Assembly (NCBI RefSeq): GCF_018398315.1
Contig: NZ_JAHBRW010000002.1
Location: forward strand, 418,637 to 482,636
DNA: 64,000 bases
DNA from: Chelatococcus sp. YT9
GTDB taxonomy: Bacteria; Pseudomonadota; Alphaproteobacteria; Rhizobiales; Beijerinckiaceae
Direction of reading: 5' to 3'
In this document: positions 1-64,000 of the stretch, one piece after another
Numbering within the stretch: the first letter of the stretch is position 1
How the letters are laid out: every line of letters begins with the position of its first letter
Made by a program: the position numbers and the translations under genes
The notes under the pieces: model-generated
Database searches by the model: none
The model's input: only the letters and a program-made list of their open reading frames with translations
Told to the model about the DNA's origin: nothing

Positions 1-1284
1 GCTGCAGTCCTCGCCCTCGCTGCTTGCAGCGAACAGCCGCTGCCGGAGGAGGCCGGATATGGCCCGAACCCGACATTGCCGGAGCCGAAATCCTCATGGC
101 TACCAACCATCAAGGTTGCGAAGGCCATTGGCTGGAAGGGCGATGAAAAGCCCACACCGCTCGCTGGCGGACAGGTGACCGCCTTCGCCACGGGACTCCA
201 ACATCCCCGCTGGCTCTATGCACTGCCCAATGGCGATATCCTGGTCGCCGAGAGCGATGCCCCACCAAAGCCCGATGACAAGCGGGGCGGCCTTCGCGCC
301 TGGGTGCAGGGCCTGTTCATGGAGCGGGCCGGATCTCGGACACCGAGCGCAAACCGTATCAGCCTGCTGCGCGACGCGGACGGCGATGGGGTCGCCGAGA
401 CGAAGAGCATCTATCTCGACAACCTGAACTCACCTTTCGGAATGGCGTTGATTAAGGATCAGCTCTACGTCGCCAACGCGGACTCGGTGGTGCGCGTGCC
501 TTATGTCGCGGGCGAGACAAAGAATGCTGAGAAGCCGGTCAAGGTTGCGGACCTCCCAGCGGGGCGGAACCATCACTGGACAAAGAGCCTGGTTGCCAGT
601 GCCGACGGCTCGCGCCTCTACGTCGGGGTCGGCTCTAATTCCAATGTGGCCGAAAATGGCATGGCTGAAGAGGAAAACCGCGCCGCTGTCCTGGAGATCG
701 AGCCGCAGAACGGGACCACCCGGGTCTTTGCAAGCGGTTTGCGCAACCCCGTTGGCATCGACTGGAATCCGACAACCGGCGAGTTGTGGGTCGCTGTCAA
801 CGAGCGCGACGAGATCGGCGACGACTTGGTGCCTGACTACATGACGTCGGTAAAGCGCGACGGCTTCTATGGCTGGCCTTACAGCTATTATGGCCAGATC
901 GTCGACGAGCGCGTGGAGCCGCAGCGACCCGACCTTGTCGCGAAGGCGATCAAGCCGGACTACGCCCTCGGTTCCCATACGGCTTCGTTGGGACTGACCT
1001 TCGTCAAGGAAGGTCAGATCAGTCCAAGCTATGCTGGCGGCGCCTTCATCGGCCAGCATGGCTCCTGGAACAGGGCGAGCCCGGTCGGCTACCGCGTGAT
1101 ATTCGTGCCTTTCGTTGAGGGCAAGCCATCTGGCCCGCCGCGCCCAGTTCTTACAGGGTTCCTGAACAACGACGGGGAGGCGCGCGGTCGCCCCGTTGGC
1201 GTGCTGGTTGACGGACGGAATGGGCTATTGGTCGCCGACGACGTTGGTAATGCTGTCTGGCGCGTGGTTCTGCCTCCGAGCTGA
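1..1284 (+). CDS. PQQ-dependent sugar (sorbosone) dehydrogenase-like lipoprotein, 5' partial
   Basis: Beta-propeller enzyme of the L-sorbosone / soluble PQQ sugar dehydrogenase family, expected in the periplasm on a lipid anchor. The frame is open from the first base and reads AAVLALAACSEQP, a lipobox ending at Cys9, followed by the mature propeller; so the start codon lies left of the window and the internal TTG at 76 is not the start. Family features visible include GRNHHWTKSLV, the VGSNSN stretch, SGLRNPVGIDW, a YGWPYSYYG block and GSWNRASPVGYRV. The gene ends at a TGA. Substrate is unknown; no PQQ synthesis genes are in the window. Family call is firm, exact sugar is not. Confidence 0.85.
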   Translation, partial: AAVLALAACSEQPLPEEAGYGPNPTLPEPKSSWLPTIKVAKAIGWKGDEKPTPLAGGQVTAFATGLQHPRWLYALPNGDILVAESDAPPKPDDKRGGLRAWVQGLFMERAGSRTPSANRISLLRDADGDGVAETKSIYLDNLNSPFGMALIKDQLYVANADSVVRVPYVAGETKNAEKPVKVADLPAGRNHHWTKSLVASADGSRLYVGVGSNSNVAENGMAEEENRAAVLEIEPQNGTTRVFASGLRNPVGIDWNPTTGELWVAVNERDEIGDDLVPDYMTSVKRDGFYGWPYSYYGQIVDERVEPQRPDLVAKAIKPDYALGSHTASLGLTFVKEGQISPSYAGGAFIGQHGSWNRASPVGYRVIFVPFVEGKPSGPPRPVLTGFLNNDGEARGRPVGVLVDGRNGLLVADDVGNAVWRVVLPPS

Positions 1285-1519
1285 CGTCGGGATCGCTGGC
1301 TAGCCTCGAGAAGGCGGGTCGAGTCGACCCATCGCGGGCGCCTCCTCATAGGTCGTCCCTCCAATATGATCACCCCAGAGCGGGCCGGCGACGTTCCGGG
1401 GGTGAGCCACGGCCCAGTACTCATAGGGAGCCGAGGCCCTGATCATGTGCAGCTGACATCACGTCTTTTCGTACATCAGCCAAGCTCGAACCAACCGCAT
1501 CCATGGGCGTTCTTCCCGT

Positions 1520-1666
1520 ATGGGAACGTGGATTTCAGCTGGCGTCGGAATAGGGGCAGTCCTCGGCACCCTCCTCGATAATTTGGCAGTCGGCATCGCG
1601 TTGGGCATAGCAGTTGGAGCTGCGGCGGGCCATGCGCTGAAGGAGCGGGGGCCACCATCGAATTGA
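1520..1666 (+). CDS. small glycine-zipper membrane protein (48 aa)
   Basis: An ATG at 1520 opens a 48-codon frame ending in TGA at 1664-1666. The product has one long hydrophobic stretch, residues about 6-40, with small residues at regular spacing (GVGIGAVLG, then LAVGIALGIAVGAAAGHAL) split by one Asp-Asn pair, and a short charged tail (KERG). This is the look of glycine-zipper or two-helix hairpin membrane peptides. The surrounding 700 bp has no other coding candidate. Family-level function is unknown. The composition is too ordered to be random, but a clear ribosome binding site was not seen, so confidence is moderate. Confidence 0.5.
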   Translation: MGTWISAGVGIGAVLGTLLDNLAVGIALGIAVGAAAGHALKERGPPSN

Positions 1667-2000
1667 GCCCACCGCCAACCTTCAGATCAGTGGCCTCATC
1701 CGGTCATTCGAAGTATACTCAGCGATAAATCGACAGTTTTCGATATCCACGCCGGTGGATTTCATGATCTGGAAACAGGGTCACGCTGATTCGCACCTGA
1801 CCTTGCAGCCCGATCACAAGGGAGCTCCGTTCAACATCGGCCACATGCTCGCCCGCAATGTTTATGCTTTGGACGACGGGCTGAGGCAAGGGCCGGGTCA
1901 TATCGCACGGTCATTCTGCTCCTTGCGGACAGCTTGCGTCACCAGCCGGAACTCCTCGCCAGCCCGGAATAGCCACGGCGATCCGCCACCGCGCTCGGCA
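1667..2000. other. intergenic stretch, nothing recognised
   Basis: 334 bases between the small membrane protein gene and the 3' end of the diguanylate cyclase gene. Frames here give low-complexity arginine/serine-rich translations with no family resemblance. No tRNA-like fold or clear terminator seen. Confidence 0.5.
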
Positions 2001-3179
2001 CTAGGGCGCTGACGATGTCGAACCTTGGGCAAATTCTCGCGGGCGTGCCATGCCCACGCGGTTTCTTCCATCTTGCTTGGCCATATAGAGGGCGAGGTCG
2101 GCGCGATTGACGGTGTCGTCCAGGTCCTCGCTAGGTTCGGCCTGCGCAACACCAAAACTTGCGGTCAGCTGCCATGAACGCGGGAGCGACACGAAGTGCG
2201 TGCTGCGAACAGCCTCTCTGATCCGCTCTGCGTACTGGCTGGCGGCTAGGAAATCCGTGGCCGGCAAGAGGACGAGGAATTCTTCTCCTCCTAGACGTAC
2301 ACACAGATTGTGCGCACCCGACTCTTTCATCAAGAGCCGCCCAAACTCGCGAAGCAGACGGTCACCGGTGGCGTGACCCAGCGTATCATTGACACTCTTG
2401 AAATGATCGATGTCGCCTATGACAACGCTCAGGGGTGCGGATCGGTCCTTGCGTACTCTGGCATGCGCTTCCTCGAGGCCACGTCTGTTAAAAAGGCCTG
2501 TCAAGGGATCGGTGACACGTTCTCGGCGGAGGTCTTCGACAACGTCGCTGACCGCAACGGCCAGCAGTGACAATGCCAGAATCACCCCCAGCGCCGCGAG
2601 GGAAAATTGCAACGCCAGCCAGAAAGTCGAACTCGCAAATTCACGGGCCGCCGGCATCTGTGGCTGTACGGTCAAGATGGTCCGCGGGAAGAAATGGAAG
2701 CCAAAAGCCACCAGAACCCAAAGAAGCACACGCTCCGGTAGCCGGCCGGAACGTAGATGTCTGATCTTCCATGCCGTTGCTAAAAAGATAAGTCCAAATC
2801 CGTAATTCAGGATGTAGATTCGAATGACAACATTCCGGTCCACATAGAAAAAATATGCAATCCCCGTAACAATAGATATGAGAAGAATGAGATGAGTACG
2901 CCATCCGACCCCAGCACCCGAGCGTATGAGGAGGCCCTGACACGCAAGTAAGACGCTACTGGTGTAGATGAATGCCGAAACGACGGCATTGAATCCTACG
3001 TTGCGTGGAACAGCCAAAATTTGCGAAAGCGATCCGAGGCAAAAGAAAAGCGCAGATACACCAAAATATAAAAGGTAATTCCGATGCTGGTCGATTCTCC
3101 AGGTCAAAGTGAACGCAACAGCAAAGATCAGAAGGATCGTCGGGCCAATCAGGACGAGAGGGTTTGCCGGCATGATCAT
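2001..3179 (-). CDS. membrane-anchored GGDEF diguanylate cyclase
   Basis: Synthesises the second messenger c-di-GMP from two GTP. Residues 1 to about 215 form a series of hydrophobic segments (MASE-like sensor: NPLVLIGPTILLIF, then several more helices), followed by a GGDEF domain from about 220 to 385. The active-site loop is GGEEF at about residues 295-299 in the context VRLGGEEFLVLLP, and the metal/substrate signature DIDHFKSVNDTLGH is intact, so catalysis is expected. The usual inhibitory RxxD upstream of the loop reads GAHN, so product feedback inhibition is probably absent. The ATG at 3179 fits the membrane start; a second ATG lies two codons inside. No EAL domain. The sensed signal is unknown. 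Confidence 0.92.
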   Translation of the reverse strand: MIMPANPLVLIGPTILLIFAVAFTLTWRIDQHRNYLLYFGVSALFFCLGSLSQILAVPRNVGFNAVVSAFIYTSSVLLACQGLLIRSGAGVGWRTHLILLISIVTGIAYFFYVDRNVVIRIYILNYGFGLIFLATAWKIRHLRSGRLPERVLLWVLVAFGFHFFPRTILTVQPQMPAAREFASSTFWLALQFSLAALGVILALSLLAVAVSDVVEDLRRERVTDPLTGLFNRRGLEEAHARVRKDRSAPLSVVIGDIDHFKSVNDTLGHATGDRLLREFGRLLMKESGAHNLCVRLGGEEFLVLLPATDFLAASQYAERIREAVRSTHFVSLPRSWQLTASFGVAQAEPSEDLDDTVNRADLALYMAKQDGRNRVGMARPREFAQGSTSSAP

Positions 3180-3806
3180 GATTGACTATCGCTGGGCACA
3201 AATCACTGTCTTCGCCATCGATAACCGGAGTTCACATATTCATCAAGCATCGCCGGACCATCCGTCTAGCGGGCAGACGAGCTGACAAGACCAGCCAACC
3301 CGCGCCCGTGCTCGCTCGCTATGCGGCGGCGACCTCGGAGCCGAGCGGAAGAGCGCGCCCGAGCCGCCCCGAAAGGAAACAACGAGAGGTCCCTAAGCGG
3401 TGGGAACTGCTCCGCCGCGGATGAGCGTTGAGGCGCAGCAACAAGCCCTCCTGGAGAGGCTCGCACAGCATGCGGGACGCGCTCATATCGGTACGAGGGA
3501 GCGATCCGGCTTGCCAATATTGTGTCGGGCGGATCCGACACGCCGGGCTAAGGTCGGCTCTCTCGCGGAAGGAAGATGTCACGCATCTTCACGCCGCAAC
3601 GTGAAAGGTGATGCAACCCAGGCAATTTCGTCAGCCTCTTCTCTGAATCCCTGTCGTTGCGACGTCATGGTGAAGATCCAGGTGAGGCGCGCAGGATGCT
3701 TCCGAGGATCCACGCGCCGCCAAATCGCGCTCCCTGCGACACTGCGTCGATCTAGAAGAGCGATATCGGGTGGGGTTCTTGTCACAACTGGACAAGAGCG
3801 ACGCGC
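3180..3806. other. intergenic region, no gene recognised
   Basis: 627 bases between the diguanylate cyclase start and the SDR gene end. Short frames on both strands are rich in Arg/Ser/Pro and look like GC-rich noise. A minus-strand frame at about 3579-3785 has slightly more protein-like composition but matches nothing I know. It may be a decayed remnant; no terminator or repeat was identified. Confidence 0.4.
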
Positions 3807-4760
3807 TCAGCCGACCAACTGCTCGGCAAGCCGCCACAAACGCCGGGCGCTGTCGATGGAGAGCGCATACGGCTTCACGCCGACATTGGGGTTATCTTCC
3901 GACCATGGTCCGGATTCGTTGCAGAATTCGAAGTAGCGGCCGCCTCTACCCTCGACCTCCGGCGCGGTGGCAAGCCAGACGGGAGTTGCAGCGCACTGCT
4001 GAGGGCTGCGCCAGCGCGAGAGTACGTTGCCGTCCTCGTCGATCCAGCCGAGTTCCTGCATTTCCTCCCGGGTCAGGTGACGCTGCAGGCCCGTCATCGA
4101 GCCGCCGGGATTCATCGTGTTGACTGTCACGCCGTACGGGGAAAGCCGCTCGTTCAACGCCACGGCGAGCAGCGCGCAGGCCGTCTTGGATTGACCGTAA
4201 GCCTTCCAGCGATCATAGGAGGTCGTCTTGAAGTCCGGGTCCTCGAAATCAACATCCGCCCGCCGGTGCCCGATCGAGCTGACGCAGACCACACGGGCCT
4301 TTCCCGAATTTATCAATGCGGGCTCCAGGCAGCGCGCCAGCTCGAAATGGCCTAGAAAATTGATCCCGAACTGAAGTTCGTGGCCTTCCTTGGTCCGGCC
4401 GAGCGGCGGCGCCATGACACCGGCGTTCTCGATGAGAATATCGAGCGGCAGATTACGCGCGAGGAGCCCATCCGCGGTCTCGCGAACAGAGGCGATCGAG
4501 CCGAGGTCCAGGCGCACGGTCTCAACGCCGGAACCGGGGTGGGACGCTCCTATCGAACGGACTGCGTCCAACGATTTCGCATCGTCGACATCGGCGATAA
4601 TGACCGTGGCGCCGGCTGCCGCCAGCGCACGCGAGATCTCGAGGCCAATGCCGGACGCGCCACCGGTGACCATGGCGACACGTCCCTTGAGATCGATTCC
4701 CTTGACGACTTCGAGCGCCGTTGTTTCCGAATTGAATCGCGAGATAATGCGGTCAGTCAT
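3807..4760 (-). CDS. short-chain dehydrogenase/reductase (SDR)
   Basis: NAD(P)-dependent oxidoreductase of 317 residues. Cofactor loop TGGASGIG near the N-terminus, NAG as ENAGVMAPP, catalytic Ser in CVSSIGHRR and the YGQSK (YxxxK) pair are all present. The long C-terminal part resembles the retinol-dehydrogenase / WW-oxidoreductase type of SDR. I start at the ATG at 4758-4760; a frame extension to a GTG at 4802 has no obvious ribosome binding site. It lies 78 bp downstream of the NicX/M29-like gene on the same strand and probably shares its promoter. Substrate unknown; the neighbourhood suggests a catabolic alcohol. Confidence 0.85.
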   Translation of the reverse strand: MTDRIISRFNSETTALEVVKGIDLKGRVAMVTGGASGIGLEISRALAAAGATVIIADVDDAKSLDAVRSIGASHPGSGVETVRLDLGSIASVRETADGLLARNLPLDILIENAGVMAPPLGRTKEGHELQFGINFLGHFELARCLEPALINSGKARVVCVSSIGHRRADVDFEDPDFKTTSYDRWKAYGQSKTACALLAVALNERLSPYGVTVNTMNPGGSMTGLQRHLTREEMQELGWIDEDGNVLSRWRSPQQCAATPVWLATAPEVEGRGGRYFEFCNESGPWSEDNPNVGVKPYALSIDSARRLWRLAEQLVG

Positions 4761-4838
4761 GGCTTGCTGCACTTCGATCCTGGCTAAGAACTGCACGGTC
4801 ACGCGCGCCTTGTACGCAATGAGCGGGCGCGCGAAACG

Positions 4839-5849
4839 TTAGTCCCGTTCATCTTGAGTGGACACACCGTCCCTGACGATGACCTTTCCATCGATCTCGA
4901 CGGTTGGCTTGTGCATCACCAGATCAATGTGAATATTGGAATTGACATCCTGATTGTAGACAAGCCCGTTGCCGACGGCGATATGCAAGCGCCCGAGCCC
5001 CTTCTTGTAAGTGTTGCAGCTGTGGTCATTGGCTTTCGCGTTGATGCCAAGCGCGATCTCGGCAATGTTGGCGCCGTTCTCATTCTCCGTAATCAATTTC
5101 CACAACGCCTTCGAGGTCTCGGGATCCCCGGTGACGCCAGTCGCAAGTCCATTCTCGATCGTCACCACAACCGGCTCCTTCGGCCAGTCAAAGCCGAGCA
5201 CCGGCCCGTCGCAGACAAAGCGGCCGTTGGTCGAGCCGACGACCGGCCCTTGGTAGACCTCGCCCCAGTTGCAGGGCGACATCTTGCCGGGTACATGGGC
5301 GAAGTCGGAGCGATGGGAAGGCTGCCCCTTGATGCTGGCCGTCAGGTCGGTGCCCGCAGCCGAGGTGACGCGCACAGTATCTCCGCGCTGGAAGGCGGCT
5401 TGCCAGAAGTTCGCAACCTTCGCCATGGCCGCATAGTCCGCTTCCATGACCGATTCATGGAATAGGTCCCGTCGGCTCCGCTTCACCATAAACACACCGC
5501 GCAGCTTGTTTGCGCGCAAAAGGCCAATCGGCACCTGATGGTGCGGAAGCGGTGCCGACGTGGTGCGCGTCAAGCTGATGATGATGTCCTGTCCGGGCAT
5601 CATCGCCTGGACCGCTGCCGGCAGGTATTCGCCCCCGGCCATCGGGTTGTCATTCATCTCTATGAGGAGCGTTTCGGCGCCGATCGCGCGGCTGAGCTCG
5701 GTAATGGCGTTCACCACGTCGCCATTTTCCTTCATGCCCGCCACGTCGGTCACGATCAGAACCTTCTCGCTCGGCCTGGTTGCCAGAAGGGTATTGACGA
5801 CGATATCGGCCAGTCGCGCGACCTTATCGGCCTCGTTGTCAACGCTCAT
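4839..5849 (-). CDS. aminopeptidase M29 / NicX-like metallohydrolase
   Basis: 336 residues related to the family shared by thermophilic aminopeptidases (M29) and 2,5-dihydroxypyridine dioxygenase NicX. The C-terminal metal-binding HxD pair is visible in SNIHIDLVMH, with an upstream acidic/His region (GINAKANDHS) that could supply the other ligands. Such genes often sit in heterocycle or amide catabolic clusters, and the divergent neighbour is a cyclase-family amidohydrolase. Start chosen at the ATG at 5847-5849, preceded by GGGAGAG at ideal spacing; a longer frame to 5906 would run over the operator sites. Whether it is a peptidase or a ring-cleaving oxygenase cannot be decided from sequence. 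Confidence 0.7.
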   Translation of the reverse strand: MSVDNEADKVARLADIVVNTLLATRPSEKVLIVTDVAGMKENGDVVNAITELSRAIGAETLLIEMNDNPMAGGEYLPAAVQAMMPGQDIIISLTRTTSAPLPHHQVPIGLLRANKLRGVFMVKRSRRDLFHESVMEADYAAMAKVANFWQAAFQRGDTVRVTSAAGTDLTASIKGQPSHRSDFAHVPGKMSPCNWGEVYQGPVVGSTNGRFVCDGPVLGFDWPKEPVVVTIENGLATGVTGDPETSKALWKLITENENGANIAEIALGINAKANDHSCNTYKKGLGRLHIAVGNGLVYNQDVNSNIHIDLVMHKPTVEIDGKVIVRDGVSTQDERD

Positions 5850-5883
5850 CGCTCTCTCCCAACTGAGACACGCCCTTGAAATA

Positions 5884-5895
5884 TACCGATCGGTA
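5884..5895. promoter_or_regulatory. candidate TetR-type operator, site A (TACCGATCGGTA)
   Basis: Perfect 12-bp palindrome in the 195-bp divergent promoter between the NicX-like and cyclase-family genes. It fits the pattern TACYNNNNRGTA found at five other intergenic places in this island (17234, 17340, 18918, 26867, 26974). The likely binder is the TetR regulator at 28449-29078; this assignment is inferred. Confidence 0.55.
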
Positions 5896-5912
5896 GGATT
5901 GTGCAATTGAAA

Positions 5913-5928
5913 ATGAAACTTGTTTCAT
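5913..5928. promoter_or_regulatory. candidate IclR/KdgR-like operator (ATGAAACTTGTTTCAT)
   Basis: Perfect inverted repeat of 7 bp around 2 bp, 17 bp to the right of the TetR-type site. It closely resembles the KdgR box of the IclR family (AATGAAAC..GTTTCATT). Related boxes lie at 19989 and 23551, in front of the iclR gene and the MmgE/PrpD gene. The likely binder is the IclR protein encoded at 19066-19869 (inferred). Confidence 0.5.
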
Positions 5929-6044
5929 ATACTCAATTTGGTCGAGGCGCGTGGCACGCAGCTAGCTCCATGGCATGCCGTTCCAGGAGACGCTTAGCGA
6001 GCCAGACGGCTTCGGTAGCGCGGCGCTTGTATCGAGGGAAAACC

Positions 6045-6860
6045 ATGGTGGATCCGAACGACCTGACCCTCGAAGCCTGGAGTGCAGGCGCCGCGACGGT
6101 CACGCAGGGCAGGATCGTTGAGCTGGGGCGCGTCTTCTATGCCGGAATGCCCCATTACCCCACGCATCCGGACTTCGATATCTCCTTGTTTCGCAGACAC
6201 GGAGACCGGGTTCGTGGCGACGGCGCGAGTTCGGCGAGTTGCCTTTGGTCATTCGGCGGACACACCGGCACCCATATCGATGCGCTTTGCCATGTCTCGC
6301 ATTGCGGATTGATGTACGACGGATCGGCGGTCGACAACAACGCCATCGAGCGCGGTGACGGACCGGGTGACGCCGCCGCTTTCCCCTCCTATGTCCGACG
6401 CGGCGTTCTGTTCGACATAGCTGGGCTGGACGGTGTCGATCGCCTGCAGGGCGAGCGGGTAATCACCGCGGACGACTTTGAGAATGCCTGCCGGGCCAAC
6501 AGCTTTGATCTGCAAAAGGGCGATGTCGCTCTCGTCCGTACGGGATGGGCGCAGCACTGGGGCACCGACGACTATATCGGGCACGAAACCCCGGGGCCGG
6601 ATCTCGAGGGGGCCCGATGGCTCGCTGGCAAAGGCGTCACCCTCGTCGGCAGCGATACTGCCGTATTCGAGAAGGGCCCGATCGCGGAAGCCGCGCCCGT
6701 GCATCATCTCCTGCTGATGGAGCACAGGATTCACATCATGGAGAACCTGGACCTCGAGGCGCTGGCTGCTGCGAGAATCTACACGTTCTTCTTTCTGGCA
6801 CTGCCATTGCGGGTCAGGGGTGGAACGGCCTCCCCGCTTCGTCCCATAGCCATTTACTGA
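6045..6860 (+). CDS. cyclase family protein (kynurenine formamidase-like metal hydrolase)
   Basis: 271 residues of the cyclase/KynB amidohydrolase fold. The metal-binding signature is present as HTGTHIDALCHV (family form HxGTHxDxxxH; the usual Pro before the last His is Leu-Cys here). The body continues with typical elements such as DVALVRTGW and the GSDTAVFE region. Start at the ATG at 6045, preceded by GAGGG five bases upstream; an in-frame ATG at 5901 would lie inside the operator region. Divergent from the NicX-like gene. Family members hydrolyse N-formyl or cyclic amides or lactones; the substrate here is unknown. A short hairpin follows the stop. Confidence 0.85.
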   Translation: MVDPNDLTLEAWSAGAATVTQGRIVELGRVFYAGMPHYPTHPDFDISLFRRHGDRVRGDGASSASCLWSFGGHTGTHIDALCHVSHCGLMYDGSAVDNNAIERGDGPGDAAAFPSYVRRGVLFDIAGLDGVDRLQGERVITADDFENACRANSFDLQKGDVALVRTGWAQHWGTDDYIGHETPGPDLEGARWLAGKGVTLVGSDTAVFEKGPIAEAAPVHHLLLMEHRIHIMENLDLEALAAARIYTFFFLALPLRVRGGTASPLRPIAIY

Positions 6861-6864
6861 CGTT

Positions 6865-6887
6865 GCGGCCGCATCGCATTCGGCCGC
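6865..6887 (+). terminator. hairpin after cyclase gene
   Basis: GCGGCCG at 6865-6871 pairs with CGGCCGC at 6881-6887 over a 9-base loop, four bases after the stop codon. There is no T run, so it is only terminator-like. It lies between convergent genes. Confidence 0.3.
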
Positions 6888-7008
6888 GTGGCCCCTCCGC
6901 CGTATGTTCGCGCGCCGGTTGGGCAGCAAGAGTTAAACCCGGGTTGACGCAATAGCACCGACTTGCCGCAAGCCACCCGCTGCCCGGATGGCCCCTTACC
7001 GCCGACGC

Positions 7009-8574
7009 TCAAGCAATCGCGCGCGATTGGTCCTTCCAATAGGGCTCACGCAGCACGCGCTTCAGCACTTTACCGCTCGCATTACGCGGAAGTTCTTCGA
7101 TGAAGTCGTAATAACGCGGGATCTTGTAGCCGCCGAGCTTGTCGCGGCAAAATTCGATGAGGGTTTCAGCCGGAATGCGGTTGCCCGAGCGCGTGACGCA
7201 GATGGCAAGTGCCGCCTCTCCCCACTTCTCGTCGGGAATGGCAATCACGGCGACATCGCGGATGTCGTCGTGCTCCATCAGCGCGCTCTCGATCTCATTT
7301 GGATAGATGTTCGTGCCGCCCGAGACGATCATGTCCTTGATGCGATCCTGCAGGAAGACATAGCCTTCCTCGTCCATATAGGCAGCATCACCGGAATAGA
7401 GCCAGCCGTCCCGGATTGTCTCGGCCGTTTTTTCAGGATTGCGCCAATAGCCTTTCATGACATTCGGGCCGCGGATGGCGATTTCGCCGACCGTGCCCGG
7501 CGGCACCGGATTTCCCTCGCCGTCGACCACCCTGACCTCCGCCAGAACAACCGAGCGCCCGGTCGAGCGCAACAGCTCCGGCCGTCCGTTCAAGGCTTTC
7601 AGGTGATCAACTTCATTGAGATATGCAATGCCGCCGCAGGATTCGGTGAGACCATATCCCTGGATCAAGGGGCATTTGAACGTGGCTAGCGCCCGCCGCA
7701 ACACGGACTCGCTGATCGGCGCGGCGCCATAATGGATAACCTGAAGGTGACTGAAATCCATCTCGCTGATCTGCGGCATATCGAGCAAAGTCTGGATGAT
7801 CGCTGGAACCATATTGGCGGTTGCAATGCGCTGCTCGGTCAGCGTCCGCAAGAAGAGGTCCGGATCGAAATGCTCCATCAGCACCACGGTGCCGCCGTTG
7901 ATGGCCACCGTCATGATGCGCAGCACGCCCGCAGCGTGATAGAGCGGAGTGACCACGAGGTGGCGCTCCCCGGGTGAGCGGGACAGGACCGAGGCGGACA
8001 TGACCTGCTCGACATGAGCGATCACGTTCTGATGGCTGATCATGATGCCCTTGGGGTGCCCGGTGGTCCCGCTCGTATAGATCAGGTAGAGCATGTCGTC
8101 CTTCGTCAGCTCCAGCCGAGGCGCGTCGGGCGGGGCGCTGCCGATGAAGTCCTCCAGTCTTTGCCAATTGTCGAAAGCGGCCGGACCCACACTGACAAAT
8201 GCGACCGAAGGATCGATATCAGCGCGAATGCTGTCGATCGCGGCGACATAATCCTCCCCGCGTACGAAACACATGCTGACATCCGCATCCTTGAGGATCC
8301 AGAGCCATTCGCGCGGGACAAGACGGTAGTTGAGCATGACAGGTGCCACGCCAGCCTTTGCGCAGGCCATAAACATCACGCCCATGTCGAGATCGTTTGT
8401 CGATAGATAAGCGATGCGGTCGCCACGCCCGAGCCCTGCCGCGATCATGGCATTCGCCCATCTATTGGCGCGAATTTCCGCATCCCGATAGCTGACGACA
8501 ACCCCGTCCTGGATCAGAAACGGTGTGTCCGGCCGCGCCTTCGCATGGTATTCGAACCAGTCGTGCACTCTCAT
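7009..8574 (-). CDS. AMP-forming acyl-CoA ligase (ANL superfamily)
   Basis: 521 residues. Activates a carboxylic acid to its CoA thioester with ATP through an acyl-adenylate. Visible core motifs: P-loop YTSGTTGHPKG (about residue 165), YGLTES, the ATP-binding YSGDAAYMDEEGY followed by hinge DRIKDMIVSGGTNIYP, and the C-terminal catalytic Lys in NASGKVLKR (about residue 505). Start at the ATG at 8572-8574; the longer frame to 8685 overlaps the upstream gene and adds a non-conserved leader. It is the last gene of the leftward operon that begins at 17193. Acid specificity is not readable; medium-chain or branched acids are likely given its neighbours. Confidence 0.92.
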   Translation of the reverse strand: MRVHDWFEYHAKARPDTPFLIQDGVVVSYRDAEIRANRWANAMIAAGLGRGDRIAYLSTNDLDMGVMFMACAKAGVAPVMLNYRLVPREWLWILKDADVSMCFVRGEDYVAAIDSIRADIDPSVAFVSVGPAAFDNWQRLEDFIGSAPPDAPRLELTKDDMLYLIYTSGTTGHPKGIMISHQNVIAHVEQVMSASVLSRSPGERHLVVTPLYHAAGVLRIMTVAINGGTVVLMEHFDPDLFLRTLTEQRIATANMVPAIIQTLLDMPQISEMDFSHLQVIHYGAAPISESVLRRALATFKCPLIQGYGLTESCGGIAYLNEVDHLKALNGRPELLRSTGRSVVLAEVRVVDGEGNPVPPGTVGEIAIRGPNVMKGYWRNPEKTAETIRDGWLYSGDAAYMDEEGYVFLQDRIKDMIVSGGTNIYPNEIESALMEHDDIRDVAVIAIPDEKWGEAALAICVTRSGNRIPAETLIEFCRDKLGGYKIPRYYDFIEELPRNASGKVLKRVLREPYWKDQSRAIA

Positions 8575-8662
8575 TGTCGTCGCTTTCCCCGTCGTTCTCG
8601 AAGCCCCGTGCGCTCGGGCCGATGGTTTCTGTGCCCTGATCGATCTGGGCACCTCCTCCCCT

Positions 8663-11140
8663 TTAGACCACACTTGGCCGGTCATAGCGGGGTCCTTCGT
8701 CGGACCACCATATCGCTTTGCTCTCGCGCAACGGCTTCAGATCGCCTGGAGCGATTCCGACGATCTGAGTGAGCAACTCCACCGTGTCCTCCCCCAGCGC
8801 CGGTGCGTGGCGAAAGCCGCGGAATTCATGAGCCGAAAGCTTTAAAGGCGATCCGGCTACTTTCAGTCGGCCTCCCAAGGGATGGTCAAAGCTGACGAGC
8901 ATTTTGCGCAGCTCGACATGCGGATGCGCATAGGCCTCCTTGATCGTGTTCACCGTGGCGCCGGGGATTCCAAGCTCCACGAAGCGGCGCTGCCATACGT
9001 CCGCACTTTCCCTCGCCATGACGGCTGCAACGAGATCGTTCAGCTCGCCCTCGTTGTCCTGCCGTAACTGTTCCGTGGCAAAGCGCGAATCGTCGATCCA
9101 CTCGGCATGGCCGAACAATCGCGCAGCCGCCGGCCAGAACTGACCGGTGATGCCGAGCACGAACCATTTCCCGTCAGCACATTGGAACGGCCCGTAGGGT
9201 ACTGCGCCGCTGCCACCCCGTCGCTGCAGCGCGGGATATTCGCGGCCCGAAAGCGCAGGGGCGACCCGGTAGGCGTGCATGGCGAGTTGCGTATCGAGCA
9301 GGGCAATATCGATCATTGCACCAGAGCCGCTGGCTCGCCTGCGGCGAAGCGCAGACAGAACCGCGATAACGGCGTAGAACGCGCCCGCGATGCCGCCGAT
9401 CGGGTTGCCGCAACGCACCGGCATAGGGCCGGGTTCGCCGGTGCCGGTAATGCTCATACCACCGCCGAGCGCCTGAATGGTCGCATCATAGGCCGGAAGG
9501 TGCGACCAAGGACCTGTCTTGCCAAACCCCGAAACCGAGCAGGTAATGATGTCGGGCTTGACCGCCTTCAAAGCATCGGGATCGAGCCCGAGGCGATCCA
9601 TGACCCCGCCCTTGTAGTTGTCGTATACAACATCCGCGTGACGCGCGAGTTTCAGGAAGATCTCGCGACCCGAGGCGGACTTCAGGTCGAGGCAAATCGA
9701 TCTTTTATTGCGATTGAGCCCGAAATAATACGCGATTTCCGGTGAGATCCGAAGATCGCGGATATCTTCACAGTTCGCCCCCTCGCCAGGCGGCCGTTCG
9801 ACCTTGACGACCGTTGCGCCAAGGTCAGCGAGCAATTGCGTGCCGAAGGTACCGCTCGGCTCATCTCCGCAAAGCTCCAGAACGAGAAGGCCGCGCAGCG
9901 GCCCGTCGATCGCGGCCAGGCCCGCAATCCGCGCGTCGACTTCACCGAGGCCGACCATGACAGCCGGCAGCGGTTCCAGCGCAATGCCGTCATCACTTCC
10001 CTCCGACACGGGCGCCGTGAAGCGGCCCTTCGGCTCGCCGACGAAGCGGATCGGATTGGCGGCCGTGCGAACGCCTTCGCCCCCCGGGCCATCAAGTGTC
10101 GCGATCATCTCGCGTGCTTGCGCTTGGGGTTGCTCGAAGGCCTCGCGGATCGAATTGACTTTGCCCACCGGAACATGGGCCTCGATCAGCTTCTCCTGCC
10201 AGTGATCCGAGGACGCCGTCAGGAGCTTTTCCTCGATTATCGGCTCAAGGACGCCCTGGTTATCCTGGCGCTTCGCAAGGGAAACGAAACGCGGATCCTC
10301 GATCAGGTCTTCAAGACCAACGGCTTCGCAGAAGCGCTTCCAGAAATTGGACGCAATACCAATCACGATCCACTTGCCGTCCCCACAGAGGAATGGGCCA
10401 TAGGGAACGGTGCCAGCCCCTCCGCGGCGGGGTTCCGGCGCGCCGAATTCGACGCCTGCGCCAAAGGCCTGCGGCACGCGATAGGTGTTGAGCGCCAGCT
10501 GTCCATCGAAGAGAGAAATATCGATGGCTTGCCCCCTGCCGGTACGCGCTCGCTCATCCAGCGCCGCAAGGATGCCGATCACCGCATAGAAGGCGCCCGT
10601 GATATCGCCAATCGGGACACCCCAGCGGCAGGGCATGCCCTGCGAGTCGTTCGAGCCGGTAATGCTCATACCGCCGCTCAGCGCCTGCACGGTGACATCA
10701 TAGGCACCGACGCCCGCCCAAGGACCTGTCGAGCCGTAGCCACTGATCGAGCAGGCGATGATGCGCGGATTGACCTTGGCGAGCGCCGGATGATCAATGC
10801 CGAGACGTGCCATGACGCCAGGCCGGAAATTGTCGTAAACGACGTCGGATACTTCGACCAAGCGAAGAAATTTTTCTTGATCCGCCGCGCTCTTGAGATT
10901 GAGGTTGATGCTCTTCTTGCCGCGCTGCAGGCCAAACAGGAAGCCATCGGCGTCGCTGACCATCTCGTCCGGATCCCTCGGCGCGACCGGCATTCCTCCG
11001 CCTGGCGGTGACACTCGGATGACCTCCGCGCCAAGCGCTGTGAGAATGTCGGTACCAAATGGCCCCGCCACCACGGTGGAGAGATCGAGAACCCTGAGAC
11101 CGGCGAGCGGTTGAGTATCGGAACGGGTCAAGCGTCTCAT
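8663..11140 (-). CDS. tandem-fused class III (CaiB/BaiF) CoA-transferase, second half lacking catalytic Asp
   Basis: 825 residues, about twice the family length, made of two homologous CaiB/BaiF units: about 12-400 and 413-810. Both keep parallel landmarks (VVYDNFRPGVMARLG / VVYDNYKGGVMDRLG; GAYDVTVQALSGGMSITG / PAYDATIQALGGGMSITG; two VPYGPF). The catalytic Asp of formyl-CoA transferase-type enzymes falls in PIGDITGAF (Asp179) in the first unit; the second reads PIGGIAGAF (Gly583), so only the first half should form the acyl-aspartate intermediate. Start at the ATG at 11138-11140, ten bases behind the acyl-CoA dehydrogenase stop. Likely transfers CoA between a thioester and a free acid of the pathway. 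The fusion may replace the interlocked homodimer by one chain; that is inference. Confidence 0.9.
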   Translation of the reverse strand: MRRLTRSDTQPLAGLRVLDLSTVVAGPFGTDILTALGAEVIRVSPPGGGMPVAPRDPDEMVSDADGFLFGLQRGKKSINLNLKSAADQEKFLRLVEVSDVVYDNFRPGVMARLGIDHPALAKVNPRIIACSISGYGSTGPWAGVGAYDVTVQALSGGMSITGSNDSQGMPCRWGVPIGDITGAFYAVIGILAALDERARTGRGQAIDISLFDGQLALNTYRVPQAFGAGVEFGAPEPRRGGAGTVPYGPFLCGDGKWIVIGIASNFWKRFCEAVGLEDLIEDPRFVSLAKRQDNQGVLEPIIEEKLLTASSDHWQEKLIEAHVPVGKVNSIREAFEQPQAQAREMIATLDGPGGEGVRTAANPIRFVGEPKGRFTAPVSEGSDDGIALEPLPAVMVGLGEVDARIAGLAAIDGPLRGLLVLELCGDEPSGTFGTQLLADLGATVVKVERPPGEGANCEDIRDLRISPEIAYYFGLNRNKRSICLDLKSASGREIFLKLARHADVVYDNYKGGVMDRLGLDPDALKAVKPDIITCSVSGFGKTGPWSHLPAYDATIQALGGGMSITGTGEPGPMPVRCGNPIGGIAGAFYAVIAVLSALRRRRASGSGAMIDIALLDTQLAMHAYRVAPALSGREYPALQRRGGSGAVPYGPFQCADGKWFVLGITGQFWPAAARLFGHAEWIDDSRFATEQLRQDNEGELNDLVAAVMARESADVWQRRFVELGIPGATVNTIKEAYAHPHVELRKMLVSFDHPLGGRLKVAGSPLKLSAHEFRGFRHAPALGEDTVELLTQIVGIAPGDLKPLRESKAIWWSDEGPRYDRPSVV

Positions 11141-11150
11141 CCTTGTACCT

Positions 11151-12290
11151 TCAGAGCGTCCGCGCGATCAGCACTTTCATGATCTCCGAGCTTCCGCCTG
11201 CGATGCGGCGGACACGCGCGTCGACATACATGCGCGAGATCGGCGTTTCCGACATGTACCCCCAGCCGCCATGCAGCTGCAGGCACTCGTCCACCACGCG
11301 GCACTGGAGCTCGGTGTTGAACAGCTTGGCGATCGCGGCCTCATCGCTGGTCAGCTCATGCTTCAGATGCTTGGTAATGCAGTGGTCGAGATGCGCCCAG
11401 CCGACGGTGAGATGGGTCTTCAGCTCGGCGAGCTTGAACTGAGTATTCTGGAACTCGATCAGCGGTTTGCCGAAGACCATGCGCTCCTTGACGTAGGCTA
11501 CCGTCGTGTCGAAGGCCTTCTGCGCCGACGCCATGGCGATGGTGGCGATCGATAGTCGCTCCTTCGGAATCTCGTGCATGACCTGCGTGAAACCGGAATT
11601 TTCGCTCCCGAGCAGGTTGCTCACTGGCACACGCACGTTGTCAAAGAACAGCTCGGCCGTATCGGAGGCCTTCATGCCCATCTTTTTGAGCCGCTTGCCT
11701 CGCTTGAAGCCCTCACGCTCACCATCGACGACGATGAGGCTGACGCCCTTGCGGCCGAGTTCCGGCGCCGTTTTGCACACAACAATGACGAAATCGGCAT
11801 TGATGCCATTGGTGATGAACGTCTTCGAGCCGTTAATGACGAACTCGTCGCCATCACGCACCGCCGAGGTCGTAATCGCTTTCAAGTCCGAGCCGGCCTG
11901 CGGCTCGGTCATAGCAACCGCGCCGATCATCTCGCCCGTCACCATGCGCGGAAGCCAACGTTGCTTCTGCTCCTCCGTGCCGAGAGCCTCGAGATAGGCG
12001 GCGACAATATCCGTGTGCGTCTGAATGGTGAAGCTCGACTGGCCAGTGTAGCCGAGCTCTTCATCGATAATGCAAAGGTGAAGGAAATCACCGCCGATGC
12101 CGCCGTATTCGGGACCAACAGTCGGGCAGAGGATGCCCATCTCGCCGGCCTTGCGCCACAGCTCCTTCGGAATGATACCGTCTTCCTCGTATGCATCGAT
12201 GTGCGGCAACAATTCCCTTTCGAAAAACTTGCGGACCGAGCGCCTGAGCTCTTCATGCTCCGCCCCGTAGATTGAACGACCTTCCATCAT
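11151..12290 (-). CDS. acyl-CoA dehydrogenase
   Basis: 379-residue FAD enzyme that introduces an alpha-beta double bond into an acyl-CoA and passes electrons to ETF. Seen: flavin-binding region AVAMTEPQAGSDL, the INGSKTFITNG segment, FGKPL and the C-terminal RRIAGGSSEIMK. The position of the usual MCAD catalytic Glu is Gly, as in long-chain and isovaleryl-CoA dehydrogenases; the helix-G Glu is present in IPKERLSIA, so a branched or long acyl substrate is favoured. Two adjacent ATGs at 12285-12290 are the likely start, with GGAGGGG upstream; a frame extension to 12380 enters the SDR gene. Second to last but two of the operon. Confidence 0.92.
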   Translation of the reverse strand: MMEGRSIYGAEHEELRRSVRKFFERELLPHIDAYEEDGIIPKELWRKAGEMGILCPTVGPEYGGIGGDFLHLCIIDEELGYTGQSSFTIQTHTDIVAAYLEALGTEEQKQRWLPRMVTGEMIGAVAMTEPQAGSDLKAITTSAVRDGDEFVINGSKTFITNGINADFVIVVCKTAPELGRKGVSLIVVDGEREGFKRGKRLKKMGMKASDTAELFFDNVRVPVSNLLGSENSGFTQVMHEIPKERLSIATIAMASAQKAFDTTVAYVKERMVFGKPLIEFQNTQFKLAELKTHLTVGWAHLDHCITKHLKHELTSDEAAIAKLFNTELQCRVVDECLQLHGGWGYMSETPISRMYVDARVRRIAGGSSEIMKVLIARTL

Positions 12291-12318
12291 GGCGATGATC
12301 TCCCCTCCGCCTGAGAAG

Positions 12319-13248
12319 CTACTCGGCCGCTTCCGCCGGCGCGGGGTTGATATAGCCTTGCAGGAGGGCGGAAGGCACAAGCTTGCGGATTTCTTCTGGC
12401 GTGAAGGGTTCGCTGCCCGCCTTCACGACGCTGGCCTTGAGTTCGGGATCGTTGTAGATGCCGATCTTGCGATCCTCGACGCGGAACGCCTGACCATTGA
12501 TATCAGCGGCTTCATCGGAACAGAGATAAGCGGCAAAGGGAGCCACGTGCTCCGGCCCGCCCATGTTGACCACGGCATCATACCGCTCCTGTGTGACAAG
12601 GCCGGCCTCCAGCCGTTTGCGAAAGCCCTCCCTGACGGACTCGTCGAGCGTCAAGCGGGTAGCCGCGGCCGGGCAGACCGTATTGGCGGTCACGCCGTAT
12701 TTGCCGAGTTCACGAGCCATGGCGCGGGTTAGCGAGAATACGCCGCCCTTCGCCGCACCGTAATTGGCGCCGCCGACCGTTCCGCGCCACGCTTCCGACC
12801 CCATATTGATGATGCGTCCCCATTTCTGCTCGCGCATGTGCGGAGCAGCGTGGTGAATCATCGAATACTGGCCACGCAGGTGGATATTTACGACGATATC
12901 CCAGGATTCCACCGGCATATTCCAGATCATCTTGGGACGCAGCACACCAGCATTATTGATAAGAATGTCAACCGAGCCGAATTCTGATTTGCACATCGCC
13001 ACGGTGCGGCCGCAGGCCTCATGATCGTCAACACTCTCGGCCGCAACGATCGCCGTACCGCCGGCCGCCCGGATAGCGGCAGCTGCTTCCTCTGCCGGGC
13101 TTGCGCCTTCCGCTCCTCCGCCGTCCTTGGTGGTACCCGGATCCATGATCACAACGCTTGCACCGTCGCGCGCCAGTTCTTCAGCGATGGCACGGCCGAT
13201 TCCGCGCGCGCCACCAGTGACGATCGCCGCTCTATTTTTCAATCGCAT
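12319..13248 (-). CDS. SDR family 3-hydroxyacyl-CoA dehydrogenase-like protein
   Basis: 309 residues. Rossmann loop TGGARGIG, NNAG in LINNAGVL, catalytic Ser in NMGSEAW and YGAAK are intact. The overall form resembles the dehydrogenase unit of peroxisomal multifunctional enzyme 2, which oxidises 3-hydroxyacyl-CoA. A C-terminal extension of about 50 residues (EDRKIGIYNDPELK onward) goes beyond a minimal SDR. Start at the ATG at 13246-13248, with GGGGAGAAG upstream; the longer frame to 13356 overlaps the aldehyde dehydrogenase. The gaps of 31 and 28 bp to its neighbours place it in the operon. It would supply the 3-keto intermediate, or oxidise another alcohol of the route. Confidence 0.88.
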   Translation of the reverse strand: MRLKNRAAIVTGGARGIGRAIAEELARDGASVVIMDPGTTKDGGGAEGASPAEEAAAAIRAAGGTAIVAAESVDDHEACGRTVAMCKSEFGSVDILINNAGVLRPKMIWNMPVESWDIVVNIHLRGQYSMIHHAAPHMREQKWGRIINMGSEAWRGTVGGANYGAAKGGVFSLTRAMARELGKYGVTANTVCPAAATRLTLDESVREGFRKRLEAGLVTQERYDAVVNMGGPEHVAPFAAYLCSDEAADINGQAFRVEDRKIGIYNDPELKASVVKAGSEPFTPEEIRKLVPSALLQGYINPAPAEAAE

Positions 13249-13279
13249 CTTGTCTTCTCCCCGAATGAGGAGGCGCTCA

Positions 13280-14728
13280 TCACGCCGAAATCTTGTGGGA
13301 AATGGATTTGTAGGTGAGATAGCCATCGAAGCACTGGGCGCCACCTTCACGACCATACCCGCTGTCCTTCACCCCGCCGAACGGCATTTCGGGCGAAGAG
13401 CCGGTGAACTGGTTGATCGAAAGCCCCCCTGCCTCGACCCTGTCACTGATCATGGCGATCGCCGCGGCGGAGTCGGTAAAGGCGTAGCTGGCAAGACCGA
13501 ACGAGGTGGCGTTCGCCCGGTCACAGACCTCTCGAAGGTCCGTGAATGTCTGAAACACCGCGACCGGACCGAAGGGCTCCTCGCTCATGATGCGCGCGGA
13601 GTCGGGAACGTCGGTCAGCACGGTCGGAGCATAGAAGGCTCCCGTGTTGCCGATCCTCCGTCCACCCGTGCGCAGTGTCGCACCGCGCGCGATCGCGTCC
13701 TGTATCAACGCGTCCACCGCCGACAGGCGGCGGCTGTGGATCATCGGGCCCATCTGCGTGTCCTTCGCCAGGGGATCGCCGACGACGAGCGCTTCTGTCG
13801 CAGCCACAAAGCTGTCGACGAAGCGATCGTGAATATCGCCATGCACGTAAAACCGCGTCGGCGAGATGCAGATCTGGCCGGCGTTGCGGAATTTGGCACC
13901 GGCCGAGATCTGTGCGGTGACGATCGGGTCTGCGTCGCCGCAGACAATCACCGGGGCATGCCCGCCCAGTTCGAGGATCATGGGCTTCAGATAGTGTCCA
14001 GCCTTTGCAGCCAAGGACCGCCCTACCGGCACGGAACCGGTGAACGTCAACATCCGGATGTCCGGCGACGCGATCAGTTGATCGGAGATCTGCCTCGGAT
14101 CGCCGAATATCACGTTGAGGACGCCCGCCGGTACGCCAGCTTCCAGAAGGCATTGGGCAATCAACAGCGCCGTTGCCGGCGTCTCCTCGGCGGGCTTGAT
14201 GACAAGGGTGCAGCCGGCGGCGAGCGCCGCGGCCATTTTGCGGGCCGGCGAGGCGCCCGGCCCGTTCCAGGGACTGAAGGCGGCCACGGGCCCGACTGGC
14301 ACGCGCAGCGCCATCTGAGCGACGCCTGGAGCACCTGGGATGACCTCCCCGAGGAGGCGCAGGCTCATTTCCGCGTGCCATTCGAAATGGTCCGCAGCGC
14401 GGTTCGCTTCCGCCGGACCGTCGCGCAGCGGTTTGCCCTGTTCAAGCGCCATCAGTGTCGCCATCTCGTCCGTTCGGCTGCGGATGAGACTGGCCGCTTT
14501 GCGCAGGATGGCCACTCGCTTCTGTGGATGGGTCGTCCGCCAGGCATCAAAGGAGCGGCGGGCCGCGGCAACGGCTCGGGTTACATCGCTTTCCGTGGCA
14601 ACCGGTAAGGCGCCGAGCGTTTCACCGGTTGATGGGTTCTCGACCAGGATCGTGGCGCGCCCGTCACTGTTGATCCAATGACCGTCGATGAGAAGTTTCA
14701 GGGGCGGATAATGGAACGGGTCAGACAT
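13280..14728 (-). CDS. NAD(P)-dependent aldehyde dehydrogenase
   Basis: 482 residues, full length for the family. Catalytic Cys in NAGQICISPTRF and the general-base Glu in LELGGHAP are present, along with the FSPWNGPG oxyanion/Asn region and the FTGSVPVGR cofactor loop. It resembles succinate-semialdehyde and lactaldehyde dehydrogenases. The start ATG at 14726-14728 overlaps the end of the thiolase-like gene by 8 bases, so translation is probably coupled. Its place right behind a hydratase, DUF35 and aldolase-like set suggests it oxidises an aldehyde set free by carbon-carbon cleavage; that link is inferred from order. Confidence 0.93.
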   Translation of the reverse strand: MSDPFHYPPLKLLIDGHWINSDGRATILVENPSTGETLGALPVATESDVTRAVAAARRSFDAWRTTHPQKRVAILRKAASLIRSRTDEMATLMALEQGKPLRDGPAEANRAADHFEWHAEMSLRLLGEVIPGAPGVAQMALRVPVGPVAAFSPWNGPGASPARKMAAALAAGCTLVIKPAEETPATALLIAQCLLEAGVPAGVLNVIFGDPRQISDQLIASPDIRMLTFTGSVPVGRSLAAKAGHYLKPMILELGGHAPVIVCGDADPIVTAQISAGAKFRNAGQICISPTRFYVHGDIHDRFVDSFVAATEALVVGDPLAKDTQMGPMIHSRRLSAVDALIQDAIARGATLRTGGRRIGNTGAFYAPTVLTDVPDSARIMSEEPFGPVAVFQTFTDLREVCDRANATSFGLASYAFTDSAAAIAMISDRVEAGGLSINQFTGSSPEMPFGGVKDSGYGREGGAQCFDGYLTYKSISHKISA

Positions 14729-15902
14729 TGGAGAGGATCACCGTGCTTGCGGCCGCAAACTGGCGACCCGGGCCATGAACGAGGCTGGTGGCGAGACCCT
14801 GGACCTGACGCTCTCCAGCCGTACCGCGCAGCTGGGCGACAGCCTCAAGCATGGCAAACATGCCGTAGCGGCCAGAGTGGCAGTAGGAGAGACCGCCACC
14901 ATTGGTGTTGACAGGCAGGTCGCCGCCAGGGCCGGTCTTGTAGATTGTGGTTCCGTCCGGGGCTCTGCGCGTTTCAGAGAAGAAGCTTCCAGATTCGCCC
15001 TTGGCTACAAAGCCGAGATCTTCAAGGAACATCATCGGCGTGAAGCTGAAAGCATCGTAGAGCATCAGATGGTCGATGTCGGCAGGACTGAGGCCGGCCT
15101 CGGCAAAAGCTTGCCTGCCGGAAAGTACCGTCGCATCCGAGGTGGTGAAGTCGCGCATCATGGCGATCTGCCGGTGGGCCGTCGCCTCACCCGTGCCAAG
15201 AATATGGATCGGCCTGGTGGGAAGGTCTCGGGCACGTTCCGCCGACGTGATGACGAGTGCACCGCCCCCGTCGGCGACGAGGCAGCAATCCAGCTTGTTG
15301 AAAGGATAACAGACCATCGGCGAGGCCTCGACATCCTCCGGCGTAATGCGACCGGCTGAATGCATGAGGGCGCGCGGGTTGAGCAGAGCCCATTCGCGTG
15401 TAGCGGCGGGGACGTGGCTCATCTGACGCTTGGTGGTTCCGTACTGGTGGAAGTGACGGAGGACCGGGATCGAATAGGTCGTGGGCGCAGCCGCGACGCC
15501 GAAGGGCAGTTCAAACTGGCCGGCGGGGCTCGCGGCCGTGCCCTGAGGTTCCATGTCGATCCAGCTGCGACCGCTTTCGCCATGGACGACGAGCGCAACG
15601 TCACAGTAGCCGGCCGCAATGGCAGCGACAGCATGGCGAACAAAGATCATGTAGGAGCAGCCGCCAACGCTGGTGCCGTCCACATAACGCGGTACGAAAT
15701 TGAGATATTCGGAGAGTTCGTTGGGTCCGGCGACGCAGGTGAAGAGGCCGTCCACATCAGACAGCTTAAGACCTGCATCCGCGAGCGCATTCTTGGCGGC
15801 TTCCGCGTGGAGGGCCAGGCGCGACATGTCGGGCAGCTTGCCGATCCGGTCGGTTTCAGCGGCGCCCACGATCGCCGCCGTTCTGCTGAGCGGCCCAGTC
15901 AT
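14721..15902 (-). CDS. SCP2-thiolase / Ltp2 aldolase-like protein
   Basis: 393 residues with the thiolase fold of the lipid-transfer-protein branch. The third active-site Cys of true thiolases is absent: the C-terminal loop reads LVHGPGRQF. The GHP His motif reads LSYCHSGRYG, and the N-terminal loop is VGGCSYMIF. A Tyr in LMLYDAF and one in LSYCHSG fall where the retro-aldolase Ltp2 of sterol side-chain breakdown uses tyrosines (alignment from memory). Together with a DUF35 partner this favours acyl-CoA aldol cleavage over thiolysis, though a true thiolase is not excluded. ATGA overlaps with the DUF35 gene on one side; 8-base overlap with aldehyde dehydrogenase on the other. Confidence 0.82.
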   Translation of the reverse strand: MTGPLSRTAAIVGAAETDRIGKLPDMSRLALHAEAAKNALADAGLKLSDVDGLFTCVAGPNELSEYLNFVPRYVDGTSVGGCSYMIFVRHAVAAIAAGYCDVALVVHGESGRSWIDMEPQGTAASPAGQFELPFGVAAAPTTYSIPVLRHFHQYGTTKRQMSHVPAATREWALLNPRALMHSAGRITPEDVEASPMVCYPFNKLDCCLVADGGGALVITSAERARDLPTRPIHILGTGEATAHRQIAMMRDFTTSDATVLSGRQAFAEAGLSPADIDHLMLYDAFSFTPMMFLEDLGFVAKGESGSFFSETRRAPDGTTIYKTGPGGDLPVNTNGGGLSYCHSGRYGMFAMLEAVAQLRGTAGERQVQGLATSLVHGPGRQFAAASTVILSNV

Positions 15903-16324
15903 GGTTGCACCAGCCTGAATTTTGCAAGCGTCACCGCCTCGGTCACATCGTCGAAGACGACCTCGACAGCGGCGTCAATCGGAAGCTTCTCAGGTGTCGG
16001 GTCGTCGATGACGATGTTGGTCATCATGCGCGGACCTTCATCCAGCTCAACCACCGCGATAACATACGGCACCGTCGTAAAACCCTTGGCAGCCTTGCTG
16101 TTGATCACGTAGGTGTGGAGCTTGCCGCGACCACTCGCTTCGCGCCATTCAAGCTCGCGCGACAGGCAAAAGGGACAGATGGAGCGGGGATAGAAATGTG
16201 GCTTGCCGCATTCGGTGCACCAGGGCAGCATCAGCTTGTGAGCCATTGTGCCGTCCCAGAATGCTTGGGTTTCCGGTGTCGGCTTTGGCAGAGCCCCTCC
16301 ATAGGGCGGCTTCGTTTCGTTCAT
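15899..16324 (-). CDS. Zn-ribbon OB-fold (DUF35) acyl-CoA-binding protein
   Basis: 141 residues. N-terminal rubredoxin-like zinc ribbon with CTEC and CPFC pairs (about residues 36-55), then an OB fold (HTYVINSKAAKGF, PYVIAVVELDEGPRMMTNI). Such proteins dock onto thiolase-like enzymes or aldolases and feed them acyl-CoA. The start ATG overlaps the hydratase stop by 4 bases, and its own stop overlaps the thiolase-like start by 4 bases. The three genes thus form a coupled hydratase-DUF35-aldolase unit. I reject a longer start at 16417, which lies inside the hydratase gene. Confidence 0.9.
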   Translation of the reverse strand: MNETKPPYGGALPKPTPETQAFWDGTMAHKLMLPWCTECGKPHFYPRSICPFCLSRELEWREASGRGKLHTYVINSKAAKGFTTVPYVIAVVELDEGPRMMTNIVIDDPTPEKLPIDAAVEVVFDDVTEAVTLAKFRLVQP

Positions 16325-17193
16325 GCGGCGATCTCCGCCCGTCCGTTGTTGAAGACGAGCTGGTCGCGTTCCGGGACCCGCGCCTGAAATGCGAAGCGGC
16401 CCTTGCCCTCGTCCCACAGGTCAACCTTGATCGAATCGCCGGGATAGACCGGTGCACTGAAGCGTCCGCCGAATTCTCTAAGACGCGTGACATCATGGCC
16501 GCAGACGGTGGCGATCAGCGCTCGCCCGATCATGCCGTACGTGCAGAGCCCGTGCAGGATGGGCCGTTCGAAGCCGGCTTTGGCGGCCTTCTCCGGAAAC
16601 GCGTGGATCGGGTTCCAATCTCCGGACAGACGATAGATCAGGGCCGCTTCGGGGCGCGTGCCCATTGTGAAGCTGACATCCGCGGGGCGTTCGGGAATCG
16701 GATAAGGTGCCGGCTGCTTCTGGGCCGCCCCCCCGCAACCGCCGTCGCCGCGCAGGAATGAGGTAGAGGTCCGCGTGGCGAGTATCTCGCCTGTCGCTTC
16801 ATCGATAATGTCGCGCTCCATCATCAGCAGCGCACCGCGACCCTCACCCTTATCGACGATATTGGTGACGCGGTTTCTTCCTATGACCGTGCCTCGGACC
16901 GGAAGCGGCTTATAGATCCTCAGGCCCTGCTCACCGTGCAGGCTCTTGACCCAGTCGATGCCGGTGCGGGGATCCGCCATCCAGGGGCCCGGTCCCCCGA
17001 GCACCACCGCCATGGTCGGCATGGCAACGAGCCGATCCTCAAGCACGAACTGCAGTTCCTCGAGGTCGGTGGGATTGTGGCCATAGCCCAGGCCCAGCGC
17101 ATAGAGAATCGTATCCCGCTCGGAATAAGTCTGCCGGACGTCCTCAAACCTCCAGTTCATCACCGCGTCGTAGTTCAGCAATGCCGCCTCCAA
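16321..17193 (-). CDS. MaoC-like double-hotdog enoyl-CoA hydratase (hydratase 2 type)
   Basis: 290 residues, two hotdog units as in the hydratase part of multifunctional enzyme 2. The catalytic hydratase-2 motif is YRLSGDWNPIHAFP, with Asp192 and His197, followed by the ILHGLCTYG segment and FSAPVYPGDSI. It adds water to a trans-2-enoyl-CoA giving the (R)-3-hydroxy product. It begins the leftward operon that ends at 7009. Start at the ATG at 17191-17193; an internal ATG at codon 12 is possible, but the LNYDAVMNW stretch before it is typical of the family. Two TACYNNNNRGTA sites lie 41 and 147 bp upstream. Confidence 0.92.
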   Translation of the reverse strand: MEAALLNYDAVMNWRFEDVRQTYSERDTILYALGLGYGHNPTDLEELQFVLEDRLVAMPTMAVVLGGPGPWMADPRTGIDWVKSLHGEQGLRIYKPLPVRGTVIGRNRVTNIVDKGEGRGALLMMERDIIDEATGEILATRTSTSFLRGDGGCGGAAQKQPAPYPIPERPADVSFTMGTRPEAALIYRLSGDWNPIHAFPEKAAKAGFERPILHGLCTYGMIGRALIATVCGHDVTRLREFGGRFSAPVYPGDSIKVDLWDEGKGRFAFQARVPERDQLVFNNGRAEIAA

Positions 17194-17233
17194 TCTGCGG
17201 TTCTTCAGCCGGGTCCCGCCTTGCTCTCAAAAC

Positions 17234-17245
17234 TACCTATGAGTA
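17234..17245. promoter_or_regulatory. candidate TetR-type operator, site B1 (TACCTATGAGTA)
   Basis: Fits TACYNNNNRGTA; lies 41 bp before the first gene of the 17193-7009 operon, in a position that would block a promoter. Outer bases extend the symmetry to CTAC...GTAG. Confidence 0.55.
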
Positions 17246-17339
17246 GGAAAATGTCAATGCGGATACGCGATTCCACCATCAAAGACTTGGAATACGCGCC
17301 AGTTCCTCGCGCCCTCCCCGTTCTTTCACTGTGATTTTC

Positions 17340-17351
17340 TACTATTAGGTA
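17340..17351. promoter_or_regulatory. candidate TetR-type operator, site B2 (TACTATTAGGTA)
   Basis: Second copy of TACYNNNNRGTA in the same intergenic space, 106 bp (about ten helical turns) from site B1, which would allow looping on one DNA face. Embedded in CTACTATTAGGTAGG. Confidence 0.5.
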
Positions 17352-17619
17352 GGTTCTTCGGCCGACAGGGGCATCTCGTTCATCCTTGGCGCGGCTGCGG
17401 CTGTGCGCTGCTGTCGGCTCAGTCCAGGTGCCGCGGTGCGATGGCGCGAAGCTGCAAAAAACAGCTATCGCCCGGGCCCGCGTGTCGATGAGGCGCCTCC
17501 CCTCTTGGCGCGCCGCGGACTGGTTCTTCCTGGCGGCCATTCTCTCGGCCGCAGTGTTGCCGTGAAGGCGACACGACTGATCGAGACGTGCGGAACCACG
17601 GCCCTTGCATGTTCTCCGG

Positions 17620-18810
17620 CTAGCCGAGCGGTCCTTTATCGTGGACGATCGAGCCCACCTGCAGCCCCGCCGTTATTCCGGCCTGCTCCAGACGATCGAT
17701 TTCCGCAGCGGAGAAACCGATTTCAGACAGAATTTCCCTGCTGTGCTCGCCGACCATGGTGGGCGGGGACGCAACCGCGCCGGCGGTCCGCGAAAAACGC
17801 GGCGCAGGTGCCGGTTGGGGCATTCCCTCCACTTCGACGAACATTCCTCGCGCGACGGCATGACTTTCACGTAACGCCTCGTCAAAATCCAACACCGGAG
17901 TCAGGCACGAATCCGTGTCTGCAGTCATGGCGGCCCATTCGTCGCGGTCACGTGTCAGGAAGATCTCTGTCAAACGCTCGCGTAGCTGGGGCCAGAGCGC
18001 CTTGTTCCGCTGATTATCGCGCAGGAGCTGGTCGTCAATCCTGCAACGCTCGAGAAAGACATGCCAAAACTCCGGTTCGATAGCCGCCAGCGCCACCCAC
18101 CCGCCATCCTTGCACCGGTAGCAGCGATAAAAGGGCGCGCCGCCGTCGAAGAGATTGGCCTCGCGCGCGCGGTTCCAGAGGCCCTTGCCATGATAGGCCC
18201 AGATCATGCTGGCAAGCATTGTGGCGCCTTCAGCCATGGCAGCGTCAACCACTTGACCCTTGCCCGAAGTGCTCCGCTCGACCAGCGCCGCCAACACGCC
18301 GGCGATGAGGAGCATGCCGCCGCCACCGAAGTCGCCGATCAGATTGAGCGGCGGGACCGGCCCCCCAGTCTCGGTGCCGATCGTCGAGAGAATTCCGCCT
18401 GTCGCGATATAGTTGAGGTCATGCCCGGCCTCGTTGGCCCGGGGACCGGTCTGTCCCCAACCGGTCACGCGGCCATAGACAAGTCGCGGATTGCGCGACA
18501 AGCAGATCTGTGGCCCGAGCCCAAGCCGTTCCATCACCCCGGGTCGGTAACCCTCAAGGAGAACGTCCGCGGTTTCGATCAGTTGCAGGGCAACGGCAAG
18601 TCCCTCCGGCCTTTTGAGGTCGAGCGCGATGGAGCGCCGGGAGCGGTTGAGGACGTCTTTGCGCGTCTGGTTCCAGCGTTGTCCCGGCCGGTCGATGCGA
18701 ATGACGTCTGCACCCATGTCCGCCAACCACATGGCCGCGAACGGCCCGGGGCCCACCCCGACCATCTCGACCACCCGAATTTGCGCAAGAGGACCACTTC
18801 TGACCGACAT
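17620..18810 (-). CDS. alpha-methylacyl-CoA racemase (AMACR/MCR type)
   Basis: 396 residues of the CaiB/BaiF superfamily, but with racemase features: GHDLNYIATGG carries the His of the active-site pair (His130) and NLIGDFGGGGM carries the Asp (Asp160), matching His126/Asp156 of mycobacterial MCR; the flanks also resemble AMACR. It interconverts (2R)- and (2S)-2-methylacyl-CoA so that an S-specific dehydrogenase can act. Start at the ATG at 18808-18810 with GGAGGG upstream; a longer frame to 18963 would cross an operator. Likely monocistronic. It implies an alpha-methyl-branched substrate for the island. A CoA-transferase role is less likely. Confidence 0.82.
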   Translation of the reverse strand: MSVRSGPLAQIRVVEMVGVGPGPFAAMWLADMGADVIRIDRPGQRWNQTRKDVLNRSRRSIALDLKRPEGLAVALQLIETADVLLEGYRPGVMERLGLGPQICLSRNPRLVYGRVTGWGQTGPRANEAGHDLNYIATGGILSTIGTETGGPVPPLNLIGDFGGGGMLLIAGVLAALVERSTSGKGQVVDAAMAEGATMLASMIWAYHGKGLWNRAREANLFDGGAPFYRCYRCKDGGWVALAAIEPEFWHVFLERCRIDDQLLRDNQRNKALWPQLRERLTEIFLTRDRDEWAAMTADTDSCLTPVLDFDEALRESHAVARGMFVEVEGMPQPAPAPRFSRTAGAVASPPTMVGEHSREILSEIGFSAAEIDRLEQAGITAGLQVGSIVHDKGPLG

Positions 18811-18917
18811 TAACCCTCCAGATCTGCAACACGCGTCTCTCAAGGCGGCGCGGCCTGCAACGACTTCACCGGCCGTCGGCTCCCCATCTATTCTTATGAA
18901 GACGACTCCGGCTTGTC

Positions 18918-18929
18918 TACCCTCGGGTA
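18918..18929. promoter_or_regulatory. candidate TetR-type operator, site C (TACCCTCGGGTA)
   Basis: Perfectly symmetric TACYNNNNRGTA copy, extended to CTACCC..GGGTAG, 107 bp upstream of the racemase start codon. Confidence 0.55.
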
Positions 18930-18979
18930 GGACAACGTGAAGAGAAGTGGGAGTCGCGGCCACGACCTCGAGCTTGGTC

Positions 18980-19018
18980 GAAAGCCGCCCTTCCTATCGG
19001 CTCTTGGCTGCGGCTTTC
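18980..19018 (-). terminator. inverted repeat downstream of iclR
   Basis: GAAAGCCGC at 18980-18988 pairs perfectly with GCGGCTTTC at 19010-19018 across a 21-base loop. It lies about 50 bp past the iclR stop in its direction of transcription. There is no T run, so termination is only suggested. Confidence 0.3.
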
Positions 19019-19065
19019 AAAGAGGTATAACCATGACGGTTTCGCGAGCGTCCCCGGCCAGCATC

Positions 19066-19869
19066 TTAACGACGCGGGCGCCGCCGCTGGGAACCGGCGG
19101 CATCCTCCGTAGGGCCCACGCCGGGATAGGGAAAGCTTTCTCCGCCGAGCTTTGACGAGATCCGGTTGCCCGCCTCCTGCATGAGGTGGGATAGCTCCGG
19201 GATCCGGCTGTCGACGCGGACTGCTGGACCGCTGAGCGTCAACGAATATTGCACAATGTTGCCCTGCTCAAATAGCGGAACGGCAATGGCCGTCAGGCCC
19301 GGAACCCGCGTGCCGCTGGTCACCGCGATGCCCGCGATGCGAATGGCGTTGAGATCGGCCCGCAATTCGCTCAGTTTGACAAGCCTCGCGGCGCCGATGG
19401 CGTCCAAGAGGTCGCCGCGTTCGCGCTCTGCCATGAAAGCCAGAAGCACACGGCCGGCCGCGCCAAACAGAATGGGGACACGTTCTCCCGAACGGGAGAT
19501 TGCCATGAGGGGCGAAGGCGTATCGACAACCTCGATCACCATTCTCTCGTGATGCGCGCGAGCGTTGAGCGTGATGGTCTCGCCGGAGAGCTTGCTGAGC
19601 TCGATCATTGTCGAGCGCGCCGCCTCGCGCGCGGTCAGCGTACCCTGCACCAAACCCGCCAACCGCACGAGCTTCATCGAAAGCACGTATTGACCGTTTT
19701 GGAGGCGCACGAGATAGCCTTCGTTCTCGAGGGTGTTCACAAGCCTGAATGCCGTCGCCTTCGCTATCGGCGTGCGCTCGGCGATGTCCTGGAGAGACAG
19801 GCTCACATGATCGGAGTCGAAAGCGTCAAAAATCGATAACGCACGCGTAACAGATCTGGCCAAAGTCAC
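19066..19869 (-). CDS. IclR family transcriptional regulator
   Basis: 267 residues: N-terminal winged helix-turn-helix (ALSIFDAF, LQDIAERTPIAKATAFRLVNTLENEGYL, about residues 8-60) and a C-terminal effector domain (residues about 80-245; GRVLLAFMAERE, GTRVPGLTAIAVPLF). The tail is basic. IclR regulators in catabolic clusters usually sense a pathway acid. It lies between the racemase gene and tctA on the same strand. A KdgR-like box 120 bp upstream of its start (19989-20004) suggests autoregulation, and matching boxes occur upstream of the MmgE/PrpD and cyclase genes. Confidence 0.92.
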   Translation of the reverse strand: MTLARSVTRALSIFDAFDSDHVSLSLQDIAERTPIAKATAFRLVNTLENEGYLVRLQNGQYVLSMKLVRLAGLVQGTLTAREAARSTMIELSKLSGETITLNARAHHERMVIEVVDTPSPLMAISRSGERVPILFGAAGRVLLAFMAERERGDLLDAIGAARLVKLSELRADLNAIRIAGIAVTSGTRVPGLTAIAVPLFEQGNIVQYSLTLSGPAVRVDSRIPELSHLMQEAGNRISSKLGGESFPYPGVGPTEDAAGSQRRRPRR

Positions 19870-19988
19870 TCCATCCCGACACAGGTTCGCCTATAAGAAA
19901 GTTATAATCCGCCGGAGCGCTCACGCGTGGGCCGGAGAGGCGGGAGGTCGCTCCGCATAAGCGGCGGCATCTTATCAGATTTCGCGCT

Positions 19989-20004
19989 TTGAAATCCATT
20001 TCAT
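19989..20004. promoter_or_regulatory. candidate IclR/KdgR-like operator (TTGAAATCCATTTCAT)
   Basis: Imperfect inverted repeat with the same 7-2-7 layout as the box at 5913, between tctA and iclR. The core GAAATCCATTTC is fully symmetric. Confidence 0.45.
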
Positions 20005-20093
20005 TGAGCCAGGCGCGGGCCTCCGACAGAGCTCTTGGACCACTGCTGCGTGGTCGCGCTGCCGCTCTTCGCCCGCAAATACAATTGCTCGCC

Positions 20094-21596
20094 TCATTCT
20101 TCCTGAAAGGCCTCCTCACGCTTCGCGCGGATCATCGGAGAGATGATCATGGCCAGAAGGAGGGCTGCGAGAATAAGGAAAACGAGGCTGGTCGGGCGGG
20201 TGACGAAGACGCTCCAGTCGCCGCGCGAGAGAAGCAGTGTACGGCGCAAATTTTCCTCGAATAGCGGGCCGAGGATGAACCCGAGGATTAGCGGCGCCGG
20301 TTCGCAGTTGATCTTCGTGAGGATGTAACCGACCACCCCGAAAAATGCCATCACCAGCACTTCGAAGGAGGCGTTGTTCACGCCATAGACCCCGATCACG
20401 CAGAACATCAGGATAGCGGGAAACATCAGGCGATAGGGCACCTTCAACAGGCGGACCCAGATGCCGATGAGCGGAAGGTTGATGACCAGCAGCATCAGAT
20501 TGCCGAGCCACATCGAAGCGATCAGCCCCCAGAAGAGCTGAGGCTGATTCCGAACCACTTCCGGCCCCGGTTGTATGCCATGGATCATGAGCGCGCCGGC
20601 CATCATCGCGATCAGGGCGTTGCCCGGAATACCGAGCGTCAGGAGAGGGATGAAGGACGTCTGAGCACCCGCGTTGTTCGCAGCCTCCGGGCCCGCAACC
20701 CCCTCGACGGCACCCCGGCCAAAGCGGCGCGGCGTCTTGGAGAGCTTTTTCTCGATGGTGTAGGACGCGAAGGACGACAGAAGGGCACCGCCGCCCGGCA
20801 GAACGCCGAGCAAGGAACCAAGTGCCGTGCCGCGCAGGGCCGGTTTCCATGATCGTTTGAAATCATCACGGGTCGGCCAAAGCGTACCGATCGCTTCCGT
20901 CCGAACGACCGCGGACTTCGATTCCAGGTTCACCATGACCTCGCGGATGCCAAAGAGGCCCATGGCGAGCGCAACGAACTCGATACCATCCGCAAGATCG
21001 ATGAGATTGAAAGTGAAACGGCGCTCCCCAGAGTTGATGTCGGTTCCGACGATCCCGAGCAGCAGCCCCATGACGACCATCGCGATCGCCTTCAGGAGCG
21101 ATCCCTGGGCCAGGACCACGGCGGCGATGAGGCCGAAGAGCATCAGAGAACAGTATTCGGCGGGCTGGAAGCTCTCGGCGATGGCCGTCAGCGGCGGCGT
21201 GAACGCGACGATAACGAAGGTGGCGATGGTGCCGGCCACCATTGAGGCGAGCGCCGCCACGGCCAGTGCAGCGCCTGCGCGGCCTTGCCTCGCCATCTGG
21301 TAGCCGTCGAGGCAGGTGACGACGGATGAGGATTCCCCCGGCATGTTCACGAGGATCGATGTCGTGGAGCCTCCATATTGGGCGCCGTAGTAGATGCCCG
21401 CCAGCATGATGAGGGCCGTGGTCGGATCGAGATAGAACGTGATGGGCAAGAGCATCGCGACCGTTGCCAACGGACCGATCCCAGGCAGGACGCCGATAAG
21501 CGTTCCAAGCAGTGCCCCAAGGAAGCAGAAGCCAATGTTGACGGGCGTCAAGGCGATCGAAAAGCCGAGCGCGAGGTTACTGAGGATATCGCTCAT
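20094..21596 (-). CDS. tctA: tripartite tricarboxylate transporter large permease TctA
   Basis: 500 residues, the size of TctA. Many membrane segments and the family signatures GTLIGVLPGIGPLA, YYGAQYGGSTTSILVNMPGE (two short stretches), GVLPGGGALLSSF and the AANNAGAQTSFIPLLTLGIPG region are visible. It forms the large inner-membrane permease of a secondary carboxylate importer that works with TctB and a periplasmic Bug protein. The start ATG at 21594-21596 shares one base with the tctB stop (TGATG), so the two are translationally coupled. The likely cognate binding proteins are the two Bug genes upstream in the same operon. Confidence 0.94.
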   Translation of the reverse strand: MSDILSNLALGFSIALTPVNIGFCFLGALLGTLIGVLPGIGPLATVAMLLPITFYLDPTTALIMLAGIYYGAQYGGSTTSILVNMPGESSSVVTCLDGYQMARQGRAGAALAVAALASMVAGTIATFVIVAFTPPLTAIAESFQPAEYCSLMLFGLIAAVVLAQGSLLKAIAMVVMGLLLGIVGTDINSGERRFTFNLIDLADGIEFVALAMGLFGIREVMVNLESKSAVVRTEAIGTLWPTRDDFKRSWKPALRGTALGSLLGVLPGGGALLSSFASYTIEKKLSKTPRRFGRGAVEGVAGPEAANNAGAQTSFIPLLTLGIPGNALIAMMAGALMIHGIQPGPEVVRNQPQLFWGLIASMWLGNLMLLVINLPLIGIWVRLLKVPYRLMFPAILMFCVIGVYGVNNASFEVLVMAFFGVVGYILTKINCEPAPLILGFILGPLFEENLRRTLLLSRGDWSVFVTRPTSLVFLILAALLLAMIISPMIRAKREEAFQEE

Positions 21597-22039
21597 CAGG
21601 GCCACACCTTCATAGGCAGACCGACGCCGTAGATGAAGACGACGTAGCAGAACACGATTGCACACAGAATGAGGATGGGAATTTCTCTGTAGCGCGTCTC
21701 GCGACTGGCCAGCATGCTGATGCCGAGAAGCATCGCCAGCGAAATAACGAGGCCCGCCCTTTCCAGCAACAGGGCGAACACAACGATCCCGAGCGTCGGC
21801 AGCACCAGGACACGCCACTGGATCGGATCGATCTCCTCACGCTCCGTCTCGCGCATCGCGCCGATAATCTGAACCAATCCAAGCACGACCAGGATGATGG
21901 ATAGGATCAGCGGAAAATAGCCCGGCCCCATCTCGCTGGGCGTGCCGGTCTCATAATTTCGCCCGATGGCCAGCCCGAGCGCGCCCACCGCTAGGATGAA
22001 AAGCCCGGCGAGGAAATCCTTCGATCGTAAGAGTAGCAT
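21596..22039 (-). CDS. tctB: tripartite tricarboxylate transporter small permease TctB
   Basis: 147 residues with about four membrane segments. Family marks: LRSKDFLAGLFILAVGALGL at the start, MGPGYFPLI, and hydrophobic pairs in the second half. It is the small membrane subunit of the TTT importer. Start at the ATG at 22037-22039, preceded by GGGAGGATAGCG, an excellent ribosome binding site; a GTG start at 22066 is possible but unneeded. Coupled to tctA. Sequence is weakly conserved in this family, but context makes the call secure. Confidence 0.9.
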   Translation of the reverse strand: MLLLRSKDFLAGLFILAVGALGLAIGRNYETGTPSEMGPGYFPLILSIILVVLGLVQIIGAMRETEREEIDPIQWRVLVLPTLGIVVFALLLERAGLVISLAMLLGISMLASRETRYREIPILILCAIVFCYVVFIYGVGLPMKVWP

Positions 22040-22180
22040 CGCTATCCTCCCTAGAAGTCTGTGCACGGCTGGTCATCAGGTCGTTCTGATCCTGCCGGGC
22101 GTGCGTCATGGCCTTGGACGCGGCGGCAGCACAGGACGATCCGGACCATCCCATCGTCTTTGTGACTGGCGCCCGCCTCT

Positions 22181-23536
22181 TCATCCCGGCTTCAGCGTCT
22201 CGACCAGTCCGTCGAAGTCCTGAACATCCTCAAGAGCAGTAAGCCGGCCAAATGCATCGCGTGCACGCTGGCGGCCAAGGGTACGTTCGGCACAGGACAA
22301 GAATTTCTCTTCCAGCTCCGATTGCCCGAGCGGGTGGGCAGGGTGCCCGATGGCTTCCTCCACATGGCGGGAGAATACGCGGCCGCCCTTCAGCGTCACC
22401 GTCACGGTGCTCGGATAGACGCCGTTGCGGTAGATGAGCGCCGGATCGACGGAAGTAGCAACCCTGCCCATGAGCGCCTGCACATCAGGGGCCGTCACCC
22501 GATCGGGCTCGAACTGATCGAGACCGCAGGCTCCGTCAAGCGCGGCAACAGCGAGGCAATATTCCATGCTGAACTTCGCCTGCAACGGCGTGGTCGGTTG
22601 GCGATACGTCAGGATGTCGGCTACGAGAGCGATCGTCGTGCAGCGGATCGACTCGATCTCAGTTGCTGTGAAACGATGATCTTGCAGAAGCGCCAGCAGA
22701 GCGTCGAGGGCGGAGTGGGTGCAGCCACAGCACGGGAAGCGCTTGATGCTGACCCCAGACGATTCGATCTCCAGAGTGCCTCCAAAGGAAAAGCCCTCCA
22801 CCTGTCCCTCGCCGCGGAAAACGTCGATGAAGCCGTGCGTCCCGTCGAGGGCTGCAGGATCTGTCGCAAGGCCTGCTTTCGCCAGATGAACTGCAACGAC
22901 ACCATTGCGCGCCGCCATGCCCGCATGGAGCGGCTTCACCATCGAACCGAAGTTCTTCCGGATACCCGCGCTACTGGACGCCGCAACACCGATCACCGCG
23001 ATGATCTCCCGTTCCGACAGCCCTGCGACCCGTGCGCCGGCGAGCGCAGCCGATAGCGTGCCTAAGGTGGAGGTCGCGTGCCATCCCGCCTCGTAATGTG
23101 ACGGGTTCATGCGACGGCCAAGGCCAGCTGCGATTTCCAGTCCAAGCGCGTAGGCTACGATGATATCGCGGCCACAGATCTGCCGTCCGGTTCCCAGTGC
23201 GGCTGCCGCCGCCACCATCGGTACAGAGGGATGGCCAATCATCGCAAGTGATGAATCATCGAAGTCAAAGGCATGCCCAGCGGTGCCGTTTGCGAAGGCC
23301 GCGGCAGTTGGCGAGGCAAGCGTATTCGTTCCCAGAATGACGGCCGGGCCGTCCTTTCCGTCGAGAGCAACGGCTTTCCGGACGATGGCCGCCTCCGCGC
23401 TGCCCGCGCCCGCCAGGATGCAGCCGAAAGCGTCGATGATCGACAGCTTCGCGCGCTCTCCGGCAAGCGCCGAGAGATCCTCGTAGCAGAGTTCAGATGC
23501 AAGGCGTGCAAAACCGTCTGTTACGGTACCCGTCAT
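22181..23536 (-). CDS. MmgE/PrpD family protein
   Basis: 451 residues of the MmgE/PrpD fold (2-methylcitrate dehydratase, cis-aconitate decarboxylase, iminodisuccinate epimerase relatives). Seen: the N-terminal ANGTAGHAFDFDDSSL region, GLEIAAGLGRRMNP, and the CCGCTHSALDALLAL His/Cys segment, then the C-terminal beta domain (YPSTVTVTLKGGR). In TTT clusters such proteins probably dehydrate or isomerise the imported polycarboxylate. Start at the ATG at 23534-23536; a TTG at 23566 would include the operator repeat lying directly upstream. It sits between MDR and tctB in one operon. Reaction not predictable. Confidence 0.88.
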   Translation of the reverse strand: MTGTVTDGFARLASELCYEDLSALAGERAKLSIIDAFGCILAGAGSAEAAIVRKAVALDGKDGPAVILGTNTLASPTAAAFANGTAGHAFDFDDSSLAMIGHPSVPMVAAAAALGTGRQICGRDIIVAYALGLEIAAGLGRRMNPSHYEAGWHATSTLGTLSAALAGARVAGLSEREIIAVIGVAASSSAGIRKNFGSMVKPLHAGMAARNGVVAVHLAKAGLATDPAALDGTHGFIDVFRGEGQVEGFSFGGTLEIESSGVSIKRFPCCGCTHSALDALLALLQDHRFTATEIESIRCTTIALVADILTYRQPTTPLQAKFSMEYCLAVAALDGACGLDQFEPDRVTAPDVQALMGRVATSVDPALIYRNGVYPSTVTVTLKGGRVFSRHVEEAIGHPAHPLGQSELEEKFLSCAERTLGRQRARDAFGRLTALEDVQDFDGLVETLKPG

Positions 23537-23541
23537 CGAAA

Positions 23542-23566
23542 TTCCATTTGATGGAACTGATTTCAA
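23542..23566. promoter_or_regulatory. overlapping inverted repeats before MmgE/PrpD gene (IclR-like box)
   Basis: TTCCAT-TTG-ATGGAA at 23542-23556 is a perfect repeat, and ATGGAACTGATTTCAA at 23551-23566 matches the 7-2-7 box at 5913 with mismatches. The pair starts 5 bp upstream of the MmgE/PrpD start codon, where binding would block transcription or initiation. Confidence 0.45.
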
Positions 23567-23658
23567 TATTGATACATGAGTTGGACTCGGGATTAAAGCG
23601 ATCCTTTTGACCGCACCGAGTGGAAACCGTGCAGGTGCTGCCTTTCCGGCGCCCGACT

Positions 23659-24660
23659 TCAGGTCCCGGACGTCAGTACAACATGGCCGATCGTTTCCCG
23701 ATCGAGCACTGTCCGGAAAGCATCGGCAACGTGTTCCAGCGGATAGCTCGCCGCCACGATAGGCTTGATCTCGCCGCGGCCGTGCATCTCGCCAAGGCGC
23801 GTGAAGATCGCCCGGATGTCCGGCTCGAATCTGTTGCGCTCATCAATCTTATAATAACCCATGTAGAGACCGACGATGCTGATGTTCTTCACGAGCACAA
23901 GGTTCGCCGGTATTGTCGGGATCGTTCCGGAAGCAAAACCGATCGGCAGGATGCGTCCCCCCGGTTTCAGGCACCGCAGGGCCTCGCCGAAGATCACGCC
24001 GCCCACCGGGTCAAGCGCACAATCGACGCCCACACCCTCGGTGACCCGCATCACCGCTGATTTCAGCGAGGCAGGATCCGCACTAAGGACGACGTCAGCC
24101 CCGCGCTGGCGCAAACATGCGCGCTTGGCTTCCGAGGAGGCGCTTGCAATAACCCTCGCTCCGAGTGCTTTCGCCATTTCCAGAGCAGCGATGCCGACGC
24201 CGCCCGCCGCGCCGGTAACAAGCAGTGTCTCGCCTCCCTGGATATTCAGAAGACGCGGCCACGTGAGGGCTGCGAGTGCGGAGTTATACGACGTATTGAG
24301 CGTGGCCGCCTCGGCGTAGCTCATCGCATCCGGGATGGGGTAGACATTCGCCGCGTGGGCGCATGCTTCTTCGGCGAGCCCCCCATATTCCAACGAGGCC
24401 AGAACCCGCTGGCCCACTGCAAGCCCACGATCCGCACGGCCACCGATTTCCACAATGTCTCCGGCGATCGTATTGCCGGGAACGAAGGGCAAGGTCGGGC
24501 GCCGCTGGTATCGCCCTGCCACCAGAAGTGACAAGGCAAATGTCACCGGCGCCGCACGCATGCGGATCCGGACCTGGTCAGGCGAGCATATCGGTCGGGC
24601 AACTGCCGAAACAAACAAGGCAGCCGGTTCGCACCATTCCGAGATCTCGACCGCCCGCAT
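23659..24660 (-). CDS. MDR-type NADPH:quinone oxidoreductase / enoyl reductase
   Basis: 333 residues of the zinc-free medium-chain reductase group. N-terminal GroES-like domain (FVPGNTIAGDIVEIG, VGQRVLASLEYGGLAEEA) and a Rossmann domain with the AAGGVG nucleotide loop (LLVTGAAGGVGIAALEMAKALGARVI read in two parts), then PVGGVIFGEALRCLKPGG. Zinc-ligand cysteines are lacking. Members reduce quinones or 2-enoyl-CoA with NADPH. It lies 5 bp past the first Bug gene and 122 bp before the MmgE/PrpD gene, all on one strand. A crotonyl-CoA-reductase-like role in the acyl-CoA island is possible but unproven. Confidence 0.87.
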   Translation of the reverse strand: MRAVEISEWCEPAALFVSAVARPICSPDQVRIRMRAAPVTFALSLLVAGRYQRRPTLPFVPGNTIAGDIVEIGGRADRGLAVGQRVLASLEYGGLAEEACAHAANVYPIPDAMSYAEAATLNTSYNSALAALTWPRLLNIQGGETLLVTGAAGGVGIAALEMAKALGARVIASASSEAKRACLRQRGADVVLSADPASLKSAVMRVTEGVGVDCALDPVGGVIFGEALRCLKPGGRILPIGFASGTIPTIPANLVLVKNISIVGLYMGYYKIDERNRFEPDIRAIFTRLGEMHGRGEIKPIVAASYPLEHVADAFRTVLDRETIGHVVLTSGT

Positions 24661-24665
24661 CGATC

Positions 24666-25649
24666 CTATTTCACTTCGATCTTTGCCGCTTCGATGATTG
24701 TCTTCGTTGTCGCTGTTTCCTCGTCGACGACCTTCCGAAAGTATTCGCGATCGCCGCCTTCGGCGAGGAAGCCGAGGTCGACGAGTTGCTTCTTGATGGT
24801 TTCGTTCTCCAGCATCTTGTTAACGTCAGCGTTGATCTTCTCGAGGATGTCAATTGGCGTTTTTGCCGGCGCCAGAAGCCCGAACCATGAATTGTAGGTG
24901 AGCTCGACCCCATTCTCCTTGAACGTCGGCAACTGGGGCAGCGAGGGGATGCGTTCGCTCGATAGCGCGCCGAGCGCAACGGCCTTGCCTGCCTCGACCT
25001 GCGGCATGACGGTTGAGGGAGCGCCGATATACATCTGCACCGTATTGGCGATAATCGCCTGCATGACCGGCGCAGCACCATTGAACGGAATATGCTTGAG
25101 GTCAACGCCGGCGGCGAGCTTGAACATCTCGGCTGCCAAATGAGGAGCGCTGCCGATCGCGGAGGTGCCGTAGTTCAGCTGACCTGGCCGGCTTTTCGCA
25201 AGCGCAATGAAGGACTTAATATCCTTGACGCCGACACCCGTGCTGACCACCATGACCTGGGGCGCAATGCCAACGAGCGCCACAGGCGCGAAATCGCGTG
25301 CCGTGATATAGGGCGTGGTGCTCGGATTGAGCAACTCGTATGTGCCATGCGAGGCGTTGTTGCCAAGGATCAGCGTGTAACCGTCGGGCTTGGCGCGGGC
25401 GACATAGTCGGAACCGATCGTGCCCGATGCACCAGCCCGGTTTTCAGCGACGACCGGCTGGCCCCAGCTTTCCGATAAACTCTGTGCGACGAGGCGCCCG
25501 AGAAGGTCGGTTGGACCACCAGGTGGATAGGGTATGATCAGTTTGACCGGCTTGTCAGGGTAGGCCGGCTGCGCCGTCGCGCCACCGCCGGTCACAACCG
25601 CCGCGACCGCGATCACGGCCGCGCCCCGTATGATCGTTCTTCTTTTCAT
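24666..25649 (-). CDS. Bug/TctC tripartite tricarboxylate transporter binding protein 1
   Basis: 327 residues. Sec-type signal peptide (MKRRTIIRGAAVIAVAAVV, cleavage near ATAQP) and the Bug hallmark PDKPVKLIIPYPPGGPTD, followed by AGASGTIGSDYVARAKPDGYT in two blocks. It captures a carboxylate in the periplasm for TctAB. Start at the ATG at 25647-25649 with GGGAGGAAAGCCG upstream. It is a close paralog of the following gene: most motif blocks are shared (LGNNASHG, YELLNPS, SAPH, HIPFNG, FGLLAPAK versus YGLLAPAK). Two receptors for one permease suggest two related ligands. Confidence 0.94.
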   Translation of the reverse strand: MKRRTIIRGAAVIAVAAVVTGGGATAQPAYPDKPVKLIIPYPPGGPTDLLGRLVAQSLSESWGQPVVAENRAGASGTIGSDYVARAKPDGYTLILGNNASHGTYELLNPSTTPYITARDFAPVALVGIAPQVMVVSTGVGVKDIKSFIALAKSRPGQLNYGTSAIGSAPHLAAEMFKLAAGVDLKHIPFNGAAPVMQAIIANTVQMYIGAPSTVMPQVEAGKAVALGALSSERIPSLPQLPTFKENGVELTYNSWFGLLAPAKTPIDILEKINADVNKMLENETIKKQLVDLGFLAEGGDREYFRKVVDEETATTKTIIEAAKIEVK

Positions 25650-25833
25650 CGGCTTTCCTCCCTGCGGACGGCGAGCGGACCTTCATTGGAGGCAACGGAC
25701 GTGTAGCGATCCGGCTCCGGGCTGTCGCGCCGGATGGGTGCCCGATCGGTTGCTACCCCAGCATCACCCTCCATCGCGCCCAACGCATTGCACGCCATCG
25801 ATGGGCGGGCGCCGGCCCTGCACACCAGGATTC

Positions 25834-26811
25834 CTATTTCACCGCGATTTTAGCGTCTTGAAGAAGCTTCTTGGTGCGATCCACCTCGCCTTCAAGCATG
25901 GTCGTGAACTCGGCGCGCGTACCAAGCTTGCGCTCGAAACCGAGCTTGGCCATCTCTGTCTTGACATCGTCGCCGGCTAACACCTTCGAGACATCAGCAT
26001 TGATCTTGTCGAGAACGGCAGGTGGCACCTTGGCCGGAGCGAGGAGGCCATACCAGGAGTCGTAGGCGACATCGACGCCTTCCTCGCGAATGGTCTTGAC
26101 GTCCGGAAGGGCCGAGATGCGCTCGGAAGCGACGGCGCCGATCAGCGTCGCCTTGCCCGCCTGAACATGAGGCATGACGCTCGAGACACCGCCCATGTAG
26201 ACTTGGACCGAATCTGAAAGAAGTGCCTGAATGGCCGGTGCGGTGCCGTTGAAAGGAATATGCTTCATATCGATGCCGGCAGCGATATTGAGCATTTCCG
26301 AAGCGAAATGCGGCGCGCTGCCAATTGCCGCCGAAGCATAGTTCACCTTGCCCGGATTGGCCTTCACATAGGCCACGAACTCCTTGATATCCTTCGCGGG
26401 AACGTTCTTGTTGATGATCATGACGAGGGGCGCGACGCCGACGAGGGACACTGGAGCGAAGTCCTTCATCGTATGGTATGGCGTCACGGATGGATTGAGC
26501 AATTCGTATGCGCCATGGGAGGCATTGTTCCCAAGCACCAGCGTATAGCCATCGGGCTCAGCACGCGCGACCGCGTCGGAGCCGATTGTCCCCGACGCGC
26601 CAGCCTTGTTGTCGACGACGACCGGCTGCTTCCACAGGTCGGAGAGCCGCTGTGCCACAAGCCGGCCAACAAGGTCCGTGGGACCGCCCGGTGGATAAGG
26701 GATGACGAGCTTGACAGGCTTTGTCGGAAAATCCGCAGCTGATGCGCCAGCAATACTTCCCACCAGCGCGAGCGTCGCCCCAGCCACCAGCAGTGCGCGT
26801 CTCTTGATCAT
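25834..26811 (-). CDS. Bug/TctC tripartite tricarboxylate transporter binding protein 2
   Basis: 325 residues. Signal peptide MIKRRALLVAGATLALVGS with cleavage near ASAAD, then PTKPVKLVIPYPPGGPTD and the same block order as the neighbouring paralog. First gene of the leftward uptake operon that reaches tctA. The intergenic space to the divergent acyl-CoA synthetase holds two TACYNNNNRGTA sites, one 55 bp before this start. Ribosome binding site GGGAGGGACGGAGC is close upstream. The two Bug proteins look like a fairly recent tandem duplication, with the ligand probably a (branched) mono- or dicarboxylate; that is inference. Confidence 0.94.
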   Translation of the reverse strand: MIKRRALLVAGATLALVGSIAGASAADFPTKPVKLVIPYPPGGPTDLVGRLVAQRLSDLWKQPVVVDNKAGASGTIGSDAVARAEPDGYTLVLGNNASHGAYELLNPSVTPYHTMKDFAPVSLVGVAPLVMIINKNVPAKDIKEFVAYVKANPGKVNYASAAIGSAPHFASEMLNIAAGIDMKHIPFNGTAPAIQALLSDSVQVYMGGVSSVMPHVQAGKATLIGAVASERISALPDVKTIREEGVDVAYDSWYGLLAPAKVPPAVLDKINADVSKVLAGDDVKTEMAKLGFERKLGTRAEFTTMLEGEVDRTKKLLQDAKIAVK

Positions 26812-26866
26812 GCTCCGTCCCTCCCTGTTATGCAGCCGCTTTCGCGGAGATTGACAAGAGAATATC

Positions 26867-26878
26867 TACTCGTGAGTA
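26867..26878. promoter_or_regulatory. candidate TetR-type operator, site D (TACTCGTGAGTA)
   Basis: TACYNNNNRGTA copy with TACT arms, 55 bp upstream of the Bug 2 start in the divergent promoter. Confidence 0.55.
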
Positions 26879-26973
26879 TAACGCAAGGGGGCGATTGACA
26901 GGCGGAAGAAGTCAATATTCCCGGCTGGGGCGGACATTGCCGCCTTTCCTAAGCATCCGGCCTCACTGAAATT

Positions 26974-26985
26974 TACCCGCTGGTA
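26974..26985. promoter_or_regulatory. candidate TetR-type operator, site E (TACCCGCTGGTA)
   Basis: TACYNNNNRGTA copy, 12 bp before the ATG of the NDP-forming acyl-CoA synthetase, next to its ribosome binding site. Together with site D it covers both directions of the divergent promoter. Confidence 0.55.
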
Positions 26986-26997
26986 CGGAGCCTGCCT

Positions 26998-28407
26998 ATG
27001 TCAGACGCAGCCCGGGAACTCTATTCGAAGGAGGCTCTCACCCCTCTCATTAGCCCGCGCTCGATCGCGGTGATCGGTGCGTCCGACCGCGCCGGTTCGC
27101 TCGGCGCGCGCGTCATGGCCAACCTTGGCGACTACAGCGGGGCGGTGTTCCTGATCAGCGAGAGATTGAAGGAAATTGGCGGTCAGCGATGCCATGCGAG
27201 CATTCGGGAAATATCCGAACCGGTCGATTGTGCCGTGCTCGCGGTGCCAGCTTCGGCGATCGAGGCGGTCCTTGAGGATTGTGCGGCCGCCAAGGTTCGC
27301 TCAAGCATCATCTTCGCCTCCGGATATGCTGAGCTCGGCACCGAAGAAGGCCTCGCCGCGCAGGAGCGATTAAAGATGATCGCCCATGCCGCAGGCATGA
27401 GGCTGGTCGGGCCCAATACGACCGGCATCGCCAACCTTGTCAGCGGCGCTCATTGCGGCTTTGCCGAGTTCCCGCACGGCTACAGCCCGCGCAACGGAAC
27501 CATCGCTCTCGTTTCCCAATCCGGCGCAATCGCGCTTGGTCTGTCCCAGGCGGCCGAACGTGGCTCGTCGCTGAGCCACGTATTGACCGCGGGCAATTCA
27601 GTCGATGTCGATATCGCCGACTATGTCAGCGCGCTCGCTGATAATGAAACCGTCGACGGCATCGCGCTCGTGTTTGAAGGCCTGACCTCGGGGGATCGAC
27701 TGGAAAGGGCGGCAGCAGCGGCTGCGAGGGCCGGCAAACCCATCGCCGTCACAAAGCTTGGATCGTCACGTCTTGGCGCTGAAGCGGTCGCCTATCACAC
27801 CGCGTCAAAGGTGGGTTGTCCACGTGAGTGGTCGGCGCTCTTCGCCCGGTGCGGAATGGTCGAAGTCGAAGACCTCGCCCGCCTTATCGAAACCGCGACG
27901 TTCCTCGCCAAGTTCAGGAACCTGCCCAAGCCAGCCGTGGCACCAGCTGTCGCGATCCTTGCCAGTTCCGGAGGTATGGGGATCCTGGCAGCTGACGCTG
28001 CGGAACGGAACGGCGTGGCGACACCCCAGCCATCCGAGCGCACGAGGATGCGCCTGGCCGAGGTCATTCCACCCTTCGGGTCGCCCCGCAACCCGTGCGA
28101 TGCCACCGCCCAGGCGACCTCCAATCCGCGATCCATCCTGGCTTCCGCGGCCGCGCTTCTTTCGGACAACCGTTTCGACGCGTTGGTTCTCGTTTGGGCA
28201 AAAGCATGGGCGTCGCCCTATTTCCATGACCTTTCGGATGTTGCAAAAACCTGCGGCAAGCCGCTTTGCTTGGTCTGGATGAGCCAATGGGGCGACGGCC
28301 CCGGATCTGGAGAAGCAGAACGCCTGCCAAACGTCGCCTTGTTCCGATCGCTCGATTCGTGCATGGCTGCAATAAGAGGCTGGGCGGGTGCGCGGGGTGA
28401 TGTGTGA
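26998..28407 (+). CDS. NDP-forming acyl-CoA synthetase, CoA-binding subunit only
   Basis: 469 residues. Contains the CoA-binding domain (SIAVIGASDRAGSLG, about residues 22-36), the two succinyl-CoA-ligase-like domains (IALVSQSGAIALGLS; VTKLGSSRLGAEAVAYHTAS with the phosphohistidine candidate His267) and a last Rossmann-like part. The ATP-grasp domain that family members usually carry at the C-terminus, or as a separate beta subunit, is not in this protein nor next to it. It would form an acyl-CoA from acid, CoA and ATP or GTP with a partner, or act in reverse. ATG at 26998, CGGAG upstream. Its stop lies 41 bp before the tetR start, likely one transcript. Confidence 0.85.
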   Translation: MSDAARELYSKEALTPLISPRSIAVIGASDRAGSLGARVMANLGDYSGAVFLISERLKEIGGQRCHASIREISEPVDCAVLAVPASAIEAVLEDCAAAKVRSSIIFASGYAELGTEEGLAAQERLKMIAHAAGMRLVGPNTTGIANLVSGAHCGFAEFPHGYSPRNGTIALVSQSGAIALGLSQAAERGSSLSHVLTAGNSVDVDIADYVSALADNETVDGIALVFEGLTSGDRLERAAAAAARAGKPIAVTKLGSSRLGAEAVAYHTASKVGCPREWSALFARCGMVEVEDLARLIETATFLAKFRNLPKPAVAPAVAILASSGGMGILAADAAERNGVATPQPSERTRMRLAEVIPPFGSPRNPCDATAQATSNPRSILASAAALLSDNRFDALVLVWAKAWASPYFHDLSDVAKTCGKPLCLVWMSQWGDGPGSGEAERLPNVALFRSLDSCMAAIRGWAGARGDV

Positions 28408-28448
28408 CGGACGGACCACGGGTGAGAATTCCGAAGCGAGGGAAGCGT

Positions 28449-29078
28449 ATGACGGACGCAACGACGGTGCGGGAGATCTCCCCAGATGCGCGGGAGGCGA
28501 AGCGCTACGCCATTCTGACCGCCGCCGCACGGATCTTCAACGAGCGCGGCTATCACTCGACGTCGATGTCGGACGTCGCCGATGCCCTCGGGGTCAGCAA
28601 GCCGTTCCTTTATTACTATATAAAGGACAAGGAGGACCTGCTCTTCCAATGTTCCAATATCGCAACGATCGAGCTTGCTGCCCTGCTCGACGATGTCCGT
28701 AACGCGGACGTCAGCGGCTGGGAGCGGCTGGAAATGCTCTTCCGCCGCTATATCAATGTCATGACGACCGATTTCGGCATGTGCCTCATCCGTAACACGG
28801 CCCCCGGCAACATGGCTGAAGACAGGCGGGAGAAGCTCTGGACGGGGCGGCGGCGCCTGAACCGTGAAGTCGAGCGCATCATCGCGCAGGGTATCGCCGA
28901 CGGTTCGATCCGCAGTTGTGATCCGCAAAAGCTCTCCTTCGCTATGTTCGGAGCATTCAACTGGATCACCTTCTGGTATCGCACCACAGGCCCCCAGAAG
29001 CCCGAGGCCATAGCGGATTATTTCCTCGACATATTCGCACGCGGCGTCATGGCCTCCGCGGAGGCTGAAGAGCACTGA
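28449..29078 (+). CDS. TetR family transcriptional regulator
   Basis: 209 residues. The N-terminal helix-turn-helix is clear: AILTAAARIFNERGYHSTSMSDVADALGVSKPFLYYYIKDKEDLL (about residues 20-65, read in parts), followed by an all-helical ligand domain with several Trp/Phe residues, as in acyl-CoA-responsive regulators such as KstR2-type proteins. Start at the ATG at 28449 with GAGGGAAG upstream; a GTG at 28404 would overlap the preceding stop. It closes the island, and is the best candidate to bind the six TACYNNNNRGTA sites. The ligand would then be an acyl-CoA intermediate (inferred). Confidence 0.92.
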   Translation: MTDATTVREISPDAREAKRYAILTAAARIFNERGYHSTSMSDVADALGVSKPFLYYYIKDKEDLLFQCSNIATIELAALLDDVRNADVSGWERLEMLFRRYINVMTTDFGMCLIRNTAPGNMAEDRREKLWTGRRRLNREVERIIAQGIADGSIRSCDPQKLSFAMFGAFNWITFWYRTTGPQKPEAIADYFLDIFARGVMASAEAEEH

Positions 29079-29168
29079 TGCGCGGATATCTTCAGGCGTA
29101 GAGGTCAGCGTGGGCGCGAGGGCGGGCGGATCGTGAGTTACAGCCAGCGGGAGCGATAGCTGAACGCA

Positions 29169-30473
29169 TCACGCCATTTGGACATCCAGCCAAATGCCGT
29201 TCGAGATTGCCCCAATGGAATTAGCCTTGCTTTCCGCGCTCTCCGAAAAACCGATAAGGAGATCTGTCATCGTTGCGCCATCCTCCATGGCGCCGCTCCA
29301 GAATGCATAGCCTGCTTCGTCCGGCTGACGGCCGAACACGTTCTCATAGAGAAGCTGAATAACCTGATGGCTGGTTGGGCTTTGGCCGTACAGGCCAACG
29401 AACTCGGACGACGAAGCAAATGACTGAGCCAGATCTCTTAGGCCCACCCCACGGTCCATCGCGATGGTCCAGAAACTCAGGCCACTTTGGTCAGGTAATC
29501 GGTCCAACGCGGCCTTGTACATTCGATACGCTTGGCCTGCATTGCCGTCTAGGTCGAGCGCCAGAATGCGATCCGTAAAAGCAATCCGCTCTGCTGTGTT
29601 GATGAATGCGTTATAGGAATTATCTGCATTACTGACGGATAGAACTTCGTCATCATAAGAGAACTGATAGGCGACACTATCGGTTCCGAACGTGACGATA
29701 TCAAATCCTGCTCCGGCGTCCAGCGTCTGTCCAGACAAAGGAGCATCAAGAATATCGGAGTTGCGGGTCCCGATTCCGAGGTCAGCCAAGATCGCAAGAT
29801 CAAGATCACTGATTGGATACTCGGTCGCAAACTTGAAGACGATGCCGTTCATCAGGTCGTCTGCCAGTTCCACGCCAGGATGCGGCGCGGAGTTTCCGAG
29901 GTGAAAAATGTTTCCATATGTCAGGGGCACAGGGCCTCCATAAATTTTTGCGGCATTCACGCCTTCAAAATATGGAAGGCCATCCCTCATGAGCACATGC
30001 GAGTCGAAGGGAGATTGATAGTCGCCGGGAAGCACCCCGGTCGTGTAATCACGCCATCCGGCGAAACCTATGCCGTGAGCCAGCTCATGGACAATGGTGG
30101 ATATGGCGCTCACCTTGTCGGGCTCGACGTTGCCACCAAAATACAGGCCGTTGCGGAGATGGTTTATGTCAGCTTGCACAAGAATATCGTATTCCATGCC
30201 GGAACTGACCCCGGTTCTCAGCTCATACGCAGCGGCGCTTTCCCAGACCGCCAACCCGCCTTTTGTGCCGATATTCAGTGTAGATGCTGGTCCGCCTTGA
30301 AATCTTCCACTAATTGTCTGGTCACGAATCTCCAATCGAACATTGAGCGTAACATTGGCCGTCAACGCGGACGACCAAGCCCGGAAAGCCGTCGCAAAAT
30401 CAGCGAGGACAAGGTCAAGCAGGCCCTGCTCTGCTCCGGCATCATTCATCACATCGATCGTGTAATCGATCAT
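29169..30473 (-). CDS. secreted HExxH metalloprotease-like protein with DUF4214 repeats
   Basis: 434 residues. The N-terminal half holds a zinc-protease motif HELAHGIGF (residues 129-137); no third metzincin His follows at the usual spot. A linker with Asp/Gly-rich strands (DAGAGFDIVTFGTDS) is followed by two DUF4214-type repeats (YRMYKAALDRLPDQSGLSFW and VFGRQPDEAGYAFW). There is no Sec signal, and DUF4214 proteins are commonly exported by type I secretion, so that is likely here. Start at the ATG at 30471-30473 with GAGGG at good spacing; an upstream ATG at 30512 is possible. Base composition is visibly lower in GC than the neighbours, hinting at transfer. Confidence 0.75.
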   Translation of the reverse strand: MIDYTIDVMNDAGAEQGLLDLVLADFATAFRAWSSALTANVTLNVRLEIRDQTISGRFQGGPASTLNIGTKGGLAVWESAAAYELRTGVSSGMEYDILVQADINHLRNGLYFGGNVEPDKVSAISTIVHELAHGIGFAGWRDYTTGVLPGDYQSPFDSHVLMRDGLPYFEGVNAAKIYGGPVPLTYGNIFHLGNSAPHPGVELADDLMNGIVFKFATEYPISDLDLAILADLGIGTRNSDILDAPLSGQTLDAGAGFDIVTFGTDSVAYQFSYDDEVLSVSNADNSYNAFINTAERIAFTDRILALDLDGNAGQAYRMYKAALDRLPDQSGLSFWTIAMDRGVGLRDLAQSFASSSEFVGLYGQSPTSHQVIQLLYENVFGRQPDEAGYAFWSGAMEDGATMTDLLIGFSESAESKANSIGAISNGIWLDVQMA

Positions 30474-30743
30474 GTTTACGCCCTCGCGTGAGAAGACCTT
30501 GTTTTTATTCATTCATACAAGCCGGGGGCGCGGACTTCAATATTGGGCAATATCGGGGGCTTAGCCGAATTCGTTGGCCGGCTGGCATCCCGGCCCGATT
30601 ATCTGAAACTGTCGCCGCTCCCCGTCACGCGCTCCCTGCGGTGCCACAGAGCGGAAGCGTCGCGCCGGCGCTACGGAGGCGTTACCCTCCATTGTTTCGC
30701 GGGAACCGGCCGCTTGCTCGAAGCCAGAGCGCATTCACTCTTA

Positions 30744-31526
30744 TCACGACGTTGGTATTGTGCCGCCGTCGATCACGAGTTCCGTGCCGGTCACCGCGCC
30801 GGCGCGCGGGGAGACAACAAACGCAATGAGATCGGCGACCTCTGCCGGCTTCGCAGGCCGGCCGAGCGGAATTCCTCCCAGCGAATCCATGATGATCCGC
30901 TTCCCTCCTTCGTAGTCGGTGCCCGCCTCCAAGGCCAATCGCTCAGCCATTGCAACCGCTGCCTTGGTTTCCACCCATCCCGGTGAAACCCGCACCACAC
31001 GAATGCCCTTCGCCGCAACCTCCTTCGACAGGCTCTTGCTGTAGGTGGACAGCGCGGCCTTCGCCGCCGCATAGGCTGTCGTTGATTCAGGAAGCGGCAG
31101 GCGGCTTTGGATCGAGGTGACATGCACAATCACGCCGCGTCCTTGCGCGATCATCCCCGGCAAAAGCGCGCGATCGAGCCGGACAGCCGGCATCAGGTTC
31201 CAATTCCATTCCCTCGACCATTCCGCATCGTCCAGCGCGGCGAACCCGCCGCCGGATGCGGAGGAGCCGCCGACCACATGGACGACGATGTCCACCCCGC
31301 CGAGATGATCGAGAGCACCCGCCGCAACCCGGGCACAGCCTTCAGCCGTCGCAATGTCGGCGGTGATGAAGTGGACCCCTTGCCCGGAACCCGCTGGCAC
31401 AGTGCGAGCGGTCGTCACGACGCGCGCTCCGGCCTCACGCAGCACATCGACCACAGCCGCACCGATACCCTTGGTTCCGCCCGTTACCAGGGCACGTGCG
31501 CCCTCCAGGCCGAGATCGAAGCTCAT
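30744..31526 (-). CDS. SDR family oxidoreductase
   Basis: 260 residues. TGGTKGIG cofactor loop, catalytic Ser in HVTSIQS and YAAAK are present; the usual NNAG is VVGGS, a variant seen in several SDR groups. The C-terminal [16 protein letters not shown] is the standard end. The start overlaps the SnoaL gene stop by 4 bases (ATGA), so it is the second gene of a two-gene unit controlled by the divergent HxlR regulator. This SDR + SnoaL + HxlR arrangement is common for redox or electrophile-responsive units; substrate unknown. Confidence 0.9.
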
Positions 31527-31849
31527 GCCGTGATCTCCAGCCGCGCTATCAGGTCGTGTTGCAGAACAAACGCATAGCGGAGATCGACCGGACTGCCGGG
31601 GAAGTTGCCGGCGACACGGGCGGTGACCACAGTTTGGGCGTTTTGCTCGCTCACTTCAAACGGGGTGGCGGTATAGCTGTATTTGGCGGAAGCTTCCGTT
31701 TTCCACTTACGGATGGCGTCGCGGCCCTTATGGGTCCGGTGCTCGTCGATGACCACAGCGTTTTCGCTGAAGCACATCGCAATCGCGCCGCCATCGTCCT
31801 GATCGGCCGCAAAATAGGCAGCGATAGGCCTCGGAAGGGAAATTGGCAT
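31523..31849 (-). CDS. SnoaL-like / NTF2-fold small protein
   Basis: 108 residues with the NTF2-like cone fold: an N-terminal helix with [27 protein letters not shown], then [18 protein letters not shown] and strands ending in [17 protein letters not shown]. Polyketide cyclase-, ketosteroid isomerase- and storage-type proteins share this shape, so activity cannot be given. First gene of the unit with the SDR; 57 bp from the divergent hxlR-type gene. Confidence 0.82.
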
Positions 31850-31906
31850 GGCAGCTCTTCTCCGATTTGAGTTGTTTCGGAGCTTAGATCACCCTAGCCT
31901 TCCCAT

Positions 31907-32302
31907 ATGACAAGAACAGACGAAAAAGTAAGGTACTTACCGGAAGGTAACCCTTCTCACGGTTATACACGCGAAACGGCGGCCGAAGGGGTTGAGAACG
32001 CCTTGAAGCTGCTCGAAGGGCGATGGAAGCTGATCATCCTGTTCCACCTCTTCGGTGGCGCGGTCATGCGGTTTTCCGACCTCGAGCGGGCAATTCCCGC
32101 CGTATCGCAAAAAATGCTGATTCAGCAGCTTCGCCAGATGGAGAGCGACGGCATCATCAAGCGCATCGTTCACCATCAGGTGCCGCCAAAGGTCGAATAC
32201 TGCCTGACCGAATGGGGGCAGGCCCTCTGCCCGGCCCTTGATGCGCTGTTATCATGGGCCGCGCAGCGCGGGGTGGTGGGCTCACCCCCCGCTGCCGACT
32301 GA
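31907..32302 (+). CDS. HxlR family transcriptional regulator
   Basis: 131-residue winged-helix protein of the HxlR/YodB type: LEGRWKLIILFHLFGGAVMRFSDLER, AIPAVSQKMLIQQLRQMESDGIIKR (read in parts) and the wing VHHQVPPKVEYCLTEWGQAL. It lacks the N-terminal Cys of redox-sensing members but has Cys in the wing and the tail. Divergent from the SnoaL-SDR pair. A symmetric sequence, TTACCGGAAGGTAA at 31937-31950, lies in its first codons and could be an operator. Confidence 0.92.
   Translation: MTRTDEKVRYLPEGNPSHGYTRETAAEGVENALKLLEGRWKLIILFHLFGGAVMRFSDLERAIPAVSQKMLIQQLRQMESDGIIKRIVHHQVPPKVEYCLTEWGQALCPALDALLSWAAQRGVVGSPPAAD
31937..31950. promoter_or_regulatory. symmetric site inside hxlR 5' end (TTACCGGAAGGTAA)
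   Basis: Inverted repeat with 5-bp arms, preceded by one more GGTA half at 31933-31936. It codes for residues 11-15 of the HxlR protein, so symmetry may be chance. It also fits TACYNNNNRGTA, though it is outside the acyl-CoA island. Confidence 0.3.
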
Positions 32303-32409
32303 AGAGCTATCCTGCATAAAGGCCCAAGGGAGAAGGTTCTCGTGGGGAATTCGGGACATGTGAGTGCCCCGGGGCCGTACAATACTGCCACGGAACGCCC
32401 GCGTGCTCA

Positions 32410-32853
32410 TCATTGTTGAATTATAACGCCCAGGCCCCTGGCCTGCGCGATAAGCCGGGGGATGTCTGGGGGGTTGTCAGCCGGCGGGGGGAAATCACGC
32501 GCTCCCACGGGCATGGGCTCGCCCAACGTTGCGAAGAATTCCGCATGGATCCTGCCAGGGATGTTGAAGATAAACATCCGAGCGGGGCTATCGCCGATAT
32601 TCTTCAACGCGTGCACAGCGCCATTCGGGATCTGCACCACGTCGCCCGCCTTCGCGATGCGCTCCTGGCCATCGACATCGAAGGCATAGGTGCCTTCCAA
32701 AATGCAGAAGACCTCATTGTCCCCTGGATGGGTATTGGGTGGCACGCCGGCGCCTGGCGCAGTGAGCACGTCCACAAGGCAGTAGCCCATTTCGCCCCGT
32801 GCATGAAAGCGGATCAGATTGCCGAACAGATGGTAGGTGTCAGTTTCGCTCAT
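32410..32853 (-). CDS. cupin domain protein
   Basis: 147-residue single-domain cupin. Motif 1 is NTHPGDNEVFCILEGTY (only the first His and the Glu of the usual HxH..E are clear), motif 2 is GDVVQIPNGAVHALKN with its His. It probably binds one metal; reaction unknown, with quercetinase-like or isomerase-like roles possible. Divergent from a TetR regulator across a 44-bp gap filled by ATGAGA/TCTCAT repeats, so it is probably under that regulator's control. Confidence 0.85.
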   Translation of the reverse strand: MSETDTYHLFGNLIRFHARGEMGYCLVDVLTAPGAGVPPNTHPGDNEVFCILEGTYAFDVDGQERIAKAGDVVQIPNGAVHALKNIGDSPARMFIFNIPGRIHAEFFATLGEPMPVGARDFPPPADNPPDIPRLIAQARGLGVIIQQ

Positions 32854-32881
32854 AGTAGCCCCTTGCAGTGCAACATTCTTT

Positions 32882-32906
32882 ATGAGACATTTTTCTCATG
32901 ATGAGA
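32882..32906. promoter_or_regulatory. candidate TetR autoregulatory operator
   Basis: Three half-sites: ATGAGA at 32882, TCTCAT at 32894 and ATGAGA at 32901. The last two form TCTCATGATGAGA, a 6-1-6 palindrome that overlaps the start codon of the TetR gene; the first pair forms a wider repeat. Placement between divergent cupin and TetR genes is typical of autorepression. Confidence 0.55.
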
Positions 32907-33518
32907 TCAGATAATCAAGATGGAATCGAGGGCACCAGGGAGCGGGAGCGCCTCGGCCAGAAGTTGCGCACCCGCCGCGATCTGCTGGCTGCTGCGCGCG
33001 CGCTGATCGACAGGGGCGCCGAAGTCAATTTGGCAGCGGTGGCAGACGAGGCTGGCATTTCGCGCGCCACGGCCTATCGTTACTTTTCCGATGCCGCCGC
33101 TCTCGCTCTTGAGGCTGTGCTGGACGGGATTGTGTCCGTGCCGGAGAATATCATCCCGGAGGGGTCGCCCGTCCGGGACCGCGTGCACGCGGTGCGGCGC
33201 TACTGGCTCGCGTTCTGTCGCACCTCGGAGAACCGCCTGCGCATCTTTGCGGCCCGCGCCATGGAATCAGGCGCAGAGGGTGCTCCCCGCTATCAGCGTT
33301 ATGCCCGTCGACTACCGATGTTCATCGAAGCCCTTTCGCCCGTCTCCGCAACGCTGGGGGAGAAGAGGACCAACGAACTCGCGCTGCTTCTCGCCGCCAC
33401 CTCAGGCTTCGAGAACTATATCACCATGAAGGATATTCTGCGGCTCAACGAAGAGCAGATCGAGACCTATTCTGAAACAATTCTGGACGCACTCTTGGAG
33501 AAATATGGCGTTTCGTGA
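32898..33518 (+). CDS. TetR family transcriptional regulator
   Basis: 206 residues. Helix-turn-helix seen in LLAAARALIDRGAEVNLAAVADEAGISRATAYRYFSD (about residues 29-65, read in parts). The C-terminal ligand domain is all helical with no known family mark. Two adjacent ATGs at 32898 and 32901 serve as start; both lie within the palindrome, so bound repressor would block its own initiation region. The divergent cupin gene is the obvious target. Confidence 0.9.
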   Translation: MMRSDNQDGIEGTRERERLGQKLRTRRDLLAAARALIDRGAEVNLAAVADEAGISRATAYRYFSDAAALALEAVLDGIVSVPENIIPEGSPVRDRVHAVRRYWLAFCRTSENRLRIFAARAMESGAEGAPRYQRYARRLPMFIEALSPVSATLGEKRTNELALLLAATSGFENYITMKDILRLNEEQIETYSETILDALLEKYGVS

Positions 33519-33957
33519 GCCCGCTTCTAGGGCAGAGTGCTCTGGCAACGCTCCTCGGAAAATTGGCTCCGCGGCCCGGCTGCTTGATCATTTCTGTATC
33601 AATTCAGGTTAGACTTTCTGTCAGTGGCCAGCGCGAAGGGGCCAGATAATGCCACTCGGGCCTGAAGCCGGCGGTTGACACAGGGGTAACTGACCACGCA
33701 TTCTCCGCGCTGCACATCTTATCGCCAAATGCTTGTCCCTGCGGCGAGACCTACGACAGAGCGGTGGGATCCTGGCCTAGTTCAGGAATGTCAATCTCCG
33801 TCCCCTGCCATAACGCCTCGCTCCGCGGAGCGCGGTCGTCGGAAACGTCGACCCCAACTAGCTCCCTCCATCTGTTCGCGTTTAGTACCAGGAGGTGCCT
33901 GACCAACTCTCGGGCGATTCTCTCCCCGCGTATCATCGCGACCGCTGCTGAGATGCC
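33519..33957. other. intergenic region, no gene recognised
   Basis: 439 bases between the TetR gene and the ABC exporter. The part at about 33595-33720 contains repeated GGCCAG/GGCC words and a change of texture that could be a decayed insertion-sequence end, but I recognise no transposase frame or terminal repeats. Confidence 0.4.
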
Positions 33958-35808
33958 ATGTCCTTTTCAGATTTCATCTATCGGCCCTTCGAGACGCTCA
34001 TTCATCCGCTCGGGTTTCCTGTAAAGCCGCTGCCCACAAGCGGTCCATTCGCCCTCCTCAAGCACTTCGCCTCGCTGTTCCGGACCGTGCTCGTCGCCGT
34101 CGCTCTCCTCATGATCGCCGTGGAGGGCATTAATCTCGCGACCATCTGGACCATCTCCTTCGTCGTCGACGGCGTGACCGCGAGCGGCGCGAGGGCTTTC
34201 CTCGGAGAGGAATGGCCGACGCTGGTCCTCCTGGGCGTCTTGATCTTCCCCGTCCTGCCGCTGCTGATCTTTCTCGGCAACGCACTGAACTCGCAGGCTG
34301 TGGCGGTGTGCATGCCGGCCACCATCCAGTGGCAAGGCCATAAGGCTGTGGAGCGTCAGGATCTCGCCTTCTTCCAAGACCTGTTCGCGGGGCAGGTCGC
34401 GGCGCGCATTTCCCAAGTCGCTTCAGCGGTGCAGCAGCAAATTGTGGTGGCGTTCTATCAGGTCCCGCTCTTCCTGGTGCAGTTTGTCGGGTCACTGGCT
34501 CTGCTCGGGGCACTATGCTGGCCGTTGGCACTGCCAGTGTTCGTCTGGATCGTGGCCAACATCTTCCTCGCCGTTGTTGCCGTGCCCCATTTTTCCGAGC
34601 GGTCGCGCCGAACGGCCCGGGCGCGCGGCCTCATATTCGGCGCGATGACCGACGTCTACAGCAACATCCAGATGGTGAAGCTGTTCGCAGCCGAGGACAG
34701 CGAAGCGGGCGCGATGCGGACGTTCATGACGAACGCGATCGAGACCCAGCAACGCGAGAGACGGATTCATCTGACCACGGATACGACCGTGATCCTCCTC
34801 AACACCTTGCTTGTGCTCGCTAATTTTGCCATCGGCTTCTGGGGCCTGGCCGCTGGTTTCGTCACGATCGGCCAGTTCGTCGCGTCCATCGCCATTGTGC
34901 AGCGCCTGAGCGCTAATTCCCGTGCCTTCCTCCAGATGGGGCAACAGATCTTCCAGGCCGTGGGCACGATCCGTGACGCCATGCCCGTCATGACGACCCC
35001 GCCCACCATCATCGACTCGCCCGATGCCCAGCCGCTCAAGGTGGACGCAGGCCAGGTCGAATTCAGAAATGTCCATTTTGCCTACCGAGAGGGAAAAACC
35101 GTCATCGAAGATCTCTCGCTGACGGTGCGAGCCGGCGAGCGCGTCGGCTTGGTCGGCCTCTCGGGAGCTGGCAAGTCGACGCTGGTCAGCCTGTTGTTGC
35201 GTTTCTTTGAACTCAAGGACGGCACCATCCGGATAGACGGGCAGGACATCCGCTCCGTTACACAGGCAAGTCTGAGAGAGAGCATCGGCGTGGTGACCCA
35301 GGACGTTTCATTATTGCATCGCTCCGTAGGTGATAATATTCGCTACGGCCGCCCGGATGCGTCCCCGGCAGAGGTCAGGCAGGCTGCCATGCTCGCCGAA
35401 GCCGACGGATTCATCACATCCTTGAAGGACGGCGAGGGTCGCACCGGCTACGACGCCTTTGTGGGAGACAGAGGCGTCAAGCTTTCGGGCGGTCAGCGCC
35501 AACGGGTAGCGATTGCCCGCGTGCTGCTCAAGGATGCGCCCATCCTCGTTCTGGACGAGGCGACTTCGGCGCTCGACAGTGAAGCCGAGGCGGCAGTTCA
35601 GGACAAGCTCGCCCTCCTCATGCAAGGCAAGACGGTGATCGCCATAGCCCACCGTCTGTCGACGATTGCCAGCATGGATCGCATCGTTGTCCTCGACCAG
35701 GGTCGCATCGTCGAGGAAGGCACACCGCAGGCCCTGCTTGAGCGCGACGGCCTTTACGCCCGTCTCTGGAAACGACAGACCGGCGGTTATATCGCCGATA
35801 AGATCTAG
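33958..35808 (+). CDS. ABC exporter, fused permease-ATPase (type IV/MsbA fold)
   Basis: 616 residues: six membrane helices in residues about 30-330, then an ATPase domain. Walker A is GLSGAGKST (about 400), signature LSGGQRQRVAIAR (about 510), Walker B ILVLDEATSAL (about 530) and switch His IAIAHRLST (about 564). It is a half-size exporter that should work as homodimer. Cargo unknown; relatives export lipids, peptides or drugs. Start at the ATG at 33958; a hydrophilic leader of about 30 residues precedes the first helix. It stands alone, with no membrane fusion protein nearby, so I do not link it to the DUF4214 protein. Confidence 0.93.
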   Translation: MSFSDFIYRPFETLIHPLGFPVKPLPTSGPFALLKHFASLFRTVLVAVALLMIAVEGINLATIWTISFVVDGVTASGARAFLGEEWPTLVLLGVLIFPVLPLLIFLGNALNSQAVAVCMPATIQWQGHKAVERQDLAFFQDLFAGQVAARISQVASAVQQQIVVAFYQVPLFLVQFVGSLALLGALCWPLALPVFVWIVANIFLAVVAVPHFSERSRRTARARGLIFGAMTDVYSNIQMVKLFAAEDSEAGAMRTFMTNAIETQQRERRIHLTTDTTVILLNTLLVLANFAIGFWGLAAGFVTIGQFVASIAIVQRLSANSRAFLQMGQQIFQAVGTIRDAMPVMTTPPTIIDSPDAQPLKVDAGQVEFRNVHFAYREGKTVIEDLSLTVRAGERVGLVGLSGAGKSTLVSLLLRFFELKDGTIRIDGQDIRSVTQASLRESIGVVTQDVSLLHRSVGDNIRYGRPDASPAEVRQAAMLAEADGFITSLKDGEGRTGYDAFVGDRGVKLSGGQRQRVAIARVLLKDAPILVLDEATSALDSEAEAAVQDKLALLMQGKTVIAIAHRLSTIASMDRIVVLDQGRIVEEGTPQALLERDGLYARLWKRQTGGYIADKI

Positions 35809-35951
35809 TATCTGAACCAAAGTGATCCGGGGCAGGATAGGGGCTCACGCCTGCGCCCTCGAAAGAACGGGCTCGGTGCCGGAGGGGATCGTTCTGGCCA
35901 CTGCTCTTCCAATCGTCGGGGCGCCGGTATGGCGCATCCCCAGCAGACACA

Positions 35952-36278
35952 TCATCGCAACTCCCGCTCATCAACGAGGATGCGATGAATTTCAATACGT
36001 TCGGGCAGTTCAATCAGGAGTTCTTCGTCACGGGGGAGATGGTGCACCGCCTCCGGATCCCCCTTCGTGAAGGCAACCATCGCGTCCATGTCTGCCCAGT
36101 ATGAAATGGTCGTGAACCAGGTCTCGCCCTCGCGATCCTCCCGAAAGAGCTGGACGCCCAGCGCGGTCTTCTCCAGCGGAGGGACGCCTTCGGCTCGGTT
36201 GTAAGCCTCGTATTCGTCGGCCATCTGAGGCTTGGTTCGGCCGCGCCAAATCCGCGCGATTGTGGGCGTGGTGGGCAT
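35952..36278 (-). CDS. antibiotic biosynthesis monooxygenase (ABM)-domain protein
   Basis: 108-residue ferredoxin-like alpha/beta protein of the ABM/dimeric barrel type: ARIWRGRTKPQMADEYEAYN, LGVQLFREDREGETWFTTISYW (read in parts), and WADMDAMVAFTKGDPE. Such proteins are often cofactor-free monooxygenases or stress proteins. It follows the epoxide-hydrolase-like gene by 23 bp on the same strand, so they probably form a unit that oxidises a compound and hydrolyses the product; that pairing is inference. Confidence 0.78.
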   Translation of the reverse strand: MPTTPTIARIWRGRTKPQMADEYEAYNRAEGVPPLEKTALGVQLFREDREGETWFTTISYWADMDAMVAFTKGDPEAVHHLPRDEELLIELPERIEIHRILVDERELR

Positions 36279-36301
36279 GCTGGTTCTCCTGCGTTTGTGC
36301 T

Positions 36302-37180
36302 TCAGCGAAGGGTACGCGAGAGGAAGCTGCGCACGAGCGGCAGCGCTTGATCGAAATGGGTCTCAAGCAGCCAGTGTCCTGCATCCGGCAAAAGATGAAG
36401 TTCGGCGTGCGGGATATCGCGGAGATACGCTCGCGCGGATTCTTCGGGCATGTAGCCGTCCTGCGGACCCCATACGATCAACGTCGGGGGATGGTGCTCA
36501 CGAAGATAAGCCTGATAGCGGGGAAACCAAGCAAGATTGCCCTCCAGCTTCTCCATCAATCCGACCGCAACCTGGCGGCGCACGGGCGTATCCATCAGCG
36601 GCCAATGCAGTTTCCAGAGGTCCGGCGGCACCCGCGCAGCCACCGCCTCGGACACTTCACCGATGAACTCCGCCCGGAAGCCTTCTTCGCTCACCGCCTC
36701 CCCAAGCGGCCGGTGCGTCTCGTCGTTCTTGTTCTCCCACCACGCTTTGATGGTTGCGTATTTGGGGCCTAGCACATCCTCGTAAATATCACCGTTCTGG
36801 ATAATGAGCGCGGCGATCCGATCCGGACGGGCGATGGCGTGGCGAAGACCGATCTGCGAGCCGTAGTCATGCAGCCACAGCGCGTAATGGTCGAGGCTCA
36901 AATGATCCGCGACCTCGCTCAGCACGTCCGTATACGCATCGAAGTCATAGCCGAATTCCGAGGGGTCGGGCGTACTGCTGTAGCCGAAGCCCGGCCAGTC
37001 GAACGCAATAGTGCGCCAATGGTCGGCCAGCGCGGGCATGAGTTGGCGGAACTGGAAGGATGAGCACGGATACCCATGAGGGAGAAGCAGCACGGGTCCG
37101 CCCGCCGGGCCGGCCTCGCGGACAAAGATCCGATGCCTCCCGACTGCCACAGTTCGATGTCGCACGAAGCTGTTGGGCAT
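36302..37180 (-). CDS. alpha/beta hydrolase with Asp nucleophile (epoxide hydrolase/dehalogenase-like)
   Basis: 292 residues. The oxyanion stretch is PHGYPCSSF (HGxP, typical of epoxide hydrolases), the nucleophile elbow is LWLHDYGSQIG with Asp105 instead of Ser, the acid is in WGPQDGYMP and the His in PDAGHWLLE. An Asp nucleophile points to an epoxide hydrolase or a haloalkane/haloacetate dehalogenase rather than an esterase. Start at the ATG at 37178-37180 with GGAGG six bases upstream; the longer frame to 37204 is not needed. Forms a unit with the ABM gene. Confidence 0.88.
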   Translation of the reverse strand: MPNSFVRHRTVAVGRHRIFVREAGPAGGPVLLLPHGYPCSSFQFRQLMPALADHWRTIAFDWPGFGYSSTPDPSEFGYDFDAYTDVLSEVADHLSLDHYALWLHDYGSQIGLRHAIARPDRIAALIIQNGDIYEDVLGPKYATIKAWWENKNDETHRPLGEAVSEEGFRAEFIGEVSEAVAARVPPDLWKLHWPLMDTPVRRQVAVGLMEKLEGNLAWFPRYQAYLREHHPPTLIVWGPQDGYMPEESARAYLRDIPHAELHLLPDAGHWLLETHFDQALPLVRSFLSRTLR

Positions 37181-37569
37181 GATGAACCTCCAATAGCGAT
37201 GCATCGCCGGGTTTGTTTGAGGGTGACGGCTGAAGTCCCGCCTACTCGGCGCTACACCTATCCCTGCGAGCCGCCCACGTTCAGCAACCGTTAGTCACGT
37301 TCACATCGCAAGGCCGCCCGATCGGTCGCCAGCCGAGCCATAACGCAGGCCCGCCAACGGATCTTCCAGGAGCGGGCCCTTGCAAACCTTGTTGTGAAAT
37401 CGCGGCTTGCGCGACTTGTTCCCTGAACGCGGCCTCCTGCGTCAGGCAGCGATCGAGGCCGACGGCCATTCATGATCCCTCCTCCGCCTGCTTCAACGCC
37501 TTCGCGCCGGACCCTTGCAAAAGCATCCTTCTGCGCCTTTGCCGCATTGCACAAAAACTATCTCGCGGC
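37181..37569. other. intergenic region upstream of nasT
   Basis: 389 bases. A minus-strand frame at 37281-37469 would encode 62 residues and has GGAGGAGG a few bases before its ATG, but the product matches nothing I know and its second half is low in information. No clear sigma-54 site for nasT was found. Confidence 0.4.
37281..37469 (-). CDS. possible small hypothetical protein (62 aa)
   Basis: The frame starts MAVGLDRCLTQEAAFREQV and has a strong purine-rich GGAGGAGGG stretch about 10 bases before the ATG, but two ATGs in different frames share that site. The N-terminal half looks protein-like; the rest is Gly/Pro-rich. No family recognised. It may be a remnant or noise. Confidence 0.2.
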   Translation of the reverse strand: MAVGLDRCLTQEAAFREQVAQAAISQQGLQGPAPGRSVGGPALWLGWRPIGRPCDVNVTNGC

Positions 37570-38187
37570 ATGATGGGTCACATGAATTCCGCCTCGGCCC
37601 TCAAGATCCTCGTGATCGACGACAACCGCGTCCGCGTCTCCATCATTGAGGCGGGCTTGCGCGATGCTGGCTATGATCAGGTGACCCTCGTCAACGACGT
37701 GGCGGGCATTGCGCGGCGTATCCAAGAGCTCGAGCCGGATGTCATCATCATAGATTTGGAAAATCCCAACCGCGATATGCTGGAGGACATGTTTCAACTT
37801 TCGCGCGCGGTGAAGCGCCCAATCGCGATGTTCGTGGATCGGTCGGACAGTGCCTCCATCGAAGCGGCGGTCGATGCGGGAGTATCGGCTTACGTTGTTG
37901 ATGGACTGCGGAAGGAGCGGGTGAAGCCCATCCTCGATATGGCGATCAGCCGCTTCAATGCGTTTTCGCGTATGGAGCGGGAGCTGGAAGAAGCACGCAG
38001 CGAACTCGAAAACCGCAAGTTGATCGAAAGGGCCAAAGGCATCCTGATGAAGTCGCGCGGCCTGTCGGAAGACGGAGCCTATGCGTTGTTGCGGAAGACT
38101 GCGATGAACCAGAACCGGAAGATCGCCGAGATCGCCCAAAGCCTGATCACGGCAGCCGGACTTCTCGGCCCAGGAGGCGAGGAATGA
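37570..38187 (+). CDS. nasT: ANTAR-domain antiterminator NasT
   Basis: 205 residues: pseudo-receiver domain (ILVIDDNRVRVSIIEAGL, residues about 13-125; DLENPNRD at the usual phospho site) and a C-terminal ANTAR RNA-binding domain (residues about 140-200; LIERAKGILMKSRGLSEDGAYALLRKTAM in parts). It binds a nas leader RNA with two hexaloops and prevents termination when nitrate or nitrite frees it from NasS. ATG at 37570, with a second ATG next to it and one at 37582. The stop overlaps the nasS start by 4 bases. Its target leader is visible at 39582-39701. Confidence 0.92.
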   Translation: MMGHMNSASALKILVIDDNRVRVSIIEAGLRDAGYDQVTLVNDVAGIARRIQELEPDVIIIDLENPNRDMLEDMFQLSRAVKRPIAMFVDRSDSASIEAAVDAGVSAYVVDGLRKERVKPILDMAISRFNAFSRMERELEEARSELENRKLIERAKGILMKSRGLSEDGAYALLRKTAMNQNRKIAEIAQSLITAAGLLGPGGEE

Positions 38188-39413
38188 GCGTCGTTGAACG
38201 CGTGACAGCAGGGTTCCTCCCGCTCCTCGACAGCGCGGTGCTCGTGACTGCTCGGGAAAAGGGCTTCGCCGCAAGTGAGGGCATCGAGCTTGTTCTGATC
38301 CGTGAGAATTCGTGGGCGAGTATCCGGGACCGGCTCGCAGTGGGTCACTTCGATGTCGCCCATGTCCTGGCGCCGATGCCGATTGCCTTCAACCTCGGAC
38401 TTGCGCCGCTTGCCGCGCGCACCGTGGTTCCCATGGCTCTGGGCCTCGGCGGAAATGCGATCACGGTCTCCCTCGATCTGTGGCGATCCATGCGCGAGCG
38501 TGGAGCTTCCGAAAGCTTCGAACCGGCCTCTACCGGCGCAGCGTTGCATGACGTCATCGAAGACAGAGCACGAGGAGATGGCGAGCGTCTTCGCTTTGCA
38601 GTCGTTCATCCCCATTCGGGGCACAATTACGAACTGCGCTACTGGCTTGCCGCCTGCGGGATAAATCCCGATACGGATGTCAATATCGTCATCGTTCCTC
38701 CGCCGCTGATGGCCGACGCGCTGACGTCGGGCCGCATTGACGGCTATTGCGTCGGCGAGCCCTGGAACACCGCTGCGATCGCCAAGGGCGGCGGCCGTAT
38801 CGCGACAATCAAGGCTGCAATCTGGAAATCAAGCCCTGAAAAGGTTCTTGGCGTATCAGCTGCTTGGGCCGAACTCCATCCGCAGACACTTTCCGCGCTG
38901 CTGCGTGCAGTCTATCGCGCCGCGCAATGGTGCGCGGACACGGCCAATCGCGAGGAGCTGAGCGCTCTTCTCGCGCAACCGGCCTATATTGGAGCGCCTG
39001 CCGAATGGCTACTGCCCGCACTCTCGGGCCGGATCGCTACCGGAGACGGGAGCGTGATCTCGGCTCCCGATTTCTTCCTCACTTACGCGAAGGCGGCAAC
39101 ATTCCCCTGGAAGAGCCACGCGCTCTGGTTCTACAGCCAGATGGTACGGTGGGGGCAGGTCAACCCAAGCCGGGCAAATGACGCGATAGCCCACGAGACC
39201 TATCGGCCGGATCTGTACCGGGCCGCCCTGAAATCCCTCGGCGCTGCATTGCCCACCGCTAATTCAAAGGTCGAGGGCGCGTTGACGAGGGAGACGCCGG
39301 TGGGCTCCGCTGGCGCCAGTCTCATTCTCGGCCCGGATGGCTTTTTTGATGGCAGGGTTTTCGACCCGGACAAACTTGCCGATTACCTCGTTGCGCAAAC
39401 GGCGGCTAGATGA
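38184..39413 (+). CDS. nasS: nitrate sensor NasS (NrtA-like, cytoplasmic)
   Basis: 409 residues related to the NrtA/CmpA periplasmic nitrate-binding proteins but with no signal peptide, as expected of NasS, which stays in the cytoplasm and holds NasT. Family marks: VTAGFLPLLDSAVLVTAREKGF, HFDVAHVLAPMP, GHNYELRYWLAACGI and RIDGYCVGEPWN. Nitrate or nitrite binding releases NasT to act on RNA. Translationally coupled to nasT. About 300 bp of control DNA follow before narK. Confidence 0.92.
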   Translation: MSVVERVTAGFLPLLDSAVLVTAREKGFAASEGIELVLIRENSWASIRDRLAVGHFDVAHVLAPMPIAFNLGLAPLAARTVVPMALGLGGNAITVSLDLWRSMRERGASESFEPASTGAALHDVIEDRARGDGERLRFAVVHPHSGHNYELRYWLAACGINPDTDVNIVIVPPPLMADALTSGRIDGYCVGEPWNTAAIAKGGGRIATIKAAIWKSSPEKVLGVSAAWAELHPQTLSALLRAVYRAAQWCADTANREELSALLAQPAYIGAPAEWLLPALSGRIATGDGSVISAPDFFLTYAKAATFPWKSHALWFYSQMVRWGQVNPSRANDAIAHETYRPDLYRAALKSLGAALPTANSKVEGALTRETPVGSAGASLILGPDGFFDGRVFDPDKLADYLVAQTAAR

Positions 39414-39431
39414 CCTCAAGCGAACGCTGCA

Positions 39432-39450
39432 GCGCACAAATTTTATGCGC
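39432..39450. promoter_or_regulatory. possible NtrC enhancer site
   Basis: GCGCA at 39432-39436 and TGCGC at 39446-39450 form an inverted repeat around an AT-rich centre, about 105 bp before the sigma-54-like box. NtrC sites have GCAC...GTGC arms and AT-rich centres at such distances. The match is partial. Confidence 0.35.
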
Positions 39451-39555
39451 CAGACGGTCCCCGTGATCGCGATTTCATCGCAACCGGGTCGCGGTTGGTC
39501 GCGCTTCATATCTCAAGCTATTGATACTTCTACCTTCTCATCGCCGTAGTCGGAC

Positions 39556-39571
39556 TGGCACGGCTCGTGCT
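39556..39571 (+). promoter_or_regulatory. sigma-54 (-24/-12) promoter for the nar/nir/nas operon
   Basis: TGGCACGGCTCGTGCT matches TGGCACGNNNNTTGCW at all but one base, with GG and GC at the exact spacing. The start of transcription would be near 39582, giving a leader of about 140 nt to the narK start. Confidence 0.7.
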
Positions 39572-39581
39572 TAGCACCATA

Positions 39582-39701
39582 CAGGCCCACTGACGGGCCA
39601 ACATATTCGCGTCCAATGGCGGGCGCGCCGAGGCAAAGCCGCCGAGCAGAGGTCCCTTCGCGTCTGACGCGACAAGGATCCGTGCTCGGCGGCTTTTTTT
39701 T
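39582..39701 (+). ncRNA. nas leader RNA: ANTAR target and attenuator
   Basis: Hairpin P1: GGCCC (39584-39588), loop ACTGAC, GGGCC (39595-39599). The six-base loop has A at position 1 and G at position 4, as required by ANTAR proteins. A second hexaloop candidate, AAAGCC at 39635-39640 closed by GGC/GCC, also has A1 and G4 and uses the bases of the 5' arm of the terminator, so P2 and terminator exclude each other. NasT binding to P1-P2 should therefore allow read-through into narK-nirBD-nasA-cysG. P2 has only three firm pairs plus tandem G-A mismatches. Confidence 0.65.
39635..39701 (+). terminator. intrinsic terminator in the nas leader
   Basis: AAAGCCGCCGAGCA (39635-39648) pairs perfectly over 14 bp with the strand at 39683-39696, and eight T follow (39694-39701). 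The loop contains its own small hairpin (39658-39672). It stands 20 bp before the narK start, so it acts as an attenuator rather than a gene end. Confidence 0.85.
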
Positions 39702-39721
39702 CAGCCACAGCACGGTCCTAC

Positions 39722-41035
39722 ATGTCGCCCATGGAGCCCAAAATGACCGAAACCGCAGGAGCCCACCCCGATCCCTTCGCCGGCAAAGCTCTTTCAGTGT
39801 CGACCATCGCCTTCACCGTATGCTTCGCCGTCTGGACGATCTTCTCGATCATCGGGGTGCGGATCAAACAGGATCTTGGTCTTAGCGACACCGAGTTCGG
39901 TCTCCTTATCGGCATGCCCGTCCTCACCGGCTCGCTTGTACGCATCCTGCTCGGCATCTGGACAGACCGTTATGGCGGACGTCTGGTTTACACAGCCACA
40001 ATGCTCGCGGCTGCTTTAGCCACCTTCCTCCTGGCCTTCGCAACCACATATGCATCAATGCTCGCCGCCGCGCTTGGCGTCGGTCTCGCGGGCGGCTCCT
40101 TTGCTGTCGGCGTCGCCTATGTCTCTCGCTTCTATCCGGCCGCGAAGCAAGGAACGGCACTCGGGATCTTCGGCGTCGGCAACGTCGGGGCGGCGGTCAC
40201 CAAATTTGCCGCACCCTTCGTGCTGATCGCCTGGGGCTGGCAGAGCGTCGCGCTCATCTGGGCCACAGCGCTGGCAGCGATGGCCATCATCTTCTGGTTT
40301 TCGACCGAAGATGATCCGGTGATCCGCAAGCGCCGCACCACAGGCGCCGGCCCGGCGCGTTCATTCGCGGCCGAATTCGCACCCCTGGCCGACATTCGTG
40401 TGTGGCGCTTCTCGCTCTATTATTTCTTCGCATTCGGCGGCTTCGTTGCTCTATCGCTTTGGCTGCCGCGCTATCTCATCGGCGTCTATGGTTTCGATCT
40501 CGCCACCGCCGGCATGGTAGGCGCCGCATATTCCATCCCCGCGTCTGTTTTTCGCGCCTATGGAGGTGTGCTCTCTGACCGGATCGGCGCCCGCAGCGTG
40601 CTTTACTGGACCTTTGGCGTCAGCGCCATTGCCGCCGCTGTTCTTTCTTTACCTGCTGCTGACTATAGCGTCCGAGGTATAGAGGGGCCGATTACATTTC
40701 ATTTCGAGATTGGACCAATAACCTTCATCGCTGTGGCTTCCATTCTCGGCTTCTTCATGAGCCTCGGCAAGGCCGCCGTCTACAAGCATATTCCCGTCTA
40801 TTATCCCGGCAATGTTGGCGCCGTCGGTGGCCTGGTCGGCATGATCGGCGGCCTGGGCGGCTTCATCCTGCCCATCGCCTTCGGCGCTCTCAACGACCTG
40901 ACTGGCATCTGGTCGAGCTGCTTCATGCTTCTCTTGATCATCGTGGCCGCGTGCTTCGGCTGGATGCATGTCGCCATACGGCGGATGGAGCGTGCGGCAG
41001 ACGGCACGGTGGTGCTTGCGGCAGCTGCCGAATGA
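39722..41035 (+). CDS. narK: MFS nitrate/nitrite transporter
   Basis: 437 residues, 12 membrane helices, NNP branch of the major facilitator family. Nitrate signature glycine-rich segments are visible: GIFGVGNVGAAVTKF and GGLVGMIGGLGGFILPIAFG, and the conserved Arg of helices 2 and 8 lie in GSLVRILLG and SVFRAYGG. It brings nitrate into the cytoplasm for NasA. ATG at 39722; an in-frame ATG at 39743 (MTETAG) is an alternative start. First structural gene behind the attenuator; 17 bp before nirB. Confidence 0.92.
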   Translation: MSPMEPKMTETAGAHPDPFAGKALSVSTIAFTVCFAVWTIFSIIGVRIKQDLGLSDTEFGLLIGMPVLTGSLVRILLGIWTDRYGGRLVYTATMLAAALATFLLAFATTYASMLAAALGVGLAGGSFAVGVAYVSRFYPAAKQGTALGIFGVGNVGAAVTKFAAPFVLIAWGWQSVALIWATALAAMAIIFWFSTEDDPVIRKRRTTGAGPARSFAAEFAPLADIRVWRFSLYYFFAFGGFVALSLWLPRYLIGVYGFDLATAGMVGAAYSIPASVFRAYGGVLSDRIGARSVLYWTFGVSAIAAAVLSLPAADYSVRGIEGPITFHFEIGPITFIAVASILGFFMSLGKAAVYKHIPVYYPGNVGAVGGLVGMIGGLGGFILPIAFGALNDLTGIWSSCFMLLLIIVAACFGWMHVAIRRMERAADGTVVLAAAAE

Positions 41036-41052
41036 ACCGGAGGAATCAAGAC

Positions 41053-43503
41053 ATGGCTGAGAAACTCGTCATCATCGGCAATGGCATGGCTCCGGGAAGA
41101 ATGCTCGAGCATCTTCTTGAAGCCGCCCCCGCCCGTTATCAGATCACGATCTTCAACGCCGAGCCGCGCGTGAATTACGACCGGATTATGCTGTCACCGG
41201 TCCTTTCAGGCGAGAAGGCGTATGACGAAATCGTCATTCACGGCGACGGCTGGTACATCAAGCACGGCATCACCCTCTACAAGGGGCACCGGGTCGTTGC
41301 GATCGACCGGGCAAAAAAGACGATCACCTCGGACCGTGGGGTGACCGAAAGCTACGACAAGCTGGTCGTCGCGACCGGTTCCATGCCGTTCATCATACCC
41401 GTCCCCGGCAAAGACCTGCCGGGCGTGCTCTCCTACCGAGATCTCGACGACGTGAACGCCATGCTTCTTGCCGCGCAATCCCGCGACAAGGCTGTGGTGA
41501 TTGGCGGCGGACTGCTCGGTCTTGAAGCAGCCGCGGGCCTGAGAGAACGCGGTATGGACGTCACGGTGCTCCATGTCATGCCAACGCTGATGGAACGCCA
41601 GCTCGATCCCGCGGCCGGCTATCTGCTGCAGAAAGCCGTCGAGCAGCGCGGCATCACGGTTCGCACAAAGGCCAACACCCGGGCAATCATCGGCAACAGC
41701 AAAGTCGAGGGCGTTGAGCTCGACACCGGCGAGATCATCCCCGCGACACTGGTGGTCATGGCCGTTGGCATTCGGCCGAATGTGGACCTTGCCAGGGAGG
41801 CCGGCCTCACGGTCAACCGCGGCATCGTCACCGACGATCGCATGCAGACATCAGATCCCGACATCCTGGCCATCGGCGAATGCGCGGAAGTCGGAGGCCA
41901 TGTCTACGGCCTCGTCGCGCCGCTTTACGAGATGGCCAAGGTCGCGGCCGAAAAGCTGGCCGGCGGGGAAGGCAAACGGTTCGTCCACACCGACACGCCG
42001 ACCAAGCTCAAGGTCACTGGCATTGATCTCTATTCGATCGGCGACTTCGCTGATGGCGATGATCGCGAGGAGATCATCCTGCGCGACGCGTCGGCCGGCA
42101 TCTACAAGCGCGTCATCCTGCAGGACAACAAGATTATCGGCACCGTGCTGTTCGGTGAAACGGGCGATGGTGCCTGGTTCAACGACCTGAAGAAGAAGGG
42201 CTCCGACATCTCGGAGATTCGCGACACCCTGATCTTCGGACAGGCATTCCAGGGAGGCGCTTCCCCGGACCCTTTGGTGGCCGTTGCAGCTTTGGCGGAT
42301 GACGCGGAAATCTGCGGCTGCAACGGCGTCTGCAAGGGCACGATCACCAATACGATTACGGCAAAGGGTTTGACCTCGCTGGACGACGTGCGGGCTCACA
42401 CCAAGGCATCAGCCTCCTGCGGCTCCTGTACCGGACTGGTCGAGAAGCTGATGACGTTGACGCTCGGCGACACCTACAATCCAGCAGCGGTGCAGGCGAT
42501 GTGCCCGTGCACCGAATTCGGCCACGACGAGATCCGCCGGCTGATCAAGGCAAAGGAACTGAAGACTATCCCTGCAGTCATGCAGGAATTGAACTGGAAG
42601 ACCTCCTGCGGCTGTGCGAAATGCCGGCCGGCCCTGAACTATTACCTGGTCTGTGACTGGCCGGATGAATATGCCGATGACTACCAGTCGCGCTTCATCA
42701 ACGAGCGTGTCCACGCCAATATCCAGAAGGATGGCACCTATTCCGTGGTCCCGCGGATGTGGGGCGGAATCACCTCGGCCAGCGAATTGCGGGCCATTGC
42801 CGATGTCGTCGACAAGTTCGCGATCCCGACAGTCAAGGTCACCGGCGGCCAGCGCATCGATATGCTCGGCATCAAAAAGGAAGATCTGCCGGCGGTATGG
42901 GCGGATCTCGGCAAGGCTGGATTCGTTTCCGGGCACGCCTATGCCAAGGGCCTGCGCACCGTGAAGACGTGCGTCGGAACTGACTGGTGTCGCTTTGGCA
43001 CGCAGGATTCCACCGGCCTCGGTATCCGAATTGAGCGATTCATGTGGGGTTCATGGACGCCGGCCAAGGTGAAAATGGCGGTATCGGGTTGTCCTCGCAA
43101 TTGCGCGGAATCGACGTGCAAGGATATTGGCGTCATCTGCGTGGACTCCGGCTACGAGATCCATTTCGCCGGCGCTGCCGGTCTCGAAATCAAGGGCACG
43201 GAGGTGCTCGGCCTCGTGAAGAGCGAGGACGAAGCACTGGAGGTCGTCGTCGCGCTGACCCAGATGTACCGCGAGCAGGCGCGCTACCTCGAGCGTATCT
43301 ACAAATGGGCGAAGCGCGTCGGCGTTGCCGAGATCAAGCGGCAGGTCCTCGACGATGCGAGCCGCCGCCGCCAATTCTACGACCGCTTCGTGTTTTCCCA
43401 AAAATTCGCGCAGGTCGATCCGTGGTCGGAACGTGTATCCGGCAAGGACAAGCATGAATTCCAGCCCATGGCGACGCTTTCCTACCAGCAGGCCGCAGAG
43501 TGA
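41053..43503 (+). CDS. nirB: NAD(P)H nitrite reductase large subunit NirB
   Basis: 816 residues. N-terminal FAD/NAD disulphide-oxidoreductase fold (LVIIGNGMAPGRML; AVVIGGGLLGLEAAAGLRERG), BFD-like [2Fe-2S] site with CGCNGVCKG (about 420) and CGSCTGL (about 456), an extra CGCAKC pair (about 518), then the siroheme/[4Fe-4S] part with CVGTDWC (about 640) and GCPRNCAE (about 680). Reduces nitrite to ammonium with six electrons. Start at the ATG at 41053 with GGAGG upstream; the frame reaching back to 40951 overlaps narK and is rejected. Siroheme would come from the cysG product downstream. Confidence 0.96.
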   Translation: MAEKLVIIGNGMAPGRMLEHLLEAAPARYQITIFNAEPRVNYDRIMLSPVLSGEKAYDEIVIHGDGWYIKHGITLYKGHRVVAIDRAKKTITSDRGVTESYDKLVVATGSMPFIIPVPGKDLPGVLSYRDLDDVNAMLLAAQSRDKAVVIGGGLLGLEAAAGLRERGMDVTVLHVMPTLMERQLDPAAGYLLQKAVEQRGITVRTKANTRAIIGNSKVEGVELDTGEIIPATLVVMAVGIRPNVDLAREAGLTVNRGIVTDDRMQTSDPDILAIGECAEVGGHVYGLVAPLYEMAKVAAEKLAGGEGKRFVHTDTPTKLKVTGIDLYSIGDFADGDDREEIILRDASAGIYKRVILQDNKIIGTVLFGETGDGAWFNDLKKKGSDISEIRDTLIFGQAFQGGASPDPLVAVAALADDAEICGCNGVCKGTITNTITAKGLTSLDDVRAHTKASASCGSCTGLVEKLMTLTLGDTYNPAAVQAMCPCTEFGHDEIRRLIKAKELKTIPAVMQELNWKTSCGCAKCRPALNYYLVCDWPDEYADDYQSRFINERVHANIQKDGTYSVVPRMWGGITSASELRAIADVVDKFAIPTVKVTGGQRIDMLGIKKEDLPAVWADLGKAGFVSGHAYAKGLRTVKTCVGTDWCRFGTQDSTGLGIRIERFMWGSWTPAKVKMAVSGCPRNCAESTCKDIGVICVDSGYEIHFAGAAGLEIKGTEVLGLVKSEDEALEVVVALTQMYREQARYLERIYKWAKRVGVAEIKRQVLDDASRRRQFYDRFVFSQKFAQVDPWSERVSGKDKHEFQPMATLSYQQAAE

Positions 43504-43507
43504 TATC

Positions 43508-43837
43508 ATGAACTGGTTCGAAATCGGATCGATCGACGACATTCCCCTGCGTGGCGCACGCTGCGTAACCACCCCCCAAGGCCGCATCGCCGTCGTCCGG
43601 ACGGCCGATGACAGGATCTTCGCCATCGACGACCACTGCCCGCACCGCCGCGGTCCGCTGAGCGAAGGGATCGTTCACGGCACATCCATCACCTGTCCGC
43701 TGCACAACTGGGTGTTCTCACTCGAAACCGGCAAGGCGCAAGGCGCCGATGAGGGCGCTGTCAGGACGCTACCCGTTCAAGTAGCCGAAGGTCGCATCCT
43801 GCTTGGCCTCGACCTCGCGCTGATCGCGGCGGAGTGA
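43508..43837 (+). CDS. nirD: nitrite reductase small subunit NirD (Rieske-like)
   Basis: 109 residues with a Rieske fold. The cluster ligands CPHRRGPLS and CPLHNW are intact, unlike NirD of enteric bacteria where they are lost, so this one should bind a [2Fe-2S] centre. Start at the ATG at 43508, four bases after the nirB stop. Partner of NirB. Confidence 0.93.
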   Translation: MNWFEIGSIDDIPLRGARCVTTPQGRIAVVRTADDRIFAIDDHCPHRRGPLSEGIVHGTSITCPLHNWVFSLETGKAQGADEGAVRTLPVQVAEGRILLGLDLALIAAE

Positions 43838-43840
43838 CGG

Positions 43841-46513
43841 ATGGAGGATTCGACGATCGAGACGAGGACAACCTGTCCCTATTGCGGCGTGGGCTGCGGC
43901 GTGCTGGCGCGCGTCGCCGGGAACAGAGAGGTTTCCGTTCGCGGCGATCCTGACCACCCCGCCAACTTCGGCAAGCTTTGCTCGAAGGGCTCTGCGCTCG
44001 GTGCGACGACGGGGCTCGACGGGCGCCTCTTGAAGCCCGCGGTCAACGGACGCGAGACGTCTTGGGACGAGGCGCTGGATCTCGTCGCTCGCCGGCTCAC
44101 ACGGACCATCATGGACCACGGACCAGACGCCGTTGCGTTCTACGTGTCCGGCCAGATGCTGACCGAAGACTATTACGTCGCCAACAAACTGATGAAAGGC
44201 TTCATCGGCTCCGCCAATATCGACACCAACTCGCGGCTGTGCATGGCATCGTCCGTCGCGGGCCACCGCCGGGCCTTCGGTGAGGACATCGTGCCTGGGG
44301 TCTATGAGGACCTGGAGCAAGCCGACCTCGTTGTCCTCACTGGGTCCAACGCGGCGTGGTGCCACCCGATCCTCTATCAGCGCGTGCTCGCCGCACGGAG
44401 CGAACGTGCGATGAAGATCGTCGTGATCGACCCGCGCCAAACGGCCACCGCGGTCGAGAGCGACCTGCACCTTGCACTTGATCCGGGCACGGACGTGTTG
44501 CTGTTCAACGGGCTCCTGGCGCATCTGACGCGGGAGAACGCGATTGACCAAGACTTCGTGGCGAGCCGGACCTCGGGCTTCGCCGCAACCCGCGACGTGG
44601 CACAGGCCGATGCTCCGTCGATCGAGGCTGTGGCCGAGGGCTGTGGACTGGCCGCGAGGGATATCCGCCATTTCTACGAAATGTTCGCGACGACGGAGAA
44701 AGTCGTTACGGTGTATAGCCAAGGCGTCAACCAGTCGGCACATGGCACCGACAAGGTCAACGCGATCATCAACTGCCATCTTGCTACCGGGCGCATAGCA
44801 AAGCCCGGGATGGGGCCATTCTCCGTCACCGGTCAGCCCAACGCCATGGGCGGCCGCGAGGTCGGGGGCCTGGCCAACCAGCTTGCTGCCCATATGAGTT
44901 TTGAGGATCCCGCCGACGTCGATCGCGTAGCGCGTTTCTGGAAAGCTTCGGGCATCGCCAGGACTAGCGGCCCGAAAGCCGTGGACATGTTTCGCGCGGC
45001 CGGGGACGGGCGGATCAAGGCGCTCTGGATCATGGGCACCAATCCAGCGGTCAGCATGCCCGATGCAACGCGGGTACGGGAAGCATTGAAGGTTTGTGAT
45101 TTCGTCATCGTCTCGGATGTCACCCGCACCGACACGACGCGCTACGCCGATGTGCTGCTGCCGGCTGCCGCCTGGGGCGAAAAGAGCGGTACGGTCACCA
45201 ACTCCGAACGACGGCTCTCCCGCCAGCGTCCATTCCTGCCGCTGCCGGGCGAGGCGCGCGAAGATTGGCGGATCATCTGCGAGGTCGCAAGGCGCATGGG
45301 TTTTGCCGACGCCTTCGCATTTGACGGAACGGCCGCCATCTTTCGCGAGCATGCGGCGCTCTCAGCCTTTGAGAACCGGGGCGAGAGATTGTTTGATATC
45401 GGCGCCTTTGCGGCCATCCCGGATGACGACTACGAGCGGTTCCCGCCGCGCCTTTGGCCGCAATCCGGAAACGGGCCAACCCACGCGCGCCTGGTTACAA
45501 GTGGACGCTTCCCGACGCCGGACGGGCGCGCGCGCTTTGTTCCCGTGCGGCAGGAGGGGGGGGCAAAAGCAGTGAGCTCGGCTTTCCCTCTCCGGCTTAA
45601 CACCGGCCGCTCGCGGGACCAGTGGCATACGATGACACGCACAGGGCTGGTACCTCGGCTTATGGCCAACGCGCCTCAGCCGATGGTCGATCTCCATCCG
45701 CACGATGCAGCCACAAACGGTCTCGCCGAGGGTGACCTCGCTTTGCTGAAAACCCCGTACGGCTTCGCGCGTGCCAAGGCCCACCTCACAGAAAGTCAAA
45801 AGCCCGGCGATGCCTTTCTGCCGATCCACTGGAGCGGACAGTTTGCGTCGAGCGCCGGCGCCGGCGCTCTCGCATGCCCGGCAACAGACGCGTTCTCCGG
45901 ACAGCCCGAGTTGAAGTCCGTGCCGCTGCGGATCGAGCGCGAGGTCGTTGCCTGGGAGGGAGTACTGATCACGCGGCGCGATCTGCGCCCGACCGGTTTC
46001 GTCCACTGGAGCAGGCAACGTGTCGAGGGTGGCTGGGTGTACGAATTCTGCGGCGGGGAACCCCCCGACCAAGGAATTCTGCTCACCCGGAAATTCATCG
46101 AGGCTTTTCCCGCGGATCGCCTTCAGGAGTACCGCGACCGAAAGGGTCTCTCTTACCGGGCGGCTGTCGTCGACGACGAGGGGCATATGGCCGAAGCGCT
46201 TCTCGTCGCGCAAGTCGGACTGCTACCGGCGCACGACTGGCTGGTCTCGCTACTGGGCGCAAGGCGGGCCCTGACAATGCAGGACCGCCAAGTCCTCCTG
46301 TCGGGCCGCTCGCCGTCCCCAGCTCCATCCATCGGGCGAATTGTCTGCTCATGCTTCAACGTCGGAGCCAACCAGATCGCCTCCGCCGTCGCTGCCGGCT
46401 GCCAGAGCCTGCTGTCCATCGGCGAAACCCTCAACGCGGGGACCAATTGCGGCTCGTGCCGCTCCGAAATCAGGAGCATCATCGATGCAGGTCGTATCCA
46501 GGCGGCCGAATGA
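43841..46513 (+). CDS. nasA: assimilatory nitrate reductase catalytic subunit
   Basis: 890-residue molybdopterin enzyme. N-terminal [4Fe-4S] ligands Cys12, Cys15, Cys19 and Cys47 (CPYCGVGC ... LCSKG), the bis-MGD domains (DTNSRLCMASSV with the likely Mo-ligand Cys, QGVNQSAHGTDKVNAI, GTNPAVSMPD) and a C-terminal BFD-type [2Fe-2S] domain (CSCFNVG at about 834, then CGSC). No signal peptide, so cytoplasmic. Reduces nitrate to nitrite. ATG at 43841, three bases behind nirD. No separate flavoprotein electron-transfer subunit lies nearby; the C-terminal cluster may take electrons from ferredoxin or a remote partner. Confidence 0.95.
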   Translation: MEDSTIETRTTCPYCGVGCGVLARVAGNREVSVRGDPDHPANFGKLCSKGSALGATTGLDGRLLKPAVNGRETSWDEALDLVARRLTRTIMDHGPDAVAFYVSGQMLTEDYYVANKLMKGFIGSANIDTNSRLCMASSVAGHRRAFGEDIVPGVYEDLEQADLVVLTGSNAAWCHPILYQRVLAARSERAMKIVVIDPRQTATAVESDLHLALDPGTDVLLFNGLLAHLTRENAIDQDFVASRTSGFAATRDVAQADAPSIEAVAEGCGLAARDIRHFYEMFATTEKVVTVYSQGVNQSAHGTDKVNAIINCHLATGRIAKPGMGPFSVTGQPNAMGGREVGGLANQLAAHMSFEDPADVDRVARFWKASGIARTSGPKAVDMFRAAGDGRIKALWIMGTNPAVSMPDATRVREALKVCDFVIVSDVTRTDTTRYADVLLPAAAWGEKSGTVTNSERRLSRQRPFLPLPGEAREDWRIICEVARRMGFADAFAFDGTAAIFREHAALSAFENRGERLFDIGAFAAIPDDDYERFPPRLWPQSGNGPTHARLVTSGRFPTPDGRARFVPVRQEGGAKAVSSAFPLRLNTGRSRDQWHTMTRTGLVPRLMANAPQPMVDLHPHDAATNGLAEGDLALLKTPYGFARAKAHLTESQKPGDAFLPIHWSGQFASSAGAGALACPATDAFSGQPELKSVPLRIEREVVAWEGVLITRRDLRPTGFVHWSRQRVEGGWVYEFCGGEPPDQGILLTRKFIEAFPADRLQEYRDRKGLSYRAAVVDDEGHMAEALLVAQVGLLPAHDWLVSLLGARRALTMQDRQVLLSGRSPSPAPSIGRIVCSCFNVGANQIASAVAAGCQSLLSIGETLNAGTNCGSCRSEIRSIIDAGRIQAAE

Positions 46514-47945
46514 TGCGGGCCCCGCCCGTATCCGGCCCTTGTCCGTACTACCCGTCTTCCTCGACCTCGGCGGAAGGCGGGCCGTCGTCGCCGGCGGCAG
46601 CGACGCCGCGGCTTGGAAGGCGGAACTGCTGGCAGCAGCCGGCGCGCAGCTCGATGTCTATGCGCGGGACGGTGAACTGTCGGAAGATATGGCTCGGGTG
46701 GTCGGAAGCAGCGCGGCCATCACGTATCACGCCCGCCAATGGACACCCGCTGATCTGAGTGGCGCTCACGTGGCACTCGCGGATCTTGATGCAGAGGCCG
46801 CGTTCGATTTCGAGCGCGCCGCACGCAACGCCGGGGCCGCCTGCAATGTGATCGACAAGCCAGCTTTCTGCCATTTCCAGTTCGGCGCGATCGTCAATCG
46901 CTCGCCCGTCGTCATCGGTATTTCCACCTCAGGTGCCTCGCCCATCCTGGGTCAAGCCATCCGTCGCCGGATCGAGACGTTGCTTCCGCCATCGCTGGCA
47001 CGATGGGCTGCCCTCGCCCGCGATATGCGCGATCGTGTCACGGGGGAGCTCATAGGGAGCAAGCGCCGACGATTGTTCTGGGAGAGACTTGCTGAGCGCG
47101 CCTTCGGGCCAGCGCCTGGTGCCAGAACAGAGGCGGATCTCCACGAAGCCATCGCGTTCGGGCAGACCTTATCGACCACCGGTCATGTGAGTTTCGTGGG
47201 AGCTGGTCCAGGGGACGCCGAATACCTGACGCTGAAAGCAGTGCGGGCCTTGCAGGCAGCCGACGTCATCCTGTTCGACGACCTCGTCTCCGAAGAGGTT
47301 TTGGAACTTGCCCGGCGCGAAGCGAAGCGCGTCCTTGTCGGTAAACGGGCCGGGCGGCCAAGTTGCAAGCAGGACGAGATCAACGCGATGATGGTGGCGC
47401 TCGCAAAGGGCGGGCGCCGGATCGTGCGTCTGAAATCCGGCGACCCGATGATCTTCGGTCGTGCCGGCGAGGAGATCGCCGCTCTTGAGAAGCACGGGAT
47501 AAGCTATGACGTCGTACCCGGCATCACCGCCGGCCTCGCTTTAGCGGCGTTTCTCGGCGTGTCGCTGACCCACCGCGACCATGCCCGTTCTGTGCGCTTC
47601 GTAACAGGGCACTCCAAACATGGAGGCCTTCCGGAGGATCTCGATTGGCGTGCCATTGCCGATCCCACGGCGACGACGATCTTTTACATGGGCGGACGGA
47701 CAGCAGCCCCAATTTGCGAACGGCTGACACGGGAGGGGCTTTCCCCGCTAACGCCGATTACCGTTGCTGCCTCGATCGGCCGCGCGCGGCAGGTCGTCAA
47801 ATCTGGAATGCTGAAAGATCTTCCGGCCTTGTCGGCGACGTTGGATGCTGCTGAGCCCATTCTGATCGGCATTGGGACAGTTTTTCAGGGGCACGCGGCC
47901 GAAGACGCGAGTGTTGCAAAGGCGCGCTACGGCCGAGCCTCCTGA
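46485..47945 (+). CDS. cysG: siroheme synthase CysG (dehydrogenase/ferrochelatase + SUMT)
   Basis: 486 residues, bifunctional form. N-terminal Rossmann part (FLDLGGRRAVVAGGSDAAAWKAELL; the usual GGG is GGS) for precorrin-2 oxidation and iron insertion, and a C-terminal uroporphyrinogen-III methyltransferase from about residue 235 (VGAGPGDAEYLTLKA, LVGKRAGRPSCKQDEIN, RLKSGDPMIFGRAGEE, VPGITAG). Provides siroheme for NirB. Start at the ATG at 46485 with AGGAG eight bases before it, overlapping nasA by 29 bases; the frame back to 46341 is rejected. Last gene of the nas operon. Confidence 0.94.
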   Translation: MQVVSRRPNDAGPARIRPLSVLPVFLDLGGRRAVVAGGSDAAAWKAELLAAAGAQLDVYARDGELSEDMARVVGSSAAITYHARQWTPADLSGAHVALADLDAEAAFDFERAARNAGAACNVIDKPAFCHFQFGAIVNRSPVVIGISTSGASPILGQAIRRRIETLLPPSLARWAALARDMRDRVTGELIGSKRRRLFWERLAERAFGPAPGARTEADLHEAIAFGQTLSTTGHVSFVGAGPGDAEYLTLKAVRALQAADVILFDDLVSEEVLELARREAKRVLVGKRAGRPSCKQDEINAMMVALAKGGRRIVRLKSGDPMIFGRAGEEIAALEKHGISYDVVPGITAGLALAAFLGVSLTHRDHARSVRFVTGHSKHGGLPEDLDWRAIADPTATTIFYMGGRTAAPICERLTREGLSPLTPITVAASIGRARQVVKSGMLKDLPALSATLDAAEPILIGIGTVFQGHAAEDASVAKARYGRAS

Positions 47946-48279
47946 ACAGCGCTCGATCAAGCATCCGAATTCTGGCCGACGCGAACAAGGTTCGACGAGC
48001 GAAGGATGGAAGGCGAGGCATCCAGCTTCCATGCCTTGGCGCAACACAGACGATCCCCGGAATTTTTTTTGGCGTCGGCCACCCTCGGCGCGAAATCTCG
48101 TGCTGCTGATCTAACGCCGAACCGAAGTCCCGCGCACACGCGGCTGTGCCTCCTTATTCACAAGCTCAAACGTCCTCGTCGACCTCAGCGACATGCCATT
48201 GTCGGGCGTTCGATGGCCAAGCTCAATCGGCGTACAGGCCGTTACGGCAGCCGCGCGAATTCATGGTTGACTCAAAACC
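47946..48279. other. intergenic region after cysG
   Basis: 334 bases. ATGGAAG (48006-48012) and CTTCCAT (48026-48032) form a 7-bp hairpin, and a T run of eight stands at about 48063-48070, too far away for a classic terminator. A frame runs through here into the iclR gene, but its translation has no family likeness. Confidence 0.4.
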
Positions 48280-48310
48280 TGAACCGTGTTCAAAAAATGA
48301 ACGTTGTTCA
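48280..48310. promoter_or_regulatory. tandem candidate IclR operators
   Basis: TGAACCGTGTTCA (48280-48292) and TGAACGTTGTTCA (48298-48310) are near-identical repeats with TGAAC/GTTCA arms, 18 bp apart. They lie just upstream of the preferred start codon of the iclR gene and overlap an alternative start at 48297, consistent with autoregulation. Confidence 0.6.
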
Positions 48311-48323
48311 GAAAGACGATGTC

Positions 48324-49127
48324 ATGGCCGCTTCGCTCCTCGATCGCGCGTTAAACACGCTGGAACTGATGTCCACGAGACTTGGCGGCGTCAGCGTCAC
48401 ACAGGTGGCCGACGAGATCGGGCTGCCGAAGAGCGGCGCGCACCGCCTGCTCACCGAGCTCATCCGCCTCGGCTACGTCCGCCAGGACACCGAAACCGAG
48501 CGCTATCATCTCACCACGCGGCTGATCTCTATCGGCCTCGCCTATCTCTCAGCGAGCGGCATTACCGACATATCCCAGCCGATCCTCGACCGCCTCGCTG
48601 AGGAAAGCGGAGAGCTCGTCCGCATGACCGTGGTCGACGGCGACCATTTGACGTGGGTTGCGAAGGCGCAAGGCGCTCGGTCCGGCCTCCGTTATGACCC
48701 CGAAATGGGGGGGCATCCTGTCCTGTTTTGCACCGCAACCGGACAGGCCTGGCTCGCAAGCTTCAGTGACGACGAGGCGATCGCCCGCGTCGCCAGGCAG
48801 GGTTTCGGCAAGCTCGACGAGCACGGGCCGAACGCACCGCGCACGATCTCCGCCTTGGTCGAGGCCCTCGTCCGCACTCGCAGCAAGGGATACGCTTATG
48901 TTGACCAGGCCGCCGAGGCGGGCACCTCGGCGCTCTCGGCTGCCGTTCTGCACCCGCGCACAGGCGTCGCGATCGGCACCGTCAGCATCGCCGGTCCTTC
49001 CGCCCGGTTGACACCGGACCACGCCGTGCGGCTCGCGCCTCTTCTGCTCGCGGCCGCCAAAGAACTGTCTGCGACAAGCGCCGGCTCCGAGCTCTTCACT
49101 GACAAGGCCCTCGCCCGCGCAGGCTGA
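48324..49127 (+). CDS. IclR family transcriptional regulator
   Basis: 267 residues: winged helix-turn-helix (LLDRALNTLELMSTRLGGVSVTQVADEIGLPKSGAHRLLTEL in parts, residues about 4-45) and IclR effector domain (residues about 75-255; GHPVLFCTATGQAWLASF, KGYAYVDQAAEAGTSALSA). Start at the ATG at 48324; an ATG at 48297 lies within the operator repeats. It precedes the DapA-like gene by 24 bp in the same direction and probably controls this sugar-acid operon, as KDG-type IclR regulators do. Confidence 0.9.
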   Translation: MAASLLDRALNTLELMSTRLGGVSVTQVADEIGLPKSGAHRLLTELIRLGYVRQDTETERYHLTTRLISIGLAYLSASGITDISQPILDRLAEESGELVRMTVVDGDHLTWVAKAQGARSGLRYDPEMGGHPVLFCTATGQAWLASFSDDEAIARVARQGFGKLDEHGPNAPRTISALVEALVRTRSKGYAYVDQAAEAGTSALSAAVLHPRTGVAIGTVSIAGPSARLTPDHAVRLAPLLLAAAKELSATSAGSELFTDKALARAG

Positions 49128-49151
49128 ACGAAGTCACAAGAGGACAAACCA

Positions 49152-50123
49152 ATGACCGCTCCGACGGCGCTCACGCGAGCGCCCGCGCCGTTGCGCAAAG
49201 CTGTGCTGGCGCGCCCCTTCAAGGGCGTAATTTCCGCCCCGTTCATGCCGATGCAGGGAGATGGGGAGATCGACTGGATCTCGCTGCGACATTATATGCG
49301 CTGGATCGCTGACCAAAATCCAAGCGCAATAGCTGTCAACATGGACGCCGCGGAAGCGCCGGCGCTCAGCAATGCCGAACGCGTCGAGGTGATGCGAGTC
49401 TGCGCGGAAGTCGTCGCGGGCCGGGTGCCGCTGGTCTGCGGCCTGATAGGCGGGGCGACGGACCAGATGATCGCGCACGGCCGCGACCTCGTCGCGGCCG
49501 GTGCCGAAGGCTTCTGCGTCTTCCCACCCTTCCCGGTCTTCATGGGGGCGCCTATCCCACCCGAGATGATCCGGCGCTTCCACGCCGACATCGCCGACGC
49601 GCTCGGTCTACCACTCATTGCCTTCCAGTTCCCGCGTGGCTGGGGTCCCGACTATTCCGGCGAGATGCTCGACGCGCTGGCCTCAATCCCGCAGGTCATT
49701 GCGATCAAGGAATCATCCTTCGACGCCAATCAGACCATCCAGTCGGTCCAGAGCGTGAAAGCGCTGCCTGACCCCATCGGGATTCTCACCGGCAGCGACA
49801 CATTCATTTACGAAGCGATCCTCATGGGGTGCGACGGCGCGCTGATCGGCTTCGCGGGAACCGCGGTGGCCGAGCTCGTGGCGATGAACGAGGCCGTCCA
49901 GAATGGCGACGCCCAGAAAGGCCGCGAGATCTGGGAGCGACTGGCGCCGGTCGCCCGCTACTGCTGGCGCGCACCCATCCGCGATTTTCGCCCGCGCATG
50001 AAGGAGATCCTACGCCTGCAGGGCTTGATCGCCGACGGGGCCGTCCGTCGGCCCCAGCTCGGTATCTCGGCCAACGAAAAGGGCGCGCTTGCCCATTTGG
50101 CACGAACCGCCGGGTTGATCTGA
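49152..50123 (+). CDS. DapA/NAL-superfamily aldolase or dehydratase
   Basis: 323-residue TIM barrel of the dihydrodipicolinate synthase family. The Schiff-base Lys is Lys186 in VIAIKESSFD. The Tyr that normally relays protons (YNVP block) is Phe158 in IAFQFPRGWG, and the GTTGE loop reads NMDAAEA, so this is not a lysine-pathway DapA; a sugar-acid aldolase or dehydratase with altered chemistry is more likely. AGAGG lies at good spacing before the ATG. First enzyme gene of an operon with ABC import, 2-hydroxyacid dehydrogenase and isomerase genes. Confidence 0.86.
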   Translation: MTAPTALTRAPAPLRKAVLARPFKGVISAPFMPMQGDGEIDWISLRHYMRWIADQNPSAIAVNMDAAEAPALSNAERVEVMRVCAEVVAGRVPLVCGLIGGATDQMIAHGRDLVAAGAEGFCVFPPFPVFMGAPIPPEMIRRFHADIADALGLPLIAFQFPRGWGPDYSGEMLDALASIPQVIAIKESSFDANQTIQSVQSVKALPDPIGILTGSDTFIYEAILMGCDGALIGFAGTAVAELVAMNEAVQNGDAQKGREIWERLAPVARYCWRAPIRDFRPRMKEILRLQGLIADGAVRRPQLGISANEKGALAHLARTAGLI

Positions 50124-50167
50124 ACGATAAACGTCCGGACGGCGATCCGGACCGGAGGAGGAAAATC

Positions 50168-51496
50168 ATGTTCGAGACATCCATCAGCCGTCGCGGTCTG
50201 GTGCGGAGCGCAGCAACGCTCGCGGCCACCGCCACTTTGCCGGCCCCATTCCTGCGCGCGCAGACGCAGCGCCGCATCGTCTTTTGGCACAGCTATTCCC
50301 AGAAGGAGCGCTCGGATGCGATGCGGCAGATCGCCGACCGTTTCGAGAAGGCGAACCCGGGGGTCAAGGTCGATATCGAGATCGTACCCTGGCCGGCCTT
50401 TCCGCAGAAATGGCCTGCAGCAATGGCGGCAGGGACCCTGCCGGACGTGACGATCCTGCTGGCCGAGAATGCGGTGCCGATGGCGCTTGCCGGCGCGCTC
50501 AACCCGATGGACGACGTGGTCAAGGCATTGGGCGGGGCAGAGGCGTTCAAGGGTAACCTCGTCAAGACAACGGGCCTATTCCGCGGTCAGTACGTCTCCG
50601 TCCCACATTACGTCCATAGCCGGCTGCTGGTCTATCGGAAGGACCGCTTGGCCGAGGCTGGCATGCAGCCACCGGTGACCTGGGACGATGCGCTGAAGGT
50701 CGCAATCGCGACGACGAAGGCCCCGGAGTATTTCGGCTGGATCCTCAAGCTCGCCAAGGGCGACACTGGTGGTGGCTTCCTCCTGTGGATGATGACACGT
50801 TCGGCCGATGGCTCGTTCTTCGACAAGGACGGCAAGGTGTCATTCGACAGCGCGCCGGTGAAGGACGCCACCGCCTTCATCGTCGAACTCGCGCGCAAAG
50901 CGGGCGGGCCGGGCGTCACCGATTACAAGATCAACGACAATTTCAGCCTCGTTAACAGCGGCAAGACGAGCTTGGCGGAGGATTCCGCCGCGATCGTCGC
51001 TGGTGCCGCCAAGGATGCGCCCGCCGTCGCCGAGCAGCTCGATGCGACCTTCATGCCGCGGCGTGAGCGCGTCGGTAATCTGCTGGGCGGCATCTCCGTT
51101 GCTCTGCCGAAGGGCAGGAACCCCGCAGACGGCAAGGAATTCGCCAAATTCCTCTTTGCCGAGGAGAATTACACGCCCTTCCTCCTGACGATCCCGCTGT
51201 TCATGTTCCCGAGCCTGAAGCGCGCCGAAGGTTCTGCGTTCTTCGACAATCCAACGATCAAGCGCTTCCGCAACGTCGTCGATGTGACGCTTCAGGGGCT
51301 CGAGGACACCAGCCTCGCCGGCATGGAACATGGGCTCAATCCCTATGCGGGGCCGGTAATGAACAGCTATGCGGTCGAAGATATGTTCCAGCGCATCCTG
51401 CTTCGCAACGAACCCATCGATCAGGCCGTCGGCGCGACCGCAAAGCAGATCGAAAAGGTCGTCGGCGACGTGCGAACCCGTTTTGACCGGGGCTGA
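50168..51496 (+). CDS. ABC transporter sugar-type substrate-binding protein, Tat-exported
   Basis: 442 residues of the extracellular solute-binding family 1 (maltose/glycerol-3-phosphate type). The N-terminus has a twin-arginine signal, SISRRGLVRSAATLAATA, with cleavage near LRAQT. Body features: FWHSYSQKERSDAMRQIADRF, GTLPDVTILL, LVYRKDRLAEAGMQPPVTWDD (in parts). Start at the ATG at 50168 with GGAGGAGG upstream; a longer open frame into the previous gene is rejected. Captures a sugar or sugar acid for the two permeases that follow. Confidence 0.92.
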   Translation: MFETSISRRGLVRSAATLAATATLPAPFLRAQTQRRIVFWHSYSQKERSDAMRQIADRFEKANPGVKVDIEIVPWPAFPQKWPAAMAAGTLPDVTILLAENAVPMALAGALNPMDDVVKALGGAEAFKGNLVKTTGLFRGQYVSVPHYVHSRLLVYRKDRLAEAGMQPPVTWDDALKVAIATTKAPEYFGWILKLAKGDTGGGFLLWMMTRSADGSFFDKDGKVSFDSAPVKDATAFIVELARKAGGPGVTDYKINDNFSLVNSGKTSLAEDSAAIVAGAAKDAPAVAEQLDATFMPRRERVGNLLGGISVALPKGRNPADGKEFAKFLFAEENYTPFLLTIPLFMFPSLKRAEGSAFFDNPTIKRFRNVVDVTLQGLEDTSLAGMEHGLNPYAGPVMNSYAVEDMFQRILLRNEPIDQAVGATAKQIEKVVGDVRTRFDRG

Positions 51497-51502
51497 TCGC
51501 GC

Positions 51503-52447
51503 ATGTCAGTCCTTGCGGCCAAGGTCGATACGCTTCAACCGGCGCGCCCGGGCCGCGGGCTCGCCGCCTGGCTCGACGAGCGCCTCGCGATCCTTTTCCT
51601 CATACCAGGCTTGGCCTGCCTCGCGGCAGTCATCCTGTATCCCGTCGCCTATAACGCTGTCGTCGGCTTTACGAACGCCAGCCTCATGTTTCCGGGCTGG
51701 CGCTTCGTCGGCACCGCCAATTTCGAGGTGACCCTCGCGGATCCCCTGTTCTGGCGCGCGACGCTTAACACGCTGATCTGGACCGCATTCTCCGTGACCG
51801 GACAGCTGCTGCTCGGCCTTGTCGCCGCGCTGGCGCTGGAGAAGGTTACGATCGGACGCACGACGCTGCGGCTCGCCCTCATCGTGCCCTGGGCTTTTCC
51901 TTCGATCGTCATGGCCTTCGCGTGGCGCTATATGCTGGACCCACTCTACGGCGTGCTGAACTTCCTGCTGATGTCGGCCGGCCTGATCGACGCGCCGCAG
52001 CAATGGCTGGGCTCTCCCGATCTGGCGATGCCGACGGTGATTGTCATGAATATCTGGTTCGGTTTCCCGTTCATGATGGTAGCAATCGTCGCGGGCCTAC
52101 AAACAATCCCGCAGGAACTCTACGAGGCCGCCGATATCGATGGTGCCGGCCCGTGGCAGAAATTCTGGTATGTCACTCTGCCGGCGCTCTGGCAGGTGAT
52201 CGCCACGGTCGTGATCCTGCGCACGATCTGGATCTTCAATAATTTCGACTTCGTCTTCCTGACCACCGGCGGCGGGCCTATCGACGCGACCACGACGCTG
52301 CCGGTCTACGCCTACAATGTGGGCTGGCAGCAATATGATATCGGCCGGATGGCAGCCGTTGCCTTGGTCATGATGGTCATCCTCGGCTTCATTCTCGCCG
52401 TCTATTTCCGCCTTCTCAGCCTCCAGGCAAAGACTGGAGAGCAATGA
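51503..52447 (+). CDS. ABC sugar permease (MalF-type)
   Basis: 314 residues with six membrane helices after a short leader. The EAA loop that contacts the ATPase reads ELYEAADIDGAGPWQKFWYVTLP. It starts 6 bp after the binding-protein stop and overlaps the next permease by 4 bases. Forms the membrane channel with the MalG-type partner. Confidence 0.93.
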   Translation: MSVLAAKVDTLQPARPGRGLAAWLDERLAILFLIPGLACLAAVILYPVAYNAVVGFTNASLMFPGWRFVGTANFEVTLADPLFWRATLNTLIWTAFSVTGQLLLGLVAALALEKVTIGRTTLRLALIVPWAFPSIVMAFAWRYMLDPLYGVLNFLLMSAGLIDAPQQWLGSPDLAMPTVIVMNIWFGFPFMMVAIVAGLQTIPQELYEAADIDGAGPWQKFWYVTLPALWQVIATVVILRTIWIFNNFDFVFLTTGGGPIDATTTLPVYAYNVGWQQYDIGRMAAVALVMMVILGFILAVYFRLLSLQAKTGEQ

Positions 52448-53277
52448 GCATGTGCAACCGTGGGTGGTATCTCATCGCTTATGCTATCGGCGCGATCTTT
52501 GCCGTCTTCGCACTGACGCCGCTCATTTGGATGATCTTCTCGTCCTTGAAGCCTTACGAGGAACTCTACAACTTCCCGCCATCCTTCAGCCTGTCGAGCC
52601 TTGGGCTGCATTATTACGATAAGGTGCTGCTCTCCTCTCCATTCCCGCAATTCCTCGCAAACAGCCTCATCGTCTCGGTGGTCTCGACGCTGATCAGTGT
52701 CCTCTTGGCGGCGATGGCGGGGTGGTCGCTGGCGCGGGCCCGCTTCCGCGGGCAATGGCTGATCCTCAATGCGGTGTTGCTGGCCTATCTTTTCCCCCAG
52801 GCCTTGATCGTGCTTCCGCTGTTTACAGCCATCGCGAAGATCGGCCTCGCCAACACCTATCTCGGGCTCATCCTGGCCTATATCACCTTCACCTTCCCGT
52901 TCTCGACCTGGATGCTGACCGCCTATTTCGCAAAGGTGCCGATCGAGATCGAGGAAGCCGGACGCATGGACGGCGCGAGCAATCTGACGATCTTCTGCCG
53001 GCTCGTTTTGCCGCTGGCGGCGCCCGGCATTGTCACAGTCGCAATCTTCTCCTTCATCAACGCCTGGAATGAATTTCTCTATGGCCTCGTCATCTTGGGC
53101 GGCGGCGAGAAGCGCACGCTGCCCGTCGGCCTCTACAATTTCGTGGGCGGTGAGTTTGCCCAATGGGGGGAGATGATGGCCGCAACCAGCCTCACCATGT
53201 TGCCAACACTCCTCCTGTTCCTGTTCATCCAACGTCGGTTGGTCGGCGGGCTCACCGCCGGCGCCGTCAAGAGCTGA
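52444..53277 (+). CDS. ABC sugar permease (MalG-type)
   Basis: 277 residues, six helices; EAA loop IEIEEAGRMDGASNLTIFCR. ATGA overlap with the MalF-type gene and 3 bp to the following dehydrogenase. No ATPase gene is found in this operon or the window, so the importer must borrow a shared ATPase such as an MsmK/UgpC-type protein encoded elsewhere (inferred). Confidence 0.93.
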   Translation: MSMCNRGWYLIAYAIGAIFAVFALTPLIWMIFSSLKPYEELYNFPPSFSLSSLGLHYYDKVLLSSPFPQFLANSLIVSVVSTLISVLLAAMAGWSLARARFRGQWLILNAVLLAYLFPQALIVLPLFTAIAKIGLANTYLGLILAYITFTFPFSTWMLTAYFAKVPIEIEEAGRMDGASNLTIFCRLVLPLAAPGIVTVAIFSFINAWNEFLYGLVILGGGEKRTLPVGLYNFVGGEFAQWGEMMAATSLTMLPTLLLFLFIQRRLVGGLTAGAVKS

Positions 53278-53280
53278 GCC

Positions 53281-54294
53281 ATGGCAGACAAACCCAACCT
53301 CGTCTTCGCCCTGGATCCGCATCTGACGCAGGATCTCCTCACACCGGCATTATTGGAGCGCCTTGCCCGCACGTGCACAATCCACCATGGAGCGCCGCTG
53401 CGCGACTACGCGACCGCGCAGGCGCGGCGGCAGCTCGAGCAGGCGGACATCCTGTTCACCGGCTGGGGTGCGCCGCGGGTCGATGCCGGGACCTTGGCGA
53501 TCGCGCGCCGATTGCGCCTGATCGCCCATGCGGGAAGCGCCGTGAAGCCGATCGCCGCTCCCGAGGTCTGGACGGCAGGTGTTGCGGTCACGGTGGCCGC
53601 GGCGGCCAACGCCGTGCCGGTCGCCGAATACGCATTGGCGATGGTTCTGCTCGCCAACAAGCAAGCACTGCCGGTTCGGGAGCGGCTTCGCGCGGAGCGC
53701 AAGCCATGGCAACCGCAATGGCTTGCGCATGGCGAGCCCGGCAACTACGGCGCGGTCATCGGCATCATCGGCGCGTCGCGTACCGGGCGGCAACTGCTCC
53801 AGTTGCTGAAGCCATTCGACCTCACCGTCCTGGTGTACGACCCGTTCATGTCGGAGGACGAGGCGCGCGCGCTCGGCTGCGAGAAGGTCGGATTGCCCGA
53901 GTTGATGGCCCGCTCCAACGTCGTCAGCCTGCACGCACCCTCGCTGCCCGAAACCGAGGGCATGATCGGTCGTGACCAGCTCGCTGCGATGCGCGACGGC
54001 GCCACGCTGATCAACACCGCGCGCGGCGCGCTGGTCGACCATCTCGCGCTGTCCGAGGAGCTCGTCTCGGGGCGCCTCAACGCAGTGCTCGACGTCACCG
54101 AGCCCGAGCCGCTGCCACCGGGGTCGCGGCTGTTCGATCTGCCTAACGTCGTCATTACGCCCCATATCGCGGGCGCGGCCGGCCATGAGACTCGGCGGAT
54201 GGCCGAGTTGCTCGCCGACGAGATCGAACGTTTCGTCACTGGCGAACCATTGTTGCACGCGGTGACGCCTGAGATGCTGAGGAGGATCGCCTGA
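53281..54294 (+). CDS. D-isomer-specific 2-hydroxyacid dehydrogenase
   Basis: 337 residues. NAD loop GIIGASRTGRQLLQLL, catalytic Arg in INTARGALVD, Glu in DVTEPEPLP and His in TPHIAGAAG are present. Reduces a 2-keto acid such as glyoxylate, hydroxypyruvate or a keto sugar acid, or works in reverse. In this operon it probably handles the product of the DapA-like enzyme. Three bp gaps on both sides show tight coupling. Confidence 0.93.
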   Translation: MADKPNLVFALDPHLTQDLLTPALLERLARTCTIHHGAPLRDYATAQARRQLEQADILFTGWGAPRVDAGTLAIARRLRLIAHAGSAVKPIAAPEVWTAGVAVTVAAAANAVPVAEYALAMVLLANKQALPVRERLRAERKPWQPQWLAHGEPGNYGAVIGIIGASRTGRQLLQLLKPFDLTVLVYDPFMSEDEARALGCEKVGLPELMARSNVVSLHAPSLPETEGMIGRDQLAAMRDGATLINTARGALVDHLALSEELVSGRLNAVLDVTEPEPLPPGSRLFDLPNVVITPHIAGAAGHETRRMAELLADEIERFVTGEPLLHAVTPEMLRRIA

Positions 54295-54297
54295 ACG

Positions 54298-55197
54298 ATG
54301 CGCCTGTTGCTCCACACCATGGCAACCCCTGAGCTCGATCCCATCGCAGCGCTCGACCTTGCTGCTGAGCTGCAACTTGATGGATTGGATCTGATCTGCC
54401 AGGCGGACTATCGTTGCGCGCTCCCGCCCGACGCTCCCATCGAGACCGCGCGATCGCTCCGCGCCGAAGCCCAGCGCCGCGGCCTCGTCATCGGCGCGCT
54501 GACGCCATACGAGAAGCGCGTCAACCACCCGCTCGCACGTGAGCGCGACGAGGCCGTCGCGAGCCTCGTCCACGCCATCGACCTTGCCGAGGCTCTCGGG
54601 GCGACCAGCGTCCGCGTTTTCGGCGGCGCAGAAGTTCGCGACGATGACTGGACCATCGCGGCCGGCCGCCTCGTCGAGAGTTTGCATCGCATTGCTCCCC
54701 ACGCCGCCGCGCGCGGGATCGGCCTCAATATCGAGAACCATGATGGCACCATGGCCGATAGCGCGGCCCGAACCCATGAGCTCTGGCGGCGCACCGGCAA
54801 GGAGATCGTCGGGATCGTCTACGATCCTGCGAACCTGATCCGAGATGGGAAGGAGGACTTCCCGGCGAGCCTCGATCTCCAGGCCGAAGCGATCCGGCTC
54901 GTCCACGTGAAGGATTACAGCTTCATACCCGGCGCGGAGCGAAGAGGCGCCGTCGAGCAGAGCCGCCGATCCGTGCCACTAGGGGACGGCGACGTGCCTT
55001 GGACCGATATCATCGCTGCGCTCGCGGCGCTTGGCTACGATGGTGATCTAACCTTCGAGTACGAGATGCGCTGGGTGCCGGACCAACTGCCCCCGACACG
55101 GATCGGCGTTGCCAGGTCGCGCGACTTTGTGCGCCGAGCTCTTGCGCAAGCCGCCACGGCGGAGCGCACGGCGACAGCGCTTGCCAAGTTGGGCTAG
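54298..55197 (+). CDS. sugar phosphate isomerase/epimerase (xylose isomerase-like TIM barrel)
   Basis: 299 residues. Metal-binding barrel features: GLNIENHDGTMADSA, IVGIVYDPANLIRDG, RLVHVKDYSF and the C-terminal TFEYEMRW. It resembles the family of tagatose epimerases, hydroxypyruvate isomerases and myo-inosose dehydratases. Last gene of the operon, convergent with the helicase gene; 54 bp gap. Exact substrate not readable. Confidence 0.88.
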   Translation: MRLLLHTMATPELDPIAALDLAAELQLDGLDLICQADYRCALPPDAPIETARSLRAEAQRRGLVIGALTPYEKRVNHPLARERDEAVASLVHAIDLAEALGATSVRVFGGAEVRDDDWTIAAGRLVESLHRIAPHAAARGIGLNIENHDGTMADSAARTHELWRRTGKEIVGIVYDPANLIRDGKEDFPASLDLQAEAIRLVHVKDYSFIPGAERRGAVEQSRRSVPLGDGDVPWTDIIAALAALGYDGDLTFEYEMRWVPDQLPPTRIGVARSRDFVRRALAQAATAERTATALAKLG

Positions 55198-55251
55198 GCG
55201 GCATCCGCAGGACTGGAACGTATGGTCAGCGGCGCCAAGCGTGTGGCCGCG

Positions 55252-57075
55252 TCACTCTTGACGCTGGGCTTTGCCCTTGTGCGTGCGGACACGATCGCGA
55301 TGCTTTGATGTGGCTTTGCCCCGCTGCACCGGCTTCTTTGCTGCCCTGCCCTTGCCTGCCTTGCCCTCCTGGCCGAAGTCTTGATTGGCTTTCCGCGTGC
55401 TTCTCTTCAGGTTTCCGGCGGTCTGGATGACGATCCCTTTTTCGACACTGCCGGGCCGCGCAATCTGCGCGGCGAATGCCGCAGCCTTGTCCAGGGAGAT
55501 CTGGAAACGGGTTTCCGTGTCTTCGATCCTGATCGACCCCACGTCACGCTTCGAAACGCCGCCGGCATTGCAGATCATCGGCAACAGCCACTTGGGATCG
55601 GCCCGATGCTTGCGGCCGAGCGACAGCGTGAACCACACGCCGCCCTCCATGTCCGGTCCGCGCGGCGCCCCCCTAGGCGCAGCGCCTTGCTTGTCCTCGC
55701 TCCCTCTTTCGCGCCGGGGCTTCCGTGCCTGCATGTCGGAGACCGGCAACGGAGAGAGGTCCTCCGGCACCGGGCGAGCGGCGAGCTGCTGCCGCAGGAA
55801 GGCAGCCGCGATGCGTTCGGGGGGCACCTTCGCGAGCAATTCGGTCACGAATGCTGCGTCGGCTCCGTCAGGCACAGCGGCGGACAGTGCCGTGTCGAGG
55901 ATCTGCCTGCGGTAGCGGGCCTCAATTTCTGTGATACCGGGGGCGGCACGCGTCGTGGCGGTTAACCTCGCCAGCGCGAGCACACGCTGCGCCGCGCCGC
56001 GCCTGTTCTCCGGTACGATGAGCACGCAGACGCCCTTGCGTCCGGCGCGGCCCGTCCTACCGGAGCGGTGAAGCAAGGTTGCAGGGTTGCTCGGCACATC
56101 CGCATGGATCACGAGATCGAGGTTCGGCAGGTCGATGCCGCGCGCCGCGACATCGGTCGCGACGCAGACATGGGCACGCCCATCTCGCATCGCCTGTAGG
56201 GCGCTCGAACGCTCCGACTGCGCCATGTCGCCCGAGAGCGAAACGACTGAGAAGCCGCGGTTGGCCAGCCGCGCGGTCAGATGGCGCACCGCCTCACGCG
56301 TGTGGCAGAAGACCAGCGCGCTCGCACTGTCCGAATCAAGCAGTGTGTTGATGACGGCATGCTCGCGCTCGTCGCGGCGCACCAGCACCACTTGGTAGTC
56401 GATGTCGGAATGCTGCTCCGTGGAGGCTGTCGCCGCTACCCGCACCGCATTTTTCTGAAAGGTCTTGGCCAACTCGGCAATGCCGCGTGGCACCGTTGCC
56501 GAGAATAGCAGCGTCCGGCGCTGTTCTGGTGCCGCACCCAGGATAAACTCGAGGTCGTCGCGAAAACCGAGGTCCAGCATTTCATCGGCCTCGTCGAGAA
56601 CGACCACGCGAAGCGCGCCGAGGTCCAGCACTCCTTTTGTGATGTGGTCGCGCAGCCGTCCCGGCGTACCGACGACAAGATGCGCACCGCGCTCCAATGC
56701 GCGGCGTTCGATGCGCATGTCCATGCCGCCGACACATGTCGCAGTCTGGATCCGGGTCGCCCCGTACAGCCAGTCGAGTTCACGCTGGACCTGGATCGCA
56801 AGCTCACGCGTCGGCGCGATGATCAGGCCGAGCGGCCTGCCAGCGGGTCCGAAATGGCGATCGTTTCCAAGCACTGTCGAGGCGATCGCGATGCCGAAGG
56901 CGACCGTCTTGCCGGATCCGGTCTGGGCCGAAACCAGGAGGTCCGCATCGCCATGCCCCCCGGTCGCCATCACCATTTGTACTGGCGTCAGCTGACTATA
57001 GCCTCTCGTCTCGAGCGCGGACGCCAGCGCGGGGTGGATGGTCGTGGGCAAGGCATTGTCGTCGTTCGTCGGCAT
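55252..57075 (-). CDS. DEAD-box RNA helicase (DbpA-type C-terminus)
   Basis: 607 residues. Q motif region YSQLTPVQ, motif I AQTGSGKT, II DEADEMLDLGF, III SAT, and C-terminal helicase motifs ARGIDLP and HRSGRTGRAGRKG. Residues about 470-545 form a DbpA-like RNA-binding domain (VWFTLSLGRKHRADPKW, GVSKRDVGSIRI), followed by a Lys/Arg-rich tail. Acts in ribosome assembly or RNA remodelling. Start at the ATG at 57073-57075. Stands alone; convergent to the sugar-acid operon. Confidence 0.94.
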   Translation of the reverse strand: MPTNDDNALPTTIHPALASALETRGYSQLTPVQMVMATGGHGDADLLVSAQTGSGKTVAFGIAIASTVLGNDRHFGPAGRPLGLIIAPTRELAIQVQRELDWLYGATRIQTATCVGGMDMRIERRALERGAHLVVGTPGRLRDHITKGVLDLGALRVVVLDEADEMLDLGFRDDLEFILGAAPEQRRTLLFSATVPRGIAELAKTFQKNAVRVAATASTEQHSDIDYQVVLVRRDEREHAVINTLLDSDSASALVFCHTREAVRHLTARLANRGFSVVSLSGDMAQSERSSALQAMRDGRAHVCVATDVAARGIDLPNLDLVIHADVPSNPATLLHRSGRTGRAGRKGVCVLIVPENRRGAAQRVLALARLTATTRAAPGITEIEARYRRQILDTALSAAVPDGADAAFVTELLAKVPPERIAAAFLRQQLAARPVPEDLSPLPVSDMQARKPRRERGSEDKQGAAPRGAPRGPDMEGGVWFTLSLGRKHRADPKWLLPMICNAGGVSKRDVGSIRIEDTETRFQISLDKAAAFAAQIARPGSVEKGIVIQTAGNLKRSTRKANQDFGQEGKAGKGRAAKKPVQRGKATSKHRDRVRTHKGKAQRQE

Positions 57076-57264
57076 GATGGCGGCCTCTATCTCGAAGTCG
57101 CCATAGCACAGCAACTTCCAAGGCACCTAATGGTAGGTCCTCCACGCAGCCGAACCTCCGGGCGGCCAGATAGACCTCCCATTCGACCGCAGGCAGACGC
57201 AAGCACGATATCGCCGGCCACCGCAGGGATGTGGCGTCGTGCAGATCAAGCCTCCTGCGCCGCT

Positions 57265-57292
57265 GGATCCGGGACCCAAGGGACCCGGATCC
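57265..57292 (-). terminator. strong hairpin downstream of the phytanoyl-CoA dioxygenase-like gene
   Basis: GGATCCGGG (57265-57273) and CCCGGATCC (57284-57292) are perfect arms around a 10-base loop, 7 bases past the stop in the direction of transcription. It lacks a T run, so termination is likely but not certain. Confidence 0.5.
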
Positions 57293-57299
57293 TTCACCA

Positions 57300-58088
57300 T
57301 CAGAGGCTAAGTCCGCAAGCTCGGCGGATGGCGATCTGAACCGGCGATGGCGGCAGCGCCGGATCGAACTCACCCTTGGGGAACAGAGGCGGCTGCGCCA
57401 TGAAGCGTGGCTCCTTCCCCCCGTGAGGTTGCGCAGCGTGGACGAGAAACGGATGGCACAAATAGACCGTGCCCGCCTCACCGGTTGCCAGCTCAACGTC
57501 ACACCCGTCTGTGGAAGCGTAACCATCAGCGGAGAGTTGTCTGAGCGTTGCTCCCGCGGTCCCGTATGGCAGCAACTCACGCGCGATGGTCGCATGCGAG
57601 CCTTTCCGGATCCGCGTCGGCGCATCCTTGCGACCTACGTCCGAGAGCAGGAAAAGCATTAATAATGCTCGCCCGCTGCTCTTCACATTCGCCCTCCACT
57701 CCATGAAGTCTGGGCTATCGCCGAAACTCACGTCCACGTGCCAGCCGTCGTCGCCCGGGGCTGCTGAAGAGGGAAATCGGATCGGGAAGGTTCCCAACCC
57801 TTGCGGGGCGCGCCAACGATCCTTTCCCACAAGCTGGTCGTAAGCGCGATGCAGTTGCGGTGTATTGGCGGCTTCAATGAAGGCAGGCGAGGATTTCGCG
57901 CCGATCCGGATGACCGGTTCAGTCCATTTCCAGGGCTCGTCAGGCGACAAACCGATGTCCGCCCACAACTCATCCCTGCATTGCTTCGCAAGATCGACGC
58001 TGAAGGCATTTTCGATTTTGACAAAGCCAACATCAATGAAGCTCTCGACCTGATCGGGACTCAGGTCAACATGCTCGGCTTTGGGCAT
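57300..58088 (-). CDS. phytanoyl-CoA dioxygenase (PhyH) family protein
   Basis: 262 residues of the Fe(II)/2-oxoglutarate oxygenase jelly roll. Iron ligands are visible as DGWHVDVSF (HxD, about residue 118) and the distal His in CHPFLVHAAQPH, followed by the 2-oxoglutarate Arg in KEPRFMAQP. Hydroxylates an unknown small molecule; PhyH proteins act on branched acyl-CoA, but many bacterial members do not. Start at the ATG at 58086-58088 with GGGAG upstream; the longer frame to 58160 is rejected. Stands alone. Confidence 0.87.
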   Translation of the reverse strand: MPKAEHVDLSPDQVESFIDVGFVKIENAFSVDLAKQCRDELWADIGLSPDEPWKWTEPVIRIGAKSSPAFIEAANTPQLHRAYDQLVGKDRWRAPQGLGTFPIRFPSSAAPGDDGWHVDVSFGDSPDFMEWRANVKSSGRALLMLFLLSDVGRKDAPTRIRKGSHATIARELLPYGTAGATLRQLSADGYASTDGCDVELATGEAGTVYLCHPFLVHAAQPHGGKEPRFMAQPPLFPKGEFDPALPPSPVQIAIRRACGLSL

Positions 58089-58620
58089 GCAACATTCTCC
58101 CTTCGGCCTCCACTTCAGCGGGGCCGTCTTGATCTGACTGGCGCTAACGCGCCTGAACAACTTCAGCTGTTCAGATCAGGGGAAAGAATGTCGACGTAAA
58201 CATCATGGCAAAAAAGCCTACAGGCTCGTTGCAAGAAAAACAAGGTTCGCCCTAGAAACGGCAAGGGTATATCATCCGAACGAGCGGTTCCGGATCATCT
58301 CCAGCGACGACGACAAGGGCCGTACTCCGACATGATGCGGGCGAGAGCTACTGTTAAAGGCTGCTCTCGGCTTGGCTCGACGGCGCGTGCTCCTGCCGAC
58401 GCCAACAAGTATCCTGATCTCAGAAACCCTCGCCACGGAGAATGTTTATCCCGCTCCGCCCCAGAACGAGCGTTTCGACCTAACCGCCTGGTCGACCTTG
58501 GGATGCCAAGCTCGCGTTAGCGAATATTATCAACTTGCCATCTCAGGACGAGCGCTGGAACAAGGAAACGCAGGCTTGATAGCGGAACCTCATCGCAATC
58601 ACCCTGCCAGAAACCTCAGA
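58089..58620. other. intergenic region, no gene recognised
   Basis: 532 bases between the PhyH-like gene and the tctA stop. Plus-strand frames from 58332 onward give no family likeness. No tRNA or clear terminator was seen. Confidence 0.45.
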
Positions 58621-60126
58621 TCAGTTCTCTTCTATGAAAACCTCGTCGCGCTTGCGCGTGACAGCGGGGACCATCACAACGACGAGGATGATCGCGGCCA
58701 AGAGGAGCAGAACTGCGCTGACCGGCCGAGAAAAGAACACCGTGGCATCGCCGCCCGAAATCAGCATGGCGCGGCGAAAGTTCTCCTCGATCATCGGCCC
58801 GAGAATGAATCCGAGAATGAAAGGCGCGAGCTCGCATTCGAGCTTGATCAGCACGTAGCCCAACAGTCCGGCCGCGGTGATCTGGTATACGCCGAAAGAC
58901 GCGTTGTTGACGCTGTAGACACCGATGCAGCAGAACGCGACAATGATCGGGAATAAGATCGTATAGGGGATTTGCAGCAGTTTGACCCACAGGCCGACAA
59001 GGGGCAGGTTGAGGATGAGCAGCATGGCATTGCCCACCCACATCGAGACCACAAGGCCCCAGAACAAAGCCGGATTGTTGTTGATCACACCCGGACCGGG
59101 CACGACGCCCTGAATAATGAGGGCGCCAATCATGAGCGCCATGATGACATTGGAAGGGATGCCCAGCGCGAGCATGGGGATGAAGGACGTCTGCGCGCCC
59201 GCGTTATTCGCCGATTCAGGCGCCACGACACCCTCGATTGCGCCACGTCCCATTTCCGCGCCGTGGGGAGAAACTTTCTTTTCAACAGTATAGGCCACGA
59301 AGGAGGACAGGAGTGCGCCGCCACCCGGCAGCACGCCAAGGAAGGAGCCGATGGCAGTGCCGCGGACCATGGGCGCGATCATCCGCCTGAAATCCTCACG
59401 CGTCGGCATCAGCTTGCCGACCATCGCCACCCTGCCCTGTGCGCCCCCGTCCTGTTCGAGATTTCGCATGATTTCGCTGATGCCGAAGAGTCCGACCGCG
59501 ATGGCGACGAATTCAAGGCCGTCGAGCATCTCATGGATGCCGAAAGTAAAGCGTGCGGCCCCCGTATAGACGTCTGTGCCCGTCAGGCCGAGCATCAGAC
59601 CGAGAAAGATCATGCCAAGTGCCTTGATAATAGACCCCGACGCCAGCGCAATGGAAGAGACGAGCCCCACCACCATGAGTGAGAAGTATTCCGCAGGGCT
59701 GAAATTGAAGGCCAGCAGGGTCAGTGGCTTGGCGAGGAGCGCGATGAGCAGCGTCGCAACGGAGCCGGCGAAGAACGAACCGATCGCCGCGGCGGCCAGC
59801 GCAGGGCCGCCCCTGCCCTTCTGGGCCATCTCGTAGCCGTCGATCGTGGTCACGGCAGAGGATGTCTCGCCCGGCAATTTGAGCAGGATGGCCGTGGTTG
59901 AGCCGCCATATTGAGACCCGTAATAGATCCCCGCGAGCATGATCAGTGATCCCTCGGACGATAAGCCGAAGGTGATCGGCAAAAGCATCGCGATCGTCGC
60001 CAACGGCCCGATTCCGGGCAGCACGCCGACCACTGTGCCGAGCAAGGTGCCAACAAAACAATAGAACAGGTTGATCGGCTGGAAGCTGACTGAAAAGCCG
60101 AGTGCAAGATTGGTGAAGACGTCCAT
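58621..60126 (-). CDS. tctA: tripartite tricarboxylate transporter large permease TctA (second copy)
   Basis: 501 residues, paralog of the gene at 20094-21596 with the same signatures: GTVVGVLPGIGPLA, YYGSQYGGSTTAILLKLPGE (split), GVLPGGGALLSSFVAYTVEKK, SANNAGAQTSFIPMLALGIPS. Start at the ATG at 60124-60126 with GGGAGC upstream. It ends the leftward operon and follows tctB by 106 bp. No Bug binding protein is within the window for this copy; it may lie right of the edge or be borrowed from elsewhere. Confidence 0.94.
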   Translation of the reverse strand: MDVFTNLALGFSVSFQPINLFYCFVGTLLGTVVGVLPGIGPLATIAMLLPITFGLSSEGSLIMLAGIYYGSQYGGSTTAILLKLPGETSSAVTTIDGYEMAQKGRGGPALAAAAIGSFFAGSVATLLIALLAKPLTLLAFNFSPAEYFSLMVVGLVSSIALASGSIIKALGMIFLGLMLGLTGTDVYTGAARFTFGIHEMLDGLEFVAIAVGLFGISEIMRNLEQDGGAQGRVAMVGKLMPTREDFRRMIAPMVRGTAIGSFLGVLPGGGALLSSFVAYTVEKKVSPHGAEMGRGAIEGVVAPESANNAGAQTSFIPMLALGIPSNVIMALMIGALIIQGVVPGPGVINNNPALFWGLVVSMWVGNAMLLILNLPLVGLWVKLLQIPYTILFPIIVAFCCIGVYSVNNASFGVYQITAAGLLGYVLIKLECELAPFILGFILGPMIEENFRRAMLISGGDATVFFSRPVSAVLLLLAAIILVVVMVPAVTRKRDEVFIEEN

Positions 60127-60232
60127 GATCGGCTCCCGGAGAAAGCTCGCCTGTTGCCGGTGCGCTCTGCCCGCGATTTGAAGCACACCTACCGTCGAAG
60201 GCTGCCTGCCAATGCAAAGTCACTCACTTTCT

Positions 60233-60691
60233 TCAGGAACGGAATATACCGCCAATAATCGGCAAAGGTACATTGAGCCCAATACTAAAGACGAGACTAC
60301 AGAACACCGCCAAGCAAATGCTGATCAGAAGGTTCTGCCTGAGCGAAATGCGCGGGCTGGCAAGGCACGACGTGAACGTGGTGACAAAGGTGCCGGGCAA
60401 CATGCCCAGTTGATCGGCAAAGGCCGCGAAGACCACCGTGGCAAGAGAGAGGAAAGTGATGGCCCGCCAGGGAACCACCCCGAACGGGCGTTCGCACCCC
60501 GAGGAGAACGCGCGGACGATGACAGCAACGCCTGTTACCGCAAGGCAGGCCGCGAGCATGGCCGGAAAGAACCCTGGCCCCATCTGCGTTGCCGTCCCGA
60601 CTGACATCGTGTTGAGCGACATGTAGCCATAGGTGGCGGCAAAGGCGATGAAGATCAGTCCCGCCGTCAGGTCCTTGCGGTTGATATCCAT
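60233..60691 (-). CDS. tctB: tripartite tricarboxylate transporter small permease TctB (second copy)
   Basis: 152 residues with about four hydrophobic segments and the family mark MGPGFFPAMLAACLA. N-terminus INRKDLTAGLIFIAFAATYG. Start at the ATG at 60689-60691 behind GGGGAGGAGAGG. It follows the dehydrogenase gene by 21 bp. Low similarity to the first TctB is normal for this subunit. Confidence 0.88.
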   Translation of the reverse strand: MDINRKDLTAGLIFIAFAATYGYMSLNTMSVGTATQMGPGFFPAMLAACLAVTGVAVIVRAFSSGCERPFGVVPWRAITFLSLATVVFAAFADQLGMLPGTFVTTFTSCLASPRISLRQNLLISICLAVFCSLVFSIGLNVPLPIIGGIFRS

Positions 60692-60712
60692 GGCCTCTCC
60701 TCCCCGATACAA

Positions 60713-61606
60713 TCAGGCGCGAACCTCAACGCCGCCCCATTCTTCGACGACCCGGCAAATCGAGGTGAAGTCGGAACCAGGGCCAAACTTGGCGTTGGTA
60801 ACGGCCAGCATCTGCCTGACGACCGCCCCGGCCACCATGGGAACTCCCATGGCTTCGGCTTCGTCGATGCACATGCGCACGTCCTTGTAGGATAAGCCCG
60901 TAGCAAAACCGAAGTCGAAACTGCCCGGCAGGACGGATTTGGGAAACTTGTCTTGCGTTGCGCTGTTACGTCCGCTTCCAGCGTTGATGATGTCGAGAAG
61001 AACCTGGGGATCGATGCCAGCTTTGGCGCCCATCACCATGGCCTCGGAGGAGACCACCATGGCGGCTGCGGCCAGTAGATTGTTGGCCAGTTTGGCGACC
61101 TGCGCCAGACCTGCCTTTTCCCCAACGTAGAAGATGCGGCCGAATTTGGCGATGATGTCTTCGGCCTGGTCGAAAGCGGCTCTGGGACCGGAAACCATCA
61201 CCGCCAACGTGCCATTCGTCGCGCCGGCGATTCCGCCACTGACAGGACAGTCAAGCCAGCTACGGCCCGTCTCCGCCAGGCCGGCGCTGATATGTGCCGC
61301 AGCGCTCGGTCCGGATGTGGACAGGTCGATGACGGTCTTGACGCGTTCCCCTCCGGCCACGCCATCGGCGCCCAGAACGACGGCTCGGACGATGTCGGGC
61401 GTGGGGAGACTGACCAGCACGATGTCAGCGTTGTCTCCAACTCCTTTTGGAGAGGCCGCGGCAATCGCCCCGCGCTCCTCGGCCCGCCGGACCGCTTCGG
61501 CGCTCGTATCGAAAACTGTAACCTTATGACCGGCGGCAAGCAGGCGAGCCACCATCGGCCCACCCATGCGACCGAGGCCGACAAAGCCAATCTGGCGCGA
61601 ATCCAT
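60713..61606 (-). CDS. 3-hydroxyisobutyrate dehydrogenase-like beta-hydroxyacid dehydrogenase
   Basis: 297 residues. NAD(P) loop GFVGLGRMGGPMVARLL, substrate loop CPVSGGIAGATNGTL and catalytic Lys in AQVAKLANNLL are intact; DMRMCIDEA-like end (KDVRMCIDEAEAMGVP). Oxidises a 3-hydroxy acid such as 3-hydroxyisobutyrate, tartronate or 6-phosphogluconate-like substrates. Start at the ATG at 61604-61606, GAGGGG upstream; a long in-frame extension overlaps the MBL gene and is rejected. In an operon with CMD, MBL and TTT genes it suggests a hydroxy-dicarboxylate route. Confidence 0.91.
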   Translation of the reverse strand: MDSRQIGFVGLGRMGGPMVARLLAAGHKVTVFDTSAEAVRRAEERGAIAAASPKGVGDNADIVLVSLPTPDIVRAVVLGADGVAGGERVKTVIDLSTSGPSAAAHISAGLAETGRSWLDCPVSGGIAGATNGTLAVMVSGPRAAFDQAEDIIAKFGRIFYVGEKAGLAQVAKLANNLLAAAAMVVSSEAMVMGAKAGIDPQVLLDIINAGSGRNSATQDKFPKSVLPGSFDFGFATGLSYKDVRMCIDEAEAMGVPMVAGAVVRQMLAVTNAKFGPGSDFTSICRVVEEWGGVEVRA

Positions 61607-61637
61607 GAAAAACCCCTCGTGTTTCCTCAAGCCGTCG

Positions 61638-62447
61638 TTAGAGAGCCGGCAAAGGTTTGGGTGCCGCGTCCAGCCGGCTGATCCAACCGGCGGTGGCGCT
61701 GCTGTGGGATGGGTAGAGCTCTGTGACGAGCGGGTCGTGGCCGGGAATGATGTGATCGAGCCCGGGCGCCAACCGCTCCAGCCTTTGATAGCCGGCGAAA
61801 ACATCGGCGACGCTGTCCACCGTCGGGAAGACCTTCCGGCGGCGCAGATGCGCGTAGTGATGCGCGGTATCGGAGGCAATGATCACCGGGCCGCGCAGGG
61901 TCTCGACGCGCAATGCCTGCAGGCCGCGCGCATGCCCGCCGAGATGGTGGAGGGTGATGCCGGGGAAAAGCTCGCTGTCGCCATCATGGAAACAGACGCG
62001 CCCGGCATAGACGCGGCGGACCATCGCCACCACGTCCTCCAGCTCATAGGGATGGTTCATGCCCGGATGGCACATGCAGCGCCCGGTGGCGAAACCCATC
62101 TCGCTGTCCTGGAGGTGGAAGCGCGCCCGCGGAAAAAGCCCGTCATTGCCCGCATGATCATAATGCATGTGGGTGATGACCACATCCTCGACGGTTTCAG
62201 GATCGACCCCGAGCGCGATCAAGCCCTCGCGCACGGGATGCACGATCGTCCTGCCGCGCAGCTGCGCGCCGCGCTGATCGAAGCCGGTGTCGACCACGAC
62301 CGTGCGCGCGGCATTGCGCAGGACCCAGACATAATAATTCAACGGCATCGGCCCATTGTGCGGGTCGCCGCCGATGAAGTTCTCGGCCGCGCCGCGCTCA
62401 TGCCGCGCATAGGCAATGGCATAGGCTTCGTAGAGGTGATCGTTCAC
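61638..62447 (-). CDS. MBL-fold metallo-hydrolase (AHL lactonase-like)
   Basis: 269 residues. Two-zinc site HMHYDH (His93, His95, Asp97, His98), a further His in LHHLGGHARG and Asp in IIASDTAHHY, closing His in HIIPGHDPLV. Overall order and length resemble N-acyl homoserine lactonases. In this operon it more likely opens a lactone of the catabolic route than quenches quorum signals; it stands between a CMD (lactone decarboxylase fold) and a dehydrogenase gene. Both readings are inference. Confidence 0.88.
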   Translation of the reverse strand: MNDHLYEAYAIAYARHERGAAENFIGGDPHNGPMPLNYYVWVLRNAARTVVVDTGFDQRGAQLRGRTIVHPVREGLIALGVDPETVEDVVITHMHYDHAGNDGLFPRARFHLQDSEMGFATGRCMCHPGMNHPYELEDVVAMVRRVYAGRVCFHDGDSELFPGITLHHLGGHARGLQALRVETLRGPVIIASDTAHHYAHLRRRKVFPTVDSVADVFAGYQRLERLAPGLDHIIPGHDPLVTELYPSHSSATAGWISRLDAAPKPLPAL

Positions 62448-62467
62448 AGCGGCGCTCCGACAGGTCG

Positions 62468-62851
62468 TTATTTGCCCGCGTCCAGTTCAGCAAAGGCCTC
62501 GCGCGCAATGCGGAAGGAATCGACGCCCGCGGGGATGCCGCAATAAATCGCCACCTGCAGGAAGACTTCGCGGATTTCCTCCTTGGAAACGCCGTTCCTC
62601 AGCGCCCCCTTGACGTGCATCTTCAGTTCGTGCGGCCGGTTCAGCGCGCTGATCATCGCGAGGTTGAGCAGGCTGCGCGTGCGGCGATCGAGCGTGTCCC
62701 GGCCCCAGACCGCGCCCCAGCAATACTCGGTGGTCAGTTCCTGCATCGGTCGATTGAAGTCGTCAGCCGACGCGAAGGACTTTTCGACGAATTCAGCGCC
62801 GAGCACGGCCTTGCGGATTTCGAGGCCCGTATCAAAGGTTTTCTGATCCAT
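62468..62851 (-). CDS. carboxymuconolactone decarboxylase (CMD) family protein
   Basis: 127 residues, the size of PcaC. Core region EYCWGAVWGRDTLDRRTRSLLNLAMISALNRPHELKMHVKGALRNG (read in parts) with the conserved Glu, Cys-free active site and His near residue 80, as in gamma-carboxymuconolactone decarboxylase rather than CxxC peroxidases. It lies 12 bp after the MmgE/PrpD gene and 20 bp before the MBL gene. Acts on a lactone or related acid; protocatechuate genes are not nearby. Confidence 0.9.
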   Translation of the reverse strand: MDQKTFDTGLEIRKAVLGAEFVEKSFASADDFNRPMQELTTEYCWGAVWGRDTLDRRTRSLLNLAMISALNRPHELKMHVKGALRNGVSKEEIREVFLQVAIYCGIPAGVDSFRIAREAFAELDAGK

Positions 62852-62863
62852 TGTCTTGTCCTG

Positions 62864-64000
62864 TCAGTGATGGACGCGCGGCACTTGCAGCGCGTTGAGG
62901 GGAATAGCATCGTCAGCATCGGCGAGAGTGTCGATGAAGATGGCAAGGGCGCCAGCCTGCGCCTCGCCCAGCGCCTGCGCCGCGAATGCTCGAAAGCGCT
63001 CCTGAACCATGGCGGGCGTCGCGACGAGCACATCATCCAACGCCCGCTCGATCTGCCGGCCATCATCAAGCGTCAGCGTGACCCTGGCGGGCTGGCGTCG
63101 CGGATAGGCGGCGGTTAGATCGGGCGCAGCCACGAGCGTCGTCGCTGCAATCAGCCGTGAAATCTCGGGGTCGTCGAGGTCGGTGTAATTGGAGGCGTCG
63201 AGCTTTCCGCGGGCGACGGCAGCGGCGACCCCGAACTGGATGCTCATCTTCGCAGCAAGCATGGTGCCGAACGGGCCCGTGGCGTCGCATCCGGGATAGA
63301 GCAACGCGGCCTCTGTAGCATCGATGCGGATCGCCACCACCCGCGAACTGCCGTCGTCCATTTGCAGCCGGGCTGCGAGCGCGGCCTGGCTCGGCGTTTG
63401 CGCGAAGTTGCAGGCCGGGGCCTGCTTATGGAATACGTTGACAATCTCGTACTGGCCGTCGGCGAACAATGGCTTCGGCACGGCTGGATCGCGGCGGGCG
63501 AAGGCCCGGAACAGGCCGGCGTTGCCTTCGATGATATCGCGCGTCGCGAAAGCTCCAGCCCGCGCCAGATCGGCGCAGACCAGGGCGTTGCGGGCGGCAA
63601 AACCGGCGTGAAAGTACATGTCGCTGCCGCCTGGAACCGGCCATTGATTGAGGCCGGCGGCGCAGTTCACGGCCAGCGACAGCGCCGAGGCGGTCTGCTC
63701 GGTATCGAACCCCCGTAAATGGCAAAGCGCTGCCACGGCAGCGAAGGGCCCGACGAGCCCCGTCGGACGAAACAGCCGCGCCAGTTCGGCTGTCATCAGT
63801 GCGCTTCCCAGACACGCGCCGGCCTCGTAGCCGACAATGCCGGCGGCGAGCAATTCACGCCCGGCTACAGTTCGCCCAGCCTGCGCAAGATCGGCGAGCA
63901 AGGCTGGCCACACCACGATACCGAGGTGGGCGATCGCGCCGACGTGCATGTCCTCCCGCACCAGGCCATGCGCGGCGACGGCGTTGGCGAAGGCGGCATC
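62864..64000 (-). CDS. MmgE/PrpD family protein, 5' partial
   Basis: 378 residues visible. The frame continues open to the window edge and begins DAAFANAVAAHGLVREDMHVG, the conserved AxFANGxxAHxxxxDD-like entry of the family, so the GTG near 63961 is internal and the true start lies right of the window. Further marks: HLGIVVWPALLADL, GYEAGACLGSAL, GPFAAVAALCHLRGFD. Member of the same fold as the protein at 22181-23536, but clearly a different subgroup. First visible gene of the leftward operon ending with tctA. Confidence 0.87.
   Translation of the reverse strand, partial: DAAFANAVAAHGLVREDMHVGAIAHLGIVVWPALLADLAQAGRTVAGRELLAAGIVGYEAGACLGSALMTAELARLFRPTGLVGPFAAVAALCHLRGFDTEQTASALSLAVNCAAGLNQWPVPGGSDMYFHAGFAARNALVCADLARAGAFATRDIIEGNAGLFRAFARRDPAVPKPLFADGQYEIVNVFHKQAPACNFAQTPSQAALAARLQMDDGSSRVVAIRIDATEAALLYPGCDATGPFGTMLAAKMSIQFGVAAAVARGKLDASNYTDLDDPEISRLIAATTLVAAPDLTAAYPRRQPARVTLTLDDGRQIERALDDVLVATPAMVQERFRAFAAQALGEAQAGALAIFIDTLADADDAIPLNALQVPRVHH

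Follow-up and report, generated by a model that had tools for sequence, protein, structure and literature searches.

Genes and palindromes of the island

The stretch of DNA analysed here in full (the window, 64 kb of Chelatococcus sp. YT9) carries a gene island at 3807-29078 and exact copies of the palindrome TACYNNNNRGTA at 5884, 17234, 17340, 18918, 26867 and 26974, the six positions that an earlier note on this DNA had listed (Table 1). A seventh copy is located at 31938, outside the island and at the 5′ end of an HxlR-family gene. The eight-gene unit encodes a MaoC hydratase, a ChsH2-like OB/zinc-ribbon protein, a thiolase, an aldehyde dehydrogenase, an SDR, an acyl-CoA dehydrogenase, a double CaiB CoA-transferase and an AMP-forming acyl-CoA ligase. 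The names of the aldehyde dehydrogenase and SDR, like those of the Bug proteins and the oxidoreductase of the Bug/Tct unit, come from ORF reading without a family search. TctB and TctA form a tripartite tricarboxylate transporter, and no site is present in the gaps of 122-184 bp before Bug1, MmgE and TctB, which may have promoters of their own. The gene that the earlier note had labelled a racemase matches PF02515, and class III CoA-transferase is the better description. NicX is a tentative label; the protein itself matches Peptidase_M29, and its orthologues in genomes G150 and G149 are 83% and 79% identical to it. In a plasmid collection, the island DNA matched one record over a 5% piece, and the TetR protein matched 36 records, all at less than 60% identity.

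Table 1. Island genes and candidate operators, with the positions of sites at orthologous promoters in loci of relatives
Feature	Position	Strand	Basis or context	Sites at orthologous promoters
Short-chain dehydrogenase	3807..4802	-	family search	
Peptidase_M29/NicX-like enzyme	4839..5849	-	family search	
Candidate operator TACCGATCGGTA	5884..5895	.	between M29/NicX-like gene (-) and cyclase gene (+)	L151 12132, 12239; L153 12074, 12150
Cyclase-family protein (PF04199)	5901..6860	+	start probably near 6045	
Eight-gene unit	7009..17193	-	family search, ORF reading, gene model	
Candidate operator TACCTATGAGTA	17234..17245	.	proximal, before MaoC operon	L151 14623; L153 14477
Candidate operator TACTATTAGGTA	17340..17351	.	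distal, before MaoC operon, 106 bp from 17234	
Class III CoA-transferase (PF02515)	17620..18810	-	start inferred	
Candidate operator TACCCTCGGGTA	18918..18929	.	before class III CoA-transferase gene	L151 14517; L153 14382
IclR-family regulator	19066..19869	-	no site in 287 bp upstream	
Bug2, Bug1, quinone oxidoreductase-like, MmgE/PrpD, TctB, TctA	20094..26811	-	gene model, ORF reading	
Candidate operator TACTCGTGAGTA	26867..26878	.	before Bug2 operon	L151 3342/3437; L153 8000/8117
Candidate operator TACCCGCTGGTA	26974..26985	.	before ACS-alpha/tetR operon, 107 bp from 26867	L152 7661; L154 7293
Acyl-CoA synthetase (ACS) alpha-like (CoA_binding_2, Succ_CoA_lig)	26998..28407	+	family search; directly 5′ of tetR	
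tetR: TetR_N + TetR_C_24 regulator, proposed cognate repressor	28449..29078	+	ORF opens at 28404	

Computation demonstrates that the sites are clustered. The window total of seven compares with a mean of 0.21 and a maximum of two in 100 dinucleotide shuffles of its 64 kb. By contrast, the whole genome holds 26 copies in 6,741,503 bases against a chance rate of about 22, an expectation extrapolated from the window shuffles; a reversed-pattern control (326 versus 26) has different base steps and was therefore not taken as the expectation. Coding calls were made with a simple codon-usage gene model built for the present analysis. On these calls, and assuming that the likely gene starts lie past sites 5884 and 18918 (at about 5849 and 18774-18810), all six island copies are non-coding, as the earlier note had held in placing them between genes, compared with four of the 19 copies beyond the window. 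The longest ORFs, 4839-5906 and 17620-18963, would overlap these two sites. The 2,260 non-coding bases of the island thus hold one site per 377, whereas the remaining non-coding DNA (about 772 kb) holds five, the four just mentioned and that at 31938, or one per 154 kb. The ratio is about 410 if the 88.5% coding fraction of the window applies genome-wide. A genome-wide count split in this way had been named as a check in the earlier note, and a density elsewhere equal to that of the island, the outcome that would speak against a local regulon, is not what we find.

Conservation in relatives, a second check named there, is likewise observed. We found two genomes in which most of the island is preserved, with proteins 50-84% identical, and both retain sites at orthologous promoters: 15 of the 17 sites within 80 kb occupy such positions despite a different gene order. 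These account for 7 of 18 and 8 of 29 sites in the respective whole genomes.

A TetR clade associated with the palindrome

The island TetR scores 62.9 bits against the TetR_N profile PF00440 (cut-off 24), a domain present in all 30 rows of our alignment A3. Its AlphaFold2 model is all-helical and two-domain, with a mean pLDDT of 88.2, and the top Foldseek matches to it are TetR regulators.

Linkage between the motif and this regulator clade is evident from the computations. The palindrome stands upstream of the operon of tetR itself, and 59 of 80 relatives have an exact site no more than 350 bp upstream of the tetR match, as do 34 of 51 once redundant entries are taken out. One locus within these counts of 80, L072, belongs to a genome (G152) with 424 sites genome-wide, and its sites therefore count as no support. 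Among 76 relatives at 36-45% identity, 58 have the exact pattern within this distance and 18 do not; a spacer of four bases accounts for all 58, whereas other spacers are found in zero to four of the 76. Offset control windows yield 0-2 hits among 65-75, and the loci as a whole have 64 sites in the 28 kb upstream of tetR versus 39 in 1.43 Mb elsewhere. When inverted repeats with four-base arms and spacers of 0-12 were enumerated, TACT-N4-AGTA ranked first. In an earlier, partly overlapping set of relatives, 5 of 21 loci had a site, and all five sites were upstream of tetR with strand considered. Among loci of MaoC relatives, used as a control, 2 of 26 have a site, the 26 including two site-less paralogue loci from the same genome. 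Of the organism's own 25 TetR_N genes, the one beside 31938 is alone in having a site at a distance of up to about 1.5 kb, a span that the island tetR's own sites fall just outside. Record titles place the relatives of the clade in Acidovorax, Variovorax, Azospirillum, Microvirga, Novosphingobium and others. The assignment of the sites to the island TetR, put forward in the earlier note, is therefore supported by the sites before distant tetR relatives.

A parallel in operator design is DarR, a TetR-family protein of mycobacteria and Rhodococcus that is homologous to the island TetR in sequence and predicted fold. The available text of the DarR report (PMC10636190) gives its site as ATACT(N)4AGTAT, with the same TACT-N4-AGTA core and four-base spacer as the island sites, and describes Gly45 as needed for DNA binding. 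The DNA-contacting Lys44 of DarR aligns with K66 of the island TetR, and this recognition-helix lysine is kept in every one of the 30 rows of A3. The position of Gly45, which in DarR likewise contacts DNA, is proline in all 30 rows, and in 16 of 22 rows of the wider alignment A1 as read by eye. DarR also differs in the outer bases of its operator (A...T, whereas island sites are mostly C...G) and in gene context, which for the island TetR is acyl-CoA catabolism. The ligand of DarR is c-di-AMP and not an acyl-CoA.

AibR, KstR2, PfmR and Bacillus FadR join DarR among the solved structures whose folds come nearest to the model, at Foldseek identities of 22-28% for AibR, PfmR and KstR2 and 20% for FadR. 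According to their entry titles, AibR was solved with isovaleryl-CoA and FadR with stearoyl-CoA. KstR2 and PfmR are acyl-CoA-linked TetR regulators, and the operators of KstR2, PfmR and Bacillus FadR differ from the island palindrome. Against the FadR equivalog NF053878, the island TetR scores 46.9 bits, far below the required 200.

MbdR of Azoarcus sp. CIB is, in the available text of PMC4424350, a TetR-family repressor that has several operators within a single catabolic cluster and is released by an aryl-CoA, a layout like that proposed here. Its operator, ATAC-N10-GTAT, is spaced unlike the N4 of the island; with TACY/RGTA arms, a spacer of 10 is found in 1 of 76 relatives versus 58 of 76 for a spacer of four. 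The EdcR site (TAC-N5-GTA in the accessible part of PMC8700777) also differs in spacing. The LiuQ and FadP regulons of Betaproteobacteria in RegPrecise, predicted by comparative genomics according to the portion of PMC5343134 available, involve TetR proteins and acyl-CoA catabolism; many members of the island clade likewise come from Acidovorax, Variovorax and their kin. In a literature in which subscription papers were mostly beyond reach, we came across no report that assigns this motif to a proteobacterial member of the clade.

Paired sites and other candidate regulators

The paired sites here are 106 and 107 bp apart, and those in the two relatives 95, 107, 106, 95, 117, 76 and 95 bp apart. 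All nine spacings fall near whole helical turns (R of 0.91 at 10.5 bp). Against random spacings, p is 0.0002 when all nine are taken, 0.001 with seven and 0.006 with the five distinct values, in a test that was chosen post hoc and leaves out the closer pairs, of which three are spaced by 19 bp and one, with overlapping sites, by 4 bp. Separations of 7-11 turns hint at looping, such that the same regulator might bind the sites of a pair jointly, loop the DNA and repress cooperatively rather than by simple occlusion. We consider this variant a possibility with perhaps a minority chance of being correct, given that few of the pairs are independent and that R falls to 0.57 when five pairs at 145-160 bp from wider relatives are added. 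A phylum-wide search for pairs returned matches in 32 of 374 genomes, mainly chance-like by eye.

It is improbable that the sites are bound by the HxlR-family protein (31907-32302) or by an unlinked regulator. The seventh copy does lie at the 5′ end of the HxlR gene itself, and a TTAC...GTAA-type site is known for HxlR relatives. However, the copy at 31938 is flanked by T...A rather than the C...G of the island sites (33 of 42 half-sites), no HxlR match occurs in the 80 kb around the two orthologous islands, and the pattern is enriched upstream of genes of the tetR clade. We rejected both HxlR and the neighbouring second TetR (TetR2, 32898) as regulator, 31938 being the sole copy there; of the six loci that represent TetR2 and its relatives, the one with a site is that of TetR2 itself.

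Still less probable is binding by the IclR-family protein, whose gene does sit within the island. The gap upstream of this gene is free of sites, as are all three loci of its relatives, and the pattern tracks tetR genes instead. In addition, the DNA examined around the two orthologous islands, which retain the sites, contains no IclR match, and this absence further supports the island TetR. On these grounds we rejected IclR as the regulator. MmgE likewise has no match in that DNA, a point against the proposed regulon. Finally, that the clustering is an effect of chance or composition is scarcely credible, for although the 19 copies beyond the window are about what chance would give, when 26 sites were scattered at random 20,000 times, six never fell in a span of 21.1 kb (the maximum was five, reached twice), and two further genomes keep sites at these promoters.

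Proposed regulon and its implications

Given these results, the six palindromes are very probably operators of an autoregulated TetR_C_24 repressor encoded at 28449-29078, which would govern six transcription units (20 genes, with operons presumed) and probably responds to an acyl-CoA. We infer that the protein binds this DNA and represses rather than activates. A TetR dimer at each site would block transcription of the unit or units that it faces: the M29-SDR and cyclase units from 5884, the eight-gene MaoC operon from 17234 and 17340, the CoA-transferase gene from 18918, the Bug/Tct operon from 26867 and ACS-alpha-tetR from 26974. Because this last site faces the operon of tetR itself, the repressor would be autoregulated. 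No promoter emerged from a sigma-70 consensus scan of three site-bearing regions, all those other than the region of 18918, and the proposed occlusion of promoters therefore relies on TTG/TATT elements that were picked out by eye. A pathway-derived acyl-CoA would probably release the repressor, such that uptake of the presumed substrate by Bug/Tct, CoA activation, dehydrogenation, hydration and thiolase or retro-aldol cleavage would be switched on together.

More speculatively, and with rather more doubt than confidence, we suggest that an undescribed proteobacterial clade of TetR_C_24 proteins with a Lys-Pro recognition helix has a TACY-N4-RGTA code in common, in alpha- and betaproteobacteria alike. 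Paired operators at whole turns (7-11) might loop divergent promoters in acyl-CoA islands, whereas other branches might rely on tandem sites at a spacing of 19 bp.

As a type of system, a local repressor of the TetR family that acts at several operators is ordinary. If the palindromes are, as is very probable, docking sites of the island repressor, some twenty genes that look unlike one another would constitute one switchable unit, as the earlier note had proposed in describing a probable local regulon, a proposal that gains support from the contrast in density and from the conserved sites at orthologous promoters. Such a regulon would join a transporter, CoA-activating enzymes, a beta-oxidation-like set and a probable aldolase set, and would thereby narrow the search for the substrate and yield a candidate inducer-sensor pair. 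Furthermore, given how widely the relatives of this TetR clade occur, a testable DNA code for the clade would make regulons predictable in many genomes.

Operator-like sites in the island promoters

The earlier note had placed six copies of TACYNNNNRGTA at the promoters of one acyl-CoA island, and all six are exact in the window, together with one that it did not list, at 31938. Dinucleotide shuffling of the window (100 shuffles) yields a mean of 0.21 copies and a maximum of 2. Since the 26 copies in the whole genome (6,741,503 bases) approximate the ~22 expected when this shuffle rate is extrapolated from the window, the pattern stands at background level outside the island region. When 26 sites were placed at random, none of 20,000 runs put six within one 21.1-kb span. 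By a simple codon-usage gene model, all six island copies and the copy at 31938 are non-coding, and the 19 copies outside the window comprise 15 coding and 4 non-coding. There is one site per 377 bases of island non-coding DNA (2,260 bases within 3807-29078), compared with about one per 154 kb of non-coding DNA elsewhere if the window's coding fraction holds for the genome. The 11 island gaps examined contain six exact copies and no one-mismatch copies.

Genes were assigned from open reading frames with searches of Pfam, NCBIfam and PDB; the names Bug, oxidoreductase, aldehyde dehydrogenase and, for the second such gene, SDR were read from the frames without a family search. Provided that the units are operons, as their spacing suggests, the sites would govern six units with 20 genes. 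We take the MaoC/ChsH2-like/thiolase row to be reminiscent of steroid side-chain retro-aldolase sets. The seventh copy, TTACCGGAAGGTAA, lies beyond the island with different flanks, and is perhaps the HxlR-family protein's own site, or chance.

Sites and selected genes (window coordinates)
Position	Feature	Adjacent genes or content
5884	site	M29/NicX-like gene (then SDR) on one side, cyclase gene on the other
8663-11140	gene	single 825-aa protein, two class III CoA-transferase halves
14721-17193	gene row	MaoC hydratase, ChsH2-like OB/zinc-ribbon protein, lipid-transfer-type thiolase, consecutive
17234, 17340	sites	eight-gene unit: MaoC hydratase, ChsH2-like protein, thiolase, aldehyde dehydrogenase, SDR, acyl-CoA dehydrogenase, double CoA-transferase, AMP ligase
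18918	site	class III CoA-transferase gene
26867	site	Bug2-Bug1-oxidoreductase-MmgE-TctB-TctA
26974	site	acyl-CoA synthetase alpha-like gene, tetR immediately after
31938-31949	seventh copy	5' end of HxlR-family gene 31907-32302

Association with relatives of the island TetR

Searching 149 genomes with the island TetR protein gave matches in 16 at E 1e-30, own genome included, the closest non-self match being 42% identical. The exact pattern occurs in 5 of the 21 TetR-relative loci fetched first, all five copies upstream of tetR with strand checked. A wider scan of genome contigs supplied the best 80 of 543 loci (identity 60-71% for 4 of them, 36-45% for the other 76), a few of which overlap with the earlier 21, and the window's own sites were excluded from the counts. 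In 59 of these best 80 the exact pattern falls in the 350 bp preceding the tetR match, as it does in 34 of 51 once similar upstream regions are removed. These 350-bp regions hold 64 sites in 28 kb versus 39 in 1.43 Mb elsewhere in the loci, an 84-fold density. The distant relatives (36-45% identity) have it upstream in 58 of 76 cases; the counts are 0-4 for other spacer lengths and 0-2 for control windows. Enumeration of four-base inverted repeats with spacers of 0-12 ranks TACT-N4-AGTA first (p 4e-41 versus random windows in the same loci).

The rival regulator encoded within the island, IclR, has no site in the gap upstream of its gene, and its relatives' loci have the pattern in 0 of 3. MaoC-relative loci have it in 2 of 26; two of the 26 are paralogue loci of the own genome, and neither has a site. 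The genome has 25 TetR_N genes, of which just one, next to 31938, has a copy within ~1.5 kb, a span that the island tetR's own sites fall just beyond.

Several relative loci have paired sites. Three exact pairs are spaced at exactly 19 bp (L073 9882/9901, L105 9892/9911, L124 9870/9889). In many loci, among them L082, L085 and further tetR promoters of the Acidovorax/Variovorax type, the exact site is preceded at 19 bp by an imperfect TACT-N4-CGTA. Microvirga loci have pairs 145-160 bp apart some 9 kb upstream of tetR (L080 928/1073, L106 965/1110, L109 938/1098); the L106 pair is flanked by an acyl-CoA dehydrogenase match and an enoyl-CoA hydratase gene, and the surrounding cluster also has ligase, thiolase and FadB-like genes.

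Conservation and promoter layout

The island is mostly kept in an Oricola MAG (L151, L152) and Rhodobacterales HKCCE2091 (L153, L154). Over the best aligned piece, protein identities are 50-84% (Bug and TctA ~50%, ACS-alpha ~51%, most core enzymes 59-84%, TetR 67-71%). MmgE, IclR and HxlR have no match in the stretches fetched around these islands (80 kb). Gene order is altered: CoA-transferase and MaoC are divergent, and tetR lies between the double CoA-transferase and AMP ligase genes. Each genome has two sites in the cyclase-M29 gap, two in the CoA-transferase-MaoC gap and two ahead of Bug; the oxidoreductase-ACS-alpha gap has two in one genome and one in the other. Island promoters hold 15 of the 17 copies in the 80 kb; the others lie within a double CoA-transferase gene (L152 2597) and, at L154 17404, beside an acyl-CoA dehydrogenase gene and a further TetR gene. 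This second TetR gene, 38% identical, and its copy of the pattern fall within L154 16759-17446. Genome-wide, the two genomes carry 29 and 18 copies. The 21 island sites of the three genomes share the extended consensus YC-TACY-N4-RGTA-GR.

Two betaproteobacterial MAGs (L071, L072) have partial islands that make weaker cases. In L071, a site falls in the gap that separates tetR from the double CoA-transferase gene. The genome of L072 (G152, a Burkholderiales MAG of 3.9 Mb) carries 424 copies of the pattern versus 133 of a reversed control, and its sites were therefore dropped as support; this excess may reflect base-composition or codon preference. The other 11 genomes compared have fewer pattern copies than control copies.

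At the M29 promoters of all three genomes, the site is preceded by a TTG element starting 11 bases ahead of it and directly followed by TATT, which would place the operator inside a 17-base promoter spacer. TTGACA starts 12-13 bases before the MaoC-proximal site, again in all three. Such a layout would fit repression by blocking of RNA polymerase. A sigma-70 consensus scan (cut-off 9/12) found no promoter in the three regions scanned, so such blocking is something we infer. Paired-site distances here (106, 107 bp) and in the two relatives (95, 107, 106, 95, 117, 76, 95 bp) fall near whole helical turns in a post hoc test that omitted 19-bp and 4-bp pairs; the wider relatives' pairs (145, 160 bp) fit more poorly.

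Ligand and known systems

The TetR structure model has a standard TetR fold (mean pLDDT 88.2). Its nearest structures are PfmR, AibR with isovaleryl-CoA, DarR and KstR2, with FadR bound to stearoyl-CoA lower down, and on this basis the ligand is predicted to be an acyl-CoA.

PMC10636190 gives ATACT(N)4AGTAT as the operator of DarR, a mycobacterial and Rhodococcus regulator, identical to the island sites in core and spacer. The DNA-contacting lysine that it reports is kept in the island TetR clade. However, where DarR has a glycine described there as essential, the clade has proline in all 30 rows of an alignment of the window protein with 29 of the best 80 of 543 loci, and unlike DarR it accompanies catabolic genes. 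The clade may therefore act at the DNA as DarR does, and is best described as DarR-like. PMC5343134 names LiuQ and FadP as predicted TetR regulators of Betaproteobacteria, and these may overlap with this clade. Overall, the case for a local regulon in the island is well supported, and its kind is already known.
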